In this document: in pieces, positions 1 to 64,000 of the stretch | Layout of the letters: each line of letters opens with the position of its first letter | Position numbering within the stretch: the first letter of the stretch is position 1 | Source: Kalaharituber pfeilii | Lineage: Eukaryota; Ascomycota; Pezizomycetes; Pezizales; Pezizaceae | Direction of reading: 5' to 3' | DNA length: 64,000 nucleotides | Assembly: GCA_015179045.1 (NCBI GenBank) | Contig: WHUZ01000011.1 | Coordinates: forward strand, 1,178,001 to 1,242,000 | Program-made: the position numbers and the translations under genes | Notes under the pieces: generated by a model | Seen by the model: only the letters and a program-made list of their open reading frames with translations | Database searches by the model: none | Told to the model about the DNA's origin: nothing

Positions 1-37
1 TATCATTACTCGCGTGCCGCCTTATAGGCTATGGCGA
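1..37 (-). mobile_element. Tail-B hairpin fragment at window edge
   Basis: Read on the minus strand this is the hairpin core seen at every LINE-B 3' end (CGCCATAGCC, AGGCGGC, GCGAGTAATGATA). The poly(A) side and any TSD lie outside the window. The inner stem is the CCT/AGG variant. Confidence 0.7.
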
Positions 38-76
38 CGTCGATGAGGAGGAGAGAGTGTCCTAGGGACGAGATGT

Positions 77-1119
77 ACACCTACTGCAGGCAGACATTGA
101 GGTCATTGACCTCAAGCTGTGCAAGGAAGACGCCCCAGCCAAATGGGAAAAGGCCATCAATGAGGCTAAGGGTGACTCGGTTGCTATTTTCACAGATGGC
201 AGCCGCAGTGAGGAAGGCGGTGTTGGTGGCGGATGGTGCTGGAGGCAGGTGGTAGCAAGTGAGTCAGAAGGGTCCCGGTGGGTAGGCACAAAAGCAACTG
301 TGTGGGACGGTGAGGTCTCAGGAATGAGGGGTGCCCTTGAAGCTGTTGATGGCAGTGCAAAAGTGCTACTACTCGCAGACTCTCAGGCAGCTATCAGTGC
401 AGTCCAGAAAGCAGGAAAAACTGGCAAGGCAAGGAACGCAGACCTAGCGCGGGTGATAGATCTGATTGCAGAGAGGCGGCGGAAGCTAAGGAAGGCAGAT
501 GCAGTGCAGCTGGCATGGTGTCAAGGCCCACGTGGGGATAGAGGGCAATGAGAAGGCAGATGAGTTGGCCAAAGAGGGGGCCAAATGCATAAGGTATGAT
601 GGGCAGGCCACTGAGGGCGGGCTGCGTCAGGAGTTAGTTTGAAAAAGAAAAGAGGAGAGGGAGCGTGCAGGGTTTGGGAAGGGCAAATTCGTGAAGTGGG
701 GCAGGAGAGCACTCACAAATTACACATGGCTGCGAACTGGAAAAGGCGGAGCTATGTGAAGGTGGATGGTCAGTGGCGAGAAGGTACAATGTACATGTGG
801 CGAGGCACGGAGTGCTGAGCATGTGGTGTTCAGATGCACAGAACTGGAGCGGCCCCAGAGGAAGAACAAAAATGGGGCACATGTCACCTGGCAGTCCTGG
901 GAGGACCTAGAGGAGAAAGGATGGAAGCAAAAAGGCGTGGAAGGTGACCCGGTCGAGTACTGGTTTGCCTGCCTCGATCTGGGGTAGCCGGGGACCGGGG
1001 GACGGAGGGCACTGGGTGCTCAAGGGTGTATGTAGATTCCGTAGTTAGTTGTCTCAAACCTGGCCCGGGTATATGGGTCCCTGCCATAGGCTGGTAGCCT
1101 GTATGCGGGGTTACGTGAA

Positions 1120-1157
<38 letters not shown>
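77..1157 (+). mobile_element. 5'-truncated LINE-A copy with poly(A) tail
   Basis: A LINE 3' portion covers the RNase H domain, the zinc-finger-like C-terminus, the 3' UTR and about 30 A. It ends CCCTGCCATAGGCTGG...TGCGGGGTTACGTGA, which folds as an outer CCCTGC/GCGGGG stem with an inner AGGCT/AGCCT hairpin. CGAGATGT occurs at 69-76 and again at 1158-1165 just after the A tail, fitting an 8-bp TSD. Related copies lie at 6640-7720 (minus), 23700-24020 and 33960-34571. Confidence 0.75.
81..987 (+). pseudogene. LINE-A pol C-terminal fragment: RNase H plus zinc-finger-like tail
   Basis: The fragment encodes a retrotransposon RNase H. DGSRSEEGG near 195 carries the first catalytic Asp; WDGEV...GALEAV gives the Glu region, LLLADSQAA the second Asp and GNEKADELAKEGA (about 540-580) the last Asp. 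The family would remove RNA from cDNA during target-primed reverse transcription. There is a frameshift near 518 and an in-frame TGA near 640. The C-terminal part reads GEKVQCTCGEARSAEHVVFRC, the Cys/His cluster common after RNase H in fungal LINEs. The reverse transcriptase and ORF1 are absent, so the copy is dead. The TGA recurs in the copies at 7.1 kb and 34.0 kb. Confidence 0.75.
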
Positions 1158-1158
<1 letters not shown>

Positions 1159-1334
1159 GAGATGTGGTGAAATACAGTATATTGTGCTGCAGGTATTGTA
1201 CTGTGCAGCGTTCATTTTGCCCACACTTTGCACAGCTCCCGCATACACACCGCTGAGGTAACTGGCTTGTATTCTGCACACTCTGGGCACATAATCTACT
1301 AGGTCTTAGTTACACTATAGGGTCAGAATTCGAC

Positions 1335-2649
1335 TTTTTTTTTTTATATCATTGATCGCAGGCCGCCCTACGGGCTATGGCGATTCTGTAGCTAAACACT
1401 TATGTGACATAGATGAATTATTAAATAGACTCCCCCCGCCACCACCCCCCCCCGAGGGTCTTCTCTCACTCCCCCAGCATCGTCAGCAGCTCCTCAATCG
1501 GATCTCTCCCTCCTTCTCTCTTCTTTGGTGGGCACCTTATATGCTCTTCTCCTCCCGGCCACCTCCTCCTCCACACTCTGCACCCCCCAACAGGTGAGCT
1601 GTCGTCTCATCGCTCTCCCCGCACCATCTGCACTCTGGGCCGTCTCCTTCCCCGATCTGCCACCTCCATGCCCTCAAGCCCTTCCCCCCTAACAGGCCTG
1701 CCAGTCGACCTATCTCCCTACCCGCTCTTTCCAGCGGTCTGTATGCAATCTTGAGTCTATTCCTCTCCTCCGCTCTCTCCCTCCTCGCCCTTTGCCTCTG
1801 GCCCGCCTCTGTAACCACTTCAGACTTGTACTGCAACGCCGTGCCCCACCCGCTGTCCTGTCTGCTCTCTCATTTCCTTCTATCCCCCTATGTGCCTTCA
1901 CCCACATGACCGCTACGTCCATGTCGCCCCTCCCCACCCTCGTCTCCCATGCTTTTCTCATCTTGCGTGTGGCGCCATCGTGTGCCGGGTCTCCTCCCGC
2001 CACGGCCCTCATCCTCCGGATGGCGTGTCTCGAATCGGTCAATATCAGCAGCTCCCCCTCCACCCTCTCCATCGTCTCACTTATCGCTACCAACTCCGCG
2101 TCGTTCACCGTCGCCTCTTCTCCCAGATACCACGCTTCCGCCTTCGCTCCCCAGCATGCTCCCGCCCCTGCCTTACCCCCTCTCACACTCCCGTCCGTAT
2201 ATACTGGAGTCCAACCCTCGTCGGTATTCTGGACTATGTGCCTCTCCCACTCTTCCTTCTCCGCCCCTCGCTGTAACGATGGGAGCTCTGCCAGAGGCAA
2301 CTCCGCCCCGTGTGTCAGTGATCCCCTCAGGTACTCCTTCTCCCCATCCTCTCTCCTCAGGCTCTCCTTTTCAAATCTCAGCGTCCTAGCCTCCACCCTC
2401 GTCGACTCCCATCTCACGAACGTTTCCACCGATTCCAGGTTGGAGAGGCCCTCCACCACGTCCCGCCTCGTCCCCCATGGCGCTCCGGTGATGCTCCTCG
2501 CCACTACGTATTGCCACTTCTCTAGCTCCCTTATCTTCTTCTCTCTTGGTGTTCCATGTGCGTATTCGTACCACGCCCACGCCCCCCACATCGCCACTGT
2601 CCTCGCCACCCCCGTGTACAGCTGTCTCCTCCTCGCCGGGGCTAACTTC
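1335..2649 (-). mobile_element. 5'-truncated LINE-B copy with perfect 14-bp TSD
   Basis: On the minus strand the element ends with the tail-B hairpin (ATCGC/GCGAT outer stem) and poly(A). The 14-mer GGTCAGAATTCGAC lies at 1321-1334, next to the T run, and again at 2650-2663 at the 5' end. This marks an insertion by target-primed reverse transcription, 1315 bp long. The target sequence is not recognised. Confidence 0.9.
1545..2609 (-). pseudogene. LINE-B pol: RT thumb, RNase H and CCHC-like C-terminus
   Basis: A 299-codon open stretch (2609-1710) begins in the region after the reverse transcriptase: WGAWAWYEYAHGTPREKK, then QYVVARSITGAPWGTRRDVVEGL. The RNase H domain follows, with YTDGSVRGGKAGAGA, NDAELVAISETME, LLILTDSRHAI and GNERADRTAG supplying the expected D-E-D-D residues. 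A frameshift near 1830 separates a further part carrying PECRWCGESDETTAHLL. It is among the better kept LINE fragments here, but it lacks the RT core and ORF1. Homologous segments lie at 12.0-13.0, 14.4-17.0 and 46.8-47.0 kb. Confidence 0.8.
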
Positions 2650-2663
2650 GGTCAGAATTCGAC

Positions 2664-3283
2664 TGGGTGTCTTCCTAATAGTTTTCTCTCACGTATTTCT
2701 CCAACTTTCAAGGCCAGGGCCCGTAAGGGTAGGGCATCTGGTTTTTGCTTTATCAATGGGCGTAGAGAGTTTCCCGGGCTTCAGCATTTGTACCTGCATG
2801 TTGGAGATTGCAACCTCCGGTCAAGCCCGGAGCTCTCAGTCTTCTTGCCGGAGCGGTAGACAATGACTGGTCGAGTGCTGCGAAGCTTGAGAGCCTATCT
2901 ACGTTCGCCCAACACCTGTGTGGTGTTTGAAGTATGGAAAGCTTTCTGGCAACGGATGAGGGTGATGTTATACCTTCAGCCAATGCTTTGATCATGGCTT
3001 CAGTGCTTTTCTAGATCGACAAAATGGTAACCATTAAAAGCGCTTCTGTTGCTACTGAAAAGCATACCTTCTCTCCAAGGGTTTCAGCTCAGTAATTGTC
3101 GAAGTACGTAATGCGTCCAGCAATTGTTACAGCTGCTTTTACCTCTCGCAGGTTTGTAAGTATGTTCGGCACAGAGAGAAGCGGACCGCAGAGTACGTAG
3201 CCTTTATGAAAGCGAGAGGGTATGCGGGGGTTGCTTTATCGCGGTGAAGGCTAAATCACGAAAGGAACATATAGAGATACTGT
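2664..3283. other. No recognisable gene
   Basis: I see no domain, repeat or splice-supported coding signal here. The short open frames are not family-like. Confidence 0.4.
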
Positions 3284-3297
3284 AAGTCTATTGATCT

Positions 3298-3359
3298 TTT
3301 TTTTTTTTTTTTTTTTTGAATCACGTGACCCCGCTTGTAGCTGTTCGCCATGGCAGGGC
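3298..3359 (-). mobile_element. Tail-A micro-insertion
   Basis: On the minus strand: GCCCTGCCATGGCGAACAGC, then GCGGGGTCACGTGATTC and about 20 A. AAGTCTATTGATCT occurs at 3284-3297 and 3360-3373, a perfect 14-bp TSD. The whole insertion is 62 bp including the A tail. Confidence 0.9.
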
Positions 3360-3373
3360 AAGTCTATTGATCT

Positions 3374-4468
3374 AAGAGTCGCAAGAATAGCAGGTTTATA
3401 TAAAGGGGAAAGCATTGCATAACGTGACTTAAGAACCATAACTGAATAGGGAAGTATATCATATCAGGAAGGTGAGAGAGTCACGGATTGCGTGGCTTGC
3501 AAAGTAAAACGCCGTTGCCACCTGTTGCTGCTATCTTTTCATTTAACTTATCGTTCCACTCATATACATTTAGGCTGGTTACGAGACTAACATTTAGTCT
3601 CATTACTAGACTGTATATGAATCACGCCACAACGCCCACCTTTGTGTAGCTTGCGCCACGGCTGTAAGGTTCCGACAGCCTTCAAGTGCGAATAGGCGGG
3701 TACTCGGAAGGATTGGAGAAATGGGAGGGATTGGCTGCAAATTGGGCTCTAGCAATCAGAGAATGCCACATACGATGTGATGACGGCTCAACAGCATCCA
3801 CTGTTTCGCACGGGTACCGGTATCTAGAGCTGGCGGAACGAAGCCTCAAGGGCGACCTCAATGATCAATTGTCAAGGAAAGGGTCTTCAATTGTCTTGTC
3901 TGTGGGTGTCCATATCTGTCCATGTCTGTATATCTCCGTGTATGTCTGTGTGTCTGTCTCCATGTCCCTCCATACAGTCCTATCTACATACAATTTATAG
4001 ACCACCTTCGCCTTCCAACTGAGCCTATACATACATATCTCGCTTCTTAATCATAATTTTCTTCCTCACCACATGCATGTGTCATCATGTGGCCCTACCG
4101 CTGAGTACCGCTCCGGCCCGCGTATGGCCTTATTCTTTCCATCGGTACCGTGGTTACCACCACAACGAGTACGTCCTCAGGCACGAAATCGGGTGGCAAC
4201 ATCGAGTGGATTCTAACAGACAAATACACCTCTTGAAAAATCTTACAAATAAACTAACCATTCAGTGAAAGGCTTTTTACTCGCGACTGTATTCTACCAG
4301 GATTGGCGGGAAACCGGGGGATTGCGCAACGCAGAATATTGGGGGGAAAAAATATTACAGCCTAATGAGTGCTTTCAATTGCATCAAAAATCTAGGTCTA
4401 ACTTAGCTGTATATAGTGAAGTTACTTAGGCGCCTCAATGTGCATTTATCGGGGGTTTTCATAGTGCA
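3374..4468. other. No recognisable gene
   Basis: About 1.1 kb without a frame I can assign. A TCTG/TGTCC-rich run lies at 3895-3990. The remainder looks like unassigned intergenic or decayed repeat sequence. Confidence 0.4.
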
Positions 4469-4480
4469 GCGTACGGAGAT

Positions 4481-4534
4481 TTTTTTTTTTTTATATATCA
4501 CGTGACCCCGCATGCAGCTGTTCGCCAAGGCAGG
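4481..4534 (-). mobile_element. Tail-A micro-insertion
   Basis: On the minus strand: CCCTGCCTTGGCGAACAGCT, GCATGCGGGGTCACGTGATA, poly(A). GCGTACGGAGAT occurs at 4469-4480 and 4535-4546, a perfect 12-bp TSD. The insert is 54 bp including the A run. Confidence 0.9.
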
Positions 4535-4654
4535 GCGTACGGAGATATAACGAATTAGGGAACAGGGAACCTATACTTATAAAATTAGATGTAAATCTGC
4601 GAGAGTGACAGTATATTCAAATCTGTGTTACCTATTTAATGTCACTCTTTCCCT

Positions 4655-4733
4655 TTTAGTCTTTAATAAAAACCTCGCCATAGCCCGTAGGGCGGCACGC
4701 GAGTAATGATATTAAAAAAAAAAAAAAAAAAAA
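4655..4733 (+). mobile_element. Short LINE tail-B insertion with extra 3' UTR
   Basis: Tail-B core (CCTCGCCATAGCCCGTAGGG, GCGAGTAATGATATT) with about 20 A, preceded by a CTTTAATAAAAAC stretch also found upstream of the tail at 48.9 kb. It is therefore a slightly longer 3' fragment of the ORF1-only element type. No TSD was found. Confidence 0.7.
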
Positions 4734-4781
4734 AGGCCCCTCTCAGCGCCACACCTGTTCTGAGTCTATTATTACTTTTCC

Positions 4782-4901
4782 TCTTTTTTTTTTTTTTTTT
4801 TTTGTTTTAAGTATCATATGACCCTACTCGCAGCTGTTTCCCTTTTTTTTTTTTTTTTTAATTTCACGTAACCTTGCTTGCAGCACGCAGCCATGGCAGG
4901 G
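4782..4901 (-). mobile_element. Two adjacent, possibly nested tail-A relics
   Basis: Two T runs (about 4783-4803 and 4844-4859) are each followed on their right by a tail-A core in minus orientation. The first stops after CGCAGCTGTTTCCC, where the second T run begins, as if a second insertion had interrupted it. The second core has diverged (GCAAGGTTACGTG). Confidence 0.6.
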
Positions 4902-4974
4902 TCTCTAGGCGAGCCCCCACAGCCCGGAGACAGGCTGAGAGAAAGTTTCTAGATACACATTCCGCTCATCATCA

Positions 4975-5265
4975 CCCCCCCCCCCCTGGAAAAGAACCTC
5001 TGAGTCTCCAACTCGTCCCACTCCTCCCCATTTTCTGCCATCCAATTTTAGTTCTTTTCTACATCTTTCCATTCTCTAAACCCTTCCGGAGGATTTCTTT
5101 GGTGGCTGCATCGGAAAGCGAGGTGCTCCCCTGTCTGCGCTTCTCCAGATCTGCACTTGTCTGATTCAGCTACCCCCATTCTCTTCAACCACACCCCGCA
5201 CCCCCCTCTCTCTCTAGGCGCATAGCCATGAAATTGGAAGTCGCTACCCTATTCCACTCCATCAT
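4975..5265 (-). mobile_element. LINE-C 3' fragment (zinc-finger region), decayed
   Basis: The minus strand aligns by eye with the C-terminal pol region of LINE-C at 48050-48340: the same succession of CTCATCCCACTCCTCCCC-like and CTCTTCAACCACACCC blocks. No intact frame remains. An ORF1-only retroposon is inserted just beyond it. Confidence 0.6.
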
Positions 5266-5289
5266 TCTGTCGTCGTCACCACAGCGATA

Positions 5290-5724
5290 TGCCACCACTA
5301 AGAAATTCGGCATCGTAATACACGGGATTCCCCTACGGAGGGATTTGGGGAAGGCCAAAACTTGGTTGGAAGCAGCGAATCAGGGTCTGGGGAAGATAGA
5401 GGGGATTCGCTGGCTGAGGAGGAAGACACTGCTCGAGGAGGAAGGGAAGAAAACGAGCTCGGTGGTCGTTTACGTTGGCAAGGAGACGGAGATCGAGAAG
5501 GTTAGGCTCGGTGGGCGTTGGTTTAGGTCCGTTCGGTACGAGCCGGAGAGGGGAAGGAAGTAGATAGGAGGTACCGGACGTCACCCGCACCACGGTCAAG
5601 TTTGCGGGCAATACATGTAGATAGAGAGTTAGGTCGTTTTGTTTCTTTTCTTTTAATTTACACCCTCGCCATAGCCCTTTGGGCGGCCTGCGAGTATTGA
5701 TATTAAAAAAAAAACAAAAAAAAA
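5290..5724 (+). mobile_element. ORF1-only retroposon (gag-like end plus tail-B) with TSD
   Basis: A 435-bp insert flanked by CCACAGCGATA at 5279-5289 and 5725-5735 (11 bp, perfect). Its open frame, 5290-5563, encodes a LINE ORF1-like segment: VIHGIPLRRDLGK, GIRWLRRKTLLEEEGKKTSS, VVVYVGKE, VRLGGRWFRSVRYEPERGRK, stop. A short 3' UTR follows, then the tail-B hairpin and poly(A). No RT or RNase H lies between. The same arrangement occurs at 43085-43617 and 48678-48960, so ORF1 joined directly to the tail looks like a family trait, comparable in principle to mammalian HAL1 (inference). Confidence 0.75.
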
Positions 5725-5811
5725 CCACAGCGATAGTCTAGCAAATGACAGCCTCTGGCAATAAAAAGGAGCTTCGGAAGCGCAGGCCCTGGCATGAAGT
5801 GTATGGATGAT

Positions 5812-5980
5812 GGAGACGTGTTATATAAAGCACTCCAGTGCGCAGCTGGTGACGCTGTAGTCCGCTTACTACTGGATCGAGGTGCAGATCCTAACATCTA
5901 GGATGAAGATGAGGAGGGTTCTAAATATACAGCACTCTACATAGTCGCCAAAGGAGGTGATATTGCTAGTTATTTTGATT
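5812..5980 (+). pseudogene. Ankyrin-repeat gene relic
   Basis: One frame reads DGDVLYKALQCAAGDAVVRL, then LLDRGADPNI, a TAG stop at 5899-5901, then DEDEEGSKYTALYIVAKGGD. ALQCAA, VVRLLLDRGADPN and TALYIVAKGGD are the consensus of one and a half ankyrin repeats, which act as protein-binding modules, often in fungal NLR-like or effector proteins. The frame is cut on the left by the ORF1-only insertion and on the right by a decayed LINE tail (5985-6060). No start, splice sites or catalytic domain remain. Family assignment rests on the motif only. Confidence 0.55.
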
Positions 5981-5984
5981 TGCC

Positions 5985-6060
5985 CTATTTATTTCAATTT
6001 TCTCTTTACGTCCTATGTAATTAATCTCGTCGTAGCCCCCAGGGCTTTATACGAGGACTG
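5985..6060 (+). mobile_element. Decayed LINE-B 3' tail
   Basis: ATGTAATTAATCTCGTCGTA, GCCCCCAGGGC and ACGAGGACTGAGAG resemble the LINE-B end (ATGTACCTAATCTCGCCATA, GGGCGGCACGCGAGTAATGA) with many transitions and no A tail. Confidence 0.45.
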
Positions 6061-6640
6061 AGAGAGTAGCAGACTACTTGCCACTGTATGTACCTTGGCA
6101 CAAGAGCACGACTCTAGGCTTGCAAAGGAACCAGACTTTCTAGAGATTTTCTACTCCAAGAACTGTAGTGCGAGGACCTAAATATCATTCTCTTAACATT
6201 AGCAACGGCCTTATGGTCCGTGCATGCTTGACAACCTGAGGGTCATGTATGCGTATAATGCAAGCACAACCTAAATAAATTTCTGTATCGCAGTTTCAAA
6301 CCCGTTGACAGACTGCCCGCTCCATTTGCAAAAAACACCAGTTGCTATTTATTCGCTTGTTTTTAGATCTCTCCAGCGTGATTGTGCCAAGATTTGGTGG
6401 GAGTTATATGTTGTCTGTCGAGTGGGCTGTCGGGCGGCCAGGCGACATATATCCCCGTTGAACACTAGTCTGGTTGGCACGATCTCCGAGTTTGAGCCAG
6501 AGTAGGGTTAGGGCAACCCCAAGTACTTAGCAGGCGCTTGGCACCCTAGATGAACATATCCGCTCCCATTCTGTACCCGCTCGTCCGCTTCCACTAAGTC
6601 TCCTTGCGTTCTCTTCGATTCATGTCTGGAATCGCCCGCC
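6061..6640. other. No recognisable gene
   Basis: No domain or repeat recognised. This may be flanking sequence of the ankyrin gene. Confidence 0.35.
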
Positions 6641-7720
6641 CCTCACAAACCCGCTGCTCAAATGTCACTACAACGCCTTTACGGGGAGAGCATTCCAACA
6701 ACTACCTATCTTTCCTACGTACACAATTGGGTATCCAACGTACCCTCCGACCTTCGGCTAGCCCGGATCGAGACTGGGAAACCATACCTCGACCGGGTTG
6801 CCCTCTACTCCCTCCTGCCTCCACCCTTGCTCCTCCAAGTCCTCCCAGCGCTGCCAGGTGACTTGCATGCCATTCTTGTCCGTCTTCTGTGGCCGCTCCA
6901 GCTCAGCGCACCTGAACACCACATGCTCAGCACTCCATGCCCCTCCGCGAGTGCATTGCACTTCCTCACCACTGATCTCCCTCTGCCACATGGCTCCGCC
7001 CTTCCCAGTCCGCAGCCAGGTATAATTTGTAAGTGCTCTCCTGCCCCCCTTCACGAATTTACCCTTCCCAAACCCAGCTCGTTCCCTTTCCTCTTTTCTT
7101 TTTCAAACTAACTCCTGGTGCATCCCGCCCTCAGTGGCCCGTCCATCGTACCTCATGCACTTAGCCCCCTCTTTGGCCAACTCATCTGCCTTCTCATTGC
7201 CCTCTATCCCCACATGGACCTCGACCCACGCAAGCCTCACAGCTCCGGCATCCCTCAGCCTCCGCCGCCTTTCTGCTACGAGCTCTACCACATGCGCCAT
7301 GTCCGCAGTCCTCGTTTTTCCAGTTTTCCAGTTTCCCTGCAGTCTTGACTGCACCAATTGCTACCTAAGAGTTTGCGAGCAGTAACTCTTTTGCCCTACC
7401 ATCAACCGCCTCGAGGGCACCTCTCATACCTGCAATCTCACCGTCCCACACAGTAGCCTCGGTGCCAACCCACCGGGACCCTTCTGACTCTCCTACCACC
7501 ACCTGCTTCCAGCACCATCCACCTCCAACTCCTCCTTCCTCGCTGCGACTGCCATCCCTGAATATGGCTACGGAGTCGCCCATGGCCTTGCTGATAGCCT
7601 TCCACTTGGCTGGGGCATCCTCCTTGCCTAGCTTAAGGCCAGTGACCTCGATTTCCGCTCCAAGTTGTTGAACAGCTCCAAGTCGTGAGATGGTAGAGAG
7701 CTGGACTAGTAACGACCTAA
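6640..7720 (-). pseudogene. LINE-A copy: RNase H and zinc-finger-like C-terminus, broken
   Basis: The minus strand repeats the order of the copy at 77-1157. EVTGLKLGKEDAPAKWKAI and FRDGSRSEEGGVGGG lie near 7640-7540, VWDGEIAGMRGALEAVDG near 7450, GIEGNEKADELAKEGA near 7200, and GEEVQCTRGGAWSAEHVVFR near 6950. The first catalytic Asp is kept. A frameshift near 7360 separates the two halves of RNase H, and the same in-frame TGA as in the first copy follows QELV (near 7103). The 3' UTR (6640-6760) is strongly diverged and has no recognisable poly(A) or TSD, so this is an older insertion than the copy at 77-1157. Confidence 0.7.
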
Positions 7721-8462
7721 ATAGCTGGCTGTGTTCTCTAAGTCCTCCACCCCTCGGAACGCAGCAGGGGAGTATACTACGATTTTGCAACGCCGCCATC
7801 AGCGGGGCCGTCTTTCTCAATGCAGCGGAAGCGTGGTTTACAGAGAAGTGTGGTGCATCGTCCGGGTGGCGAAGCTTTTGTGCATGTTTAGTGAGGCTAT
7901 CTGTTCAAATCCTGTTCAATCAAGCAAAGGGGATACAGGTAATACAAAAAGGGGTCGATCGCCTGAAGCGAATGATCCAAGAGGAGCAAAGGGCAAAAAG
8001 TGATGTCTAGTTTGGATGCCATCAGAAGTTCCTCAACCGCAAGGCCTTAGTATTCAACAACGGGCTATGCAATTAAACCAACCCTCTGTGGAACAACTCT
8101 AACGTACGTTTCTTGTTTTCATGGAAATAGTTGCGCAGAAGTGCTGATCCTCCATAAGAGCAGATAAATGTGTTGCCCATCGACGCGGTGACATTATCGC
8201 AGCCAGACACCTCATTACATTACCATATCCCTTTCCTGGGGTAGTTCCAGAGCGACTTGACCCAGATCAGGAGGGCCAATTTGAATTCTTTGGACGTCAT
8301 AAATTCGCTGGACTCTACAAATTGGCTAAAAATATGAATCCCAGGAAGCGCAAACGGGTACATTTCCATGGAACGCTGGGCGCAGGAAAATCACATCTGC
8401 TCGCTGCACTGGTATGCTTGCTGCGCAAAGAAGGCTCAGCAGGGTGTATCTCCCGGATTGTT

Positions 8463-8523
8463 TCTCGCCATAGCCCCTAGGGCCGCACGCGAGTAATGAT
8501 ATTTAAAAAAAAAAAAAAAAAAA
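8463..8523 (+). mobile_element. Tail-B micro-insertion in the CRN-like gene
   Basis: TCTCGCCATAGCCCCTAGGG...GCGAGTAATGATATTT and about 19 A. TSD TCCCGGATTGTT at 8451-8462 and 8524-8535. The insert splits the sequence just after the Walker A block. Confidence 0.9.
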
Positions 8524-9482
8524 TCCCGGATTGTTATGAACTTCTAACATCCGAGCCACCGGAGCTCTTTCTCATCACAGCTCTTTTTGTCTCATTTCAG
8601 AAGGATACCGACTTATCGGAGAAATCACTGAATTATTTCATGCTGTAGTGTCCAAGGAGTACGCATGACCGCCTGGAATGGGATTTAATTGTCTTTTGTA
8701 ATCTTGCCTCGCGACTTAATAGGACAATCTTATTTGTCGTGGATTCAGCCAACGTATTAGATGACAGCCCGGATGATAGGATTGGTGTTGAAAAAAAACG
8801 GAAAGTCAGGAAGTTGCTCGACGGAATATCTTCAAACCACCTAAAGATTTTCCAGTTCTACAGCAAATTATCGTGCTGCGAAGCATAATGAGTTTCGGGC
8901 TACTTCAGAACCTGACTTACACTCTATCAAGGATTGGACGATGTAAGTGTCTGCTATTCTCACAAACCAAAAGTCAAGAGACTGACAGAGAGTTGAGGAT
9001 GAGATCAGAACATGGTGGAAAGCCTGTGAACCGCAACTAAACCTCCCCAGGCCATTCGATGAGGAACAACAGGTCTCGTTGGAGCGACTCACTGGAAGAA
9101 TGCCCTTCTTGTTACGGGCGCTCACCAGAGTCTGCAAGAATCGTATTGACAATATCAGTTCCAACGCTGCTAAGGAATTGATTGATCCAATTCCTGAAAT
9201 CTACCAGAGAATGATGGACACAGTTGAGGTCCAAAAGATAGTTGAAGGGACACAAGGATGACTCCGCTTTGCAGAGGTAGGTAACCTTGTTGTCCCCTAT
9301 GACATTTCAAAACGTTTACAGCCTAGAAGTAGCTTCCGCAGGGGATAGGAGAATTGCATATTTGAGCAGCCAATGGACATCCAGGACTCAATACATCTCG
9401 ATGGCAGATTTTTCTACCGTGATGCAGCAGGGGTAGGGAGAGTCACCTGCGACCTAGGTCGTGCTGTCGGAGCATCCAGACT

Positions 9483-9540
9483 TTTTTTTTTTTAAATATA
9501 TATATCAGTAATCGCATGCCGCCCTGAGGGCTATGGCGAT
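9483..9540 (-). mobile_element. Tail-B micro-insertion in the CRN-like gene
   Basis: A T run, then the tail-B core in minus orientation with the ATCGC/GCGAT outer stem. TSD GGAGCATCCAGACT at 9469-9482 and 9541-9554 (14 bp, perfect). The insert is 58 bp. Confidence 0.92.
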
Positions 9541-9679
9541 GGAGCATCCAGACTCCGGGAAGTGGATTACCTGGTAAACTTTGTCACAGAGTCCTGGATG
9601 AAAAGAATTTCTCATTCAGGCGATAACTCAGCTGTCCTTGGATTTCTGGTGGAGCGCGTGGCACTTGGTATTCTAGTGC

Positions 9680-10136
9680 TTTTTTTTTTTTTTTTTTTTA
9701 TGTCATTACTCGCATGCCGCCTTGTAGGCTATGGCGAGGATTAAATACATAACAACGAATAAACAGAGTATAACATCACAGAAAAAGTAAAAAAACAACG
9801 TCGCAACATCGAGCGTGTCCTGCACCACTCCGTCTACTCTGCCGCCCAGTCCATCACCTCCGCCAGCGTCATTTCTCCCCCCCTAAACCCCTCATCCCTT
9901 ATCGGCCCCCTTAGTCCTTCCTCTCCTCTCGGTAGTCTCTTCCTCCACACCTCGCACCCCCCCATGATGTGCGCAAAATTTTCATAGTCTCTTCCGCACC
10001 ACCTGCACTCGGGAGAAGTCTCCTTCCCTATCTTGTGTCTCCACTGTCGTAATCCCTTGTTTCCCAAGACTCCCGCGAGAGTGGATACCCTTCTCCTGCT
10101 CCCTAGATACTCCAGTGGTCTGTACGACAACTTCAA
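9680..10136 (-). mobile_element. 5'-truncated LINE-B copy in the CRN-like gene
   Basis: A 457-bp insert flanked by TCTAGTGC at 9672-9679 and 10137-10144. On the minus strand it encodes the LINE-B C-terminus: LKLSYRPLEYLGSRRRV, LAGVLGNKGLRQWRHKIG, PECRWCGRDYENFAHIMGGC, ending WAAE. A 3' UTR, tail-B hairpin (CTCGC/GCGAG; inner CCT/AGG) and poly(A) follow. The Cys/His cluster is intact. The flanking host sequence keeps one reading frame across the insertion point (ALGILV before, GTAVAGPEF after). Confidence 0.85.
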
Positions 10137-10525
10137 TCTAGTGCAACAGGGCACTGCCGTTGCAGGGCCAGAATTTACAAAACCGCTACACTTCGAAAAA
10201 TTCTCGGGTGCGCTTCCACAATCCCCGCCGTCCAAAAATAACACCCCGGTAATATATATCCCAACGGCATACAACTATGAGGGTGTGGATGCAATCTTGG
10301 TGACTCGTATTCAGAAGAAAAAGAGCGAAGCAGCTAGATATGTTATTGTTGGCATCCAGATCACCATTTCGCATAATCATAGCAATTCAGAGGAAATGTT
10401 CATGAAGTCTTGGATGGGCTGGGATGAGCTTGCCGGGGGTGAAGAGACCGAATTTCGGTATCTCTGGATTGTGGAAAATATAGATGGCAGAACCTCCGCT
10501 CGAAGGAAGTAGTCGTGCATCCCGA

Positions 10526-10587
10526 GTGCCCTGCCATGGCGAACAGCTGCACCCGGGGTCACGTGGTAAAAAAAAAAAAAAAAAAAA
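10526..10587 (+). mobile_element. Tail-A micro-insertion in the CRN-like gene
   Basis: GTGCCCTGCCATGGCGAACA...CCCGGGGTCACGTGGT and about 20 A. TSD GTGCATCCCGA at 10515-10525 and 10588-10598 (11 bp, perfect). Confidence 0.9.
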
Positions 10588-10609
10588 AGTGCATCCCGAC
10601 TATCGAAGA

Positions 10610-10667
10610 ATTTTTTTTTATTTTTTTATATCATTACTCGCGTGCCGCCCTATGGGCTATGGCGAAG
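10610..10667 (-). mobile_element. Tail-B micro-insertion
   Basis: A T run, then ATATCATTACTCGCGTGCCG and CCCTATGGGCTATGGCG. TSD TATCGAAGAA (10600-10609) versus TACCGAAGAA (10668-10677), 9 of 10 identical. It lies 12 bp from the tail-A insertion. Confidence 0.75.
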
Positions 10668-10860
10668 TACCGAAGAAGGCATGCATCAATTATGAGCCTG
10701 CATCCTGATTTGGGAAAGCCTCTGGGACAGGCAAGAGCCAATTAGAAGTAAAATATGTGCTATTCAAATACAAGAGGGCATTCATGAGACTAGGCGTTGA
10801 TATTCAAAGAGTAGAATCCTTTTCATACAATTACCACGACTTACCGTTCAAGCGTTAGCC

Positions 10861-11220
10861 AGCAACTGAAAACATGGGTATCGGGAGAGAAGTAAAGTTA
10901 CATAACATATATGCCAAGGCCACTCAGCAGAGCTATTGTTAGTCGCTTCCTCGTTAGAGGGCTACTGTAGTACATAGTTCGTCTAAGGATGTTGCAAGAG
11001 GGTCAATGCCACCACAGTCATTGATTTGATTGATACTGAAGTCTTGAAATATTATCACTGTTCACTTTTCCCTACCTATCGCTTCACTACATGTGACTAT
11101 TTATATAATGGAAGATAGCAATGATGACCAATATAGTTCTACTGTTGTGGTGACGACGACGATGGGCAAAGGTAAGCTTGGCATGGAAGGTACGTGGAGA
11201 TAAGGGCAGCACGTGAGGCC
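10861..11220. other. No recognisable gene
   Basis: No domain or repeat recognised between the CRN-like relic and the next LINE tail. Confidence 0.35.
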
Positions 11221-11330
11221 TTTTTTTTTTTTTTGATATATATATCATTACTTGCATGCCTCCCTATGGGCTATGGCGAGGTTTAGGTACAAAAGGGATA
11301 AAAGTGAGAAATGGAAAAAGGAAAGAAATA
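11221..11330 (-). mobile_element. LINE-B 3' tail with some 3' UTR
   Basis: T run at 11221-11234, tail-B core in minus orientation (a GCAAG variant of the stem), and upstream UTR-like sequence related to that at 34.9 kb. No TSD found. Confidence 0.6.
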
Positions 11331-11559
11331 GTCTCGGCCCCCTCTATGATACGTACAACCCATGCTCAGATCCATGCAAGGATGCATTGAAACCGTTGAA
11401 AAAAAAAAATTCGTCGATACTTCTCATGCTTCCTCACTGGTCTTGCTTCAGCTCACACATTCTCGCCTCCTATTGCGTCATCTCACATCACATCGCCTCG
11501 CCTCGCATTGCCTCACATCACATCGGCTCGCTTCACACCCACGTATATTCAAATTGACG

Positions 11560-11930
11560 ACAGTGTCCTCATCACTCAGAAAGGGCCAGAGAATGGGGAA
11601 AGCTATTGGGCTAAACCAGAGTGCTGCGAGACCCTCACTACAAGCTTATGCATTTCCTCAAAACTTCTTGATTTCGGTAGCAAGTGGCACCATTTATTCA
11701 AGAACGTGATAATAATGCTGAAAATCACACTTGGGGATGTTATCGTTCTGCACTCACGGCTGAAAGTGGCTGAAGCACCGGAAAGTTCACGGAGGAAAAG
11801 TGACATGATGGAGAAGAGTCAGAGCCTCTCCGGGCAGGCACATTCTGCCTGGGGCTCTCGGACCGCATCAGGCCATAAACTTTGGACTCTGGAGCTATGG
11901 TCGAAAGATAACGTCTACGCAGATTGCTGA
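11560..11930 (+). mobile_element. Internally deleted MULE relic: transposase start, end and terminal-repeat-like block
   Basis: GLNQSAARPSLQAYAFPQNF and LISVASG (11595-11690) match the FAR1-like N-terminus of the transposase relic at 33.4 kb. They are followed directly by sequence matching its 3' end (AATGCTGAAAATCACAC..., 11710-11790; compare 31640-31760 minus). A block from about 11818 (CCTCTCCGGGCAGGCA, TCTGCCTG) matches the terminal repeat of the 30295-31563 element. The middle of the gene is missing. This is inference from shared sequence order. Confidence 0.55.
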
Positions 11931-12006
11931 GTTTTGCACAATTATGGAAAATAGACTGTCCAGACTGTATGCATGAAGAATTTTTATTGCACGCTTGAGA
12001 TCATTA

Positions 12007-12969
12007 GAGAGGAACGCATAAGGGTAGAGGCACGAACACTGCGATTCGAAGACGAACCGATCAGGAACCAAGACCCGGAAGTCAAGTACCTACGGGGCAC
12101 ACTGACACATCGCAGCCCACTCCCACTAGCAAGGCTACCCCCCTCCCCGCAGACACCACAAAGGCGGAGTGGGAAGAAGCCATCGCCTCAGCCGAGGATG
12201 AGGGATAGACGAGTCACTACACCGACGGCAGCTGAATAGAAGACGTCTCTGGGGCCGGAACATACACGCCACGCCCACCGAAGCGGACCTCCAATTACCT
12301 AGGACGACTGAGCACCGTCAACGACGCGGAGCTGCTCGCCATGTGTGAAGCACTGGAGAGCTCGGCGAATGAACTACTGGTCATCACCGACTCCAAAACA
12401 GCGATAACCAAACTCCAGAGAATCGCCGATGGAGAACCCAACCACGAAGGAGCCTCACAGCGAGTCAGGGAGGCCTGGGAAAGGAGAGCCGAGACAGGGA
12501 ACTTGGACGTCGCAGTCATGTGGGTGAAAGGACACAAGGGAATAAGCGGCAACACGGAAGCAGACACAGCCGCCAAGATAGGCACACAGCTCCCATACCA
12601 GGACGAGACCGCCACGGAGGCAGGGTGCAGACAGCTAGCCAGAGCCAACAGGGCCAACGAAAGGAATAGACTCAACATCACCTACAGACCGCTACAACGA
12701 CTAGGACCCAGGGTCGCCACCCTGGCTGGCATCCTCGGGAGCAAAGGCCTGAGGGACTGGAAGCACCGAATCGGCGCCGCCGACAGCCCGGAGTGCCGCT
12801 GGTGCGGCGAAGACTACGAGACCACACAACACGTGTTGACCCAATGCAAAATATGGAGACAGAAATGCCCGAGAGGCATAGAGGACCTATGCCGTCCGAG
12901 GGACGACGACGGGACAGGGCGGGGACGAGGAGACAACCTCTTGGCATCAATGGAATGGGCGGGACAATG
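12007..12969 (+). pseudogene. LINE-B pol: RNase H and CCHC-like C-terminus
   Basis: The fragment starts RVEARTLRFEDEP, the region before RNase H. A stop and frame changes at about 12240-12330 remove the first catalytic Asp region. After this, 12341-12970 is open for 209 codons: NELLVITDSKTAITKLQRIA, VAVMWVKGHKGISGNTEADT, NITYRPLQRLGPRVATLAG, then SPECRWCGEDYETTQHVL. The Asp of TDSK and of TEAD and the Cys/His cluster are present. It is a 3' relic that cannot move by itself, but its tail is intact. Confidence 0.8.
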
Positions 12970-13140
12970 AAGGGACATACATTTTCTTGACGTGAATGGG
13001 ACATCTACCTCTCCTTACTTTTCCTTTTCAATTATACCTTTCTGTAAACGCCTCATCTCATGTATTTAAACATCGCCATAGCCCACAGGGCGGCATGCGA
13101 TTAATGATATAAAATAATAAAAAAAAAATAAAAAAAAAAA
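12007..13140 (+). mobile_element. 5'-truncated LINE-B copy with 12-bp TSD
   Basis: A 1134-bp insert flanked by TTGAGATCATTA at 11995-12006 and 13141-13152. It ends with the ATCGC/GCGAT form of the tail-B hairpin and an A-rich tail broken by T. The insertion site is about 70 bp downstream of the MULE relic. Confidence 0.88.
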
Positions 13141-13152
13141 TTGAGATCATTA

Positions 13153-13530
13153 AAGACTTCGAGCACTTACAGACACTGATACCAAGCCACCACTGCCATT
13201 GAAAAATGCCCTGCAGGATAGCTAGTATGTGACGGGAGAACTAGTGCCATAACAGTGCTTGGCGACCAAAATAACGTGATTGACGAATATCGCCGAAATC
13301 TTGGAAACGCGGTACAGCATGATGCGTGAGGTTAACCTGGTCTGCTTCCTTTTGCCTGTATCACAGAGAGATTCAAGGGGCATCACATTGGTTGTGTTAA
13401 TTGGCTTGGGTTATATTTTCACTTCTCTTGTTTCCACCTACCTTACTAACTTACTAGCGAGGTTATGGGTCTCTATGCGGTTTTTGAATGTCTTTGTGCT
13501 TATTTCATTATTTCTTTCAGGGCGGCATAC
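13153..13530. other. No recognisable gene
   Basis: A hydrophobic open frame (13280-13633) has no family signal. I treat it as chance. Confidence 0.35.
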
Positions 13531-13611
13531 AAGTAATAATATTGAAAAGGAATGGCGAAGTTCATGTCTATTCATATATATTCACTCATGTTCACACACA
13601 CTCATCTATAT

Positions 13612-13701
13612 TTTATCACGTAACCCCGCATAATATAAATATAATATTTTAGAGGGGGGAGCCAGCGAACCCTATTTATACAGCTGTTCGCCATGCCAGG
13701 G
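13612..13701 (-). mobile_element. Tail-A copy split by a 50-bp AT-rich insert
   Basis: The two halves of a minus-oriented tail-A (ATCACGTAACCCCGCA; CAGCTGTTCGCCATGCCAGG) are separated at 13631-13680 by AT-rich sequence that then reads AGAGGGGGGAGCC. The break is in the hairpin's 3' arm next to the loop. Confidence 0.55.
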
Positions 13702-13887
13702 TTCTCATCTATGCCAGGGCTCCCATCTACATATACCCTGCGCTGCTCGTCTGTATGTAGTTTTCACTCTTCGAGTTACATTCATTCACTCTCATAGCAT
13801 GCCTCGCCTCTCCTGTCTCGTGCATCCGTAATACCTGCAGCACTTGCACCTACAAGTGTAACTGACTTCCAGCTTCATCATATACAG

Positions 13888-13961
13888 CAGTCCGCACAAT
13901 ATCAGACAGTCCGCACAATATCAGACAGTCCGCACAATATCAGAGTCCGCACAGACAGTCC
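13888..13961 (+). repeat. 19-bp tandem repeat, three copies plus remnant
   Basis: CAGTCCGCACAATATCAGA is repeated exactly at 13888, 13907 and 13926, followed by a partial GTCCGCACAGACAGTCC. Confidence 0.9.
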
Positions 13962-13980
13962 CAAGACATCTCCTCTGTAA

Positions 13981-14066
13981 ATGATACTTTTAATAGTACG
14001 GTCTAGACTACCCATGCCCTCCTCATAGCGGTATGTGAATAATGATGTAAAAAAAAAAAAAAAAAA
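13981..14066 (+). mobile_element. Decayed LINE tail-B with poly(A)
   Basis: CTACCCATGCCCTCCTCATA, GCGGTATGTGAATAATGATG and about 17 A. The hairpin has lost most pairs. Confidence 0.5.
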
Positions 14067-14357
14067 TGACAATCCATTAACGCAGCAGCTACGCAATATT
14101 ATGCATAATAGCAACCAATTATTGAGACAGTCTGTGCGACATTCCAACAATCGATCTGCGTAGCGAGGATGCTCATGCCAAACCGCCTGCTTGCCTCTTA
14201 GTGACTCGAGATTCTCCTGCATTCAGGTGATTAAACGCTCCACCTCTTCTCTCTTCCATGGAGAATTTATGCGTAAAGAAGACATGAATATGAATTAGGA
14301 TATATACGCGTAGAGCGCACTGAATGTTAATGACGATGGGACTCAGGATGTGAATGA

Positions 14358-16998
14358 GTGGTGCTGAATATGGTGCGAAACGGGGCCCTAGTACGGAACG
14401 ACATAAAATCAGCCTTCAACCACTTACGGAGGGAGAAGGTAGTGAGAAGGATTGAGGTAGTCGACTCGAACATCGCAGCCTTCGTCGAAGGGTTTCTACA
14501 GCCGAATGAGTTCCAGATCTCCTGGGACGGGAAGGCCAGAGGTAGAGGCAGGATGACGGACGGGACTCCCCAACGCTCCCCCCTGTCCCTAGTACTTTTT
14601 CTTGTGGGGATAGCACCAGTAGCGGAGAAGGCGGAGAGGCGAGAGTTCACCAGATCCTACGTTGACGACTTCCACAGTGTATGGTGGAGCTTCTATAAGG
14701 GACCAGTTGTAACATTTGCTGGCTTACTGACTAATACACCATTTTTCTTCCGATCGCGCGTGTTTACCTCCTTTTGCACATGCTCATCGTACTCGATCCG
14801 CGCCCCGACCTGACTATTTTCTACATCGAAATAGCTTTGCAACTTCGGATAGCTTAAGCTCCTGTCAATGAGTATATTGTACCGATAGCTTCTTTTCAAC
14901 TCCAATTATTAACCAAGGGATAGTTCTACATATACCCAACATCATACTTAGCTTTCCGTCCACTGCTGACAAAATGGGTCGTAACAGTAAGAAAAGAACA
15001 GCTTGCTTGCTTGCTGCTGCTAATAGCAGAGAGAAAAGGAGGGCTCTCGCAATCATTGTGAATATAATTTTAATGCTTTACAGCTAACAATTCCACGAGG
15101 CCTAGATTCTATTTCTAATATTACTATTAATCTTTTTTCTTATAAATGTTTACGAACTATGGAGGTATATAGAAATGCTTGTTCATATGGTACAAAGGAG
15201 TTTACAGAACGTGTATATAAGAGTCATAGAAGAGTTGGATAGGTAGATCATTTCTATATATAGTAATTTCTCTCACTACACTAATACTAATTAAGTAAAA
15301 TTAGCAATCTTGGCGCGTGTAACAATTTAAGGGGCTCTCATACAAAGTATAGAATTTTCAATTTCAAATTTCTCAACAACGCCTTCATATTTTTTAATTT
15401 TGATAGCGAAGGATTGTAGAGCAGACGAAATAGCACATATTTTCGGTCTTTAAATTTTAATCAGATGTTGTTGGGTGATGAAATTGAATTTCAAGTTTGA
15501 GTCCGTAATTTTGGTTACAGGGGGTCCCTTATAGATGCACTCCACCATACTGTCCAAAAAGTTGCTGAGACAACTGAAACGGGACATACGGGAACACCGC
15601 ACGAAGATGGCCGAGGAGGCACTGGAGGAGGGGTTCGAGCTGGATCCCCAGAAGTCAAACCCTCATCATAGGCACGAGGGACAAAGCTACAGACTGGTGA
15701 GGCTGTACGTCGACTGGGAGATGAAGTTCAACGACCACTTTAACAGAAGACTACAGCTGGGCAAAGCGGCATGGAGGGTAGCCTCCCGGCTAGGCTAGGT
15801 ACCACCAGCCAAAAGAAGACAACTCTACACTGGCATCGCCAGGAATGTAGCAACCTGGGGCAGTTGGGCGTGGGCGAGCTATGCGCAAGGAGCCCCCGCA
15901 GAACTCAAACTTCGACAGTTGGAAAGATGGCAATATTCAGTAGCGACAGAGATTACCGGGGCCCCCTGGGGGGCGAGAAGGGATGTGGTCGAAGGGCTGA
16001 CGAACCTGGAATCGGTGGAGGCATTCATCGGCGGGGAGGCTGAGAGGGTGGAAGCCAGAGCCTTGCGATTCAGAGAGGAACTGGTAAAGGACCCACAACC
16101 AGATACGAGGTACATGAGGGGCTCACTCAAGCACCGCGATCCCTTACCACTTTACATTCGCCCGTACCACCCCAGGGACCTCCACAGGGAAGAGTGGGAG
16201 GCCATCATCGCCAAGGCTGAAGACGAAGGGTGGGCGCTAGGGGCTTGGCATGAGACTAGGGTAGGTGAGCGTATAGACCGACTAGAAGACAGAACGGGCA
16301 CCGGAGTACACCATGGCAGCAATGACACCTCCATATATCTGGGGGGTCGCTGCATGGTGAATGGCGCGGAAATGATAGCCGTGGGAGAAGCCCTGGGAAG
16401 AAGGGGAGATACTGATAGTTACGGACTCCAGGGTCACCGTAACGAGAATGCAGGGGATAGCGAGGGGAGACCCAACTCCAGAGGATCCCACAAGATTCGT
16501 GAGGAGAAGGTGGGAAGAGAGGACATCCCGGGGTAATAGAGACATAGCGATACTATGGGTAAAGGCACACAAAGGCGTGGAAGGCAACACAAAAGCGGAT
16601 ATGGCAGCTAAGATCGGCACGGCACTACAATACCAGGACGAGGTGGTCACGAGGCAGGCATACGGCAACACGCCAAAGCATGGAGGGCCGAAGAGAGGAA
16701 AAGACTACAGCTGTCGTACCGGCCACTGGAATACCTGGGGAATAGGAGGAGGGTAGCCACACTCGCAGGCATGCTGGGGAACAAGGGTCTGCGAAAGTGG
16801 AGACACCAGATAGGGAAGGACGACTCACCGGAGTGTAGGTGGTGCGGCAAAGCCCTCGAGAACTTTGCTCACATTATGAATGAATGCGAGGCGTGGAAGA
16901 AAAGGCTACCGAGAGGGAAGATGGGGTTGAAGCAGCCAACGAAGACAGAGGGGGAAGGAGACACGCTGGCGGAGGTCCTAGATTGGGCGGCAGAGTAA
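14358..16998 (+). pseudogene. LINE-B pol: RT, RNase H and CCHC-like C-terminus, interrupted
   Basis: The RT shows NDIKSAFNHLRREKVVRRIE, GRMTDGTPQRSPLS (the usual PQGSPLSP with changes) and the catalytic SYVDDF at about 14658-14675, just before the insertion. After it come LLRQLKRDIREHRTKMAEEA, GFELDPQKSN and QYSVATEITGAPWGARRDVV. The RNase H region has lost its first motif through frame changes; ILWVKAHKGVEGNTKADMAA is kept. The C-terminus 16771-16998 reads LGNKGLRKWRHQIG, SPECRWCGKALENFAHIM and ends WAAE. The enzyme family copies its own RNA onto nicked chromosomal DNA. This copy is inactive because of the insertion and at least three frame changes. Confidence 0.8.
14698..15529 (+). mobile_element. 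Tc1/mariner-like TIR element inside LINE-B RT
   Basis: Ends AGGGACCAGTTGTAAC and GTTACAGGGGGTCCCT are inverted repeats (14 of 16 paired), flanked on both sides by TATA (14694-14697 and 15530-15533), consistent with a TA target. Inside, plus strand, MGRNSKKRTACLLAANSREK lies near 14973, and a C-terminal-like LDSISNITINLF...CLRTMEVYRNAC, TERVYKSHRRV ends near 15240. The latter recalls the C-terminus of fungal DDE transposases. The DDE core is missing, so it is probably an internally deleted, non-autonomous copy. Confidence 0.7.
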
Positions 16999-17309
16999 TT
17001 TCCTTTAATCGTTATTCTTCACCCTCCTATTTATTTCTTCATTTTCTCTTCCTGTTATTTCCTTATTCTTTACCTTCGCACGCATCATGTATCTAACTCC
17101 CCGCCATAGCCTATAAGGCGGCATGCGAGTAATGAAATAAAAAAAAAAAAAAAAAAAAGAAAAGAAACGGTGCGGAGATATGCAGCAAATTCGGTTACTA
17201 ACTGAGCTCTACTTACCAGAAAAGCCGAACGTATGCTGGTAAGTTGCGCCACCATCCAATGGGCCAATGAACGAAGGGGTCAAGACACTAAAAGCGCCTC
17301 AGTCAAGTA

Positions 17310-17935
17310 TCCCTTGGGTGGTCGAGGCATGCATAAATTCTGTGCCGGAAGTTAACCATATTTATCCCTGTCCATGCCGATCAGACCTATCAGATTGCAC
17401 CTTCAGAGCTCACGCAACCAGTTCAAGTCCAGGATTTAGCATTGTCATAAATTATGCTAACTACATGAGTTCTAATCGTAAGTCCAATGGAAATAATCAA
17501 AACGTGAAGTTATTCTTTTATGTACAGAGCGGTATATTATATGCGGCACCAATATAGAGATTTTGAGAAGTTGAAGCAGAACCCGAAGGACAGGAGAGAT
17601 GATGGATAGCTAAAAATCTACAAACATACCAGTAACAACTTTCTGTATACCAGTTATGAGTGGCACAGCTACTGAGCTGTTAAATGTTGTAGAGGTATTT
17701 GTGTGTAAAGATGCGGATAGAGCCAGCAATTCTAGTTTGTTACTGGGACAAAGGTATGGACCTCAGTTATTACATAAATTTAATATTTTATCAAATTGCA
17801 TTTTGACCTCTCCATAGAGATTTTGTACTGAATTCTCTGTGGCAGATGGATATTACAAACGTTGCCATCTCTTGGTGTCTCTTGGCGTAGCGCCAACCAG
17901 CACAGAATTCATGCAAGTCTCGACCACCCAAGGGA
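17310..17935. mobile_element. 626-bp non-coding TIR element
   Basis: TCCCTTGGGTGGTCGAGRC followed by WTGCATRAATTCTGTGC opens the element and its reverse complement closes it (17310-17346 and 17899-17935, about 33 of 37 paired). AGTA lies at 17306-17309 and 17936-17939, a possible 4-bp TSD. No transposase frame is inside. Superfamily unknown. Confidence 0.7.
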
Positions 17936-18169
17936 AGTAAAGTATAGTGAAGTGTGGCAACCATTCTCAATTAATCGTCGACAACCCCTACTTTTTGACA
18001 TGATAGCAACCTTTTGCATATTAGTCCGATATTTACAAAACTTGTTATGCGGGTTTAATATAAGCATCAAAGTGTAAATTGAGATGCAAAGGCCTCAGGT
18101 AATCTCATTGACACATGGTGACTCGAAAGTATATGCTAGTATATGATTGAACACCTCCCAGAATATGTC

Positions 18170-18600
18170 GCCCTTCACGTGTGGGGAAAAATTGTTACTA
18201 TGCTCTGGCTTTAATTTGAGCCTACATACAGTTACGTAGCTCAATGTGCTTGATCGGTTTCCCGGTGATGATCGGTTTCTAGGGGAAGCACTCTACGGGC
18301 GGCGAATGGACATGCAATGACCTGTCGGATATGATTGGTCGATCTTGTTGGAGTTGACCTACATGGTTGCCCTGCCATGGCGAACAGCGGCAAGCGGGGT
18401 AAACAAACATGGTTGGATATCAGAGGGGGCCATGATTGAGTCCGAGCATACTTGGTCATGGCACTAAGGTGACCGACATTACTGGTATGTACATCATTAC
18501 CTATACGGCGATGGTCGGCTGCATTAGTTCCATCTATATCATGATCCTTTGCAGAATTATCAGACGAAGAATTATTGCCAGTTAAACGACTGCTCATCAA
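18170..18600 (-). repeat. Dispersed repeat R3, copy 1
   Basis: The minus strand shares blocks with 40180-40400 (CTAGAAACCG, CATCACCGGGAAACCG, AAAGCCAGAGCATRGKA) and with 56160-56700 (GGTAAYGATGTRCA, CCAGTAATG/CCGGTAACG, AAGCCAGAGCATGG). The nature of the repeat is unknown. A tail-A micro-insertion lies inside it. Confidence 0.55.
18370..18406 (+). mobile_element. Tail-A micro-insertion with almost no A tail
   Basis: CCCTGCCATGGCGAACAGCG, GCAAGCGGGGTAAACAA, only 37 bp. TSD ACATGGTTG at 18361-18369 and 18407-18415. The GTCACGTGA block is lost or replaced. Confidence 0.8.
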
Positions 18601-18919
18601 CGATTATTGAGTGAAGGGTTTATTACTGCAGTAGCGAACATCAAGCGTGTTGGGAAATTCTTCAGCTCCAAGTCAGGTAATTAAATTATGAAAATGCCAT
18701 TGGTTCTACTAACTACCACTTTACCACCATGCAAGAGTTTTAAGTTTGTTCATTGGTTTTGTACTTTATCGTGGTGGACAGATTTTGTCTGAAATTCGTT
18801 GCTGCATTTAGTCCCAAGCCAACTGCATTGTACTCAAGCGCATGCCTGTTTCTCTTTTCAATGCTTTTGTGGTCTCATGTATGTCTGAGGTGTCAAAAGC
18901 TTACTGGATGCGGTTTCTT
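18601..18919. other. No recognisable gene
   Basis: Nothing assignable. Confidence 0.35.
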
Positions 18920-18934
18920 GAGCCTCTTGTCATG

Positions 18935-18971
18935 CCCTGCCATGGCGAACAGCTGCACGCGGGGTTATGTG

Positions 18972-19010
<39 letters not shown>
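18935..19010 (+). mobile_element. Tail-A micro-insertion with long A tail and 15-bp TSD
   Basis: CCCTGCCATGGCGAACAGCT, GCACGCGGGGTTATGTGAT and 37 A. TSD GAGCCTCTTGTCATG at 18920-18934 and 19011-19025, perfect over 15 bp. The clean TSD and long A run suggest a recent event. Confidence 0.95.
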
Positions 19011-19015
<5 letters not shown>

Positions 19016-19422
19016 TCTTGTCATGAGCATGGGGGATTGCAAGTTTGTGACAGTATCAGCCAGTAACGCGTCCGAGGACTCTTGCGAATGATAGCTGCAG
19101 AAAGAGTCGGAGAGTGCTACGATACTGCCAGCGTTAAAGTTTTATTTCACGGTATCTCTGGCGAGTAGCGTTTCGAAAACCTGGATGCCTAATGCTAAGG
19201 GACTCTTATCACGCTTACACGGAATGCAAGACTGCGGGAAGATCTCCTGCTATGGAGTTAGTTGCCCAATATTACCTTGGGCTTTGTTAAAGTCGCCGAA
19301 CATATAACAATCTTCCCTTTTTGCTTTGGCCTACTCTCGATTCCTTCTCGAAGCAGCGACTGTGTTATCAACACTCTCCCTTCGACGCAAAACCTGAGTA
19401 TTGACAGCATTTCAACGGAGCA

Positions 19423-20929
19423 ATGGGTGAGTCTGACCTACTACTGAGGGTACTACCGTACCTCTATATACTTCCGGAGCTTGTGATAGCCTTCTGTGGA
19501 GTACAGCTTCTGTTCGATTTTGGAATCCGTCTATCGTTAAAACCTGAGGAGCATGGGCCTTCTGGTGTCAACGGAACTTCCTCTGCACGAAATGGCACCT
19601 GTGGCACTATCTACCTTAACCAAACTGTAGAGGGCGATAGCGACTTGTACGGCATCGGTGTTCGGATTGGAATATATATACAACTCTTCGCTACAGCATT
19701 CACGAACCTTGCAAGGAAGCAGTTTTATTGTGACTCAACTCTGACCGCTGCGAACATCTGGACCTTTATTGCGCTTTCAATGGTTTCCTGCGTCGCGCTG
19801 GGCGAGCTGCCAGTCCAAAGGGACGATGAGAAGGATGGCGCCGCATTAATAAACGGATACACCACTATGATCCTAGCGATGGCTCTCTGTCTAGTAACCA
19901 TGTTGGGAACAACGGACATATACTATCGGGCCGCCAATAGTTTGTTTGCCACAGGCTCCATCACCATAATGGGAATATGTTGTGTTCTCTTGATGTCATT
20001 CACTCTAAAAAAATTGGGCCCAATCGAAGATCCGAACGAGTCACCAGAATGCAGAAAAAGTTTCCGTCGAGAAGTTTATGGCATGGCTGCTATTGCAGGA
20101 GGATACTTTTTCTTACTCTTTGTCCTGATGATTTATAGAGGTTGCATCATAATACGGGCACTCAAGAGGTTCGAACTTTGCACCATAGCCCTCGAGGAAC
20201 CTTCGCCATTACGGGCCACCGAGGGACCTTCGCCATTACTGGCCACCGAGGAAACTTTCCCATTATGGAAACTTGGACTAGACTATATGTTACGAGCTCC
20301 TATGAGAGAATTGGACATTGTGATCTTTGGAATTGGAAGTAAAAATCAAGATCAGGTAACTGTTCCCTAATACTTTGTTTTTGTGGTGAAGTAAAACTCT
20401 AACAAACCAGCAGTCACATTCGGAGACACTTGAATCTCGATTGAGAGCTCACGTTGCTAAATTCTACTCTATCGACTCCGAATCCACGCGAAGGGAGGCG
20501 TGGGATCGCCTGATGAACAGTTTGCGGGAGCAACGACTTGAGCCGGGACCACTAACAAGGTGGCTCGAAGAAAAGCTTCCCTCCGTCAGTGCAAGGCTGT
20601 GGAAAGTAGTACCCTTTGTCACCTTTTATGCTCGTTTCATCGCTGCGTGCTTTATCATCTCCTGCACGATATGGAGCATCGAGCAATTGGTCCAGCTCAC
20701 CAACAAGGCAAAAACAAATGACCTCAATTCCACAGGGCAATTGATTGCTCTAATTGTCAGCATCGGAGTATCCCTTTCGCTTCTCGACCAGATGTATCAT
20801 CTTTGGCGAGCAAATTGTTCGCGACAGGAGTCTGTAGAGTTTTCTGTCGCAAGGACGACCAAGTTCGACGAAGAAAAGCTCTCAGATGATGAGGCTGAAC
20901 AGCTGCGACAGCCTGGGAAAGAGGAGTAG
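19423..20929 (+). CDS. Multi-span membrane protein, two exons, function unknown
   Basis: Exon 1 is 19423-20355 and exon 2 is 20411-20929. The intron, 20356-20410 (55 bp), starts GTAACT, has CTAAC as branch point and ends CCAG; phase 0 joins the frames. The product is 483 aa. About eight hydrophobic spans are visible, near residues 9-31, 78-95, 111-127, 146-162, 177-195, 221-238, 379-400 and 421-440, with NGT and NQT glycosylation sequons at 50-70. Residues 258-280 hold a short tandem repeat (EPSPLRATE, GPSPLLATE). The C-terminus is charged. I do not recognise the family. It is the longest intact host-like gene here and has no insertion. The start is uncertain: the ATG is followed by GGTGAGT, which could be a donor site of a longer 5' gene. 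Confidence 0.65.
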
Positions 20930-21424
20930 GGTTTTGCGCCGGGAAATAGAGATGCGGATCCTTGCTAGAGTTGTAGTACAGTGCACCTTGTAGCTAATGT
21001 TTCAAGTCATCGAGTTATTTTTATTTATTTATTTTTTTTTTTCTTTAATATTATTGCGCGTTTCCCCAGCTAAGTGCTATGATGAGTTTAAAAAGGAGCA
21101 AATACCAAAGCAAATATGTCAGAACTGCATCAGCGTCAATGAACAGATCGCCCTATGCGCAGGGTGGACAGTACAAGAACTGGGGAACATGATGCACAAG
21201 GGCCTGTCACGTGGGCCATCTTGCATTGCTAACCAACACCCGACTTTGGCCAATCGACATAAGCATCTCACAGCTCCACTTGTTTCAACCAGTGCTCCTT
21301 CAAAAGACGGTGACTGCATCCGGCAATGCCCAACAGAATCAGCATCTCCAAGTCCTGTTGAAATACGACTACTTTGTTCAACACGCACGGTTTAAGTTGG
21401 GGCACCTCTTGGATGCCTTCAGAT
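20930..21424. other. Unassigned sequence with T-rich runs
   Basis: Open frames in both strands (20997-21395 and 21119-21388) lack family motifs. I assign no gene. Confidence 0.35.
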
Positions 21425-21437
21425 ATACCGTTGTGGA

Positions 21438-21555
21438 TTCTCTTTTACTTCTATTATTACTCCTATTTTTATTTTTTATTTTTTATTTTCACTCATGTAT
21501 TTAAACAACATCGCCATATAGCCCACGAGGCGGCAAGCGGGTAATGATATTAAAC

Positions 21556-21582
<27 letters not shown>
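21438..21582 (+). mobile_element. Short LINE-B 3' fragment with TSD
   Basis: T-rich UTR, ATGTATTTAAACAACATCGC, altered hairpin (CATATAGCCCACGAGGCGGC) and about 30 A. ATACCGTTGTGG (21425-21436) and ATACCATTGTGG (21583-21594) form the TSD, 11 of 12 identical. Confidence 0.8.
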
Positions 21583-21586
<4 letters not shown>

Positions 21587-21594
21587 CATTGTGG

Positions 21595-22561
21595 GATCAT
21601 GAGATGAATTGTGGGCGAGATGCTTAGTCTTTTTTTTTTTGGCTTAGTCGTCGGCTGGCGATATATAGGTATGGGGGTCTGTAGATGGTCACAGGCAGTG
21701 TGTGCTTCTTCTTTTCTTTCTCATAAGCTGTTTTGTTTATTGCCATACGACTGCCTGTGCTATTTTGTGATACGAATTGCTTGCTTTCTTCTGCTCAGCA
21801 ACTGTTTAGCTATTCATAGCCACCAAGTCCTACACCCGGTCCTCCCGTACATGAATATGTAATATCATCGTATACTCTCTGTATGACCAAGTCATGTCCT
21901 TTTGCGAGATACTATGTTCCCTTGAAGATATGAGTAAGGCTAATTATATCCTATAGTTTCCCTGCAGCAAAGCTTACAAATTACCACATAAAATGGCCAC
22001 GTTGGGTTGAAATTGATAGTGCTGGATAATTTCATTCATTCACTTTGTCGATATCTTAAAGTTCCTCCTCCCAAATAACCTGGCATGTACAACGAAATAA
22101 CCAAAATCTTTCCACTGAAAACAAAGGGTGAGTATACAGTTATCTCTGACGGGAAAAAAAAAAACTAGCCCAAATTTTCTGTAGAGAATCAAAGACATGC
22201 CACCAAAATTGAATAGTCAGGACATGCTGCTGAAAAATGAATTAAGTAAACCCCCCCCCCCCGTAAACACAATTCTCCATAGACCAACACCTGTCGCAGA
22301 AAAACAAATAAGGGTAAATGTATGAAAATGACCGAGAGAGGCTAACACAGGAAATAGGGGGCATTAAGTTGATGAAGGTTAACGAAACCCAGAACCACGG
22401 CCCAAGATTTTCCTCACCTTCAAGAGGTCAAGGAGACACCGTCATGAAGAATTCAAGTGGAGCCCTGAGAGAGAGAAGCATCAAAGGCCCTAAAGGATCC
22501 ATGCTTTGATAACCTACGTCGGAAATCCCCGGATCTTCAGACAGTGGATTATGATTCTTTG
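21595..22561. other. No recognisable gene; C14 homopolymer
   Basis: Only a run of about 14 C near 22249-22262 stands out. Confidence 0.35.
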
Positions 22562-22858
22562 CTAGAAAAACTTGTAGCTCTGCTCTGAACTTAGCCTCTC
22601 ATATGCTTTACTAGTGTTCACAGGAAGTGCTTGTGGTTCCTCATTGAGCTGCCGAAACTCAGCTTTGATCTTTGCCCTTGAGTCCGACTTGATATTATCA
22701 ATGAGGAGCTTTTGAAAATTTGGAATATGGGCCCAAAATATCTTAAGGGGAGTCCTGTAGGTTTCATTCATATTCTCAGATTCTATCAGACAGAATGCGT
22801 TGGATTTTAACTCGCGCGAGGCAGTGCGATACTTGGACATATTCTGACTTGATGGCAC
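22562..22858 (-). CDS. Hypothetical 98-aa open frame
   Basis: A minus-strand open frame without recognised motif: MPSSQNMSKYRTASRELK, then NETYRTPLKIFWAHIPNFQK and a charged C-terminus. No splice signals or homologue are seen. It ends 19 bp before a solo LTR, so a promoter would have been displaced by that insertion. It may be a fragment or chance. Confidence 0.2.
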   Translation of the reverse strand: MPSSQNMSKYRTASRELKSNAFCLIESENMNETYRTPLKIFWAHIPNFQKLLIDNIKSDSRAKIKAEFRQLNEEPQALPVNTSKAYERLSSEQSYKFF

Positions 22859-22877
22859 ATGTGTCCTAGGCTTCCAA

Positions 22878-23097
22878 TGTTACGGATTGCAACCGACCGT
22901 TTGCAAACCGTTGCACCAAAAGGTAGAACTACCGGTACCACCCGGTAGTGCGGTCGGTATATATAGGAGTATCCGTACGGGCCGGTCAGCGACTCGCTTA
23001 CGTTTGCGCACGTGGTCAAGGATCTTGGCTCCCTTAGACGTCCACACGTACTAGTAATCAGCTTCCCTCTGCCGCCATGGCACGCCAAGCCGTGACA
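22878..23097 (+). mobile_element. Solo LTR, copy 1 (220 bp)
   Basis: Starts TGTTACGGATTGCAACC and ends GCCAAGCCGTGACA (TG...CA). The 5-bp TSD TCCAA is at 22873-22877 and 23098-23102. A TATATA motif lies inside. The near-identical copy at 57099-57318 has a different TSD, so both are independent insertions reduced to solo LTRs. The internal element is not in the window. Confidence 0.9.
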
Positions 23098-23102
23098 TCC
23101 AA

Positions 23103-23700
23103 GGAGCCGGGCAGTGGTATACTAGTAAGTACGTAGCCACTCATTACCAAATATCGGCACCTCCTCTCTGCCGGTCTCATAATTACCACTGAGTCCGTGC
23201 CTCTGGCTTTGCCCTCTCCATATAAGTATTCGTGCTCTGGTCTTCTTCGATGCGCAGGCAGACCCTTTCCAGCAGGGGGATTGCTTTTACTTCCTCCATG
23301 CCGCGCTAGACTATCTGTAGAGTATCATGTGTCGGTAGTGGATGCCCTGCCCTCTGCTACCTGTGATCCCGCTGAGCCCTTGCCTTAGTGAGCCCCGCCT
23401 GCTTAATGGGCGGTAACCCAGATTGAGTCCATCCATCTTCCTACCACGTCGCTTTTAAGTTGCCGGCTGAGCCATTTTGACGTGATTATCTCTCGTTCAT
23501 ACGGCATGCGACTGCTATTTTGACCGTTTTATCGTTTACCCATCGCCTTGCAGCGCATCCATCCCCACCTTGCTGTCATTCTTTTCTATCGCTGCTCTAG
23601 AGCTTAGCTGGCCCCTTTTGGGACAGTCTGCAAGATTGCTTTTGCGGTCTCTATTAGTCTGCTGAAAGGAGGAATCAGAGTGATGTATTTAGTGTTATAG
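23103..23700. other. No recognisable gene
   Basis: GC-richer than its surroundings, but no frame or repeat can be assigned. Confidence 0.35.
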
Positions 23701-24020
23701 TTCATCAGAGGTTGAGAGGAAGTGAAGTCATTGCGGCTCAAGCTACCTTATGGGACGGCGAGGTCGCAGGAAGCTGTCGGAGTCAGGGCGAAGGTTCTGC
23801 TTCTTGCGGAATCCCGGGCGGCCGTCAGCGCTGTCAGCGGGACAGGAAAAACCGGCAAGGCGAAGACTGCAGACCTGGCATGTGTGGTAGACCTGTTAGC
23901 GGAAAGGTAGTGGAGGCTGAGGGATGCCGGGGCCGTCAAGCCTGCGTGCCAGTGGGCCAAGGCGCACTTCGTAATCAAGGGCGACGAGAGAGCTGATGCG
24001 AAAATGAAAGAAGGAACCGA
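23700..24020 (+). pseudogene. LINE-A RNase H relic
   Basis: ATLWDGEVAG, AKVLLLAESRAAVSAV, GTGKTGKAKTADLACVVDLL and ER match the LINE-A RNase H (WDGEV...LLLADSQAA...GKTGKA). The frame is broken by a deletion near 23775, a stop at 23908-23910 and later changes. Both ends are lost. Confidence 0.65.
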
Positions 24021-24025
24021 GTGGC

Positions 24026-24119
24026 GGAATGTCTCCATCCAGTCACTTTTCTGACTGGATGGAGGTAGGGATAAAAGGCGCTAGCCAGATATATATTTAA
24101 AGCATCCGCTAATCTTATA
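24026..24119 (+). repeat. Repeat R4 with 13-bp perfect palindrome, copy 1
   Basis: CTCCATCCAGTCA (24033-24045), a 6-nt loop, then TGACTGGATGGAG (24052-24064). The whole block is repeated in reverse complement at about 33866-33957. Both copies abut LINE-A relics. Confidence 0.8.
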
Positions 24120-24691
24120 TAGTACTGAGTTACATCCCTCTTGGCGTACACCGAACCCCTGTCAAAAAAGACCTTGGCGACAACCGCGAATGCCATCTTA
24201 TATACTAGACAGAAAAATAAGTATTTGGACAGGGGATAAAAGACATATTCATGCGCCATGCAGTATTCGGCAGAAACTAGCATATTTTCGTATGCTTGGC
24301 TGGTGATAGCCATAAGACAGGCCAAATTTCGTGATAGGGTGTCCAAATTCATTATGTAAGAAAGTATTTGGACAGCTGACGTGATGAAATTTGGACAGCT
24401 GACATAATGAATTTGGACTTTCACATCTATTCTTTACTGCCAAGCATACGAAAATATGCTAGTTTCCGCCAAATACCGCATAGCGCATAATATGCATTAT
24501 CCCCCTGTCCAAATACTTATTTTTCTGTCTAGTAGTACTGAGTTACATCCCTCTTGGCGTACACCGAACCCCTGTCAAAAAAGACCTTGGCGACAACCGC
24601 GAATGCCATCTTATATAGTACTGAGTTACATCCCTCTTGGCGTACACCGAACCCCTGTCAAAAAAGACCTTGGCGACAACCGCGAATGCCA
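24120..24691 (-). repeat. 83-bp tandem repeat, three copies, split by a MITE
   Basis: TAGTACTGAGTTACATCCCT begins copies at 24120, 24533 and 24616; the period 83 bp is exact between the last two. The minus strand is open through a unit (GMAFAVVAKVFFDRGSVYAK), but no gene is inferred. Copies 1 and 2 are separated by the TIR element at 24205-24532. Confidence 0.85.
24205..24532. mobile_element. 328-bp MITE with about 100-bp TIRs, TA target
   Basis: Opens CTAGACAGAAAAATAAGTAT and closes with its reverse complement; pairing continues through AAACTAGCATATTTTCGTAT. Flanked by TA at 24203-24204 and 24533-24534. The centre repeats GTCCAAATT/AATTTGGAC. Non-coding, Tc1/mariner-type ends by target choice. 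Confidence 0.88.
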
Positions 24692-27199
24692 TATCAACGT
24701 ACCGAGTGAAATGTTCACATACTCAACATACCCCTGAACTTTCGTCATAAGGCACATGTTAATGTGGAATATGCCAAACGCCCGACAATACCTATATCAA
24801 GAGTTTCCATCACATTTCGTATGGAATCAACCTTCACGGAAATGGACACCATGACAATGAGGAGTTGCAATTGGCCGTATCTATCACTGCAATCCCTTTA
24901 TCTGAAATGTTCACATTCTTCTGAACCTCAACATTCTCGGCATAAGATACAGAAGAATGAGCCAAATTTTATAGGTATGGTATATCTCTCTCACCATCAG
25001 GAGATGAAGTATAACGAGTTCAATTTGACAGGTATAGCAGCAGCTTTCCATAGCACAATAGTAACAGAGTGAGCCGAATTTAACAGGTATAAGAGTACAA
25101 TTTGACTGGTATTCGATGGCACGAGATGCAGCTGAACGAGTCAAATTTGACAGGTATGGTAGCTCTATTTCATCTCGCGAGATATAGCAAAATGAGCTGA
25201 ATTTGATAGGTACTTTGACAGGCACAACAGCTCCTCAATGGTGCGAGATGTAGCAGAACGAGTTAAATTTGACAGGTATGGTAGGTCCATTTCACCCCGT
25301 GAGATGCAGCAAAATGAGCCGAATTTGACAGGCACTTTGACAGGCGCGACAGCTCCTCAATGGTGCGAGGTGCAGCAGAACGAGTCAAATTTGACAGGTA
25401 TGGGAGGTCCATTTCACCTTACGAGATGTAGCAAAATGAGCTGAATTTGATAGACACTTTGACAGGCACGACAGCTCCTCAATGGTGTGAGGTGCAGCAG
25501 AACGAGTCAAATTTGACAAGTATGGTAGGTCCATTTCACCCCGCGAGATGCAGCAAAATGAGCCGAATTTGACAGGCACTTTGACAGGCACAACAGCTCC
25601 TCAATTTGACAGGCACAATAGCTCCTCAATTTAACAGGCACGACAGCTCCTCAATTTGGCAGGTACGACAGCTCCTCAATTTGATAGGCACGACAACTCC
25701 TCAATTTGACAAGCACGACAGCTCCTCAATTTGACAAGCATGACAGCTCCTCAATGGTGCGAGATGCAGCAGAATGAGCCGAATTGAATAGGTATAACAG
25801 TCTCCCTCAATGGCGCAAGATGAGGATGGATGTGGTCAAGTTGACAGATATGACCTTGACAGGGAAAAATGAGGCAGAATAAGCTCAATTTAATAGGTAC
25901 AGTAGAATAAACTAACTTTAACAAGTATATAGGTATGGCAAGACTCTTTTACGGCACGAGATACAAAAGAATGAGCCAAATTTCATAAGTATGGCACACC
26001 TCTCTTACCAGCGTGAGATGTAGTAAAACGAACTCAATTTGAGAGGTATAGTAGCACCTTTCCACAGGAGAGTAGCAGAGTGAGCTAAATTTGACAGCTA
26101 TAATAGGACTCTTTCCGCATTGTGAGATATAGCAGAATGAGCACAATTTGATAGTTATGCGATAGCACAAGATGCAGCAGAACAAGAGTCAAATTTGACA
26201 GATATAACAGGTCTATTTCAGCCTGGAAGATGCAGCAGAATAAGCCGAATTTGACAGGGATTGGTAGATCTCTCTTGCCAACATGAGATACAGCAGGGCG
26301 AGAAGAATTTGACAGGCATGACAGCTCCTCAATAATGTGAGATGCAGCAGAATGAGCCGAATTCAATAGGAATGGCAGTCTCTCTTGATGGTGTGAGACG
26401 AGGCAGAATGAGCTCAATTTAACAGGGTATGACAGCTTCCTTTCGATGGCGTGAGATGAGGCAGAATGAGCTCAAGTTGACAAGTATCACAGGACTCTTT
26501 CCACAGTGTGAGAACAGCAGAATGAGCCAAATTTGACAGGTACGGCAGGACGCACCTGGCAGCGTGGAACATAGTAAAATGAGCTCAATTCACAGTTAAG
26601 GCTGGCCCCTTTCTATGGTACAAAGTGAGGCGGTATGGCTCAATTTGACAGATACAATAAGACCTCCTTGATGGTGCAAGATATGCCAAAATGAGCTCAA
26701 TTTACAATTCTACAGGTATGGCAGATTACTTTCGATAGTGCGAGATGGGGCAAAATGAGAATGCGCTGGACCGGTACGGCATGGTGCTAGAGGCCAGATA
26801 AGGAAGCTAGGTACACATGAAAGGGCATATACTAGACATCTGAGTAATATCATTGCGAGTAGATATTAATAGGAATTTACGTAGAGTTTATGGGCTGTAA
26901 CGAGGGTTTCGCTATCCATAAGCTCTACAATTATTAGCATTATATTCCACAAAATATATAAAATTAACCTTCTGAAGCTACATTTGGTACTAGAGCTCCC
27001 TGGATGCAGGAGTAGGATTGCATGATATTATAAATAACAATGAGAATATACTGATATGAATAAATGCAGAGAAACGAGATTGTACGGTCATGGAGCTGGT
27101 AAAGAGTGTACAGTCACTTGACGCCGACTTTACGGGTCCCTTATCCACTACCGCTACACCTACATTCACCCTCGCGGTCGCGAGGTGGCCACATGCTAG
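24692..27199 (+). repeat. Macro-repeat unit 1
   Basis: Starts TATCAACGTACCGAGTGAAA, contains the ~51-bp minisatellite array (about 25040-26760), then a non-repetitive part ending GCGAGGTGGCCACATGCTAG. The next base pairs restart the same sequence at 27200, so the units are in direct tandem. The unit is 2508 bp. Confidence 0.85.
25040..26760 (+). repeat. Degenerate ~51-bp minisatellite array (unit 1)
   Basis: Monomers consist of AGCAGAAYGAGCYRAATTTG, ACAGGTATGGYAGGTC and a spacer ending CGAGATG. Inside, a 25-bp sub-array (AGCTCCTCAATTTGACAGGC) repeats several times at 25585-25750. Because 51 is a multiple of three, long stop-poor frames appear on both strands. I do not call them genes. Confidence 0.85.
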
Positions 27200-30187
27200 T
27201 ATCAACGTACTGAGTGAAATGTTCACATACTCCTGAACCTCAACATACCCCTGAACCTTCGTCATAAGGCACATATTAATGTGGAATATGCCAAACGCCC
27301 GACAATACCTATATCAACAGTTTCTATCACATTTCGTATGGAATCAACCTTCACGGAAATGGACACCACGACAATGAGGAGTTGCAATTGGCCGTATCTA
27401 TCACTGCAATCCCTTTATGTGAAATGTTCACATTCTCCAGAACCTCAACATACTCGGCATAAGATACAGAAGAATGAGCCAAATTTTATAGGTATGATAT
27501 ATCTCTCTCACTATCAGGAGATGAAGCATAACGAGTTCAATTTGACAGGTACAGCAGTAGCTTTCCATAGCACAATAGTAACAGAGTGAGCTGAATTTAA
27601 CAGGTATAAGAGTACAATTTGACTGGTGTTGGATGGCACGAGATGCAGCTGAACAAGTCAAATTTGACAGGTATGGTAGGTCCATTTCACCTCGCGAGAT
27701 ACAGCAAAATGAGCTGAATTTGATAGGCACCTTGACAGGCACGACAGCTCCTCAATGGTGTGAGGTGCAGCAGAACGAGTCAAATTTGACAGGTATGGTA
27801 GGTCCATTTCACCCCGCGAGATGCAGCAAAATGAGCCGAATTTGACAGGCACTTTGACAGGCACGACAGCTCCTCAATCGTGTGAGGTGCAGCAGAACGA
27901 GTCAAATTTGACAGGTATGGTAGGTCCATTTCACCCCGCGAGATGCAGCAAAATGAGCCGAATTTGACAGGCAGTTTGACAGGCACAACAGCTCCTCAAT
28001 TTGACAGGCACGATAGCTCCTCAATTTAACAGGCACGACAGCTCCTCAATTTGACAGGCACGACAGGTCCTCAATTTGATAGGCACGGCAGCTCCTCAAT
28101 TTAACAGGCACGACAGCTCCTCAATGGTGCGAGATGCAGCAGAACGAGTCAAATGTAATAGGTATGGTAGGTCTATTTCACCTCACGAAATGCAGCAAAA
28201 TGAGCCGAATTTGACAGGCACTTTGACAGGTATGATAGCTCCTCAATGGTGTGAGATGCAGCAGAATGAGCCGAATTTAATAGGTATAACAGTCTCCCTC
28301 AATGGCGTAAGATGAGGATGGATGTGGTCAAGTTGACAGATATGACCCTGACAGGCAAAAATGAAGCAGAATAAGCTCAATTTAACAGGTATGACAGCTT
28401 TCTCTCAATGGCGCGAGATGTGGCCGAATGAGCTCAAGTTGACAAGTATTACAGGACTCTTTCCATAGCGTAAGAGCAGCAGAATGAGCTGAATTTGACA
28501 GGTATAGTAGGTCTCTCTTGCCCTGCCATGGCGAACAGCTGCAAGCGGAGTTATGTGAAAAAAAAAAAAAAAGAGTAGGTCTCTCCTGACAGCACGAGAT
28601 GCAGCAAAACGAACTCAATTGGACCGGTGTGTAGGTCTCCCTTGATAATACCAGATACAGTAGAATAAACTAACTTTAACAAGTATATAGGTATGGCAAG
28701 ACTCTTCTATGGCACGAGATACAAAAGAATGAGCCAAATTTCATAAGAATGGCACACCTCTCTTACCAGCGTGAGATGTAGTAAAACAAACTCAATTTGA
28801 GAGGTATAGTAGCACCTTTCCACAGGAGAGTAGCAGAGTGAGCTAAATTTGACAGATATAATAGGACTCTTTCCGTATTGTGAGATATAGCAGAATGAGC
28901 ACAATTGGATAGTTATTCGATAGCACAAGATGCAGCAGAACGAGAGTCGAATTTGACAGGTATGGCAGGTCTATTTCAGCCTAGGAGATGCAGCAGAATA
29001 AGCCGAATTTGACAGGGATTGGTAGATCTCTCTTGCCAACATAAGATACAGCAGGGCGAGCACAATTTGATAGGCATGACAGCTCCTCAATAATGTGAGA
29101 TGCAGAAGAATGAGCCGAATTCAATAGGAATGGCAGTCTCTCTCGATGGTGTGAGACGAGGCAGAATGAGCTCAATTTAACAGGGTATGACAGCTTCCTT
29201 TCGATGGTATGAGATGAGCCAGAATGAGCTCAAGTTGACAAGTATTACCGGACTCTTTCCACAGTGTGAGAACAGCAGAATGAGGCATATTTGACAGGTA
29301 CGGCAGGACCCACCTGGCAGCGTGGAACATGGTAAAATGAGCTCAATTCACAGTTAAGGCTGGCCCCTTTCTATGGTGCAAAGTGAGGCGGTATGGCTCA
29401 ATTTGACAGATACAATAAGACCTCCTTGATCGTGCAAGATATGCCAAAATGAGCTCAATTTACAATTCTACAAGTATGGCAGATTACTGCAACATGAGAA
29501 TGCGCTGGACTGGTACAGCATGGCGGGGTGATAAAGGGGCACCTGCCAAAGGTTACAATCATCGGCTACTATAGTACCTACTGATTCCGGCTTCATTCCC
29601 CACCCTTTACTGTTTTTTAAATCGCAAGCACTCTATAGATAGCGATAGCTATGTCTACTCTTCATCATCACCCTCAGCCTTCAATTCTTCCACTTTCTCA
29701 TATCCTCTTGCCATCATTCCAGCTGTATTAGTTATATCTTTTTAATTACCTTACACCTGTTAATATTCTCACTTGAATAGCATTTATACGTGGGTCTAGA
29801 GGGCGGATAAGGAAGCTGGGTACACCTAAAAGGGCATATGCTGGACATCTGGCAATATCATTGTGGGTAGATATTAACCGGAATTTAGGTAGAGTTTATG
29901 GGCTGCAACGAGGGTTTCGCTATCCATAGGTTCTACAATTATTAGTATTATACTCCACAAAATATATAAAATTAATACTAGAGCTCCCTGGATGCAGGAG
30001 TGTGATTACGTGATATTCTAAATAACAATGAGAATATACCGATATGAATAAATGCAGAGAAACGAGATTGTACGGTCATGGAACTGGTAAAGAGTGTACA
30101 GTCACTTGACGCCGACTTTACGGGTCCCTTATCCACTACCGCTACACCTACACTCACCCTCGCGGTCGCGAGGTGGCCACATGCTAG
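27200..30187 (+). repeat. Macro-repeat unit 2
   Basis: Repeats unit 1 with a few per cent divergence. Differences: a tail-A micro-insertion at 28521-28573, extra monomers around 28380-28650, and about 270 bp of unrelated sequence at about 29520-29795. It ends with the same GCGAGGTGGCCACATGCTAG. Confidence 0.85.
28521..28573 (+). mobile_element. Tail-A micro-insertion inside a minisatellite monomer
   Basis: CCCTGCCATGGCGAACAGCT, GCAAGCGGAGTTATGTGA and about 15 A. TSD AGTAGGTCTCTCTTG (28506-28520) versus AGTAGGTCTCTCCTG (28574-28588), 14 of 15 identical. Unit 1 lacks the insertion. Confidence 0.88.
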
Positions 30188-30294
30188 TCTACTAGTACAT
30201 ACAACCCATGTTCACACCCATGTTCACATCGTTATCCACCACGCCACCAGACCACCTAATCCAGTACTTGGGTATCTACTTCAGTATCCTCTTG

Positions 30295-31563
30295 CGGAAC
30301 CTCTCCGGACAGGCAGATTCTGCCTGCCGCTCCCGGACCTCATCAGACGATAAACTTTACGCCATGACACTATGACACAGGTACCAACATTGTGGGGTAG
30401 GTATGATCAGTTGTTGGTACAGGCATATGGCAAGACAAGACAAGTTTTAAAGTGGACTAGTGACGTAAGTGCGTACTGTGCCCACTGGCTACCAAATGTC
30501 GGCCCATCCTGTGATCTACTAGTTTGAATGCATGATTACTCAATTAAGTAAAAAATAAAAAATGGAAAAATAGATCTGAATTAATGAGCAGATGAAGGAA
30601 CAAAAATAAAATTTTGGGTTTCCTGTAGTACCTCACTCTGTCATATTACTTGCTCATCAGTTCCGGTCACTGCTGGTAGGCTTCGCCTTGCGCTGTCTGT
30701 GCTCGTAGGATGTTACATTTGGAGTACACTACTCCAGATGCACAAGAGCTTATTCATTTGCAGTGCAGAGCATTTTGAGGGTGTGCAATTGAGGTGCAGG
30801 TGTATGTAGTAAAAGGTTCAAGATATCCTGCAAAGCCTGACAATTTTGAAACTGCTGGATGAGCTACGCTGCTTTACAGGTTTGAATTCTTCGCTAGAAA
30901 GATTGGCATGACATTGCTCTGTTTAAATAATTTTGTTCCGCATACAAGCTACAATCCTATCGCAGAGACAAAAAAAAAAAATAGGTTACCTCACTACAAT
31001 ATGTGAAGTTGAGAATCCAGCTGGTGCCGTTTGGCCATGGGTCAATATTCCAGCCGTTCGCAATGATCACAATCCGGCAGCTTGAGACATTGATGCTGTA
31101 GGTTTGGTTGATGTCGTTAATAGCCATCTAGGATGAATTAAAGTGATTGGAATTGTCTGCAATTTAAACAATGGTCCAAGCTTGTTGTGACATGGAAACG
31201 TGTATTGGTACAGTAAGTAACACTACTCGTTACCAGCATTTGTTGCTGTAATAGCATGCGTTGGTTGACAGGTTGCGGCTACATTGCTATTTACCCAGGC
31301 CCCCAAGAGAAACGCTACTGTTTTCCCTACAAAACTGTCCTCTCAACAGAGAAGATACCCTGTTGCCACACCAGGTCACTGACCTCTCGCACGGACTATG
31401 CCCAGCCTCTAGTTTGCATCACTAAATGCTGGTAACAAGTACCAACATTTGATCTACCTACCCCACAATGTTGGTACCTGTGTCACAGTGTCATGGCGTA
31501 AAGTTTATAGTCTGATGTGGTCCGAGAGCGGCAGGCAGAATCTGCCTGTCCGGAGAGGTTCCG
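30295..31563. mobile_element. 1269-bp element with ~130-bp TIRs and 9-bp TSD (MULE-like)
   Basis: Both ends read CGGAACCTCTCCGGACAGGC inwards and pair for about 130 bp (30295-30424 and 31434-31563). Each end contains the palindrome CAGGCAGATTCTGCCTG. The 9-bp TSD ATCCTCTTG is at 30286-30294 and 31564-31572. Long TIRs with a 9-bp TSD fit Mutator-like elements. The interior has no transposase, so it would depend on a helper. Confidence 0.8.
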
Positions 31564-31761
31564 ATCCTCTTGAACTATCCTACGTGACTGCAGAACAATC
31601 ACATCCTGAGTGTGATTATCTGCACTATCATCACACTCCTGAATTTCATGATCTTCCGGCATTTCAGTCACTTTTCACTGTGAGTGCAGAATTCGCCGTG
31701 AGTGCAGAATAATAACATTCTGAGTATGATTTTCAGCAACATTATCATGTTCTTGGATAGC

Positions 31762-32962
31762 TCACCGTTTAGCTAACTCAGCTTCAGCCACTTCGGCACC
31801 AGTAGGCCCACGAGTAGTACCTTTTGTCTTTGGATTATGTGAGGTTGGGATACTAGATGCTGTTCGAAACTGGGTCCGGAAGCTTGGTTCTGGAGAAGGT
31901 AAAATTGTAGTTGGGAAAGTGGGAGTTTTCCAACAAGTTTGCAATGCTTGAACAGTTTGTTGAAACTCTCGAACTTGATGTGCTACTATATGAGCAGGTT
32001 GTGCTGCAAAATGACTCTCGAGATTGTATGTTGTCTGAACAAAGTTGTATCGACCTTGAGGGTCAGGTAAGAGATTAGGTATTAGAAGTGAAGTGGATAA
32101 TGAGGTCTGAGTATTGTCAAGAGTCATAGTCCAGTGTTGATATGGATCCCATGCGGATTTGTTGAGATACCAACGAGGATGAATAAGTGAAAGTGGGATG
32201 GACTCCTCAAGAAGAAAAAATGTGCGCAGAAAGTGTTGACATGGGATAGCATATTGGATATTAATTGAGCATGTAGTACAAGGAGTATTTCCCATATCTT
32301 TAGCAGAATCAGAGTTCTGGTAAGTAGGAGATGATGCTGCTTGCTATTCATATTTTAATATGTCGATGCAATACATAGTAACATGCCCCTGTAACTGTGA
32401 AAATGCTCCGATACCAGTATTATCTAGATGAAGTGGCCAATGAAGTATCATTACTAACTTTATCGAAGTACCGTATCTTTATATATATATTAGTTATACT
32501 TGTATAATTTTTTTTTTTTTTTTTAGAGATATAAATTAGAAGAAATACTTACTAGATGATGAACGGCTTCATCAAGATTATGCCTTGGATCTAAGAATGC
32601 TTTAATTGCAGGATAAGACCTTCAGCTCACTGTGTACTATAGCAATCAAGATTTCTATAGTTGCATGTATGAATTTGAAGTACTTGATGTATTTTAGGAA
32701 GCCAAAACTCATCAATATACTGACGTTCAACAGGTAGTAACACCTCTTGCATATCATTGAAGACTTTTTCAAAAGTTTCCCAAGATATACACTATATCTA
32801 AGCCCAAATACGCAGACGAATAATCTTTAGTATATCCTCACTTGCAACCTCAGATGTCATTCCCTTACATATTCTCATGGTCTTGGTCGAATGTAAAATG
32901 TTCCGGATAATCAAATGGATTTTCTACATCGCCATAGCCCACAGGGCGGCACGCGATTAATG

Positions 32963-32999
<37 letters not shown>

Positions 33000-33478
33000 T
33001 TTCTGCCATCTCATGGGTATTCTCAAGTTGCTTTACTCCTATAAACCATTCCTTTTGAAGGCTACCTTTGCTGGTCTTTTCTACCTTCTGTAGGAATATA
33101 TATACCTCCCATTTGCAGCCAAGGTGTCGATGCTACCTCAATAGTTAATATCCAAACTAAATAGATATATTTATAATTGACTTACCAAGGCCTGGCGTTG
33201 ACGAAGCTTTTTTCTAGAGTCAGTCTTGCTCATACCATCACTAGCTTTATATTCCTTTTGGGTCACAGCAGTGGCTGTTAAACTATAGCGATCGCGAGGA
33301 GCATCACCATAGTGGACACATCTATAGCGGATTCTTCCACATTGCTCTGAGCCACTTGCTACCGAAATCAAGAAGCCTTGAGAAAAGGCATAAGCCTGCA
33401 AACGGGTTTTCGCAGCACTGGGGTTTAGCCCATATGGATTTACTTCTATTTTTTCGTACTTGTACTTTGTTTTGATGT
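31762..33478 (-). pseudogene. MULE transposase gene, FAR1-like to SWIM, decayed
   Basis: On the minus strand the N-terminus (33440-33190) reads VNPYGLNPSAAKTRLQAYAF, GFLISVASGSEQCGRIRYRC, VHYGDAPRDRY, resembling the FAR1-type DNA-binding region of fungal MULE proteins. It ends at a GTAAGT donor near 33180. Middle pieces include KGSLQKEWFIGVKQLENTHE, VERQYIDEFWLPKIHQVL and AIKAFLDPRHNLDEAVHHL. The last part (32295-31762) is open for 177 codons and carries a SWIM-like CTTCSINIQYAIPCQH. Stops and frame changes lie between. A tail-B micro-insertion (32926-32995) interrupts the middle. The catalytic DDE residues cannot be placed. Confidence 0.65.
32926..32995 (+). mobile_element. Tail-B micro-insertion in the MULE relic
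   Basis: ACATCGCCATAGCCCACAGG, GCGATTAATGAAATT and about 28 A. TSD GGATTTTCT at 32917-32925 and 32996-33004. The outer stem is ATCGC/GCGAT. Confidence 0.88.
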
Positions 33479-33486
33479 AACTAGAC

Positions 33487-33538
33487 TTCGCCATAGCCCA
33501 TAGGGCGGCACGCGAGTAATGATATGAAAAAAAAAAAC
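33487..33538 (+). mobile_element. Tail-B micro-insertion, TSD not found
   Basis: TTCGCCATAGCCCATAGGGC, GCGAGTAATGATATG and A11. It lies at the 5' border of the MULE relic. Confidence 0.7.
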
Positions 33539-33644
33539 AATTTCACCCTTCTCAGGCTTTTTTAAATATGCAGCCGGCATAGCAGCAATGATTTCGCGGG
33601 CATGGAGAAGAGATACAGACATTGAAAAGAGATGATTGGAGCCG

Positions 33645-33760
33645 AGATAGTGTAAGGCGAGGCTTTAGGCGAGGTTGTATGACGCGAGGTTCTATGAGGC
33701 AAGGTTCTATGAGGCGAGGTTCTATGAGGTGAGGTTCTATGAGGCGAGGTTGTATGAGAC
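33645..33760 (+). repeat. 15-bp tandem repeat, about seven copies
   Basis: GAGGTTCTATGAGGC-type units (variants GAGGC, GAGGT, GAGAC). They encode a HRTSP repeat on the minus strand; no gene is assigned. Confidence 0.8.
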
Positions 33761-33865
33761 GAGGTGTAAGCTGAAGAAATACCGGTAGCAGAAGGGAGGC
33801 AGTGAAGGAAGCATTGTTCAAATTTTTCGAAATATCCATGCATCCTTGTATTGTGGCGTTATGTA

Positions 33866-33957
33866 GTAGTAGATTAGCGGATGCTTTAAATATATATCTG
33901 GCTAGCGCCTTTTATCCCTACTTCCATCCAGTCAGAAAAGTGACTGGATGGAGACAT
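33866..33957 (-). repeat. Repeat R4, copy 2 (inverted)
   Basis: Reverse complement of 24026-24119, including the CCATCCAGTCA/TGACTGGATGG palindrome. It lies directly upstream of a LINE-A relic. Confidence 0.8.
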
Positions 33958-33959
33958 TC

Positions 33960-34571
33960 CGACCGAGTGGAAAGGACAAGATACGAAGGACAGGCCACAG
34001 AGGACAGTATGTGTCAGGAGTGAATTTGAAACTGAAACCAGGAGAGAGAACAAACCTGTTTTGTCCTGGGAAAGTTCGTGGGGTGGCGCAGGAAGGTCCT
34101 TATCAACCTGCAACTGGCTGCGATTGGGAAAGGTGGAAGCATGTGGAGGAGAACAGTGGTGAGTAGGTGCACTGCACATGCGGTGAGGAGTGGAGAGCTG
34201 CATCGAGCTGGGGCGGCCAAGTGGAGGGACAAGGATGAGGCGCAGGTCACGTGGTGGTGCTGGGAGGACTTGGAGGACTTGGAGGAGAAAGGGTGGATGC
34301 AGGAGGCAGTTTTTTTTTTTTTTATTTCATTACTCGCGTGCCTCCCTATGGGCTATGGCGAGGGCAGGAGGCAGTAGAGGGGAATCAGAGGAACAGCTCA
34401 GTGCCCTGGGCCTGAGTTAGCAGCAGGATCCGCGGTACCATTGGATACGTATTTATCTTAATATAGGGAGTGTACGTAGATAGTCTCTAACCTGACCGGG
34501 ATCCGAATATATGGGTCCCTGCGAATGCTGGTAGTCTGTATCCCGGGCAATATGTCCCAAAAAAAAAACAA
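33960..34571 (+). mobile_element. LINE-A 3' relic with poly(A)
   Basis: CTAHAVRSGELHRAGAAKWR, QVTWWCWEDLEDLEEKGW and the 3' UTR (ATATGGGTCCCTGCGAATGC) match the 77-1157 copy. The equivalent TTTGA stop is at about 34024. The hairpin end has decayed (TGTATCCCGGGCAATATGTC). A tail-B micro-insertion sits at 34311-34363. Confidence 0.7.
34311..34363 (-). mobile_element. Tail-B micro-insertion in LINE-A
   Basis: T13, ATTTCATTACTCGCGTGCCT, CCCTATGGGCTATGGCGAGG. TSD GCAGGAGGCAGT at 34299-34310 and 34364-34375 (12 bp, perfect). The insert is 53 bp. Confidence 0.92.
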
Positions 34572-34851
34572 AGCACCATAGTGAAATATCAATCGGGTTT
34601 GCTTATACAAGTATGCTAGCTACAGCGAGAATGTGTACCAGGGTGGGCCAGAACATATCCATGTCTACCTCTGTTCTTCAAATCTGCGTCTCTAGCTCCT
34701 TTCCTCCTCACCCTTCTTCCAGATCATGAAACTTCACTCCGCTAGCTAGTTACACTTTCCTCGTAAAATTCTTCCCCGTTACCACTCCTGAAGTTCCCTA
34801 TTGTCGCTTTCATGCGACACGGGTCCCTCACACAGTAAATGAAATTGACTA

Positions 34852-35024
34852 TTCTTTCTATCTATTCTCTCCATGAATACTTTGCTTTGGGCGGGGACAT
34901 AGGGGCATTTCTAATTATTCTCTTTATTATTTCCCTTCTCTCCCTTATTTCCCTTGTACCTAATCTCGCCATAGCCCACAGGGGCGGCAAGCGAGTAATG
35001 ATATTAGAAAAAGAAAAAAAAAGT
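34852..35024 (+). mobile_element. LINE-B 3' UTR fragment with 18-bp TSD
   Basis: 173 bp ending in tail-B (CTCGC/GCGAG) and an A-rich tail. TSD AGTAAATGAAATTGACTA (34834-34851) and AGTAAATGAAATGGACTA (35025-35042), 17 of 18 identical. Confidence 0.88.
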
Positions 35025-35042
35025 AGTAAATGAAATGGACTA

Positions 35043-35583
35043 CCGAAGCAGCTATACTGAGATGCCAGGACTTCACTGCAGCTTTCTTCAGGTACATGAT
35101 TTGGGTAGGTCACACCTCACTAAACTTGATGCCAGGTGGCAGGGCTAAGGTCCGCAGTTACTGGCAAGAATCTTCCAATGATGTTATACACGGCATCATT
35201 CTGACAAATTCTTGATAAAGTGAATGCTGCTTTTGGCAAAGCAAACTAGTCATCGAATGGGGCAAACTCTCACCAACCCATAGAATATGGGGCGATTGCC
35301 CCGTACGCGTATTGTGAAAGACTTTGACGCTATCATCCCTTGAAGAGGCATATAGTGATATAACTAAGACAAGAAATCCATATCCTCATATCGCGAACTA
35401 TCTCCCAACAAAAACACTTCCAAAATCTTGGTTCTACATACATAGTCCCCTTTTCTCTCTTTCTAGAGAATCGCTCCACATTGCAACCCAGTTCAGTTAC
35501 TGCCTGCTACATGACTCATATAAGAATGCTACATCTGATCTCACCTTGTTGAGAGCTTCATACGCTATATGTGCTCTTCATAG
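35043..35583. other. No recognisable gene
   Basis: Unassigned sequence downstream of the beta-trefoil-like gene. Confidence 0.35.
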
Positions 35584-36024
35584 TCAAGGCTCAATTACCA
35601 AAAGTTGGACCTCCTCATTCTCACCCGGATCACCCCCAACACCGACCCCTTTGTCATCCAAGCTCAAAAATTTTCCCGGGGACTTCTGTGATTCAATTGC
35701 GATTGTCCCCTGAAATTTGTCTTGTTCATGGTACTTTACAATATTGAACCGCTCTAAGGCTCCTTTGCACAGTTGGCCGTTAACAACGGCAGGGTCTTTG
35801 CTGGCATCTATACGCAGGTAGACGCCAGGGAAGGCGATGGAGGCGAACGAAACGCTGCCGTCGACGTTTCTCTCGAGGGAGAAGGTTTCCCAGGGCCCGA
35901 CGTAGGTTTGGACGCCGGCATGGCCAATACCATCTGGGGAGCATGGGGCACCGTCGTCGTGAGTTCCATCGAGTGACAGAAAGTGGCCAGGAAATTTGAC
36001 GGATTGCACTGCTACGAGGACCAT
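35584..36024 (-). CDS. Small beta-trefoil-like protein (146 aa)
   Basis: An intact single-exon frame. Three internal repeats are visible: FPGHFLSLDG (residues 11-20), FPGVYLRIDA (65-74) and SPGKFLSLDD (115-124), spaced about 50 residues apart. They are followed by WETFSL (45-50), LERFNI (90-95) and VQLLVI (139-144). Threefold G-x-(F/Y)-L-x-(L/I)-D repeats are typical of beta-trefoil folds such as fascin-like, ricin-B-like or AbfB-like domains, many of which bind sugars or actin. No signal peptide and only two Cys are seen, so a cytosolic protein is likely. The binding partner cannot be named. It has no insertion or stop, unlike nearly everything around it. Confidence 0.7.
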   Translation of the reverse strand: MVLVAVQSVKFPGHFLSLDGTHDDGAPCSPDGIGHAGVQTYVGPWETFSLERNVDGSVSFASIAFPGVYLRIDASKDPAVVNGQLCKGALERFNIVKYHEQDKFQGTIAIESQKSPGKFLSLDDKGVGVGGDPGENEEVQLLVIEP

Positions 36025-36492
36025 TTTTAAGCTCTGTCGTTTGGAGAAGAGGGTTAGCCAGCTCCACAGGCTTATGTAGGGTATTCAGCCAATGCCATAG
36101 GCTACTCACATATCAAAAATGGATAGAAGCGCTGGGAATGAAGTCGTTCACAGTAGCGAGGAATTTTGCTTTTAAGTGTATCTGTTCGAAGTTAGGTACG
36201 GTTGCATATGGGTGAGAAAGGGCCAGACTTGGTCCTATTTATGTCCGGTGGCCCTGCTTACACGAGCTCAACTATTCACTCCACGCCAAACAGACCTCTT
36301 ACCAAGTGTTGAGATGTGGGACGGGAAGCAATACTTCGAACCCTACTCTAGGTTGCGTCACAAATACGGTAACCTATGGGTGGAGTTGAATTGGCCGGCA
36401 ATCATTGGTTGAGCAGATTTGTGATTCACAGTTCAGCTGTCATGCACCCATGTGACAATCCCTTTTAGCTGATGATGTTGACCATCTCCGAG
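36025..36492. other. No recognisable gene; upstream region of the beta-trefoil-like gene
   Basis: This would hold the promoter of the minus-strand gene, but I see no clear TATA box. A 78-codon frame at 36176-36412 has no family signal. Confidence 0.35.
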
Positions 36493-36504
36493 CGGGACAA
36501 ATAC

Positions 36505-36563
36505 CCCTTCCATGGCGAATAGCTGCAGTTGGGGTTACGTGATAATAAATTTAAAAAAAAAAA
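36505..36563 (+). mobile_element. Tail-A micro-insertion
   Basis: CCCTTCCATGGCGAATAGCT, GCAGTTGGGGTTACGTGATA and A-rich end. TSD CGGGACAAATAC at 36493-36504 and 36564-36575 (12 bp, perfect). Confidence 0.9.
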
Positions 36564-36657
36564 CGGGACAAATACGAGTGACGATGGGGATAAAAACAAA
36601 ATAAATAAATAAATAAATAAGTTGTCAGCTGAACAACCTGATGTAGCCCGAAATGCC

Positions 36658-36716
36658 TTTTTTTTTTTTTTTTTTGATCACGTAGCCCCGCATACAGGCT
36701 CCGAGCGCCATGACAG
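36658..36716 (-). mobile_element. Tail-A insertion with LINE-A-type loop
   Basis: T run, then GATCACGTAGCCCCGCATAC, AGGCTCCGAGCGCCATGACA. The loop (GAGCCTGTAT on the minus strand) is that of LINE-A, not of the common micro-insertions. TSD unclear (CGAAA shared). Confidence 0.6.
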
Positions 36717-37099
36717 GGACGAAACGTCTATCTTAAGAGACATGCCAAAAGCGTCCGCTGCAGCGTACTTAGAGGTATGCCTTCACACGGTACGACAATT
36801 ACACTGGAGCAGCACAAGTTGTGTACTTAATAAAGGATCAGCACCTTGTGCCTACATTAGTAAGGAATCCATGTGACTACGGAATGCACATTACCTTGAT
36901 TAGGTAATTTTAGATGCGAGCGAAAATCGCAACTGAAGATCCAAACCTCTACATTATGCGTGAGGCTTCCCGCTACTGTACTTTCAGTTGGCGATATGTT
37001 GACCTTTTCCTGTAATCGTACACTCAAGGAGCACATTCAGAGCCAGCTCTCCAGCAAATACAACATGAAAGATCTCGTACCAGCCAAACTGTTTATTGG

Positions 37100-37151
37100 C
37101 CCTGCCATGGCGAATAGCTGCATGCGGGGTCACGTGAAATAAATAAAAAAT
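37100..37151 (+). mobile_element. Tail-A micro-insertion in copia RT
   Basis: CCCTGCCATGGCGAATAGCT, GCATGCGGGGTCACGTGAAA, A-rich end. TSD TGTTTATTGG at 37090-37099 and 37152-37161 (10 bp, perfect). Confidence 0.9.
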
Positions 37152-37491
37152 TGTTTATTGGATGAGAGATCACTTGAGATCGGCCGAATCGCAGAATTTG
37201 ACTACTGTACACCAAAACATGTACATCATAAGAACTTTGGCACAGAAGGATGTAAAATCCCTGTCTACTGCAGTCGGCAAACTGCAAGCTGCGATCGCAG
37301 CCAACAACAGCACTCCTCTTATACCAGCCGCAATATGTTAATACCAGTTACTAGTGGGAAACGCATGTATGCGGCGATTGGCACCTGGCCTGACTTAGCC
37401 TTATACGGCATCCATCCTTGGAGAATTAACGCAACAGTCTCAAAATGTATCCATTGATATGTCCAGCATACTCGCAGCACGGCCTGCAATT

Positions 37492-37531
37492 CCAGCCTGT
37501 ATGCGAGGTTATGTGAAAAAAAAAAAAAAAA
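37492..37531 (+). mobile_element. LINE-A-type tail insertion in copia RNase H
   Basis: AGCCTGTATGCGAGGTTATG, TGA and 18 A. It lacks the 5' arm of the hairpin, so it is truncated inside the loop. TSD not evident. It splits the copia frame before SGYIFTL. Confidence 0.6.
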
Positions 37532-38129
37532 ACTCTGGCTACATCTTCACACTGGCTGGTGCTGCAATCGCCTGGAAATCTAGAAAGCAACCTGCAGTAG
37601 CACAGTCTAAAACCGAAGCGGAATATATGGCAGCCATAGAAGCATGTAAGGAAGGCATGTGGTTGAGAAGACTATTCGAGGAGAGCAAGCGCAAGTGGAA
37701 GGCTGGTCATCAACATGAAGCTGAAGGACAGCTCATTCGTATCGATAACATGGAGCAATTCCCTAGCCAATGATCCTAAAAAATGTTGAATGAACTATCC
37801 TTAATCCTTCTGTATCGAGCAATTCGTTTGAGTAGGAGCGTTGAAACATACGAGCTGAAGCTTGCATGCGAAACCGAAGCTGATGGCAAGACACCAATGA
37901 CATTGCCGTCAAGTTCAGCTGTTGTTGCCGCGAATGCGGCTCTCGTCACATTACAATTGGGGAAACTTCAGCCTCACATCTTGGCTGACCTACTGCACTC
38001 ATCTCGTTACAACATCGTAAAATAGTTCACACTACATCTCCTGTATTATAGCATGTTCTTCTCTGTCCACTGATGCTCCGTGCGCCTGAGACCAGCTGAA
38101 AGTCAGTCGCACGGTCGCTCATTTTCTTT

Positions 38130-38192
38130 ATTATTTTTTTTCTTTGTTATATCATTACTCGCATGCCGCCCTATGGGCCCTCTATGGCGAGA
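38130..38192 (-). mobile_element. Tail-B insertion with 6-bp loop expansion
   Basis: T-rich run, ATATCATTACTCGCATGCCG, CCCTATGGGCCCTCTATGGC, GAG. CCCTCT is inserted in the hairpin. TSD unclear. Confidence 0.6.
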
Positions 38193-39048
38193 TTCCAGTC
38201 CCATTTAGAGCTTATCATGGGGGAGAAGAGGAAGCACGTTTAGAAACAACAAATTCTGTCATCCAGATTGGAAACGGCAACGAGATATCGCGAGCATGCA
38301 CTTTTCTGTTAGTTTAAAATTTCAACAGCAAAGGGCTACTTGGCATCTATTTGCGAACCTCCGGGCAAGGGTTGCCACTTGGTCACCATATTTCAGGCAC
38401 TGGTAGGAATTCTCGGGAAACTGTACTGTCTCCGTGCGCACAATGGCTAGTTCTGTGAAACCTCGTAAATGTCATTGCCGCTTCAGTTTGAGCGAGTAAT
38501 GTCGTCGAACTAGCTAAGATGGCGCCCGCCAATCACTGACCGGTGTGTTCCGCGGCCATTGGTCGCACGCCCTCTATTCCTGCTTTTGTTCCGTTCCTCT
38601 ACAGATCTTGAAGGACATAGGTTGGGGAACTGCTGGAATGATACTGTTAAACATTAGGTAGAAGGGATGATCGTTATTTCCCATAGACATAGTACCCAAA
38701 GTACGGTATCTATATCCATAGACCGCTCTTGGGCCTTACTGGCCTCCTGATAGCCCCAACCTGACATTCGACACCTCCTACCCGACATATCCGACTGCGC
38801 ATTACTGCAGATCTCTAACAGCCACGAAGGATCGCCACATTGGTACGCATTGGGTGGAGGCTCGATTCGATGAATCTCCCGCGAGTGAGGAAGGCAGAGT
38901 GACTCCCGCACCAAGACTGTACTTACCACACACACACACGTGTTATCTAGCTAATGCCATAGAAGATCAAGAAGTAAATATAGAAAGACCTCCACACTGT
39001 GATAGAAGCCCACTTCCACACCAAAACTAAGGACACGACAAACCAAAT
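38193..39048. other. No recognisable gene
   Basis: A 93-codon minus-strand frame (38654-38935) has no family signal. Confidence 0.35.
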
Positions 39049-39120
39049 ACCACCACCACCACCACCGCCACCACCACCACCACCACCACCACCACCACCA
39101 CCACCACTACCACCACTACC
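39049..39120 (+). repeat. (ACC)n trinucleotide microsatellite
   Basis: About 24 units with few interruptions. The poly-Gly frame on the other strand is an artefact. Confidence 0.95.
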
Positions 39121-39133
39121 ATAGAATTCTATA

Positions 39134-39979
39134 CTGTAGTTCACCACTTTCCCGGACACCCCACTTTCCCGGACACATTTACCACCAAAACTGCGCAACT
39201 TTCGCACTCAATATCTCAACAACCACAACAGCATTTGTGAATGCGCTTTGTATAGCTATTAGACAAAGTGTGATTCTTGCTATCTAGCACTTTTTCTTCA
39301 TCAAAAATTGTGGGTGCAAAGGGATTATGGCTTGTCGCATTTTTGTTGGAAGGCTTGGCATTTATTTGTATGGGATCTCCATACAAAACGTTCATAAGAC
39401 TTGAATATAGTCCTACTCTTCAACGCTAATTACAATAGCTATGATAGTATATGTCAAGAATCACCTGAAGAGTTATAGTAAGGTGCTGCATTTAGTTTAC
39501 TTTCATTTGTTGAATTGTAGAGTTGGTGTACAACTATCTACTTTTGGGTGTGTTTCGTATACAAATGGTTTGTATGGGAAATATGAATATTGTGAATAAT
39601 TTCACAACTGCTACAGGTATTACTTAACTACGTTGCTCATGGTTTCCAACTGAGTGATCCTATTGAATGTGAGTGTCTGAGTTTTTTTCATGAATTGATT
39701 GCATGTGTAGCATGCAGAATTCGGGGGTGGTGACATTTGTATGGAGATCCCATACAAATAAATGCCAAGCCTTCCAACAAAAATGCGACAAGCCATAATC
39801 CCTTTGCACCGATGAAGAAAAAGTGCTAGATAGCAAGAATTACACTTTGTCTAATAGCTATACAAAGCGCATTCACAAATGCTGTTGTGGTTGTTGAGAT
39901 ATTGAGTGCGAAAGTTGCGCAGTTTTGGTGGTAAATGTGTCCGGGAAAGTGGGGTGTCCGGGAAAGTGGTGAACTACAG
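39134..39979. mobile_element. MITE M1, copy 1 (846 bp, ~255-bp TIRs)
   Basis: Starts CTGTAGTTCACCACTTTCCC and ends with the reverse complement; pairing extends to the AAATGCCAAGCCTTCC block. Flanked by TA at both ends. The left end duplicates a CCACTTTCCCGGACA module. The centre is non-coding. Copy 2 is at 52671-53498 and a worn right end at 51124-51290. Confidence 0.9.
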
Positions 39980-40179
39980 TATGCAGTTGGCATGTAAAGC
40001 TATATAAGACCATCTCAACCTATTTGTCTTTACCAAAAAATAGTTCTGGGGGGCTTATATATCATCGCATTTTCCTAGAACGTCTTAGCATTAGTTTACA
40101 TTATGTGAGATTATGAAATGCTTTTTTTCAAGCCACGCGACACCTGCATACAGGCTCTCAGCATGTAGTTAGCAGAAAC

Positions 40180-40400
40180 CCTTTATTACTCGGAGAAAGG
40201 TATGAGATAGAGTGTTCCACCTAGAAACCGCCCATCACCGGGAAACCGCCCAAAGTTACAGGACATTGGATAAAGCTCCTGTGAATGAGAATGGCCCTCA
40301 TGTGGGCTCAATTAAAGCCAGAGCATGGGAGAATATAGTAAATTATTTTCGGCACATTCTTTTTACCAACTATACGAGTCAGATAGGTGCAGGAGATACT
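40180..40400 (+). repeat. Dispersed repeat R3, copy 2
   Basis: GAGTGTTCCACCTAGAAACC, CATCACCGGGAAACCG and AAAGCCAGAGCATGGGAGAA match blocks at 18.2-18.3 kb (inverted) and 56.6 kb. Confidence 0.55.
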
Positions 40401-40474
40401 AGGACTCGTCGAGCTGTTGTTTTGACCTGTTACCCGCATCATCATCATCACATACCGCGGGCCCCACTGTAACT

Positions 40475-40561
40475 TACTGTTCCTTTTTCCTTTCTCTCAT
40501 GTACTTAAATCGCCATAGCCCATAGGGAGGCATGCGATAAATAATATGTATAAAAAAAAAA
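40475..40561 (+). mobile_element. Short LINE-B 3' fragment
   Basis: TTCCTTTTTCCTTTCTCTCA, GTACTTAAATCGCCATAGCC, GCGATAAATAATATG, A12. TAACTTA before (about 40471) and after (about 40563) may be a 7-bp TSD. Confidence 0.65.
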
Positions 40562-40633
40562 ACTAACTTATAAAAGCTTCACTACATTATTGGATACACA
40601 GTAGCCTAAAACACCTTAACCACCCCTCAAACA

Positions 40634-40696
40634 TGCCCTGTCATGGCGAACAGCTGCACGCGGGGTCACGTGAAAAAAAAAAAAAAAAAAAAAAAA
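40634..40696 (+). mobile_element. Tail-A micro-insertion
   Basis: TGCCCTGTCATGGCGAACAG, CACGCGGGGTCACGTGA and about 25 A. TSD ACCCCTCAAACA at 40622-40633 and 40697-40708 (12 bp, perfect). Confidence 0.92.
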
Positions 40697-41419
40697 ACCC
40701 CTCAAACACCCACTCAGCTAACGCTCACCTCTAGTTCCAGGTGCGCAACTCTTGCTACAGTTTCTAGACAATGCTCCACGTATGCTAGGGCATTGTGTGT
40801 ACATAACTGAGTCTCTACTGAGCTGAAAATTGGAAAGGACGACGTTCTAAGTATCACTATGCCCTCAGAATTATTACTTTATCAATAACCAACCTACTGG
40901 CCCTCACCTACTCCAGCACACAGACCACCACCACCCCACATACCTTACCAACTCCAATACCCCACTCTCACAATATTGAAGTATCTAGAACAAGTGGATC
41001 AGTAGCAATATGAAAGCATTAAGACCATAGGGGAAATAAAATTAGTTTTCCATTATGCAAAATTTTGGTGATCCGGTTCTGCGTCGTGGTCCGCTTCACC
41101 GTCGTATACAGTACAATGAACAAGCTTCTCTTCTCTTCTTTTCGCATGCTTTCTCACTCGCACTCGAATCTGGTCGTACGTTCGTTCCGCCCGTTCTCAC
41201 CGCACCGGTCCATCGAAAGGCAGTAGTGGATACTATCTGTCTATCTTACAGTACAATGCTTAGCTCGCTAATACGTGAGCAAAAATTTTGGCGGAAGGTG
41301 CCTGGACAATATGACTGTTGTATTGGGAAGACGGAGGCGCCGATGGGAAGGGTGCCGGTTGTTCTGTCTTTCCCTTGACATTTTCCTTTGTTCTCTCTTG
41401 TATACACATCCCTACAGTC

Positions 41420-42520
41420 TTTGATCCTGAATTCGACTTCGGCTTAGATCGTTTGCCGAATACTAAAGTTTTAAACCTTCATCAGCCTTGCTACATGTGC
41501 TTGGGACCTCAGTGGGCTCTCACAGATGCCTTTGATGCCCTCACCACAATGAGCTTCGCACCGCAACCAGAAGCAATCACACACAGGCATATGCACAGGC
41601 GCATATTCGGCTGAATTTCGACAAGATATGTGGGCAGTGGAGAAACGAGAACGGGGACGGATTCCTACGATCTCTGTTACTCCTGGGCATAGCGGACCGC
41701 CCATGGCCAGTTCTTAAGGGCACGGTAGACAACCCGGCACACAGTCGACACACACCCTGGTGGAACTGCTGGACTGGGTCGAATCATAGGTTTCCTCACG
41801 AGTTTATTTCTTTACTTTCCATTTTCGGGGACACTTATTTACGGGGACGGGAAGACGGTCTACTTTTTACAATTTTCCTATTTCCTATCACATGTACCTA
41901 ATCTCGCCATAGCCCATAGGGCGGCACGCGAGTACTGATATAAAAAAAAAAAAAAAAAGTCGACACCGCCACTCACCGCACCCTCGATTGCCATCAATGT
42001 CACTCCTTACAGTTTCCAGTCACCGACAGAATTTCCTATGTACTACCTCCGAGCTGATCACTGGCATGGTGTTATGGAAGTGGCTGAACATGTTATCCAT
42101 CGATGGTTTGACACTCCGAGTACTGACCCCAGCGAGGTGAGCGCTGCAGTTATGGAAATCCTCAAAAAGGTCTCCGGCATCACATTTCCTCCGCCGCCAA
42201 ACTTCCTGAATCTTGGATTTTGACAGCACAGACTGCGAAAGTGGCCGGCGAGCCGTCTTCTCCTTTGACTGCATACACTTGTATTCTTGGCCGACCAGGT
42301 GCATAGCCACTCTGATTTCCAAGCCCGCAAAGGCGGCAAAAACGTGTCAAGCTCATTGGGTTCGTTCCAGCGCTCAGCAAGAACATATATATCCAGGGCG
42401 AGATGCCTTCGACATTCCTGTCAGAAGCCAGCACCGAGCCAGAGGAATTCCATAATGCTCTGGCGGGTACGAATTGTAAGGGCCAAGAGGAGTACATAAC
42501 GGTTATGTCTCCGTTTTAGG
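41420..42520 (+). pseudogene. Unknown protein-coding gene relic, split by a LINE-B tail
   Basis: Coding-like blocks lie on both sides of the LINE-B insert: FDFGLDRLPNTKVLNLHQPC, YMCLGPQWALTDAFDALTT (41430-41570); MYYLRADHWHGVMEVAEHVI, HRWFDTPSTDPSE (42038-42135); KLIGFVPALSKNIYIQGEMP, STFLSEASTEPEEFHNALAG (42335-42475), ending at a stop near 42518. A GTGAGC donor near 42137 and a TTTGACAG acceptor near 42227 could bound an intron of about 90 bp. I do not recognise the family. Frame changes suggest decay, but the last exon is clean. Confidence 0.35.
41752..41957 (+). mobile_element. 5'-truncated LINE-B tail with TSD
   Basis: A 206-bp insert encoding only the last LINE-B codons (TLVELLDWVES), the UTR, tail-B and poly(A). 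TSD AGTCGACAC at 41743-41751 and 41958-41966. Confidence 0.85.
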
Positions 42521-43077
42521 AAGGAATGCAGGATTTTGCCAAGCGGGACAGCTATGTCCCTTTCGGGTTTAGTATTCTAATCACCACGCCACTTTGGGGC
42601 ATCTATCCAACCGTGAGTGGTCACCCACTTTTTTCTCGTTCCTCTTCACTCATCTTTGCTTCTTCACTCCGCTGCGCCCTACTCCGGTTCCATTCAGTTT
42701 ACTAGGCTTGGATATCAGTCAAGTTAAGGTTCGATTTATTCTATTTGATGGACTATTAATCAGTCGGCAAGAGTCCACAATCCATGCCTAGCGAATGGCA
42801 GTTCATCAGCGGAGAGCAGAAAGCACTCATGGATCTCGCCATACACCAAGATCGCAAGAAGACGCAGGGAGGAGCCAATATGCATTTCCATGATCCATTT
42901 CACTAGAAAGGTGATCCGTGAACATGTTGGTTAAAGTAGGGTAAGGCTTCATGGAACGAGCTTGGATGAAGATGCGATCAAAACGACCAAGGATGAAATG
43001 TGCAAGCAAATCATACTTTACTTTGAGAATGAAGCTCCTTAGATGGATTTCAAACATTATATAAGGCCGAATGGCAA
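42521..43077. other. No recognisable gene
   Basis: Nothing assignable. Confidence 0.35.
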
Positions 43078-43081
43078 CGAC

Positions 43082-43084
<3 letters not shown>

Positions 43085-43116
<32 letters not shown>

Positions 43117-43617
43117 TCATTACTCGCATACCGCCCTGAGGGCTATGGCGAGGGTTTATTTAAGTGAGAAAAACTACGACCACTAGATACATGTGTTGCC
43201 CGCGGTGCTCATACATTATGCGGGTATCCATACAACGCCCTTCACTTCCGTCTCCTGTCTGGCTCGTATGGGCTGATCCTCAACCATCTCCCGCCCAGCC
43301 TTACCCTTTCCACGTCAGTCTTGTCTTCCAAGTACACCACGGCCGAACTGGCCTTCTTCCCCTCTTCCAGCAACGCGGTCTTCTTCCTCAACCACCTTAT
43401 CCCAACTGTCTTTCCCAGGCCCGTGTTCCCAGTCTCCAACCATCGCTGGACTTTCCCCAGATCTTTTCTGAGGGCGATTCCGTGTACTACGACGCCGTGC
43501 TTCGAGGTGGTGGCGCCGGGGCTCGGTGGAAGGGCGGGGGCCTTGTCTGTCTTCTTGGGGGAGGGCTTGTGTCTTCTCGGGTCTTGGACTTGTCTTTGGG
43601 GGCTCGGGGGTCGTGAT
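43085..43617 (-). mobile_element. ORF1-only retroposon, copy 2
   Basis: On the minus strand an open segment reads KTDKAPALPPSPGATTSKHG, VVVHGIALRKDLGK, GIRWLRKKTALLEEGKKASS, VRLGGRWLRISPYEPDRRRK, stop at 43242-43244. A 125-bp UTR, tail-B (CTCGC/GCGAG) and about 29 A follow. CGACTGA at 43078-43084 and 43618-43624 is a likely 7-bp TSD. The longest of the three copies, it shows the acidic/proline-rich part before the conserved block. Known LINE ORF1 proteins usually continue into zinc knuckles, which are absent here. Confidence 0.75.
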
Positions 43618-43624
43618 CGACTGA

Positions 43625-44350
43625 GTTTTGTTAATCATCACCGATTCACTCCGGCCATCTCCGCGATCAAGAGAAGAACACATCGCGGTGACATCAAAAT
43701 ATTCAGGGAATAACAAATCATCTCTCAACACCTCAAGTTGAGGGATATGAAGAGTTTGTCGTTCTTGATGCATTTCACTCACGGAACAAAACTATATCTG
43801 ACTTGTCGAAACGAAGAAAGGGTCCTTCAGTGTAGCATTGGGGCAATGTCTCTTAGCGGTAAAGGCTATGCATAGTAGTGATCAAGAAGGTGTCGTATAT
43901 GGTTTTGTCTCTACCGGACATAGCTGGCAGATATTGTGCTATGATTCGAGGTGACTGAAAAGGTACATGTGGTGTTTGATACAATGGGCAAGGTGAACAG
44001 CAAAGAGAAATGGATGATAACACTTATGGTAGATTGCCTGTACGCGGCGCTTTGTGGTGGAAGGATTGAAAAGATGGGGACCCGGTTGTCGAACACGATG
44101 TGGCTATTAGAGGAATAGCTAGTGCTCTTATACTTTAATGTGTTTTTCTTTTGCATTGAAGGCTGGGGTTTGTGTATAGAGCTATGGTATGGTTTATAGT
44201 TTTGCTTGTGAATCGTGGCTTTGCATATGGGAAGCGGTTGTTGGAAGACAAAGTGAGACCATTTTATTGGGAGTGCCGCCTGAGGGTCGCGGACTTGTCG
44301 TATGAGGGTAATCAGTATGCAGCACAGTTGCAGTTGCATCTTTGCCAATC
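43625..44350. other. No recognisable gene
   Basis: A 145-codon minus-strand frame (43911-44348) has biased composition and no motif. I do not call it. Confidence 0.35.
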
Positions 44351-44354
44351 TTTT

Positions 44355-44415
44355 TTTTTTTTTTATTTATTTATTTATTTTTTACACGTAACCCCGCTTG
44401 CAGCTGCTCGCCATG
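44355..44415 (-). mobile_element. Tail-A micro-insertion, weak TSD
   Basis: A T run and TTTA repeats, ACACGTAACCCCGCTTGCAG, CTGCTCGCCATGGCAGGG. CTTTGCC occurs near both ends, an imperfect TSD. Confidence 0.7.
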
Positions 44416-44815
44416 GCAGGGCTCTTTGCCGGACTTGACGAGCGACCCAGCGTGCGGAGGGGGGGCGGCGGCAGGATGAAGCCCCTATATGATTATTTGA
44501 TTCAACTTTCCGCCCATAGCGATTCCCTCTGCCGGTATTTTTCCTGCAAGATTGCAGCTCTGTCTACATCTATAAAGCTCTGGGACACTTTTAACAAGCA
44601 TCCACGGCTCCTGTAGTTCTTTGCGGTACGCAAATGCCCTCCGGCGGTGCGGTCAATGCCCTGTACGAGGCACCCCCAGATTGACATGAGGCCAAGTGAA
44701 CTACATTTTCACAATGCTTCTGGTAATTCAGGACAAAGATGTGGATGGTGATGCCCTCCGTGAAACAATCATAAGAATAAGCCACCTATCCTTACCACCC
44801 TGCTCGCGGCCGGTC
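44416..44815. other. No recognisable gene
   Basis: A short frame (MKPLYDYLIQLSAHSDSLCR..., 44477-44616) has no family I know. Confidence 0.3.
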
Positions 44816-44828
44816 TAGTCACCCACGA

Positions 44829-44879
44829 TCGCCATAGCCCTTAGAGCGGCAACCGATCAATGATATATAAAAAGAAAAA
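44829..44879 (+). mobile_element. Tail-B micro-insertion
   Basis: TCGCCATAGCCCTTAGAGCG, CGATCAATGATATAT and an A-rich end. TSD TAGTCACCCACGA at 44816-44828 and 44880-44892 (13 bp, perfect). The insert is 51 bp. Confidence 0.92.
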
Positions 44880-45369
44880 TAGTCACCCACGACTGTGTAA
44901 TCGCGGCTACGATGCCTACCCAGAATGGGAAAGAGTTTTGATTTTACGAAAAATGCTAGAGACGTATCATACGGGGCGATATGCAGAATGGACCTGTCCT
45001 AGATTGCATACGCTTTGACTGTCGTTACTCCTGATCTGAGTTGAAGTTAGACGACGCCAAAAAACACTTTGCAAGGTAGGTCAAATAGTTAGTCTCGATA
45101 ACCAGACGCTTCTATAATGGTAGAGGTATATAGGGGCTCCAAAATTTGGAGCTTTTGTATGGCATCTCAAGCCACCACGAGGTTTCTTGCAATAGTATGT
45201 TGTGATATAATACCGTTACCCCTACGGGACTGGTACCTGCTACAGTGTTTCCATTTATTTTACGCCTGTAACACCGGGACACTCACAGGCAGAACTTGTT
45301 ACTTCCCCTTCATACTGGAGGAGCCGGGGACAAAACGCTCATGTTATTTGGTTTTTGCTCTTCTCCTAT

Positions 45370-45612
45370 AGACCCTGCCATGGCCACGTGCTACAAGCGG
45401 GGTTATGTGATTTAAAAAAAAACAAAAAAAAAACAAATATTATCCCATATGTAACTAAATCGCCATACAGTAGCCCTTAGGGCGGCATGCGATCACTGAT
45501 ATTAAAAAAAAAAAAAAAAAAAAAAACAGTTTTCCATTCATCTCGTATGGAATTAATCTTGTCATAGTCTCGATGGCGGTATACGAGTAATGATACTAAA
45601 AATCAAGGGAAA
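45370..45612 (+). mobile_element. Cluster of three LINE tails (A, B, B)
   Basis: Tail-A variant at 45372-45438 (CCCTGCCATGGCCACGTGCT), tail-B at 45453-45526 (ATCGCCATACAGTAGCCCTT, GCGATCACTGATATT, A22) and a decayed tail-B at 45545-45612. All share orientation. No clear TSDs, suggesting repeated insertion into A-rich tails or a chimeric template. Confidence 0.6.
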
Positions 45613-46149
45613 AATAAGAAAAAAAAAAAATCCTACAGGGTCACTTTCTCCATACTTTAGGACCATGACGCCGCTGGGTACTTCGATCGCTTTCAAGACT
45701 TTTCCATGATTGTATACAATGAATCCAACAGGCCTGGCCGGACCGTGAAATTCTGGGCCTGGCCTGGCCTGATTGTTCAGGCCAGATCATATGACCATAT
45801 ACCCTGACTCCTTGGCACCCCCAACATGGCATCAACCATAAGGCTGGGAAGTCTGGAACGCAAAGACAGTGATTCAGGTGCCAAAACAACCCTCGCCAAG
45901 AGTACCCGCCTCGAGACCCACTGCTCAAGTCTATTGGTGAAAGACTTGGTGGAGTAAATATGACCGATATGCTTGAGGTAATGGAAGATGTCATTAAACA
46001 CATCTAGGCATGTATAGAAGACCAAAATTTGAGTCAACAGGCAGGTTTTTACTACATCTCAAATACATATACCGGTACGCAGATTTACTTGCAATAAAGT
46101 TACAAGCAAAGACATGCGGACACTTTACAGCCAGTGCATGGGATTATAA
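45613..46149. other. No recognisable gene
   Basis: Unassigned. The right end may be the beginning of the LINE ORF1 relic. Confidence 0.3.
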
Positions 46150-46700
46150 GGAAGGGGAAACACAAACTGAACTAGAGACACCATTGCGGCTGTCATATGC
46201 AGCAATTGTCTCACAAAACATTCCACCAACACCACCTGCCCCTCAAAAATCTTCCACGTCCTGAGCACAACCTTCAACAAAGGGCAAGAAGATACTCATA
46301 GCTCCGAATCCAACCAAAGGGCAGTCTTCGAAGCCCTCAAACGTTTTCCCTCGCCATAGCCCCAAGGGCGGCACGCGAGTAATGATATAAAAAAAGAAGC
46401 CCTCAAAAGCTTCGCGAACAGTTAAACCTGCCTCAGTGTGGTCGCGAAAATTGTGGTACATGGAATAGCAACAACCAAAAAGCTGAGAAAGGTTAGGGAC
46501 TGGATGGAGAAGGCGAACCCATGAATTGGGAGTATAGTTGCAGCCCGATGGTTGGTGAAGGAGAGAATTGAAGGAAAGAAGACCAGCTTAGTAATCTACC
46601 TAAAAGGAGAGATAGAATCAGATGGTCAAATACTATCGAAGGTAAGGTTGTTGGGGAAGATGGCTGCACTTGAAATTACATGAGTGGAATAGAGTGAGTA
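46150..46700 (+). pseudogene. LINE ORF1 (gag-like) relic
   Basis: SYAAIVSQNIPPTPPAPQKS near 46190, a stop near 46262, KGKKILIAPNPTKGQSSKPS, then after a micro-insertion ARWLVKERIEGKKTSLVIYL (46545-46605) and SKVRLLGKMAALEIT. The order matches fungal LINE ORF1 (proline-rich N-terminus, then the GxRWL...KxxSxVIYL block also seen in the ORF1-only elements). The zinc-knuckle region is missing. Confidence 0.5.
46342..46395 (+). mobile_element. Tail-B micro-insertion in LINE ORF1 relic
   Basis: CGTTTTCCCTCGCCATAGCC, CCAAGGGCGGCACGCGAGTA, short A tail. TSD GAAGCCCTCAAA at 46330-46341 and 46396-46407 (12 bp, perfect). Confidence 0.92.
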
Positions 46701-46840
46701 CAAAGTAAAAAGGGAAAGCACCTGAGGATAGGATGGATTCCGATGGAACTGGATGGGGAAGGAAGAGGAGGGGCAGCTGAAGAGGAGTAGCTGGTGTCGC
46801 CTCTTAAGCTGTCATTATGCTTCCTACACTCACCACAATG

Positions 46841-47272
46841 CAATACAAGGTTGGGAAATCCGACGGCCCTGACTGCCGATGGTGCGGCGAAGACCTAGAG
46901 ACCACGGAACACCTGGAAAAATGCCGGGTATGGAAAGCCCGATAGCCGGGGGGAGGACACGCACTGCTCAGACCGGACCAGACGAACCAAGAACAAGGGG
47001 GCACACTCGCAGCACTGCTGGAATGGATGAGACAATAGACGACGGGCAGGGGAACAGGGGGTTTGGATTTTCCTCATATTTGTCCCTTTTCCTTTGGATT
47101 GGACGGAGACAGTCAGGTAGACTGGCTCGTACCTCTTACTTTTATTGCTTACTCTATCTCCTTTCTTTACTCTATCTTCTATTTCTTACACAATCTCCTA
47201 TGTAACTAAATCGCCATGGCCCATAGGATGGCAAGCGATCAATGATATTATATAAAAAAAAAAAAAAAAAAA
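46841..47272 (+). mobile_element. 5'-truncated LINE-B copy in LINE endonuclease fragment
   Basis: A 432-bp insert with TSD CTCACCACAATG at 46829-46840 and 47273-47284 (perfect). It encodes GPDCRWCGEDLETTEHLEKC, then UTR, tail-B (ATCGC/GCGAT; CATGG variant) and poly(A). Confidence 0.9.
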
Positions 47273-47284
47273 CTCACCACAATG

Positions 47285-47780
47285 TCTTGCCTAAGACCTG
47301 TAAGAGGGAGTGGATGGGAAGTGTGTACACATGGGGGACTGGAACGCGCACAGCCCGATGTGGGGTCTGGAAGGGACAGGAGAGAACGGGAGAGGGAAGA
47401 TTCTGAGAGAAATGATGGAGGGGGCGGGTTTTCGACTGGAGGGGGAGAGAGTGGGGACTTGGAGAAGAGAGATAGAAGGGATGGTAAGGGAGTCGAGAAT
47501 AGATCTGGTATGGGCGAGGGGGGTGGAGGTGAGAGGAGTAGAGCTGTGGGACATGGGGTCGGACCATTCGGTAATAGTGGTGAGCCTGGAGGAGGAAGGG
47601 AGAGAGCAAGAAGAACAACGAGTTGTCCAGATGGAGGGGTGGGGTGGGAAGTGGGGGGAGGAGGAGAAGGAGTGGATAGAGAGGGTGGGGGAGGGGACGG
47701 CATATGAGAGGTCGAAAAGGTGGAAGAAGACACTCGTAAAGGAGGTAAGAATTGGGGGGAGGAGTAAGCGGGATGTCTCC
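47285..47780 (+). pseudogene. LINE apurinic-like endonuclease domain fragment
   Basis: MGDWNAHSPMWGLEGTGENG holds the GDWN motif, RIDLVWARGVEVRG the (R)xDLVW motif and GSDHSVIVVSLEEEGREQEE the SDH catalytic motif of endonuclease/exonuclease/phosphatase-fold LINE endonucleases. This enzyme nicks the target to start reverse transcription. The N-terminal motif with the first Asn/Glu is missing, and the domain ends in tandem repeats near 47780 before any RT. Closest partner by codon style and G-richness is LINE-C. Confidence 0.75.
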
Positions 47781-47952
47781 GGACAGTCCTTTTGGACTGT
47801 CCTGACTGTCCTGACTGTCCTGACTGTCCCAAAGGTTGCATAACTGACTGTCCCGTCTTGCATATGGTGCGGCTGAGCTCACTGTCTTGGTGTGGCAGAC
47901 TGTCTTGGTGTGGCAGACTGTCTTGGTGTGGCAGACTGTCTTGGTGTGGCAG
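47780..47952 (+). repeat. Hairpin plus 9-bp and 18-bp tandem repeats
   Basis: GGACAGTCC-TTTT-GGACTGTCC (47780-47801) is a perfect hairpin. A TGTCCTGAC 9-bp repeat follows, and from 47881 four exact copies of ACTGTCTTGGTGTGGCAG (18 bp). All share the core ACTGTC. Confidence 0.9.
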
Positions 47953-48039
47953 ACTGTCTTGTCGGTAAATCGCGCGGCGCACTAAAAACTCTCCACACCT
48001 TCGCAAACCGGCCCGAAAATTATCGCACGGCGCGCTCCT

Positions 48040-50222
48040 AAAACTTGATCCCAGAAAAGAACCTTTCTAACTCATCCCACTCCTCCCCGTTCTCTGCCGT
48101 CCTTTTCCAGTTCTTTTCCACATCCCCCCATTCTCTGAAGCCTTCTGGGCGAAACCTCTGCTGACTGCACTGGAAGGCTAGGTGCACCCCCGTCTGGGCC
48201 TCCCGCAGCTGCACTTCTCCGATTCCGCCGCTCCCATCCTCTTCAACCACACCCTGCCTCTTCCTCTCTCCAGTCGTAATGCTGTGAAGTTGGACACCGC
48301 TGTCCTATTCCACTCCATTACTTTCCCCTTCCCGAAACCTTCCACCTCCCTCCTCTCCTTCCTCCACGCCTTAATCCTCTGGCGCACCCCGCTCCCGGTG
48401 GCCACCTCTTTCCCTTCCACCGCCGTCCCCTTCTTTGCCCACTCATCAGCCTTCTCATTCCCTGCAATTCCGATATGAGCCTTGACCCACATCAGTTTCG
48501 CGTCCCCTCCCTTCTTCTTCCTCCTCGCCACGGCATCCACCACTCTCCTCACATCCTCGGTTTTTCCCTTTCCCTCCCTGCCTGCCTTCTGGATCGCCAT
48601 GATGGCAGCCTCAGAATCTAAACAGATCAGTATAGGGACCTCCTCCTCCGCACTCTCCAGCGCCTTTCTCACTCCCCCAGCTCGGCGGTAGTTTACTTGG
48701 AAAAGGAGACGGACGTTGAGAGAGTGAGGCTCGGGGGACGGTGGCTCAGATCGGTCCGGTACGAGTCGGAGAGGGGACGGAAGTAGGAGATACCGGGTCC
48801 GGGACTGCCACCCGCATCATGGAGAAGTTTCGCGGGCACCACATGTAGTTAGGAGTAGATAGTTTGGCTTTGACTTCTTTTTCCTTCTTTTAATAAAAAC
48901 CTCGCCATAGCCCTCTGGGCGGCCTGCGAGTAATGATATAAAAAAAAAAAAAAAAAAAAATTTCTCACTCCCCTCACCTCCCCATCGAACACCGTCGCCG
49001 TTCTCCCCACCACCTCCGCCACCGCTGCCGACCTCCCCCACACTCCTGCTCCCACCTTGCTGTCCTCGATCTTGCTGCCGTCGGAGAAAAGGACTGCCCT
49101 TTTTCTTCCAGCTGCCCCGATCGCGGCTTCCCAGTCCCCCCTCGTCTCCACTTCTCCTTTCCGCCTCTCCACCACTTCCACCTCCACCTTCTCACACCCC
49201 CCTCCCCACGAGATCTCCTCCCCCTCCTCCGAGAACCTCGCCCACTGACCTTGCCAGCGGTCCAGCACCGCTTCATACCCATCATTCTCGACCACCGCCC
49301 ACTGCACCCCCCAGTCTCTCCAGTTTCTTGCCTCCTCCTCTCTCTCCTCACTCCCTCCGAAGTCGCCCGTGCAAAGCTCCGCCAGCTCTGACGGCGCCTC
49401 CACCTCCCGGACGATCGCCCTCGCTTGCGCGCCATCCAGGGCCGCCTCCACGTCTTCCACTCCGCAAACCGCATTCACCCCTTCCACCCCGGCACCTCTC
49501 CCCCTCCAGCTGCTCTCTTCAAAACTTGCAGCTGTAATCGCTCCATCTCCTTCCACTCCTTCTGGCCCCTCCACCCGATCTCACTCCCCCACATCGCCAC
49601 CGCCCTCACCATCCCTGTGTACGCCTGCCGCCAGCTCCGTGGTGACATCCCCCAGTCCCGGTTTCCCAGTCCTGAGAGTGCCCCCGCCAGCCTCCTCGCC
49701 CTACTCAGCCTATTTCGCCAATGCGCACTGAAGGTCAGCTTCTCGTCGAAAAATGACTCCCAGCCACTTCAGCATCTCCCCCTCCTTCTTCCACCTTTTC
49801 CCCACTCCGAAAGTTATCATCTCCCACTTCGACTCCTCCAGCGGGATCTGATCTTCTTCCGCCACCTCCGCCATTGCCACCTTCACTTTCTCCCTGAGCC
49901 GCCCCATATCCCAGTACCCGTGCCAGTCCAGGATCGTTGCTGCCAGGTCGTCGACGTACGATGGCACTTCTACCTCCGCCCCCATCGCCACCCCTCTCAG
50001 TCTTCTCTCCATCTTCTCAATGGTGGGTGCCATGAAGATGAGGAAGATGACCGGTGACAGTGGTGACCCTTGCGGAACCCCCACGTTCGACCTGCCCCTC
50101 CCTTTCTCCTCGCCGTCCCACCACACTCCAAACTCCCTGCCTCCCATAAACTCCTCCAGCCACCTCCGCTTCTTTCTCACCCCCTCGCTCCCCCTCTCCT
50201 CAATCCTTCTCAATATATTAGC
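48040..50222 (-). pseudogene. LINE-C pol: RT, RNase H and zinc-finger-like end, interrupted
   Basis: On the minus strand: NILRRIEERGSEGVRKKRRW, GRSNVGVPQGSPLSPVIFL and the catalytic PSYVDDLAATILDW (about 50222-49920), EESKWEMITFGVG, then a Trp-rich link. RNase H carries LFSDGSKIEDSKVGAGVWG (about 49080), VFDGEVRG...KALESAEEEV, LICLDSEAAIMAIQ and GNEKADEWAKKG. The end, GFGKGKVMEWNRTAVSNFTA and KCSCGRPRR, is near 48190. The RT and RNase H catalytic residues are preserved over long open stretches (573 and 726 bp), so this is the best-preserved LINE RT here. A 283-bp ORF1-only retroposon splits RNase H, and a fold-back element lies at its 5' limit. Confidence 0.8.
48678..48960 (+). mobile_element. 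ORF1-only retroposon, copy 3, inside LINE-C
   Basis: SSAVVYLEKETDVERVRLGG, RWLRSVRYESERGRK, stop, 3' UTR, tail-B (CTCGC/GCGAG) and about 21 A. TSD TTTCTCACTCCCC at 48665-48677 and 48961-48973 (13 bp, perfect). Opposite in orientation to its LINE-C host, as at 5290-5724. Confidence 0.9.
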
Positions 50223-51123
50223 TATCATCTTATTACTTTTCAGTAAACGGAAATCAACTATACTCCCACCTTCTTTATTCATACAAACTCTTCACTTTTC
50301 AGTAAACAGAAATCAACTATACTCCCATCTTCTTTATTCATACAAACTCTTCACTTTTCAATAAACAGAAATCAACTATACTCCCATCTTCTTTATTCAT
50401 CCAAACTCTTCACTTATGTTACAATATGTCAAACGAATCAACGTGCATACAGTGCCAAACTCTCAAAGATAGTGCTAGAAAACCTAATAAAATAAAAAGA
50501 AAATATTTTACTATTTTAAGAGATAACTATAAATATATAATCTAATATTAGACTTTTAGTTACTATTTTATTTTATTTTTCTATTTTTTTTTTTATTTTT
50601 TTTATTTTTTTTTGAGTCACCCAATCCGACATTCAAAACTATCAGCTTATTTAGCGAGCTGAGTCTTTTGATCTAATTTATATTCTCAAATACTCAACTA
50701 GTTATCTCTTAAAATAGTAAAATATTTTCTGTTTATTTTATTAGATTTTCTAGCACTATCTTTGAGAGTTTGGCACTGTATGCACGTTGCTTCGTTTGAC
50801 ATATTGTAATGTAAGTGAAGAGTTTGGATAAATAAAGAAGATGGGAGTATAGTTGATTTCTGTTTACTGAAAAGTGAAGAGTTTGTATGAATAAAGAAGA
50901 TGGGAGTATAGTTGATTTCTGTTTACTGAAAAGTGAAGAGTTTGTATGAATAAAGAAGATGGGAGTATAGTTGATTTCTGTTTACTGAAAAGTGAAGAGT
51001 TTGTATGAATAAAGAAGGTGGGAGTATAGTTGATTTCTGTTTACTGAAAAGTGAAGAGTTTGTATGAATAAAGAAGGTGGGAGTATAGTTGATTTCCGTT
51101 TACTGAAAAGTAATAAGATGATA
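50223..51123. mobile_element. Fold-back element with 59-bp repeat arms
   Basis: The ends TATCATCTTATTAC and GTAATAAGATGATA are inverted. Each arm is a tandem array of a 59-bp unit (starting CTTTTCAGTAAACAGAAATC): three copies on the left (from 50236) and five inverted copies on the right (to about 51112). Unique inverted sequence (CAAACTCTCAAAGATAGTGC) and an AT-rich centre follow inside. No coding capacity. No TSD could be defined. Confidence 0.85.
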
Positions 51124-51290
51124 ACATCTACAATTTTTGAGCAGGCAAAAGTGCTAGATTGCAAGAATGGCCTTTTGGTTAATACCTACATAAAGCACAT
51201 TAAGAAATGCTGGTGTGGTTGTTGAGATATTCAGTGCGAAAGTTGTGCAATTTTGGTGAGGAAGGTGTCCCGATTGTTAGAGATCTACAG
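51124..51290. mobile_element. Worn right end of MITE M1
   Basis: AGTGCTAGATTGCAAGAATG, GTTGTTGAGATATTCAGTGC, GAAAGTTGTGCAATTTTGGT and a final CTACAG|TA match the M1 right terminal repeat. The left end is missing, replaced by the fold-back element. Confidence 0.75.
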
Positions 51291-51378
51291 TAATGTCGGA
51301 GTGTCGGAGGTGTCGGATATCAGAGAGGTCCGTGATAAAGGGTGGTAAGGGCCCGAGAGCAACCTCATGCTCTATGTA

Positions 51379-52220
51379 CAGTCACTGGTCAAAAGTCTTG
51401 GTGAAAGGGATCTGAGCACCAAGCGGCGACAATGTCCATTTGAACAAAAAATTGAGATATCTCCACGAGAAGTGACCCAATTAACCTACAACTTGAACTG
51501 GTGATAGTGTAAGCAGTATGGTTTATGCTACAGCACAGGATATACTTATAGCACAATGATTACAGTGTAATATCTACAAAAAGTTATTGAATACTAGGTA
51601 TTCCATACAAAAACTGTGAATTTTTGAAATGTAATGTATCTTTAGCACCACAACTAGATAGACCAACAGGATTTTTTCTATGATAGATACTACCTGAAAC
51701 TTCATGGTTCCGGTTGTAGAACAGATGTTGGGGTCATGTGGCTGCCGAGATAAAATCGCAAACTTCAAAGAACGCCAAGATTGCCAAATTCCCATACAAA
51801 ATCGACATTTTAGGGTCAAATATCGGTGTCTGGAAATAAATAGCTCCACACAGAACCTGCAACACAACATAAAAAATATCAAAAATATGAAATAAGCTGG
51901 ACTCAATATGTATTTTCATACCAAAATTTACTAGCCCCAAAAATATTCTCCTTGTATGGAACTACACTATTATGCAGAGAGAATTTAGGTAAAAAATGCT
52001 AGAATTTGTTCCTAATTTATTGGTCCATATAATTGACTACTACTATTCTCATGATTGCTGCATGTTATATGCAAGACTATACACACGGTGCTATCAATTG
52101 CAGGTACAACTTCTGTAATTGAGCTGTGGATCATGGAGATATGAGCATTTGAAGTTGCGCAAGCAAGCATTTTGGGGTGCCAAGAAAAGTGGCGTCACCA
52201 AGACTTTTGACCAGTGACTG
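51379..52220. mobile_element. 842-bp Tc1/mariner-type element, non-coding
   Basis: CAGTCACTGGTCAAAAGTCT opens and its reverse complement closes the element (26 perfect bases), flanked by TA at 51377-51378 and 52221-52222. The form of the ends is typical of Tc1-like elements. No transposase frame survives. Confidence 0.85.
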
Positions 52221-52385
52221 TATATAGGTGTATTACTTTGGCTACTCTCTCTACGAAGGAATAACAATCATCTCTTTCTACCCAAAGCTCAACACCGATT
52301 GCCGGTGTGGCCCGCTTGGTGGTGAATTACAGCATGTATTTAAAGTTACGTTATTGTTCTTGTTTTGTTTTTTGTTATATAAAAA

Positions 52386-52443
52386 GACCCTCGCCATAGC
52401 CGCATGCGAGTAGTGATATAAAAATAAAAAAAATAAAAAAAAA
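52386..52443 (+). mobile_element. Tail-B with deleted hairpin loop
   Basis: CCTCGCCATAGCCGCATGCG, AGTAGTGATATAAAAATAAA. The inner GGGC arm is missing but the CTCGC/GCGAG outer stem remains. TSD not found. Confidence 0.6.
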
Positions 52444-52496
52444 GATCAATCTGATTCCAGCCTGCGTGTTGACACTGTGAGAATTGCCCCTAATTG

Positions 52497-52590
52497 CACG
52501 TTGAATTCAGAAGTCAATTCAGGGGTCAATTCCGGAGTCAATTTCGGAGTCAATTCAGCAGTCCATTCAGGAGTCAATTTTCATTGCAAG
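52497..52590 (+). repeat. 12-bp tandem repeat (GGAGTCAATTCM)
   Basis: About seven degenerate units, reading SEVNSGVNSGVNFGVNSAVH in one frame. Confidence 0.8.
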
Positions 52591-52670
52591 TTCTTCTTCG
52601 TCCTTCTTCGTCCTTACATGAAGTTACATCGCACAACCTACTCACATATCTCACAACTTGCTCACACATA

Positions 52671-53498
52671 CTGTAGTTCACCACTTTCCCGGACACATTT
52701 ACCACCAAAACTGCGCAACTTTCGCACTCAATATCTCAACAACCATAACAGCATTTGTGAATGCGCTTTGTATAGCTATTAGACAAACTGTAATTCTTGC
52801 TATCTAGCACTTTTCTTCATCAAAAATTGTGGGTGCAAAGGGATTATGGCTTGTCGCATTTTTGTTGGAAGGCTTGGCATTTATTTGCATGGGATCTCCA
52901 TACAAAACGTTCATAAGACTTGAATATAGTCCTACTCTTCAACGCTAATTACAATAGCTATGATAGTATATGTCCAGAATCACCTGAAGAGTTATAGTAA
53001 GGTGCTGCATTTAGTTTACTTTCATTTGTTGAATTGTAGAGTTGGTGTACAACTATCTAGTTTCTCATACAAATGGTTTCTATGGGAAATATGAATATTG
53101 TGAATGATTTCACAACCACTACAGGTATTACCTAACTACGTTGCTCATAGTTTCCAACTGAGTGATCCTATTGAATGTGAGTGTCTGAGTTTTTTTCATG
53201 AATTGATTGCATGTGTAGCATGCAGAATTCGGGGGCGGTGACATTTGTATGGAGATCCCATACAAATAAATGCCAAGCCTTCCAACAAAAATGCGACAAG
53301 CCATAATCCCTTTGCACCCACAATTTTTGATGAAGAAAAAGTGCTAGATAGCAAGAATTACAGTTTGTCTAATAGCTATACAAAGCGCATTCACAAATGC
53401 TGTTATGGTTGTTGAGATATTGAGTGCGAAAGTTGCGCAGTTTTGGTGGTAAATGTGTCCGGGAAAGTGGTGTGTCCGGGAAAGTGGTGAACTACAGT
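52671..53498. mobile_element. MITE M1, copy 2 (828 bp)
   Basis: Same ends and interior as 39134-39979 with few differences, flanked by TA (52669-52670 and 53499-53500). The extra CCACTTTCCCGGACA module is at the right end only, whereas copy 1 has it at both ends. Confidence 0.92.
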
Positions 53499-53504
53499 AT
53501 TAAC

Positions 53505-53590
53505 AGGTCTCCCTAGACAGCACGAAATGCTGCAGAATGAGCTCTCTTAACAGGTAGCAGGCCTCTCTTGACAGCACGAGATATGGCAAC
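53505..53590 (+). repeat. Fragment of the ~51-bp minisatellite
   Basis: ACAGGTCTCCCTAGACAGCA, CGAAATGCTGCAGAATGAGC and ACAGCACGAGATATGGCA match monomers of the 25-29 kb arrays, 24 kb away. Confidence 0.7.
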
Positions 53591-54056
53591 TAGTGAGCGG
53601 CACGAGCCGAGCCAGCTCGAGCTCTGGCTCGAGCTCAAACGAGCCAAGATCATGCTAGTGTTTTTCTTGACAGCTCGCTAAAATGCTTAGCCAGTGCATG
53701 GTTTCATAAACTGTAAATACCTAATATGGTAATAATTAGAGACTTGGAGCTCATTCTGACCTACCAACAACTTCGAAATGCACAATTTAGCTGATAGTAG
53801 TGAGCAAGATGAAAATTTAGCTTAGTTTAGTTTAGGTTGTCAATATTATGTATATAATCAATCCAGGGTCGAGCTAGCTCGTGCCGCTCACTAGTAGTGT
53901 GGTATCGAGGGGTGGTGAAAGGGCACCTGTATATATCGCGATAGCTAGAAATGAATAAATAATTCTATATACCGAATTGAGAACACATGAGGATGTGTAC
54001 ACAGAGTTGACAAGGTGGTACTACAGTCGCAGTGCGCCCCCACAGAGCCCAATCCT
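53591..54056. other. No recognisable gene
   Basis: Includes a GAGCCGAGCCAGCTCGAGCT self-complementary stretch near 53605 and GGTGRTRAARGGGCACCTG, also present near 29525. Confidence 0.4.
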
Positions 54057-54280
54057 GTCAACGGCGTTACCAGCGAGGTCTACCAGGTTACATGCGTTAC
54101 CAACGAGACTCAGCAGGTGACCTGCGTTACCAACGGGGCTCACCAGATGACCTGCGTTACCAACGAGACTCACCAGGTGACCTGCGTTACGAAGAGGCCT
54201 ATTGGATCACCTGTGTTGCCAACGAGGCCGATTGGGTCACCTGTGTTGTCAACGAGGCCTATTGGGTCAACTGCGTCCCT
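54057..54280 (+). repeat. 30-bp tandem repeat, about seven units
   Basis: GCGTTACCAACGAGACTCAC followed by CAGGTGACCT repeats with growing divergence rightwards. One frame reads CVTNETHQVT per unit, the unit being 10 codons. Flanking frames are short, so coding is uncertain. Confidence 0.85.
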
Positions 54281-54329
54281 GAGGAGTCATTCAGTAGACT
54301 GCGCCCTCCACGTTGGGGACGCAGTAGTA

Positions 54330-54890
54330 CGAGCTCATGCGTTGATGACGTGCTGAGCCGGGATGCCAGCGCCCCTGCACCCTGGCGCTGCTGTCGCTGA
54401 GGGCGCAAACTCCCTTTTTTCCTGATGGATCCCCGTTAGCTTCTCGGTTTCCACCCACCTCACCTCCAGTACCCCTCTTCTCTGTGCTGTCTCAATGGCA
54501 TCCTTCCTTAGCTGCTCTATCATATCCAGCTACCTGTCATATTCTCCCCCCTTCCTCCATACCCTTTCTACCCTCTCCTTCACCGTGATTATGTCCCCCA
54601 TCTCTCCTACTCTCACTAACCACCAATCTTGCCTTTCCTATGTGTGAATCTTATCCACACACCATACCTCATTCCTATCAATCACGTACACCTCCCATCT
54701 CCTACTAGTCCCAAAAACTCCATCCCAGTTGTGTCTTCTTCCACTGACATCTTTCGCCTCTTTTACTCCCTTGCCTCCTTCTCCTGCCCTCCTCGTATCT
54801 ACCCTTTTGGATGCTGCCACCTTTGGGACTAGCTTTGCAGCTGTCCCTAAAATTGAGGGTAGTCTAATTCCTGCTCTCATCTACTCTTAG
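54330..54890 (-). other. Coding-like but broken minus-strand region
   Basis: AIETAQRRGVLEVRWVETEK and an upstream part (RLPSILGTAAKLVPKVAASK) have protein-like composition, with stops between. Family not recognised. Confidence 0.25.
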
Positions 54891-55102
54891 GTCCCCCTCT
54901 ACTAGCGATCGGTCGATTTCTGCGGCTTCACAACTTAGTCTATGCAGCCGATCGAGATCGGTCGGTCAGCTCAACACCAGAGCGCGTGCGCTGGCACCAA
55001 TCAGGTGCAAGTGCCTCGCTCTCCCTGAACTGTATGGGGAATCCTCTGAAAACTTCAAAAAACTTGACCTTTGAAAAACGAGTCCGTAGATTCTAAATTC
55101 TG

Positions 55103-55531
55103 TTAAACAAATGCGATTTTCTTTCTCGGGCGGTCCCGAGCTTCGTTTTGCTGTAACTTTTGCTTTCTGAAGGCGCCGGGAAGGTTGTTTTCTTCCAAGC
55201 GCTCGTTCTGTGAAAATTGTTGTCGGTGGTCCGGCTTGGTCTCAGATGGTGATACCGGAGCTTTCCCTATTGCAGCAAGTTTCATTTTTTCTAGACAGAA
55301 GTAGAGTTCTTGAGTCGCGCACCGCCGGACCAACGAGAGCACAAATAATAATGCCAGTAGGGCCCAAGTGAACCATATCACAACCCCTCGAGGTACACCG
55401 GAGATCCGAGATACTAGGTTCAAACATTTCTTGCGTAATGACGATAGGTGCGACCATGTAGGTGGTAAAAGGAACGCTAGTACTATCCTGGTTGCTTGGT
55501 CTGAGAGTGCCCTGACGCGTATATGCTGCAA
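55103..55531 (-). CDS. Hypothetical 142-aa protein with one membrane segment
   Basis: An open frame starting MQHIRVRALSDQATRIVL. A hydrophobic span (VVIWFTWALLALLFVLSLV, about residues 49-67) is followed by a basic, Gln-rich tail (QQFSQNERLEENNLPGAFRK) to the stop. There is no known motif. A frame beginning at 55577 overlaps in another phase. It may be a real small membrane-anchored protein or chance. No splice sites or expression signals are visible. Confidence 0.3.
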   Translation of the reverse strand: MQHIRVRALSDQATRIVLAFLLPPTWSHLSSLRKKCLNLVSRISGVPRGVVIWFTWALLALLFVLSLVRRCATQELYFCLEKMKLAAIGKAPVSPSETKPDHRQQFSQNERLEENNLPGAFRKQKLQQNEARDRPRKKIAFV

Positions 55532-55693
55532 TGGAGATTGGGCAGCGTGGTTGGTAGGGGTAACAGTATGCCGACACTGCGTGTGATATTCTTATTAGAT
55601 TGAGATGACTGCTGAACAGAGCATGTTATTTTATTTTATATTGTTTTTAGATCATCAAGCGCGTTTCGCCCAGAGGGCTAGTGTGGGTGTTCT

Positions 55694-55876
55694 GGCCCAG
55701 CGACGAACATTCTCCGGTTCGCGAACCGGCCAGTCGATTCGCGAATCGGCCGGCCCCGTGAAAAACACAGCCCAGCCACGAACACCTGGCCTAGCGGCGA
55801 AGATGAATGTACCTCTATATACCTATATGTATATATATGGCCAGTTTTGCGAACCACAATATTCGTCAGTGGGCTA
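55694..55876. mobile_element. Possible 180-bp short TIR element
   Basis: GCCCAGCGACGAACATTCTC, CGGTTCGCGAACC on the left and GGTTCGCAAAACTGGCC, GACGAATATT (reverse complement of the right end) pair imperfectly over about 35 bp. No TSD seen. Confidence 0.35.
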
Positions 55877-55897
55877 GCACATGAGTCATGAATTGGG

Positions 55898-55959
55898 GTT
55901 TTTTTTTTTTTTATCATTGATCGCGTGCCGCCCTGGGTGCTATGGCGATTTAGTTACAT
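55898..55959 (-). mobile_element. Tail-B micro-insertion in ORF1 relic
   Basis: T13, ATCATTGATCGCGTGCCGCC, CTGGGTGCTATGGCGATTTA, GTTACAT. TSD ATGAATTGGG at 55888-55897 and 55960-55969 (10 bp, perfect). Outer stem ATCGC/GCGAT. Confidence 0.9.
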
Positions 55960-55969
55960 ATGAATTGGG

Positions 55970-56140
55970 CCTTAGATACGTAGTAAAGGGGGTTGAGAAG
56001 AAAATCACCAACTCAGTTGTGATATACCTAGAGGAGCAAAGTCCACCCGGAGCAGAATTCAATACCAGCGAGAGTGAGATTAGGAGGGAAATGGCTGAAG
56101 TTCCTGCCAGTACGAGTGGGATAGAGCCTAAAGTGGATGC
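55970..56140 (+). pseudogene. LINE ORF1-like relic
   Basis: VVKGVEKKITNSVVIYLEEQ and SEIRREMAEVPAS resemble the KKxSxVVIYLE block of the ORF1-only elements. Too short for a family call. Confidence 0.35.
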
Positions 56141-56159
56141 TTGGCGCTTGCAAGGGTTC

Positions 56160-56720
56160 TATTACCAGTACCGTATGGGTAACGATGTGCACACCGGTAA
56201 CGCTGGGCACCTTGGCGCCAGTTTTGCACCCTCTCCAACATCAAATGTTAGGCATATCTCACAGAATATATTTCTAATATGTATGATGAATTAATTATAG
56301 GCCATATTGACTGCGCTGATTCTGAATTTGAAGGGAAAAAAGTGAAAATGCTACTCCTACAGCACCTACAGTTGCCACATCCCTCTACCTTATAAAATAA
56401 CCTCCTCTGGTACCTACCAGCAAATACCAACTCACTGCAACGCTCTACCTGCTCATGCAATAGTAGGAATGGTAGGGATGGTACTACCAGTGCTATATTA
56501 CAATACATGAGTAGTAACAGCTTCAGATCTGTAACATAGCACTGTATGCTCCTGTAGCAAGAAATTATGCATAACTAAGAAATTGAGCATTTTCCGGATG
56601 CGACAACAAAAAATTTCTGTGAGTGCAAATAGCTCTCAAGGGCGCTCAAATTGAAGCCAGAGCATGGTAGAATACATGGAATTATCTTCCGCATATTCAT
56701 TGAGCCAATTTTTAGGAGAT
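56160..56720 (+). repeat. Dispersed repeat R3, copy 3
   Basis: GTATGGGTAACGATGTGCAC, CCGGTAACG and, near 56650, TTGAAGCCAGAGCATGGTAG match copies at 18.2-18.6 kb (inverted) and 40.2-40.4 kb. Confidence 0.55.
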
Positions 56721-56767
56721 GGGTAGTGACCTATTTGGTATATCCCAAATCCTATACTAGACATACT

Positions 56768-56825
56768 TCGCCATAGCCCCCAGGGCGGCACGCGAGTAAT
56801 GATATAAAAAAAAAAAAAAAAAAAA
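56768..56825 (+). mobile_element. Tail-B micro-insertion
   Basis: TCGCCATAGCCCCCAGGGCG, GCGAGTAATGATAT and about 20 A. TSD TACTAGACATACT at 56755-56767 and 56826-56838 (13 bp, perfect). Confidence 0.93.
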
Positions 56826-57098
56826 TACTAGACATACTCTGAGCTGCCAAGTGTTAATGATCCTGCCTGAGATCAATAAGATCTAGACATATACTCTATT
56901 ACCTATTCTGAGGAAGTATAGCAAGTTTGGCGATGTCAAGGAGTCGCCATAACCGTAGAGTGAGCAGCCCGCATATGTCAGATATGTCAGATATGCAGCA
57001 TCACACAGATACAGTATGTAACAGTAATAATTGCATTATCATCGTCATGTAGCGCTATACGAGTTGTACACAGTCTCGAAACCGGCACAAACTATAGG

Positions 57099-57318
57099 TG
57101 TTACGGATTGCAACCGACCGTTTGCAAACCGTTGCACCAAAAGGTAGAACTACCGGTACCACCCGGTAGTGTGGTCAGTATATATAGGAGTATCCGTATG
57201 GGCCGGTCAGTGACTCGCTTACGTTTGCGCACGTGGTCAAGGATCTTGGCTCCCTTAGACGTCCACACGTACTAGTAATCAGCTTCCCTCTGCCGCCATG
57301 GCACGCCAAGCCGTGACA
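57099..57318 (+). mobile_element. Solo LTR, copy 2 (220 bp)
   Basis: Same TGTTACGG...CGTGACA unit as 22878-23097, differing at a few positions. The 5-bp TSD ATAGG is at 57094-57098 and 57319-57323. It is distinct from the gypsy LTR at 57567. Confidence 0.92.
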
Positions 57319-57340
57319 ATAGGTATCTAGATTAATATCT

Positions 57341-57345
<5 letters not shown>

Positions 57346-57379
<34 letters not shown>

Positions 57380-57386
57380 CACATAA
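57346..57386 (-). mobile_element. Ultra-short insertion: tail-A end only, plus T run
   Basis: About 31 T followed by AATCACATAA, equal to the last 8-10 nt of tail-A (TTATGTGATT). TSD TAATATCTAGAGT at 57333-57345 and 57387-57399 (13 bp, perfect). The hairpin itself is absent. Confidence 0.85.
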
Positions 57387-58025
57387 TAATATCTAGAGTG
57401 GGGCTGTCATATCAATAGTATATTGTTGGTTATGCAGATACATATTAGTACTGCACTGTTGTAGAGTACAACTGATGCATAGATACTCTCTAAAGCTACA
57501 AATATAGAAGAAGATATTTTATAACAGCTGGTAGTATGGGGTAATAGTTTTGGGTAGCTGAAAACTTGTTACAGGCATAATCGTTCTCATGCTATAACAC
57601 CGTCTTGTTTAAGTGTCGTCAAAAGGTACTACCAACTATAAAGCCTACCAGTCGGAAGTTTAGCTAACCCGATACTAGTCAGGTCTGTGGTAGTGGAACT
57701 TCTTCGGTTAAGAAGTAAGTAACTACTAAGATTAGCAATCTTGGTTACTAACTCTTCCGGCAGCTCCTGTTGTACTATTCGTTGTACGATAACCTTTTCT
57801 TATTTTCTTATATCATCGATCTTTGCATAGGGATCGGAGTTATGATGGTATTTTTAGATAGAGGCTTGCATTAGAGGTTTCAAGTTCTCGTATTTGTTGT
57901 TCTAGAATTTATTGTAAGGGTTGGTCAAAAAGAAAGGCTGTCACTTGGCTTTTTTCAGGGTCTGGCTTGATCCCCAGAATCCGTTCAAGCTGAATTTGTT
58001 AACAGCTTTGAAGAACTACATTTTG

Positions 58026-58034
58026 TATAAATAG
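58026..58034 (+). promoter_or_regulatory. TATA box in gypsy LTR
   Basis: TATAAATAG lies about 55 bp upstream of the predicted RNA start, which is inferred from the self-primer match. Confidence 0.6.
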
Positions 58035-58080
58035 AAGCCTGACCCACCGGAGTTAGAAGGGCAAGGACCCGGAACTCAAC

Positions 58081-58093
58081 CCTAACAAATATA
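58081..58093 (+). other. Self-primer (predicted RNA 5' end)
   Basis: CCTAACAAATATA pairs with TATATTTGTTGGG just after the LTR (58206-58218): 10 consecutive pairs, one G-U, two more pairs. Tf1/sushi-type elements start cDNA synthesis by folding their own RNA 5' end onto the primer site. Confidence 0.65.
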
Positions 58094-58205
58094 AAGCTTT
58101 CTTACTATCTTAACTACTTTATTTTCCGTGACTTATATTTAATTATATTTCACGTTGCACTTAGTTATTTAGTAAACGGCTTACCCCCAACGTACCCCGT
58201 AACAC

Positions 58206-58218
58206 TATATTTGTTGGG
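58206..58218 (+). other. Primer-binding site for self-priming
   Basis: Begins one base after the LTR end and is complementary to 58081-58093. I see no tRNA 3'-end match starting TGG at the border. Confidence 0.65.
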
Positions 58219-58252
58219 TCTCGTTTCGCCACAACCTCACAAATAACCAACA

Positions 58253-60364
58253 ATGGCGTCCTACAACTTCCCTGTGATTCCCAAGCTATTGACTGCTGGG
58301 AACGAACTAGTCTATTGGAGATCTAAAGATGAAGTGGATTCGGATTCCAGTGCAGAAGCAGCACAATCGGCCCTCACCACCACTCCAAGACCAGGACTCC
58401 GGCCTCGAACAAAGTCTCAGTCCCAGCAATTGCGCATTGAGGACACTCAAGAACTAAATTGGATTCAGATCCACCAAAGCCGCGTGGATCAATTGATCCT
58501 ACAGAGACAAGAGAAGCTCACCCTTCTGATTCCTATCTTAGAGGCAGTGAATCCGGGACATGTCAGCTCACTAATAGCACAATTCTCCTCATGGGCGTGG
58601 AATTTAGTTTCACAGCTTAAAGAAGATATAGCAGATGAGCTCGAAAAAACCCGAAGCGAGATAAGCCGCCCACTACCGACAGAACTACCGGTAGCAATGG
58701 ACGTTGACCGAAAAGAAGAATTAGAAGCCGAATTCCTAAAACAGGAATTCATCAATCTCCAACAGCAGCTCAAGCACGATGCTAACAAGTACAAGCAACG
58801 TTATGAAGCACAAATCCAAGCCGAAGCCCAAGCTTGGGAAACCAAGCTTCGGGAACAGCTAGGGAAGGAAAAAGCCGATCACGAAGCAACAGTCTTAGCC
58901 GCCGCCGAGAAGTACCGACTCGAAATGGAGACTGCCAAACTCAAGTGGGAGGCAGATACCACGGAAAAGATACGGAACCTAGAGCAGCAGTACACCAAGG
59001 ATGCCAATGCTACTATTATCAAGGCCTTAGACGAGAAAAGAGCCATGGTTGCCGCCTTGGAGTCTCAACTACAGGACGCCAGAATCCTCCTCGACAAGCA
59101 GAAGGCCGAGCAGAAGGATCTAGAAGGAAAAATCCTATCCCAAGAAGACGCTATTAGAGCTGGTCAAGGACAGGTAACAATATTAGAAGCAGAAATCACC
59201 TCTCTCAAGAACCAGAATAAAGAGCTGCAAGACAAAATAACAGCTCTTGAAGTCAAACTTCCGCCCTCCCGACCGCCAACTAGATCACCATCTCCGTCAC
59301 GAACAGTGACCACCGTCCTCTCCATCCGACCAGCACCATCTCCTCCTCCAAGAAAGAAAGCCAGGCACGAAACCAGACGATGGGATTCACCTGAACCCGA
59401 ACCCACTGGCCAGTACATCCCATTCGCCCGCCTCCCGACTCTAAGAACTTGGGATGGCAACCTGGACGGACTACAAGTATGGAAGTCCGAAGTAATGGAC
59501 TTAGTATACCTCCGAGAGCACCGCCGAACCTTTGCTGAAGAAGATACCAAAATTCTGTATGCATCCCGATCTCTAACCAAGGAGGCAGCAGAATGGCATA
59601 GCCAAAACAAACATATGTACATGGGTCCGGGGGCTCGGAGAGATACTACATTGGAAAAATGGATGGACGATTTGGCAGAGGGAATGGGAATCCACATGCA
59701 AGAGCAGCAAATGCGAGATAAACTCGATACCTACACACAGAAGGGCAAAATCATGGACTATATCAACACCATGAAGAAAATGAACCACCTAGCCAATTAC
59801 GACGAAAAAACGTTCAAGGACAAGGTGGTCAAAGGGTTGAAAAGAAACATTGCCCAATTCTTCCTCATGCAGCCAGGAGTACCCAATGAATCGCTTGATG
59901 ACTGGTGCAAACGCGTAATAGCGGTTGGCATGCGGGACGAGCGAACAACGCAAGTTGTGGGTCACAGTGGTGGTAACAAACCTAGTGGCCATTCAAAGGG
60001 GAAACAATCTTCAGAGAAGAAGAAGGACAGTGTGGAAACTACGACCTCTAAGCCCAGCCCATACCTCCCCGGCTCCTCCAAGGAACTCAGCGCCAAATGG
60101 AAGGCCGATGGGAAATGCTCTCGCTGTGGAAGAAAAGGCCACACTTTCAGCAAATGCGTGGCTACGGAAATCGTGAAGGAGTGGAAGACGACCCAGCCAA
60201 CTAATCAGTCGGGTAATAAGAGGAAGAGAGATGACGACAGGAAGGAGGACAAAAAGGAGGTAAGGAAAATTAAACAAGAAAACAAAGGAGACTCGGCTGG
60301 GATACAGGCTCGCAGCCTAGCGTCACGCATCACCACTCTCGATGAATCCGAGTCGGAAAACTAG
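58253..60364 (+). CDS. Gypsy Gag, intact, with long coiled coil and zinc knuckle
   Basis: 703 codons without interruption; the ATG lies 49 bp after the LTR. Residues about 1-140 hold an acidic/charged start; about 150-335 a long heptad-like coiled coil rich in A, E, K and Q ([40 protein letters not shown]). A Pro/Ser linker at 335-370 ([13 protein letters not shown]) precedes the retrotransposon Gag domain at about 385-560 ([33 protein letters not shown]). Then comes a Lys-rich part with the CCHC knuckle [14 protein letters not shown] at 622-635 and a basic tail. It packages element RNA in virus-like particles. Many fungal chromovirus Gags are shorter. The frame overlaps pol by about 19 nt. 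Confidence 0.88.
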
Positions 60365-63300
60365 AAAGGCAGATCTTAGCCAACGAAGTGTCTGCCCCTC
60401 CTCCTCCTCCAGTTGGCCTCACTCCTCCTCCAATCCTCGAAGGACCTCCAGCAAAGAAATCAATCATTCGCAAAGCCGAGCTAAAATGGAAGGAAAACGG
60501 TATCTCAAAATCAGTAATGATTAGAGTATGTATCGACCCAGGAGCAGAAACGTCAATGCTCTCCAACAAAGTACCAATCCCACGCATCAAAAGAAAATTC
60601 CCCATCAAGTTCAGAGGAGCCGGAGGTGTGCCCTTACCAAACACTGGGACAGAGTATACCCCAAAGCTCCAAATGACCCTTATCGACGATACCGGTAAAG
60701 TTCATAAAGAACTCATCGACTTCGACATGGGTGATGGAGGAAAGGACTATGATGCACTCTTGTCAATGACGTGGATGGCTAGTCACCAGCCATACATTGA
60801 TTGGGACTTGGACTATGTTGAACTAAATCACGCCAAATGCTCGGAACACATCAAGGCTAGGCGCTTTGAACTTTGTGAAGCGGAGGAACTTTACACGACT
60901 GAAGAATGGCAAGCAGGGCAAGTGTTTTTTGGTGGATATATGCGTATCGTGGGACGAAAAACACCCCAAGTGCGCATCTACCAAACGGAAGCTGGCAAGC
61001 AGGTGACCTTTGACCTAGCAGCATGGAAGAAGAAATTCCCGAAGGTTTTCGACCCCGAGACCGCAGCAAAACTACCCCCGCACCGATCATACGACCATCG
61101 CATACCTCTACAAGAAGGACAACAACCTCCATGGGGACCTATTTACCGATTAAGTGAGAAGGAATTGGAAATCCTTAAAGAATATATCGAACAGATGTTA
61201 AAAGAAGGAAAGATCCGACCCTCACAATCCCCGGCAGGTGCACCTATCCTGTTCGTCCCAAAAAAGAATGGCAAACTACGCATGTGTGTCGATTATAGAG
61301 GCCTTAACCGAATCACTATCAAGAACCGCTACCCCTCCCACTAATGGCAGAACTCCGAGACCGACTCCGCAAGGGCAAATACTTCACCGCCCTTGACTTA
61401 AAGAACGGATACAACTTGGTACGAATTGCCAAAGGGGATGAGTGGAAGACAGCCTTTAGGACTCGGTACGGCCACTACGAATACACAGTTATGCCATTCG
61501 GACTCTGCAATGCACCAGCAACCTTCCAGGAGTTCATGAATGAAATCTTCAAAGACATGATCGATCAGGGTTTACTGGCATACATCGACGACCTACTAAT
61601 ATATGCCGAAACCCTAGAAGAACATAATACAATCCTGGAAGAGGTGTTGCGCAGGCTACAGGAAAATGGTTTGGCTATACAAGAGGAAAAATGCGAGTGG
61701 TGCGTGGAGGAAGTTGAATTTTTGGGTTATCACATCTCGGGGAAAGGAATCTCGATGTCCACCGATAAAATCCAGGCTATCCTTGATTGGAAGACCCCTG
61801 GTACTAATGAACACTCCAACTTGAAGACAGATATACAATCCTTCCTAGGATTTGCTAACTTCTACCGACGCTTCATTAAGGACTACAGTAAGATATGCTT
61901 ACCTCTAACTCGACTACTCAATAAAGAGGCAAAGCTAGTCTGGGGACCTCCGCAAGAGGAAGCTTTCCAACAACTTAAGGAAGCTTTCACGACTGCTCCG
62001 ATTCTAGCACACTATCACCCAGAACACGAAATCATTCTGGAAACGGATGCAAGCGACTTCGCACTTGGAGGGATCCTAAGTCAGAAGCAAGAAGACGGCA
62101 AACTACACCCAGTTGCGTTCCATTCCCGGAAGTTCACCCCAGCCGAAATTAACTATGACATCTTCGACAAGGAGATGCTGGCTGTGGTGGAATGTATGAC
62201 AGATACCTGGAGAGAATACTGTGAAGGTGCTAAGCACAGCATCAAAGTCTATACCGACCACGACAATCTCCGGATCTTCAACACCATTAAGAAGCTATCT
62301 CGCCGTCAAGCACGATGGGCAGAAAAACTTGCCCCATTCGACTATACAATCATCTACCGAAAAGGAAAAGCGAATGCCAAGGCAGATGCTTTATCCAGAC
62401 GTGGTGACCACGCCCTTAAGAAGGGGAGTGGACAGCGAGATCAGCAAGAAACTAAGTTCTGGGAAGAAGGAACGTGGCAGGAAGAGGAAGAAATTTTGAC
62501 TGCAAGAACAATAAAAGCTCTGAAAATGGTAGCATTAACTGACGAATGGAGGAGCAAGCTAATCGAAGAAGGGAAAAAGGACAAATGGTATACTCAACTT
62601 AAGGAACGCATCCAGCAGAAGAACGATAACGTCGATAAACGATTCAGTATCCGTGACGAAGTAGTCCTACACAACAACCGGTTTGTGATACCAACGGCCC
62701 TTAGACAGGAAATACTTCAAGCAAAACATGATCATCCCCTCGCCGGCCACCTCGGAATCGAAAAAACCACAGAACTTATCGGCAGGGACTTCTATTGGCC
62801 TAACGCTCACAACGATATCACGGAATACATTGGCGCATGCTTGGAATGCCAAAGGAACAAGGCACGAAGACACAAGAAATATGGCCTCCTTCACCCTCAT
62901 GAGATACCATACCAACCATGGTCCTCTATCAGCATGGACTTCATTACCGAACTCCCTCCTTCAGACGGCTTCACACAAATATGGGTAGTAGTGGATAGGT
63001 TCACTAAGATGGCTCACTTCATCCCTCTAGCAGAACAATCCGCAGAACAATTAGCAACTACCTTCCTTCGAGAAATATGGCGACTCACGGCTTACCGAAG
63101 TCTATTATATCGGACCGAGACCCGAAGTTTACTTCAAACTTCTGGCAGGAACTCATGAAGAAACTCAAAGTCAACCTAAACATGAGTACCACTGCACACC
63201 TGGAAACCGATGGACAAACCGAAAGAGTCAACCAAACCCTCGAAGGTTACCTCCGCAACTACGTCACCTACCACTAGGACAATTGGAACCAACTCTTACC

Positions 63301-64000
63301 CTCGCAGAGTTCGCATACAATAACGCACAACATAGCTCCACCAAGACCTCACCTTTCTTCGCCAACTACGGCTTTCACCCCCTTGTTGATACCATCAATG
63401 AGGAGGAGGCCCTCAACGTACCCTCGGAGAACTCACAGGAGAATGGGAACGGATTCGCAAGGAACTGAACAAATCAATCGAACGAGCAGCTAAGTGGTAT
63501 GACCAACATCACGCCCAACAGCCAAACTTCAAGGAAGGAGACAAAGTCATGCTTAATGCCAAAAACATTCCGACAAAAAGACCTTCCAAGAAACTTGACG
63601 CTAAGTTGATCGGACCCTTCACTATCGAAAAAGCAATAGGCAAACGTTCCTTCAAGCTTAAGTTACCATACAACTTGAAGATACACCCTGTCTTTCACGT
63701 TTCACTGCTCGAACCGTTCAAAACATCCACTCTCAACCCTCTACCCGACTAACCATCCCTACTAATGCAAGAAGGCAAGGAAGAATACTTCATAGCCTCC
63801 ATCACTGATGTACGATACAATGGTACCAAGAAGACACTAGAGTACCTTGTGCAGTGGGAAGGTTATGGGCCCGAGGAGGCAACATGGGAAAGCCTAGGCG
63901 AACTATTAATGGATGATGGATCACCAGTGGATGCACTCAAAGAATTCCGCGAACGATACCCTGATAAAGAAAAACAAGCCGAATCAGGGCAACGAGGAAG
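60346..64000 (+). pseudogene. Gypsy Pol: protease, RT, RNase H, integrase, chromodomain; frameshifted and cut by window end
   Basis: Order: protease with catalytic [11 protein letters not shown] (about 60529); RT from [35 protein letters not shown], catalytic YIDD at 61581-61592; RNase H (ILETDASDFALGGILSQKQE near 62037, VYTDHDNL); integrase zinc finger HPLAGHLGIEKTTEL...CLECQRNK (about 62734-62860), core D in SMDFITELPP, D in SDRDPKF and E in DGQTERVNQTLEGYL; GPF module LIGPFTIEKAIGKRSFKLKL; and chromodomain EYFIASITDVRYNGTKKTLE, YLVQWEGYGPEEATWESL (63780-63900). All catalytic residues seem present. Breaks: one-base losses near 61335, 63086, 63305 and 63430, plus stops TAG at 63275 and TAA at 63750. 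The chromodomain marks a chromovirus, whose insertion is usually directed to heterochromatin. Confidence 0.88.
60355..60361 (+). other. Candidate -1 frameshift site at gag end
   Basis: GGAAAAC directly precedes the gag stop (60362-60364). The pol frame is -1 relative to gag and open from about 60346, so a shift within 60346-60364 would give Gag-Pol. The heptamer allows only wobble re-pairing of the first codon, so this is a candidate, not a consensus slippery site. Confidence 0.4.

What the first reader, a model, noticed from the sequence alone, without database searches (positions are those of the whole stretch)
8463..56825. Tail-B hairpin-only retroposons: insertions of about 35-45 nt plus poly(A) with clean TSDs
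Nine insertions (8463, 9483, 10610, 32926, 34311, 44829, 46342, 55898, 56768) consist of one tail-B hairpin, a short GCGAG/GCGAT-TAATGATAT end and A tail, with TSDs of 9-14 bp. They are far shorter than known SINEs, carry no Pol III boxes that I can see and hit genes, LINEs and a MULE alike. They look like minimal substrates for the LINE-B machinery and form a very frequent mutagen in this genome.
Basis: partly seen in the sequence, partly recalled or inferred. Interest (0 to 1): 0.9.

Follow-up and report, generated by a model that had tools for sequence, protein, structure and literature searches.

The report
Retrotransposon insertions of only a hairpin
In this fungal genome (very probably that of a desert truffle), two groups of jumping genes have left many tiny insertions, by extrapolation several hundred, that hold only the small hairpin at the end of the jumping gene plus a run of A and start at the foot of that hairpin, likely because their own enzymes copied RNA that had probably been trimmed back to the hairpin.

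Summary
All nine insertions are real: 51-70 nt including the A tail, each touching both copies of a 7-14 bp target duplication. The decisive test is passed. Of 154 tail-B copies picked by their 3' end alone, 51 have a target duplication within 95 nt: 35 start at the hairpin base, 12 inside the hairpin, 4 further upstream. Empty paralogous sites confirm insertion. Short and long tail-B copies share target motif and target-duplication length, and their hairpins are equally close to each other, so the short ones are best read as LINE products from many sources, not as an independent SINE, though a weak haplotype signal (P 0.03) leans the other way. Two stem pairs covary, one of them at the base where insertions begin. 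Because reverse transcriptase melts the hairpin from its 3' side, an end at the 5' foot is best explained by template RNA already ending there, for example trimmed by a 5' exonuclease stopped by the hairpin or a bound LINE protein. Early termination of reverse transcription is the main rival. New variant of a known kind.

The parts
8463..8523 (+). tail-B hairpin-only insertion, TSD TCCCGGATTGTT at 8451-8462 and 8524-8535
9482..9540 (-). tail-B hairpin-only insertion, TSD GTCTGGATGCTCC at 9541-9553 and 9469-9481
10611..10670 (-). tail-B insertion with 5 nt upstream of the hairpin, 7-bp TSD TTCTTCG at 10671-10677 and 10604-10610
32926..32995 (+). tail-B hairpin-only insertion (GCGAT type), TSD GGATTTTCT at 32917-32925 and 32996-33004
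34311..34363 (-). tail-B hairpin-only insertion, TSD ACTGCCTCCTGC at 34364-34375 and 34299-34310
44829..44879 (+). tail-B hairpin-only insertion, TSD TAGTCACCCACGA at 44816-44828 and 44880-44892
46342..46395 (+). tail-B insertion with 9 nt upstream of the hairpin, TSD GAAGCCCTCAAA at 46330-46341 and 46396-46407
55898..55959 (-). tail-B insertion with 11 nt LINE-B-like sequence upstream of the hairpin, TSD CCCAATTCAT at 55960-55969 and 55888-55897
56768..56824 (+). tail-B hairpin-only insertion, TSD ATACTAGACATACT at 56754-56767 and 56825-56838; diverged paralogous empty site in L012
3298..3359 (-). tail-A hairpin-only insertion, TSD AGATCAATAGACTT
4481..4534 (-). tail-A hairpin-only insertion, TSD ATCTCCGTACGC
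10526..10588 (+). tail-A hairpin-only insertion, TSD GTGCATCCCGA, 22 bp from the tail-B insertion at 10611
18935..19010 (+). tail-A hairpin-only insertion, TSD GAGCCTCTTGTCATG
28518..28573 (+). tail-A hairpin-only insertion, TSD AGTAGGTCTCTC
36505..36563 (+). tail-A hairpin-only insertion (diverged), TSD CGGGACAAATAC
37100..37151 (+). tail-A hairpin-only insertion, TSD TGTTTATTGG
40634..40696 (+). tail-A hairpin-only insertion, TSD ACCCCTCAAACA
12236..12970 (+). C-terminal ORF of a LINE-B copy: RNase H, and zinc-binding domain of reverse transcriptase below its curated cut-off
13073..13100 (+). tail-B hairpin at the 3' end of the LINE-B copy that carries the RNase H ORF

Best explanation
The nine insertions, and eight tail-A counterparts in the same window, are target-duplicating insertions that hold the 3'-terminal hairpin of a resident LINE plus poly(A) with at most 11 nt more, likely made by that LINE's own machinery from LINE RNA that had probably been trimmed back to the foot of the hairpin before reverse transcription. 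Shown: insertion (TSDs and empty paralogous sites), a sharp 5'-end peak at the hairpin base in two LINE tails, covarying stem pairs in tail B, and the same target motif and TSD length as longer LINE-B copies. Inferred: mobilisation by target-primed reverse transcription with the LINE's own protein, from many LINE sources. Inferred and untested: a 5'-to-3' RNA-decay enzyme, or another nuclease, degrades LINE RNA until it meets the hairpin, or the LINE protein bound to it, and leaves a hairpin-poly(A) stub that still satisfies 3'-end recognition; the enzyme copies the stub to its end, sometimes adds 1-3 untemplated nucleotides, and integrates it.
For: 5'-end peak: 48 of 108 TSD-resolved hairpin copies start between -3 and +12 nt of the hairpin, 1 between 13 and 30 nt (224 examined, hairpin required). 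Picked by the 3' end only: 21 of 57 resolved in 7 nt (101 examined); 35 of 51 at the base, 12 inside, 4 upstream (154 examined, recount). Looser 3' scan: 51 of 77 in 8 nt (281 examined; Poisson P 2e-27 against the in-hairpin rate); without 63 copies fetched by hairpin-demanding patterns 40 at the base, 16 inside, 7 upstream of 63 resolved (218 examined). These samples overlap. Tail A: 29 of 31 resolved lie 22-31 nt upstream of GCGGGG (46 examined); 9 start exactly at G, 5 have a TSD ending in G and 4 in GC, and 9 carry 1-3 nt before that G, mostly unlike the LINE-A sequence CAGGGGCCC, as expected if an enzyme runs off a template end (passages of PMC2718515). GCGAT-type tail B: 8 of 15 fit a start at the A that pairs at the stem base (5 precise, 3 with a TSD ending in A). 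Pairing: stem base 161 of 167 (113 expected if independent), loop-closing pair 161 of 167 (143 expected), in longer and unresolved copies. Same machinery: pyrimidine before the nick in 38 of 44 short and 43 of 50 long tail-B copies. Empty sites.
Against: No RNA data, so no trimmed RNA has been seen. In GCGAG-type tail B the 5' ends spread over about 5 nt and include LINE-matching ACC (10 of 41 listed), which early termination would also give. Twelve of 51 tail-B insertions start inside the hairpin, and one tail-A copy at 16 nt (L123), so reverse transcription itself also stops early at times. In a young LINE-B subfamily at most 33 of 122 copies lack the 11-nt LINE body, so the hairpin-only share varies a lot. 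The tail-A hairpin folds no better than most shuffles (33 of 200 as good). Tail-B short and long copies share only 5 exact haplotypes of 43 and 44, with a weak same-class excess (0.574 against 0.497, P 0.03).
Confidence: 0.55

Rival explanations
1. Early termination: the LINE enzyme starts on full-length LINE RNA but falls off just after copying the hairpin it had been bound to, and the short cDNA is then integrated.
For: Raised termination inside the hairpin too (12 of 51) and a steep drop upstream (4 of 51 over 65 nt); GCGAG-type ends spread over a few nt and carry LINE-matching ACC, CC or C; LINE-A copies seem to have a second hairpin a few nt upstream of the tail-A hairpin (by eye), which could slow the enzyme; junctions with microhomology and extra nt also occur at ordinary 5'-truncated R1 and R2 copies (passages of PMC2718515).
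Against: The hairpin is opened from its 3' side, so a stop linked to melting should lie inside it, not at its 5' foot (inference). Tail A is sharp: 27 of 29 base copies fit one nucleotide and none of the 31 resolved lies at positions 0-21, although one of 21 in an earlier scan lies at 16 and two unresolved copies (L216, L219) look truncated inside. I see no upstream hairpin in tail-B copies (by eye).
Confidence: 0.3
2. An independent minimal SINE: a small gene makes a hairpin-poly(A) RNA of about 40 nt that uses the LINE machinery.
For: In the first tail-A scan 18 of 26 copies with G just before the hairpin were short, 8 unresolved and none resolved as long; discrete 5' end; weak haplotype clustering and limited exact haplotype sharing for tail B.
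Against: Copies with LINE sequence upstream exist for several tail-A haplotypes of the short copies; short tail-B copies are as close to long ones as to each other (1.88 against 1.85 differences); no match of the window to any Rfam family at gathering score.
Confidence: 0.1
3. Ordinary 5' truncation: the short copies are just the low end of a broad length distribution.
Against: The peak at the hairpin base exceeds neighbouring positions many times in two tails and in each sample.
Confidence: 0.03

Closest known systems
LINE/SINE pairs with stringent 3'-end recognition (UnaL2, SART1; passages of PMC3747384 seen)
   Same: A conserved 3' stem-loop with compensatory changes, shared by autonomous and short elements, ending in simple repeats or poly(A).
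   Different: A SINE adds a head with its own promoter and forms its own lineage (recalled); here there is no head and the insertion is essentially the recognition hairpin alone.
5'-truncated LINE copies (R1, R2; passages of PMC2718515 seen; L1 from recall)
   Same: Shared 3' end, TSDs, microhomology or extra nucleotides at the 5' junction.
   Different: Usual truncation is broad (PMC3747384 gives 100 to 1,000 bp for most members); here one class starts within a few nt of a fixed structural landmark.
Protected decay fragments left where a 5'-to-3' exonuclease is stopped by RNA structure (recalled, no call)
   Same: A defined 5' end at the foot of a structure would arise the same way.
   Different: Such fragments are not known to me as reverse-transcribed genome insertions, and no RNA was seen here.

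Membership tests
SINE | Head derived from a Pol III gene (tRNA, 7SL, 5S) with internal promoter | tested here: not met
   Bodies of about 38-49 nt consist of the LINE tail and at most 11 nt more; no Rfam match in the window at gathering score. Promoter boxes were judged by eye only.
SINE | 3' tail shared with a partner LINE | tested here: met
   Of 69 RNase H matches in held loci, 50 have tail B next, 40 of these 72-200 nt downstream; 5 have tail A, 14 neither within 900 nt (loci mostly chosen for tail B).
SINE | Own source lineage, distinct from the LINE | tested here: inconclusive
   Against: equal distance to long and short copies and LINE-bearing tail-A haplotypes. For: P 0.03 in the neighbour test and 8 of 48 short tail-B copies with an exact haplotype also seen in a long copy.
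5'-truncated LINE copy | TSDs and target motif of the LINE | tested here: met
5'-truncated LINE copy | 5' ends spread broadly along the element | tested here: not met
   Sharp peak at the hairpin base
LINE with stringent-type 3' hairpin | 3' stem-loop kept by compensatory changes | tested here: met
   Tail B: two of nine stem pairs covary, the other seven hardly vary. Tail A was not tested for covariation.
LINE with stringent-type 3' hairpin | Hairpin required for retrotransposition | not testable with these tools
   Needs a retrotransposition assay.

The most novel reading that the evidence does not exclude
Two LINE families of one fungus generate, by trimming of their own RNA, a discrete hairpin-poly(A) stub of about 40 nt that is a fully sufficient natural template; in tail A this stub yields most new insertions, so that the main genomic product of the LINE is its own recognition hairpin.
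Probability: 0.4. Interest if true: 0.8.

Novelty: new variant of a known kind. Interest (0 to 1): 0.66.

Why it matters
It would show in nature the smallest template that LINE machinery accepts (one hairpin plus poly(A)), and it would suggest a very short, clean insertion cassette for genome writing. It also offers a genomic readout of where LINE templates end, which would link RNA decay to retrotransposition, and points to a class of mutagen that usual repeat annotation would probably miss because of its size.

Tried and rejected
Independent small family: set aside as main reading after the haplotype comparison and the search for LINE-bearing tail-A haplotypes, but not excluded. An early idea that loops beginning with C mark a hairpin-only subfamily was wrong: such loops are found in long copies too. 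CpG decay by copy length (escape of short copies from repeat silencing): no clear difference at the ACG site between short (18 ACG, 19 ATG of 46) and long (24, 19 of 53) copies. A known RNA family: none in the window at gathering score. Pfam pieces of the window LINEs: only RNase H and a weak zinc-binding domain found, so the LINE clade was not settled. Papers: eight searches answered, three of them with no paper; search listings seen, and passages of PMC3747384 and PMC2718515; no listing described hairpin-only insertions, which says little about subscription journals.

Rows dropped or kept: hairpins with more than 4 edits, copies too near an end of the held stretch, one copy without the tail motif, and duplicates (similar limits). 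Copies without a detectable TSD (116 of 224, 15 of 46) stayed in the denominators; some are visibly short with a decayed TSD. The long class required a TSD of 10 bp or more, the short class 9; with 9 for both, long TSDs run from 9 to 16. Target tables used 44 of 48 short tail-B copies, because four TSDs reach into the hairpin. One search includes copies fetched by hairpin-demanding patterns; one search recounts without them. The empty-site search used 77 short insertions against the held loci only; 11 alignments that I chose from its hits were printed, and three of them (L007/L014, L201/L030, L059/L085) are gapped near the junction or lie in tandem repeats and are not counted as evidence.
Full report
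What was examined. The window is bases 1178001-1242000 of contig C13 of a 78.03 Mb assembly in 360 contigs. The RNase H ORF at 12236-12970 finds seven proteins, all of Kalaharituber pfeilii, best 74% identical, and one of them lies on a contig of 1,541,133 bases, the length of C2 here, so the genome is very probably that of this desert truffle (Pezizales). The genome could be searched, but only about 0.29 Mb of it, in pieces, could be read. The samples are mostly the first places listed by each search (contigs C1 to C35), not random draws.

Observation. All nine insertions exist and touch both copies of their target duplication. A fuzzy scan of the window found about 30 tail-B hairpins, of which these are short. 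The tail is a hairpin, (C/A)TCGCCATAGCCC-NNN-GGGCGGCACGCGA(G/T), followed by TAATGATAT and A's; three tail-B versions fold to the same 5 bp plus 4 bp stem and beat most shuffles (z about -2), while tail A folds to a hairpin that 33 of 200 shuffles match.

Is there a discrete class? Yes. For 224 tail-B hairpins, a TSD of at least 9 bp was found within 700 nt for 108; 48 of these start between -3 and +12 nt of the hairpin, one between 13 and 30 nt, the rest spread to 700 nt; with flanks swapped among copies about three chance TSDs per round appear, none within 60 nt. That sample requires a hairpin, so a second used the 3' end alone: of 101 copies, 57 resolved, 6 starting inside the hairpin, 21 within 23-29 nt of GCGAG (the hairpin base), 2 at 30-59 nt, 28 beyond (11 chance hits in three control rounds, none nearer than 113 nt). 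Three 3'-end variants gave 12 inside, 35 at the base, 4 further up, of 51 resolved (157 examined, control 1.6 per round; the same counts among 154 after removing four loci fetched by a hairpin pattern). A looser 3' scan gave 16, 51 and 10 of 77 resolved and 281 examined, control 2; leaving out 63 copies fetched by hairpin-demanding patterns, it gives 16, 40 and 7 of 63 resolved and 218 examined. These samples overlap. The peak exceeds the in-hairpin rate with Poisson P of about 2e-27 (on the counts).

A second tail. Tail A (GCCCTGCCATGGCGAACAGCTGCACGCGGGGTCACGTGA plus A's) has another hairpin sequence. The first 45 places of a search by its 3' end, plus one in the window, gave 46 copies with 31 resolved: 29 start 22-31 nt upstream of GCGGGG, two lie in LINE sequence at 62-63 nt; control 0.8 per round. 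Of the 29, nine begin precisely at G, five have a TSD that ends in G and four in GC, and nine carry 1-3 nt before that G (C, C, T, T, TC, AT, TT, AG, TCT), mostly unlike the LINE-A sequence CAGGGGCCC; the two others start at 22 and 31. An earlier, looser scan has one resolved copy at 16 nt, inside the hairpin (L123), and two unresolved copies (L216, L219) look truncated inside. Of the first 100 places with the exact G-type haplotype (692 in the genome), 8 coincide with a copy that carries the exact LINE sequence CCCAGGG(G/A) upstream (compared by eye). So hairpin-only copies are probably the majority in tail A: 63% proven by TSD in the 3'-end sample (29 of 46), and up to about 92% by the absence of that exact LINE sequence. 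The window holds eight of them.

Are they insertions, and by whom? Paralogous empty sites held in the sample align through the junction with a single copy of the TSD: 395 of 400 positions for a tail-B copy (L029 against L051), 137 of 138 for a tail-A copy (L225 against L051), 272 of 288 (L146 against L032), and a more diverged one for window 56768 in L012. TSD lengths are 9-16 in short and in long tail-B copies, and the base before the nick is a pyrimidine in 38 of 44 short and 43 of 50 long copies. Short tail A differs from short tail B at the first TSD base (T in 1 of 29 against 19 of 44, P 1e-4), which suggests that two different LINE endonucleases are at work. Tail B follows the RNase H coding end of LINEs: of 69 RNase H matches in the held loci 50 have tail B next, 5 tail A, 14 neither within 900 nt; the loci were mostly chosen for tail B, so the ratio is biased.

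Own lineage or LINE products? A short tail-B hairpin is as close to a long copy as to another short one (1.88 against 1.85 differences), with a weak same-class excess (0.574 against 0.497, P 0.03). Exact 38-nt haplotypes are very diverse: 43 among short and 44 among long copies, 5 shared, covering 8 of 48 short copies. For tail A several haplotypes of the short copies also occur with LINE sequence upstream. One young tail-B haplotype has 122 exact copies, 89 of them with the exact 11-nt LINE body and thus at most 33 hairpin-only (the 89 counted by eye in the listing). The tail-B hairpin is under constraint: the stem-base pair is C-G in 127 and A-U in 29 of 167, the loop-closing pair C-G in 134 and U-A in 22.

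Mechanism. Shown: insertion with TSD, a 5' end at a structural landmark in two tails, and the LINE-B target motif. Inferred: target-primed reverse transcription by the LINE's own protein from many LINE sources. The open step is why the 5' end is there. Reverse transcriptase copies the 3' arm of the hairpin first and has opened it well before reaching its 5' foot, so a hairpin cannot easily stop it at that foot; but a nuclease that comes from the 5' end meets that foot first. I therefore favour template RNA trimmed to the hairpin (0.55) over early termination (0.3), which is supported by the ends inside the tail-B hairpin, the spread of GCGAG-type ends and a possible second hairpin just upstream in LINE-A. 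R1 and R2 junction work describes untemplated nucleotides when the enzyme runs off a template, and both microhomology and extra nucleotides at truncated copies (passages of PMC2718515), so junctions alone do not decide.

Abundance. The three exact tail-B 3' ends number 747, 420 and 730; with the sampled shares this projects to about 440 base-peak insertions, and 29 of 46 of the 670 tail-A ends to about 420 (by hand). These are rough figures that assume the first-listed contigs are typical; diverged tails and copies with decayed TSDs are left out.

Novelty. LINE 3' hairpins with compensatory changes and SINEs that share them are known (passages of PMC3747384). A discrete class of insertions made of the hairpin alone was not seen in the listings of eight searches. 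I rate it a new variant of a known kind.

Noticed in passing
window 10515-10677: A tail-A and a tail-B short insertion of opposite orientation lie 22 bp apart, each with its own target duplication.
   Followed up: partly
tails A and B in general: The two hairpins share GCCAT(A/G)GC in the 5' arm and GCA(C/T)GCG in the 3' arm, so the two tails may be related by descent.
   Followed up: no
window 1077-1140 and about 36650-36710 (-): A further tail variant (CCTGCCATAGGCTGGTAGCCTGTATGCGGGGTTACGTGA or similar) resembles tail A with another loop; its insertion lengths were not studied.
   Followed up: no
window 58247-63158: ORFs of an LTR-type retrotransposon; the last one (61308-63158) has reverse transcriptase, RNase H and integrase zinc-binding domains.
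   Followed up: no
window 24994-29316: Arrays with a 122-nt period at 24994-25659 and 27511-28423 with further shared segments, copies 60-100% alike.
   Followed up: no
window 50754-51170: Tandem repeat with a 59-nt period, copies up to 98% alike.
   Followed up: no
window 39161-39982 and 52681-53500: Two copies of a segment of about 0.8 kb at 97-99% identity, possibly a recent mobile-element duplication.
   Followed up: no
LINE-A 3' ends, e.g. L204, L195, L084, L030: Upstream of the tail-A hairpin different copies carry GGGTCTAGACCC, GGACTTCGGTCC or GGGCTTGCCC, which look like one hairpin kept by compensatory change (by eye).
   Followed up: no
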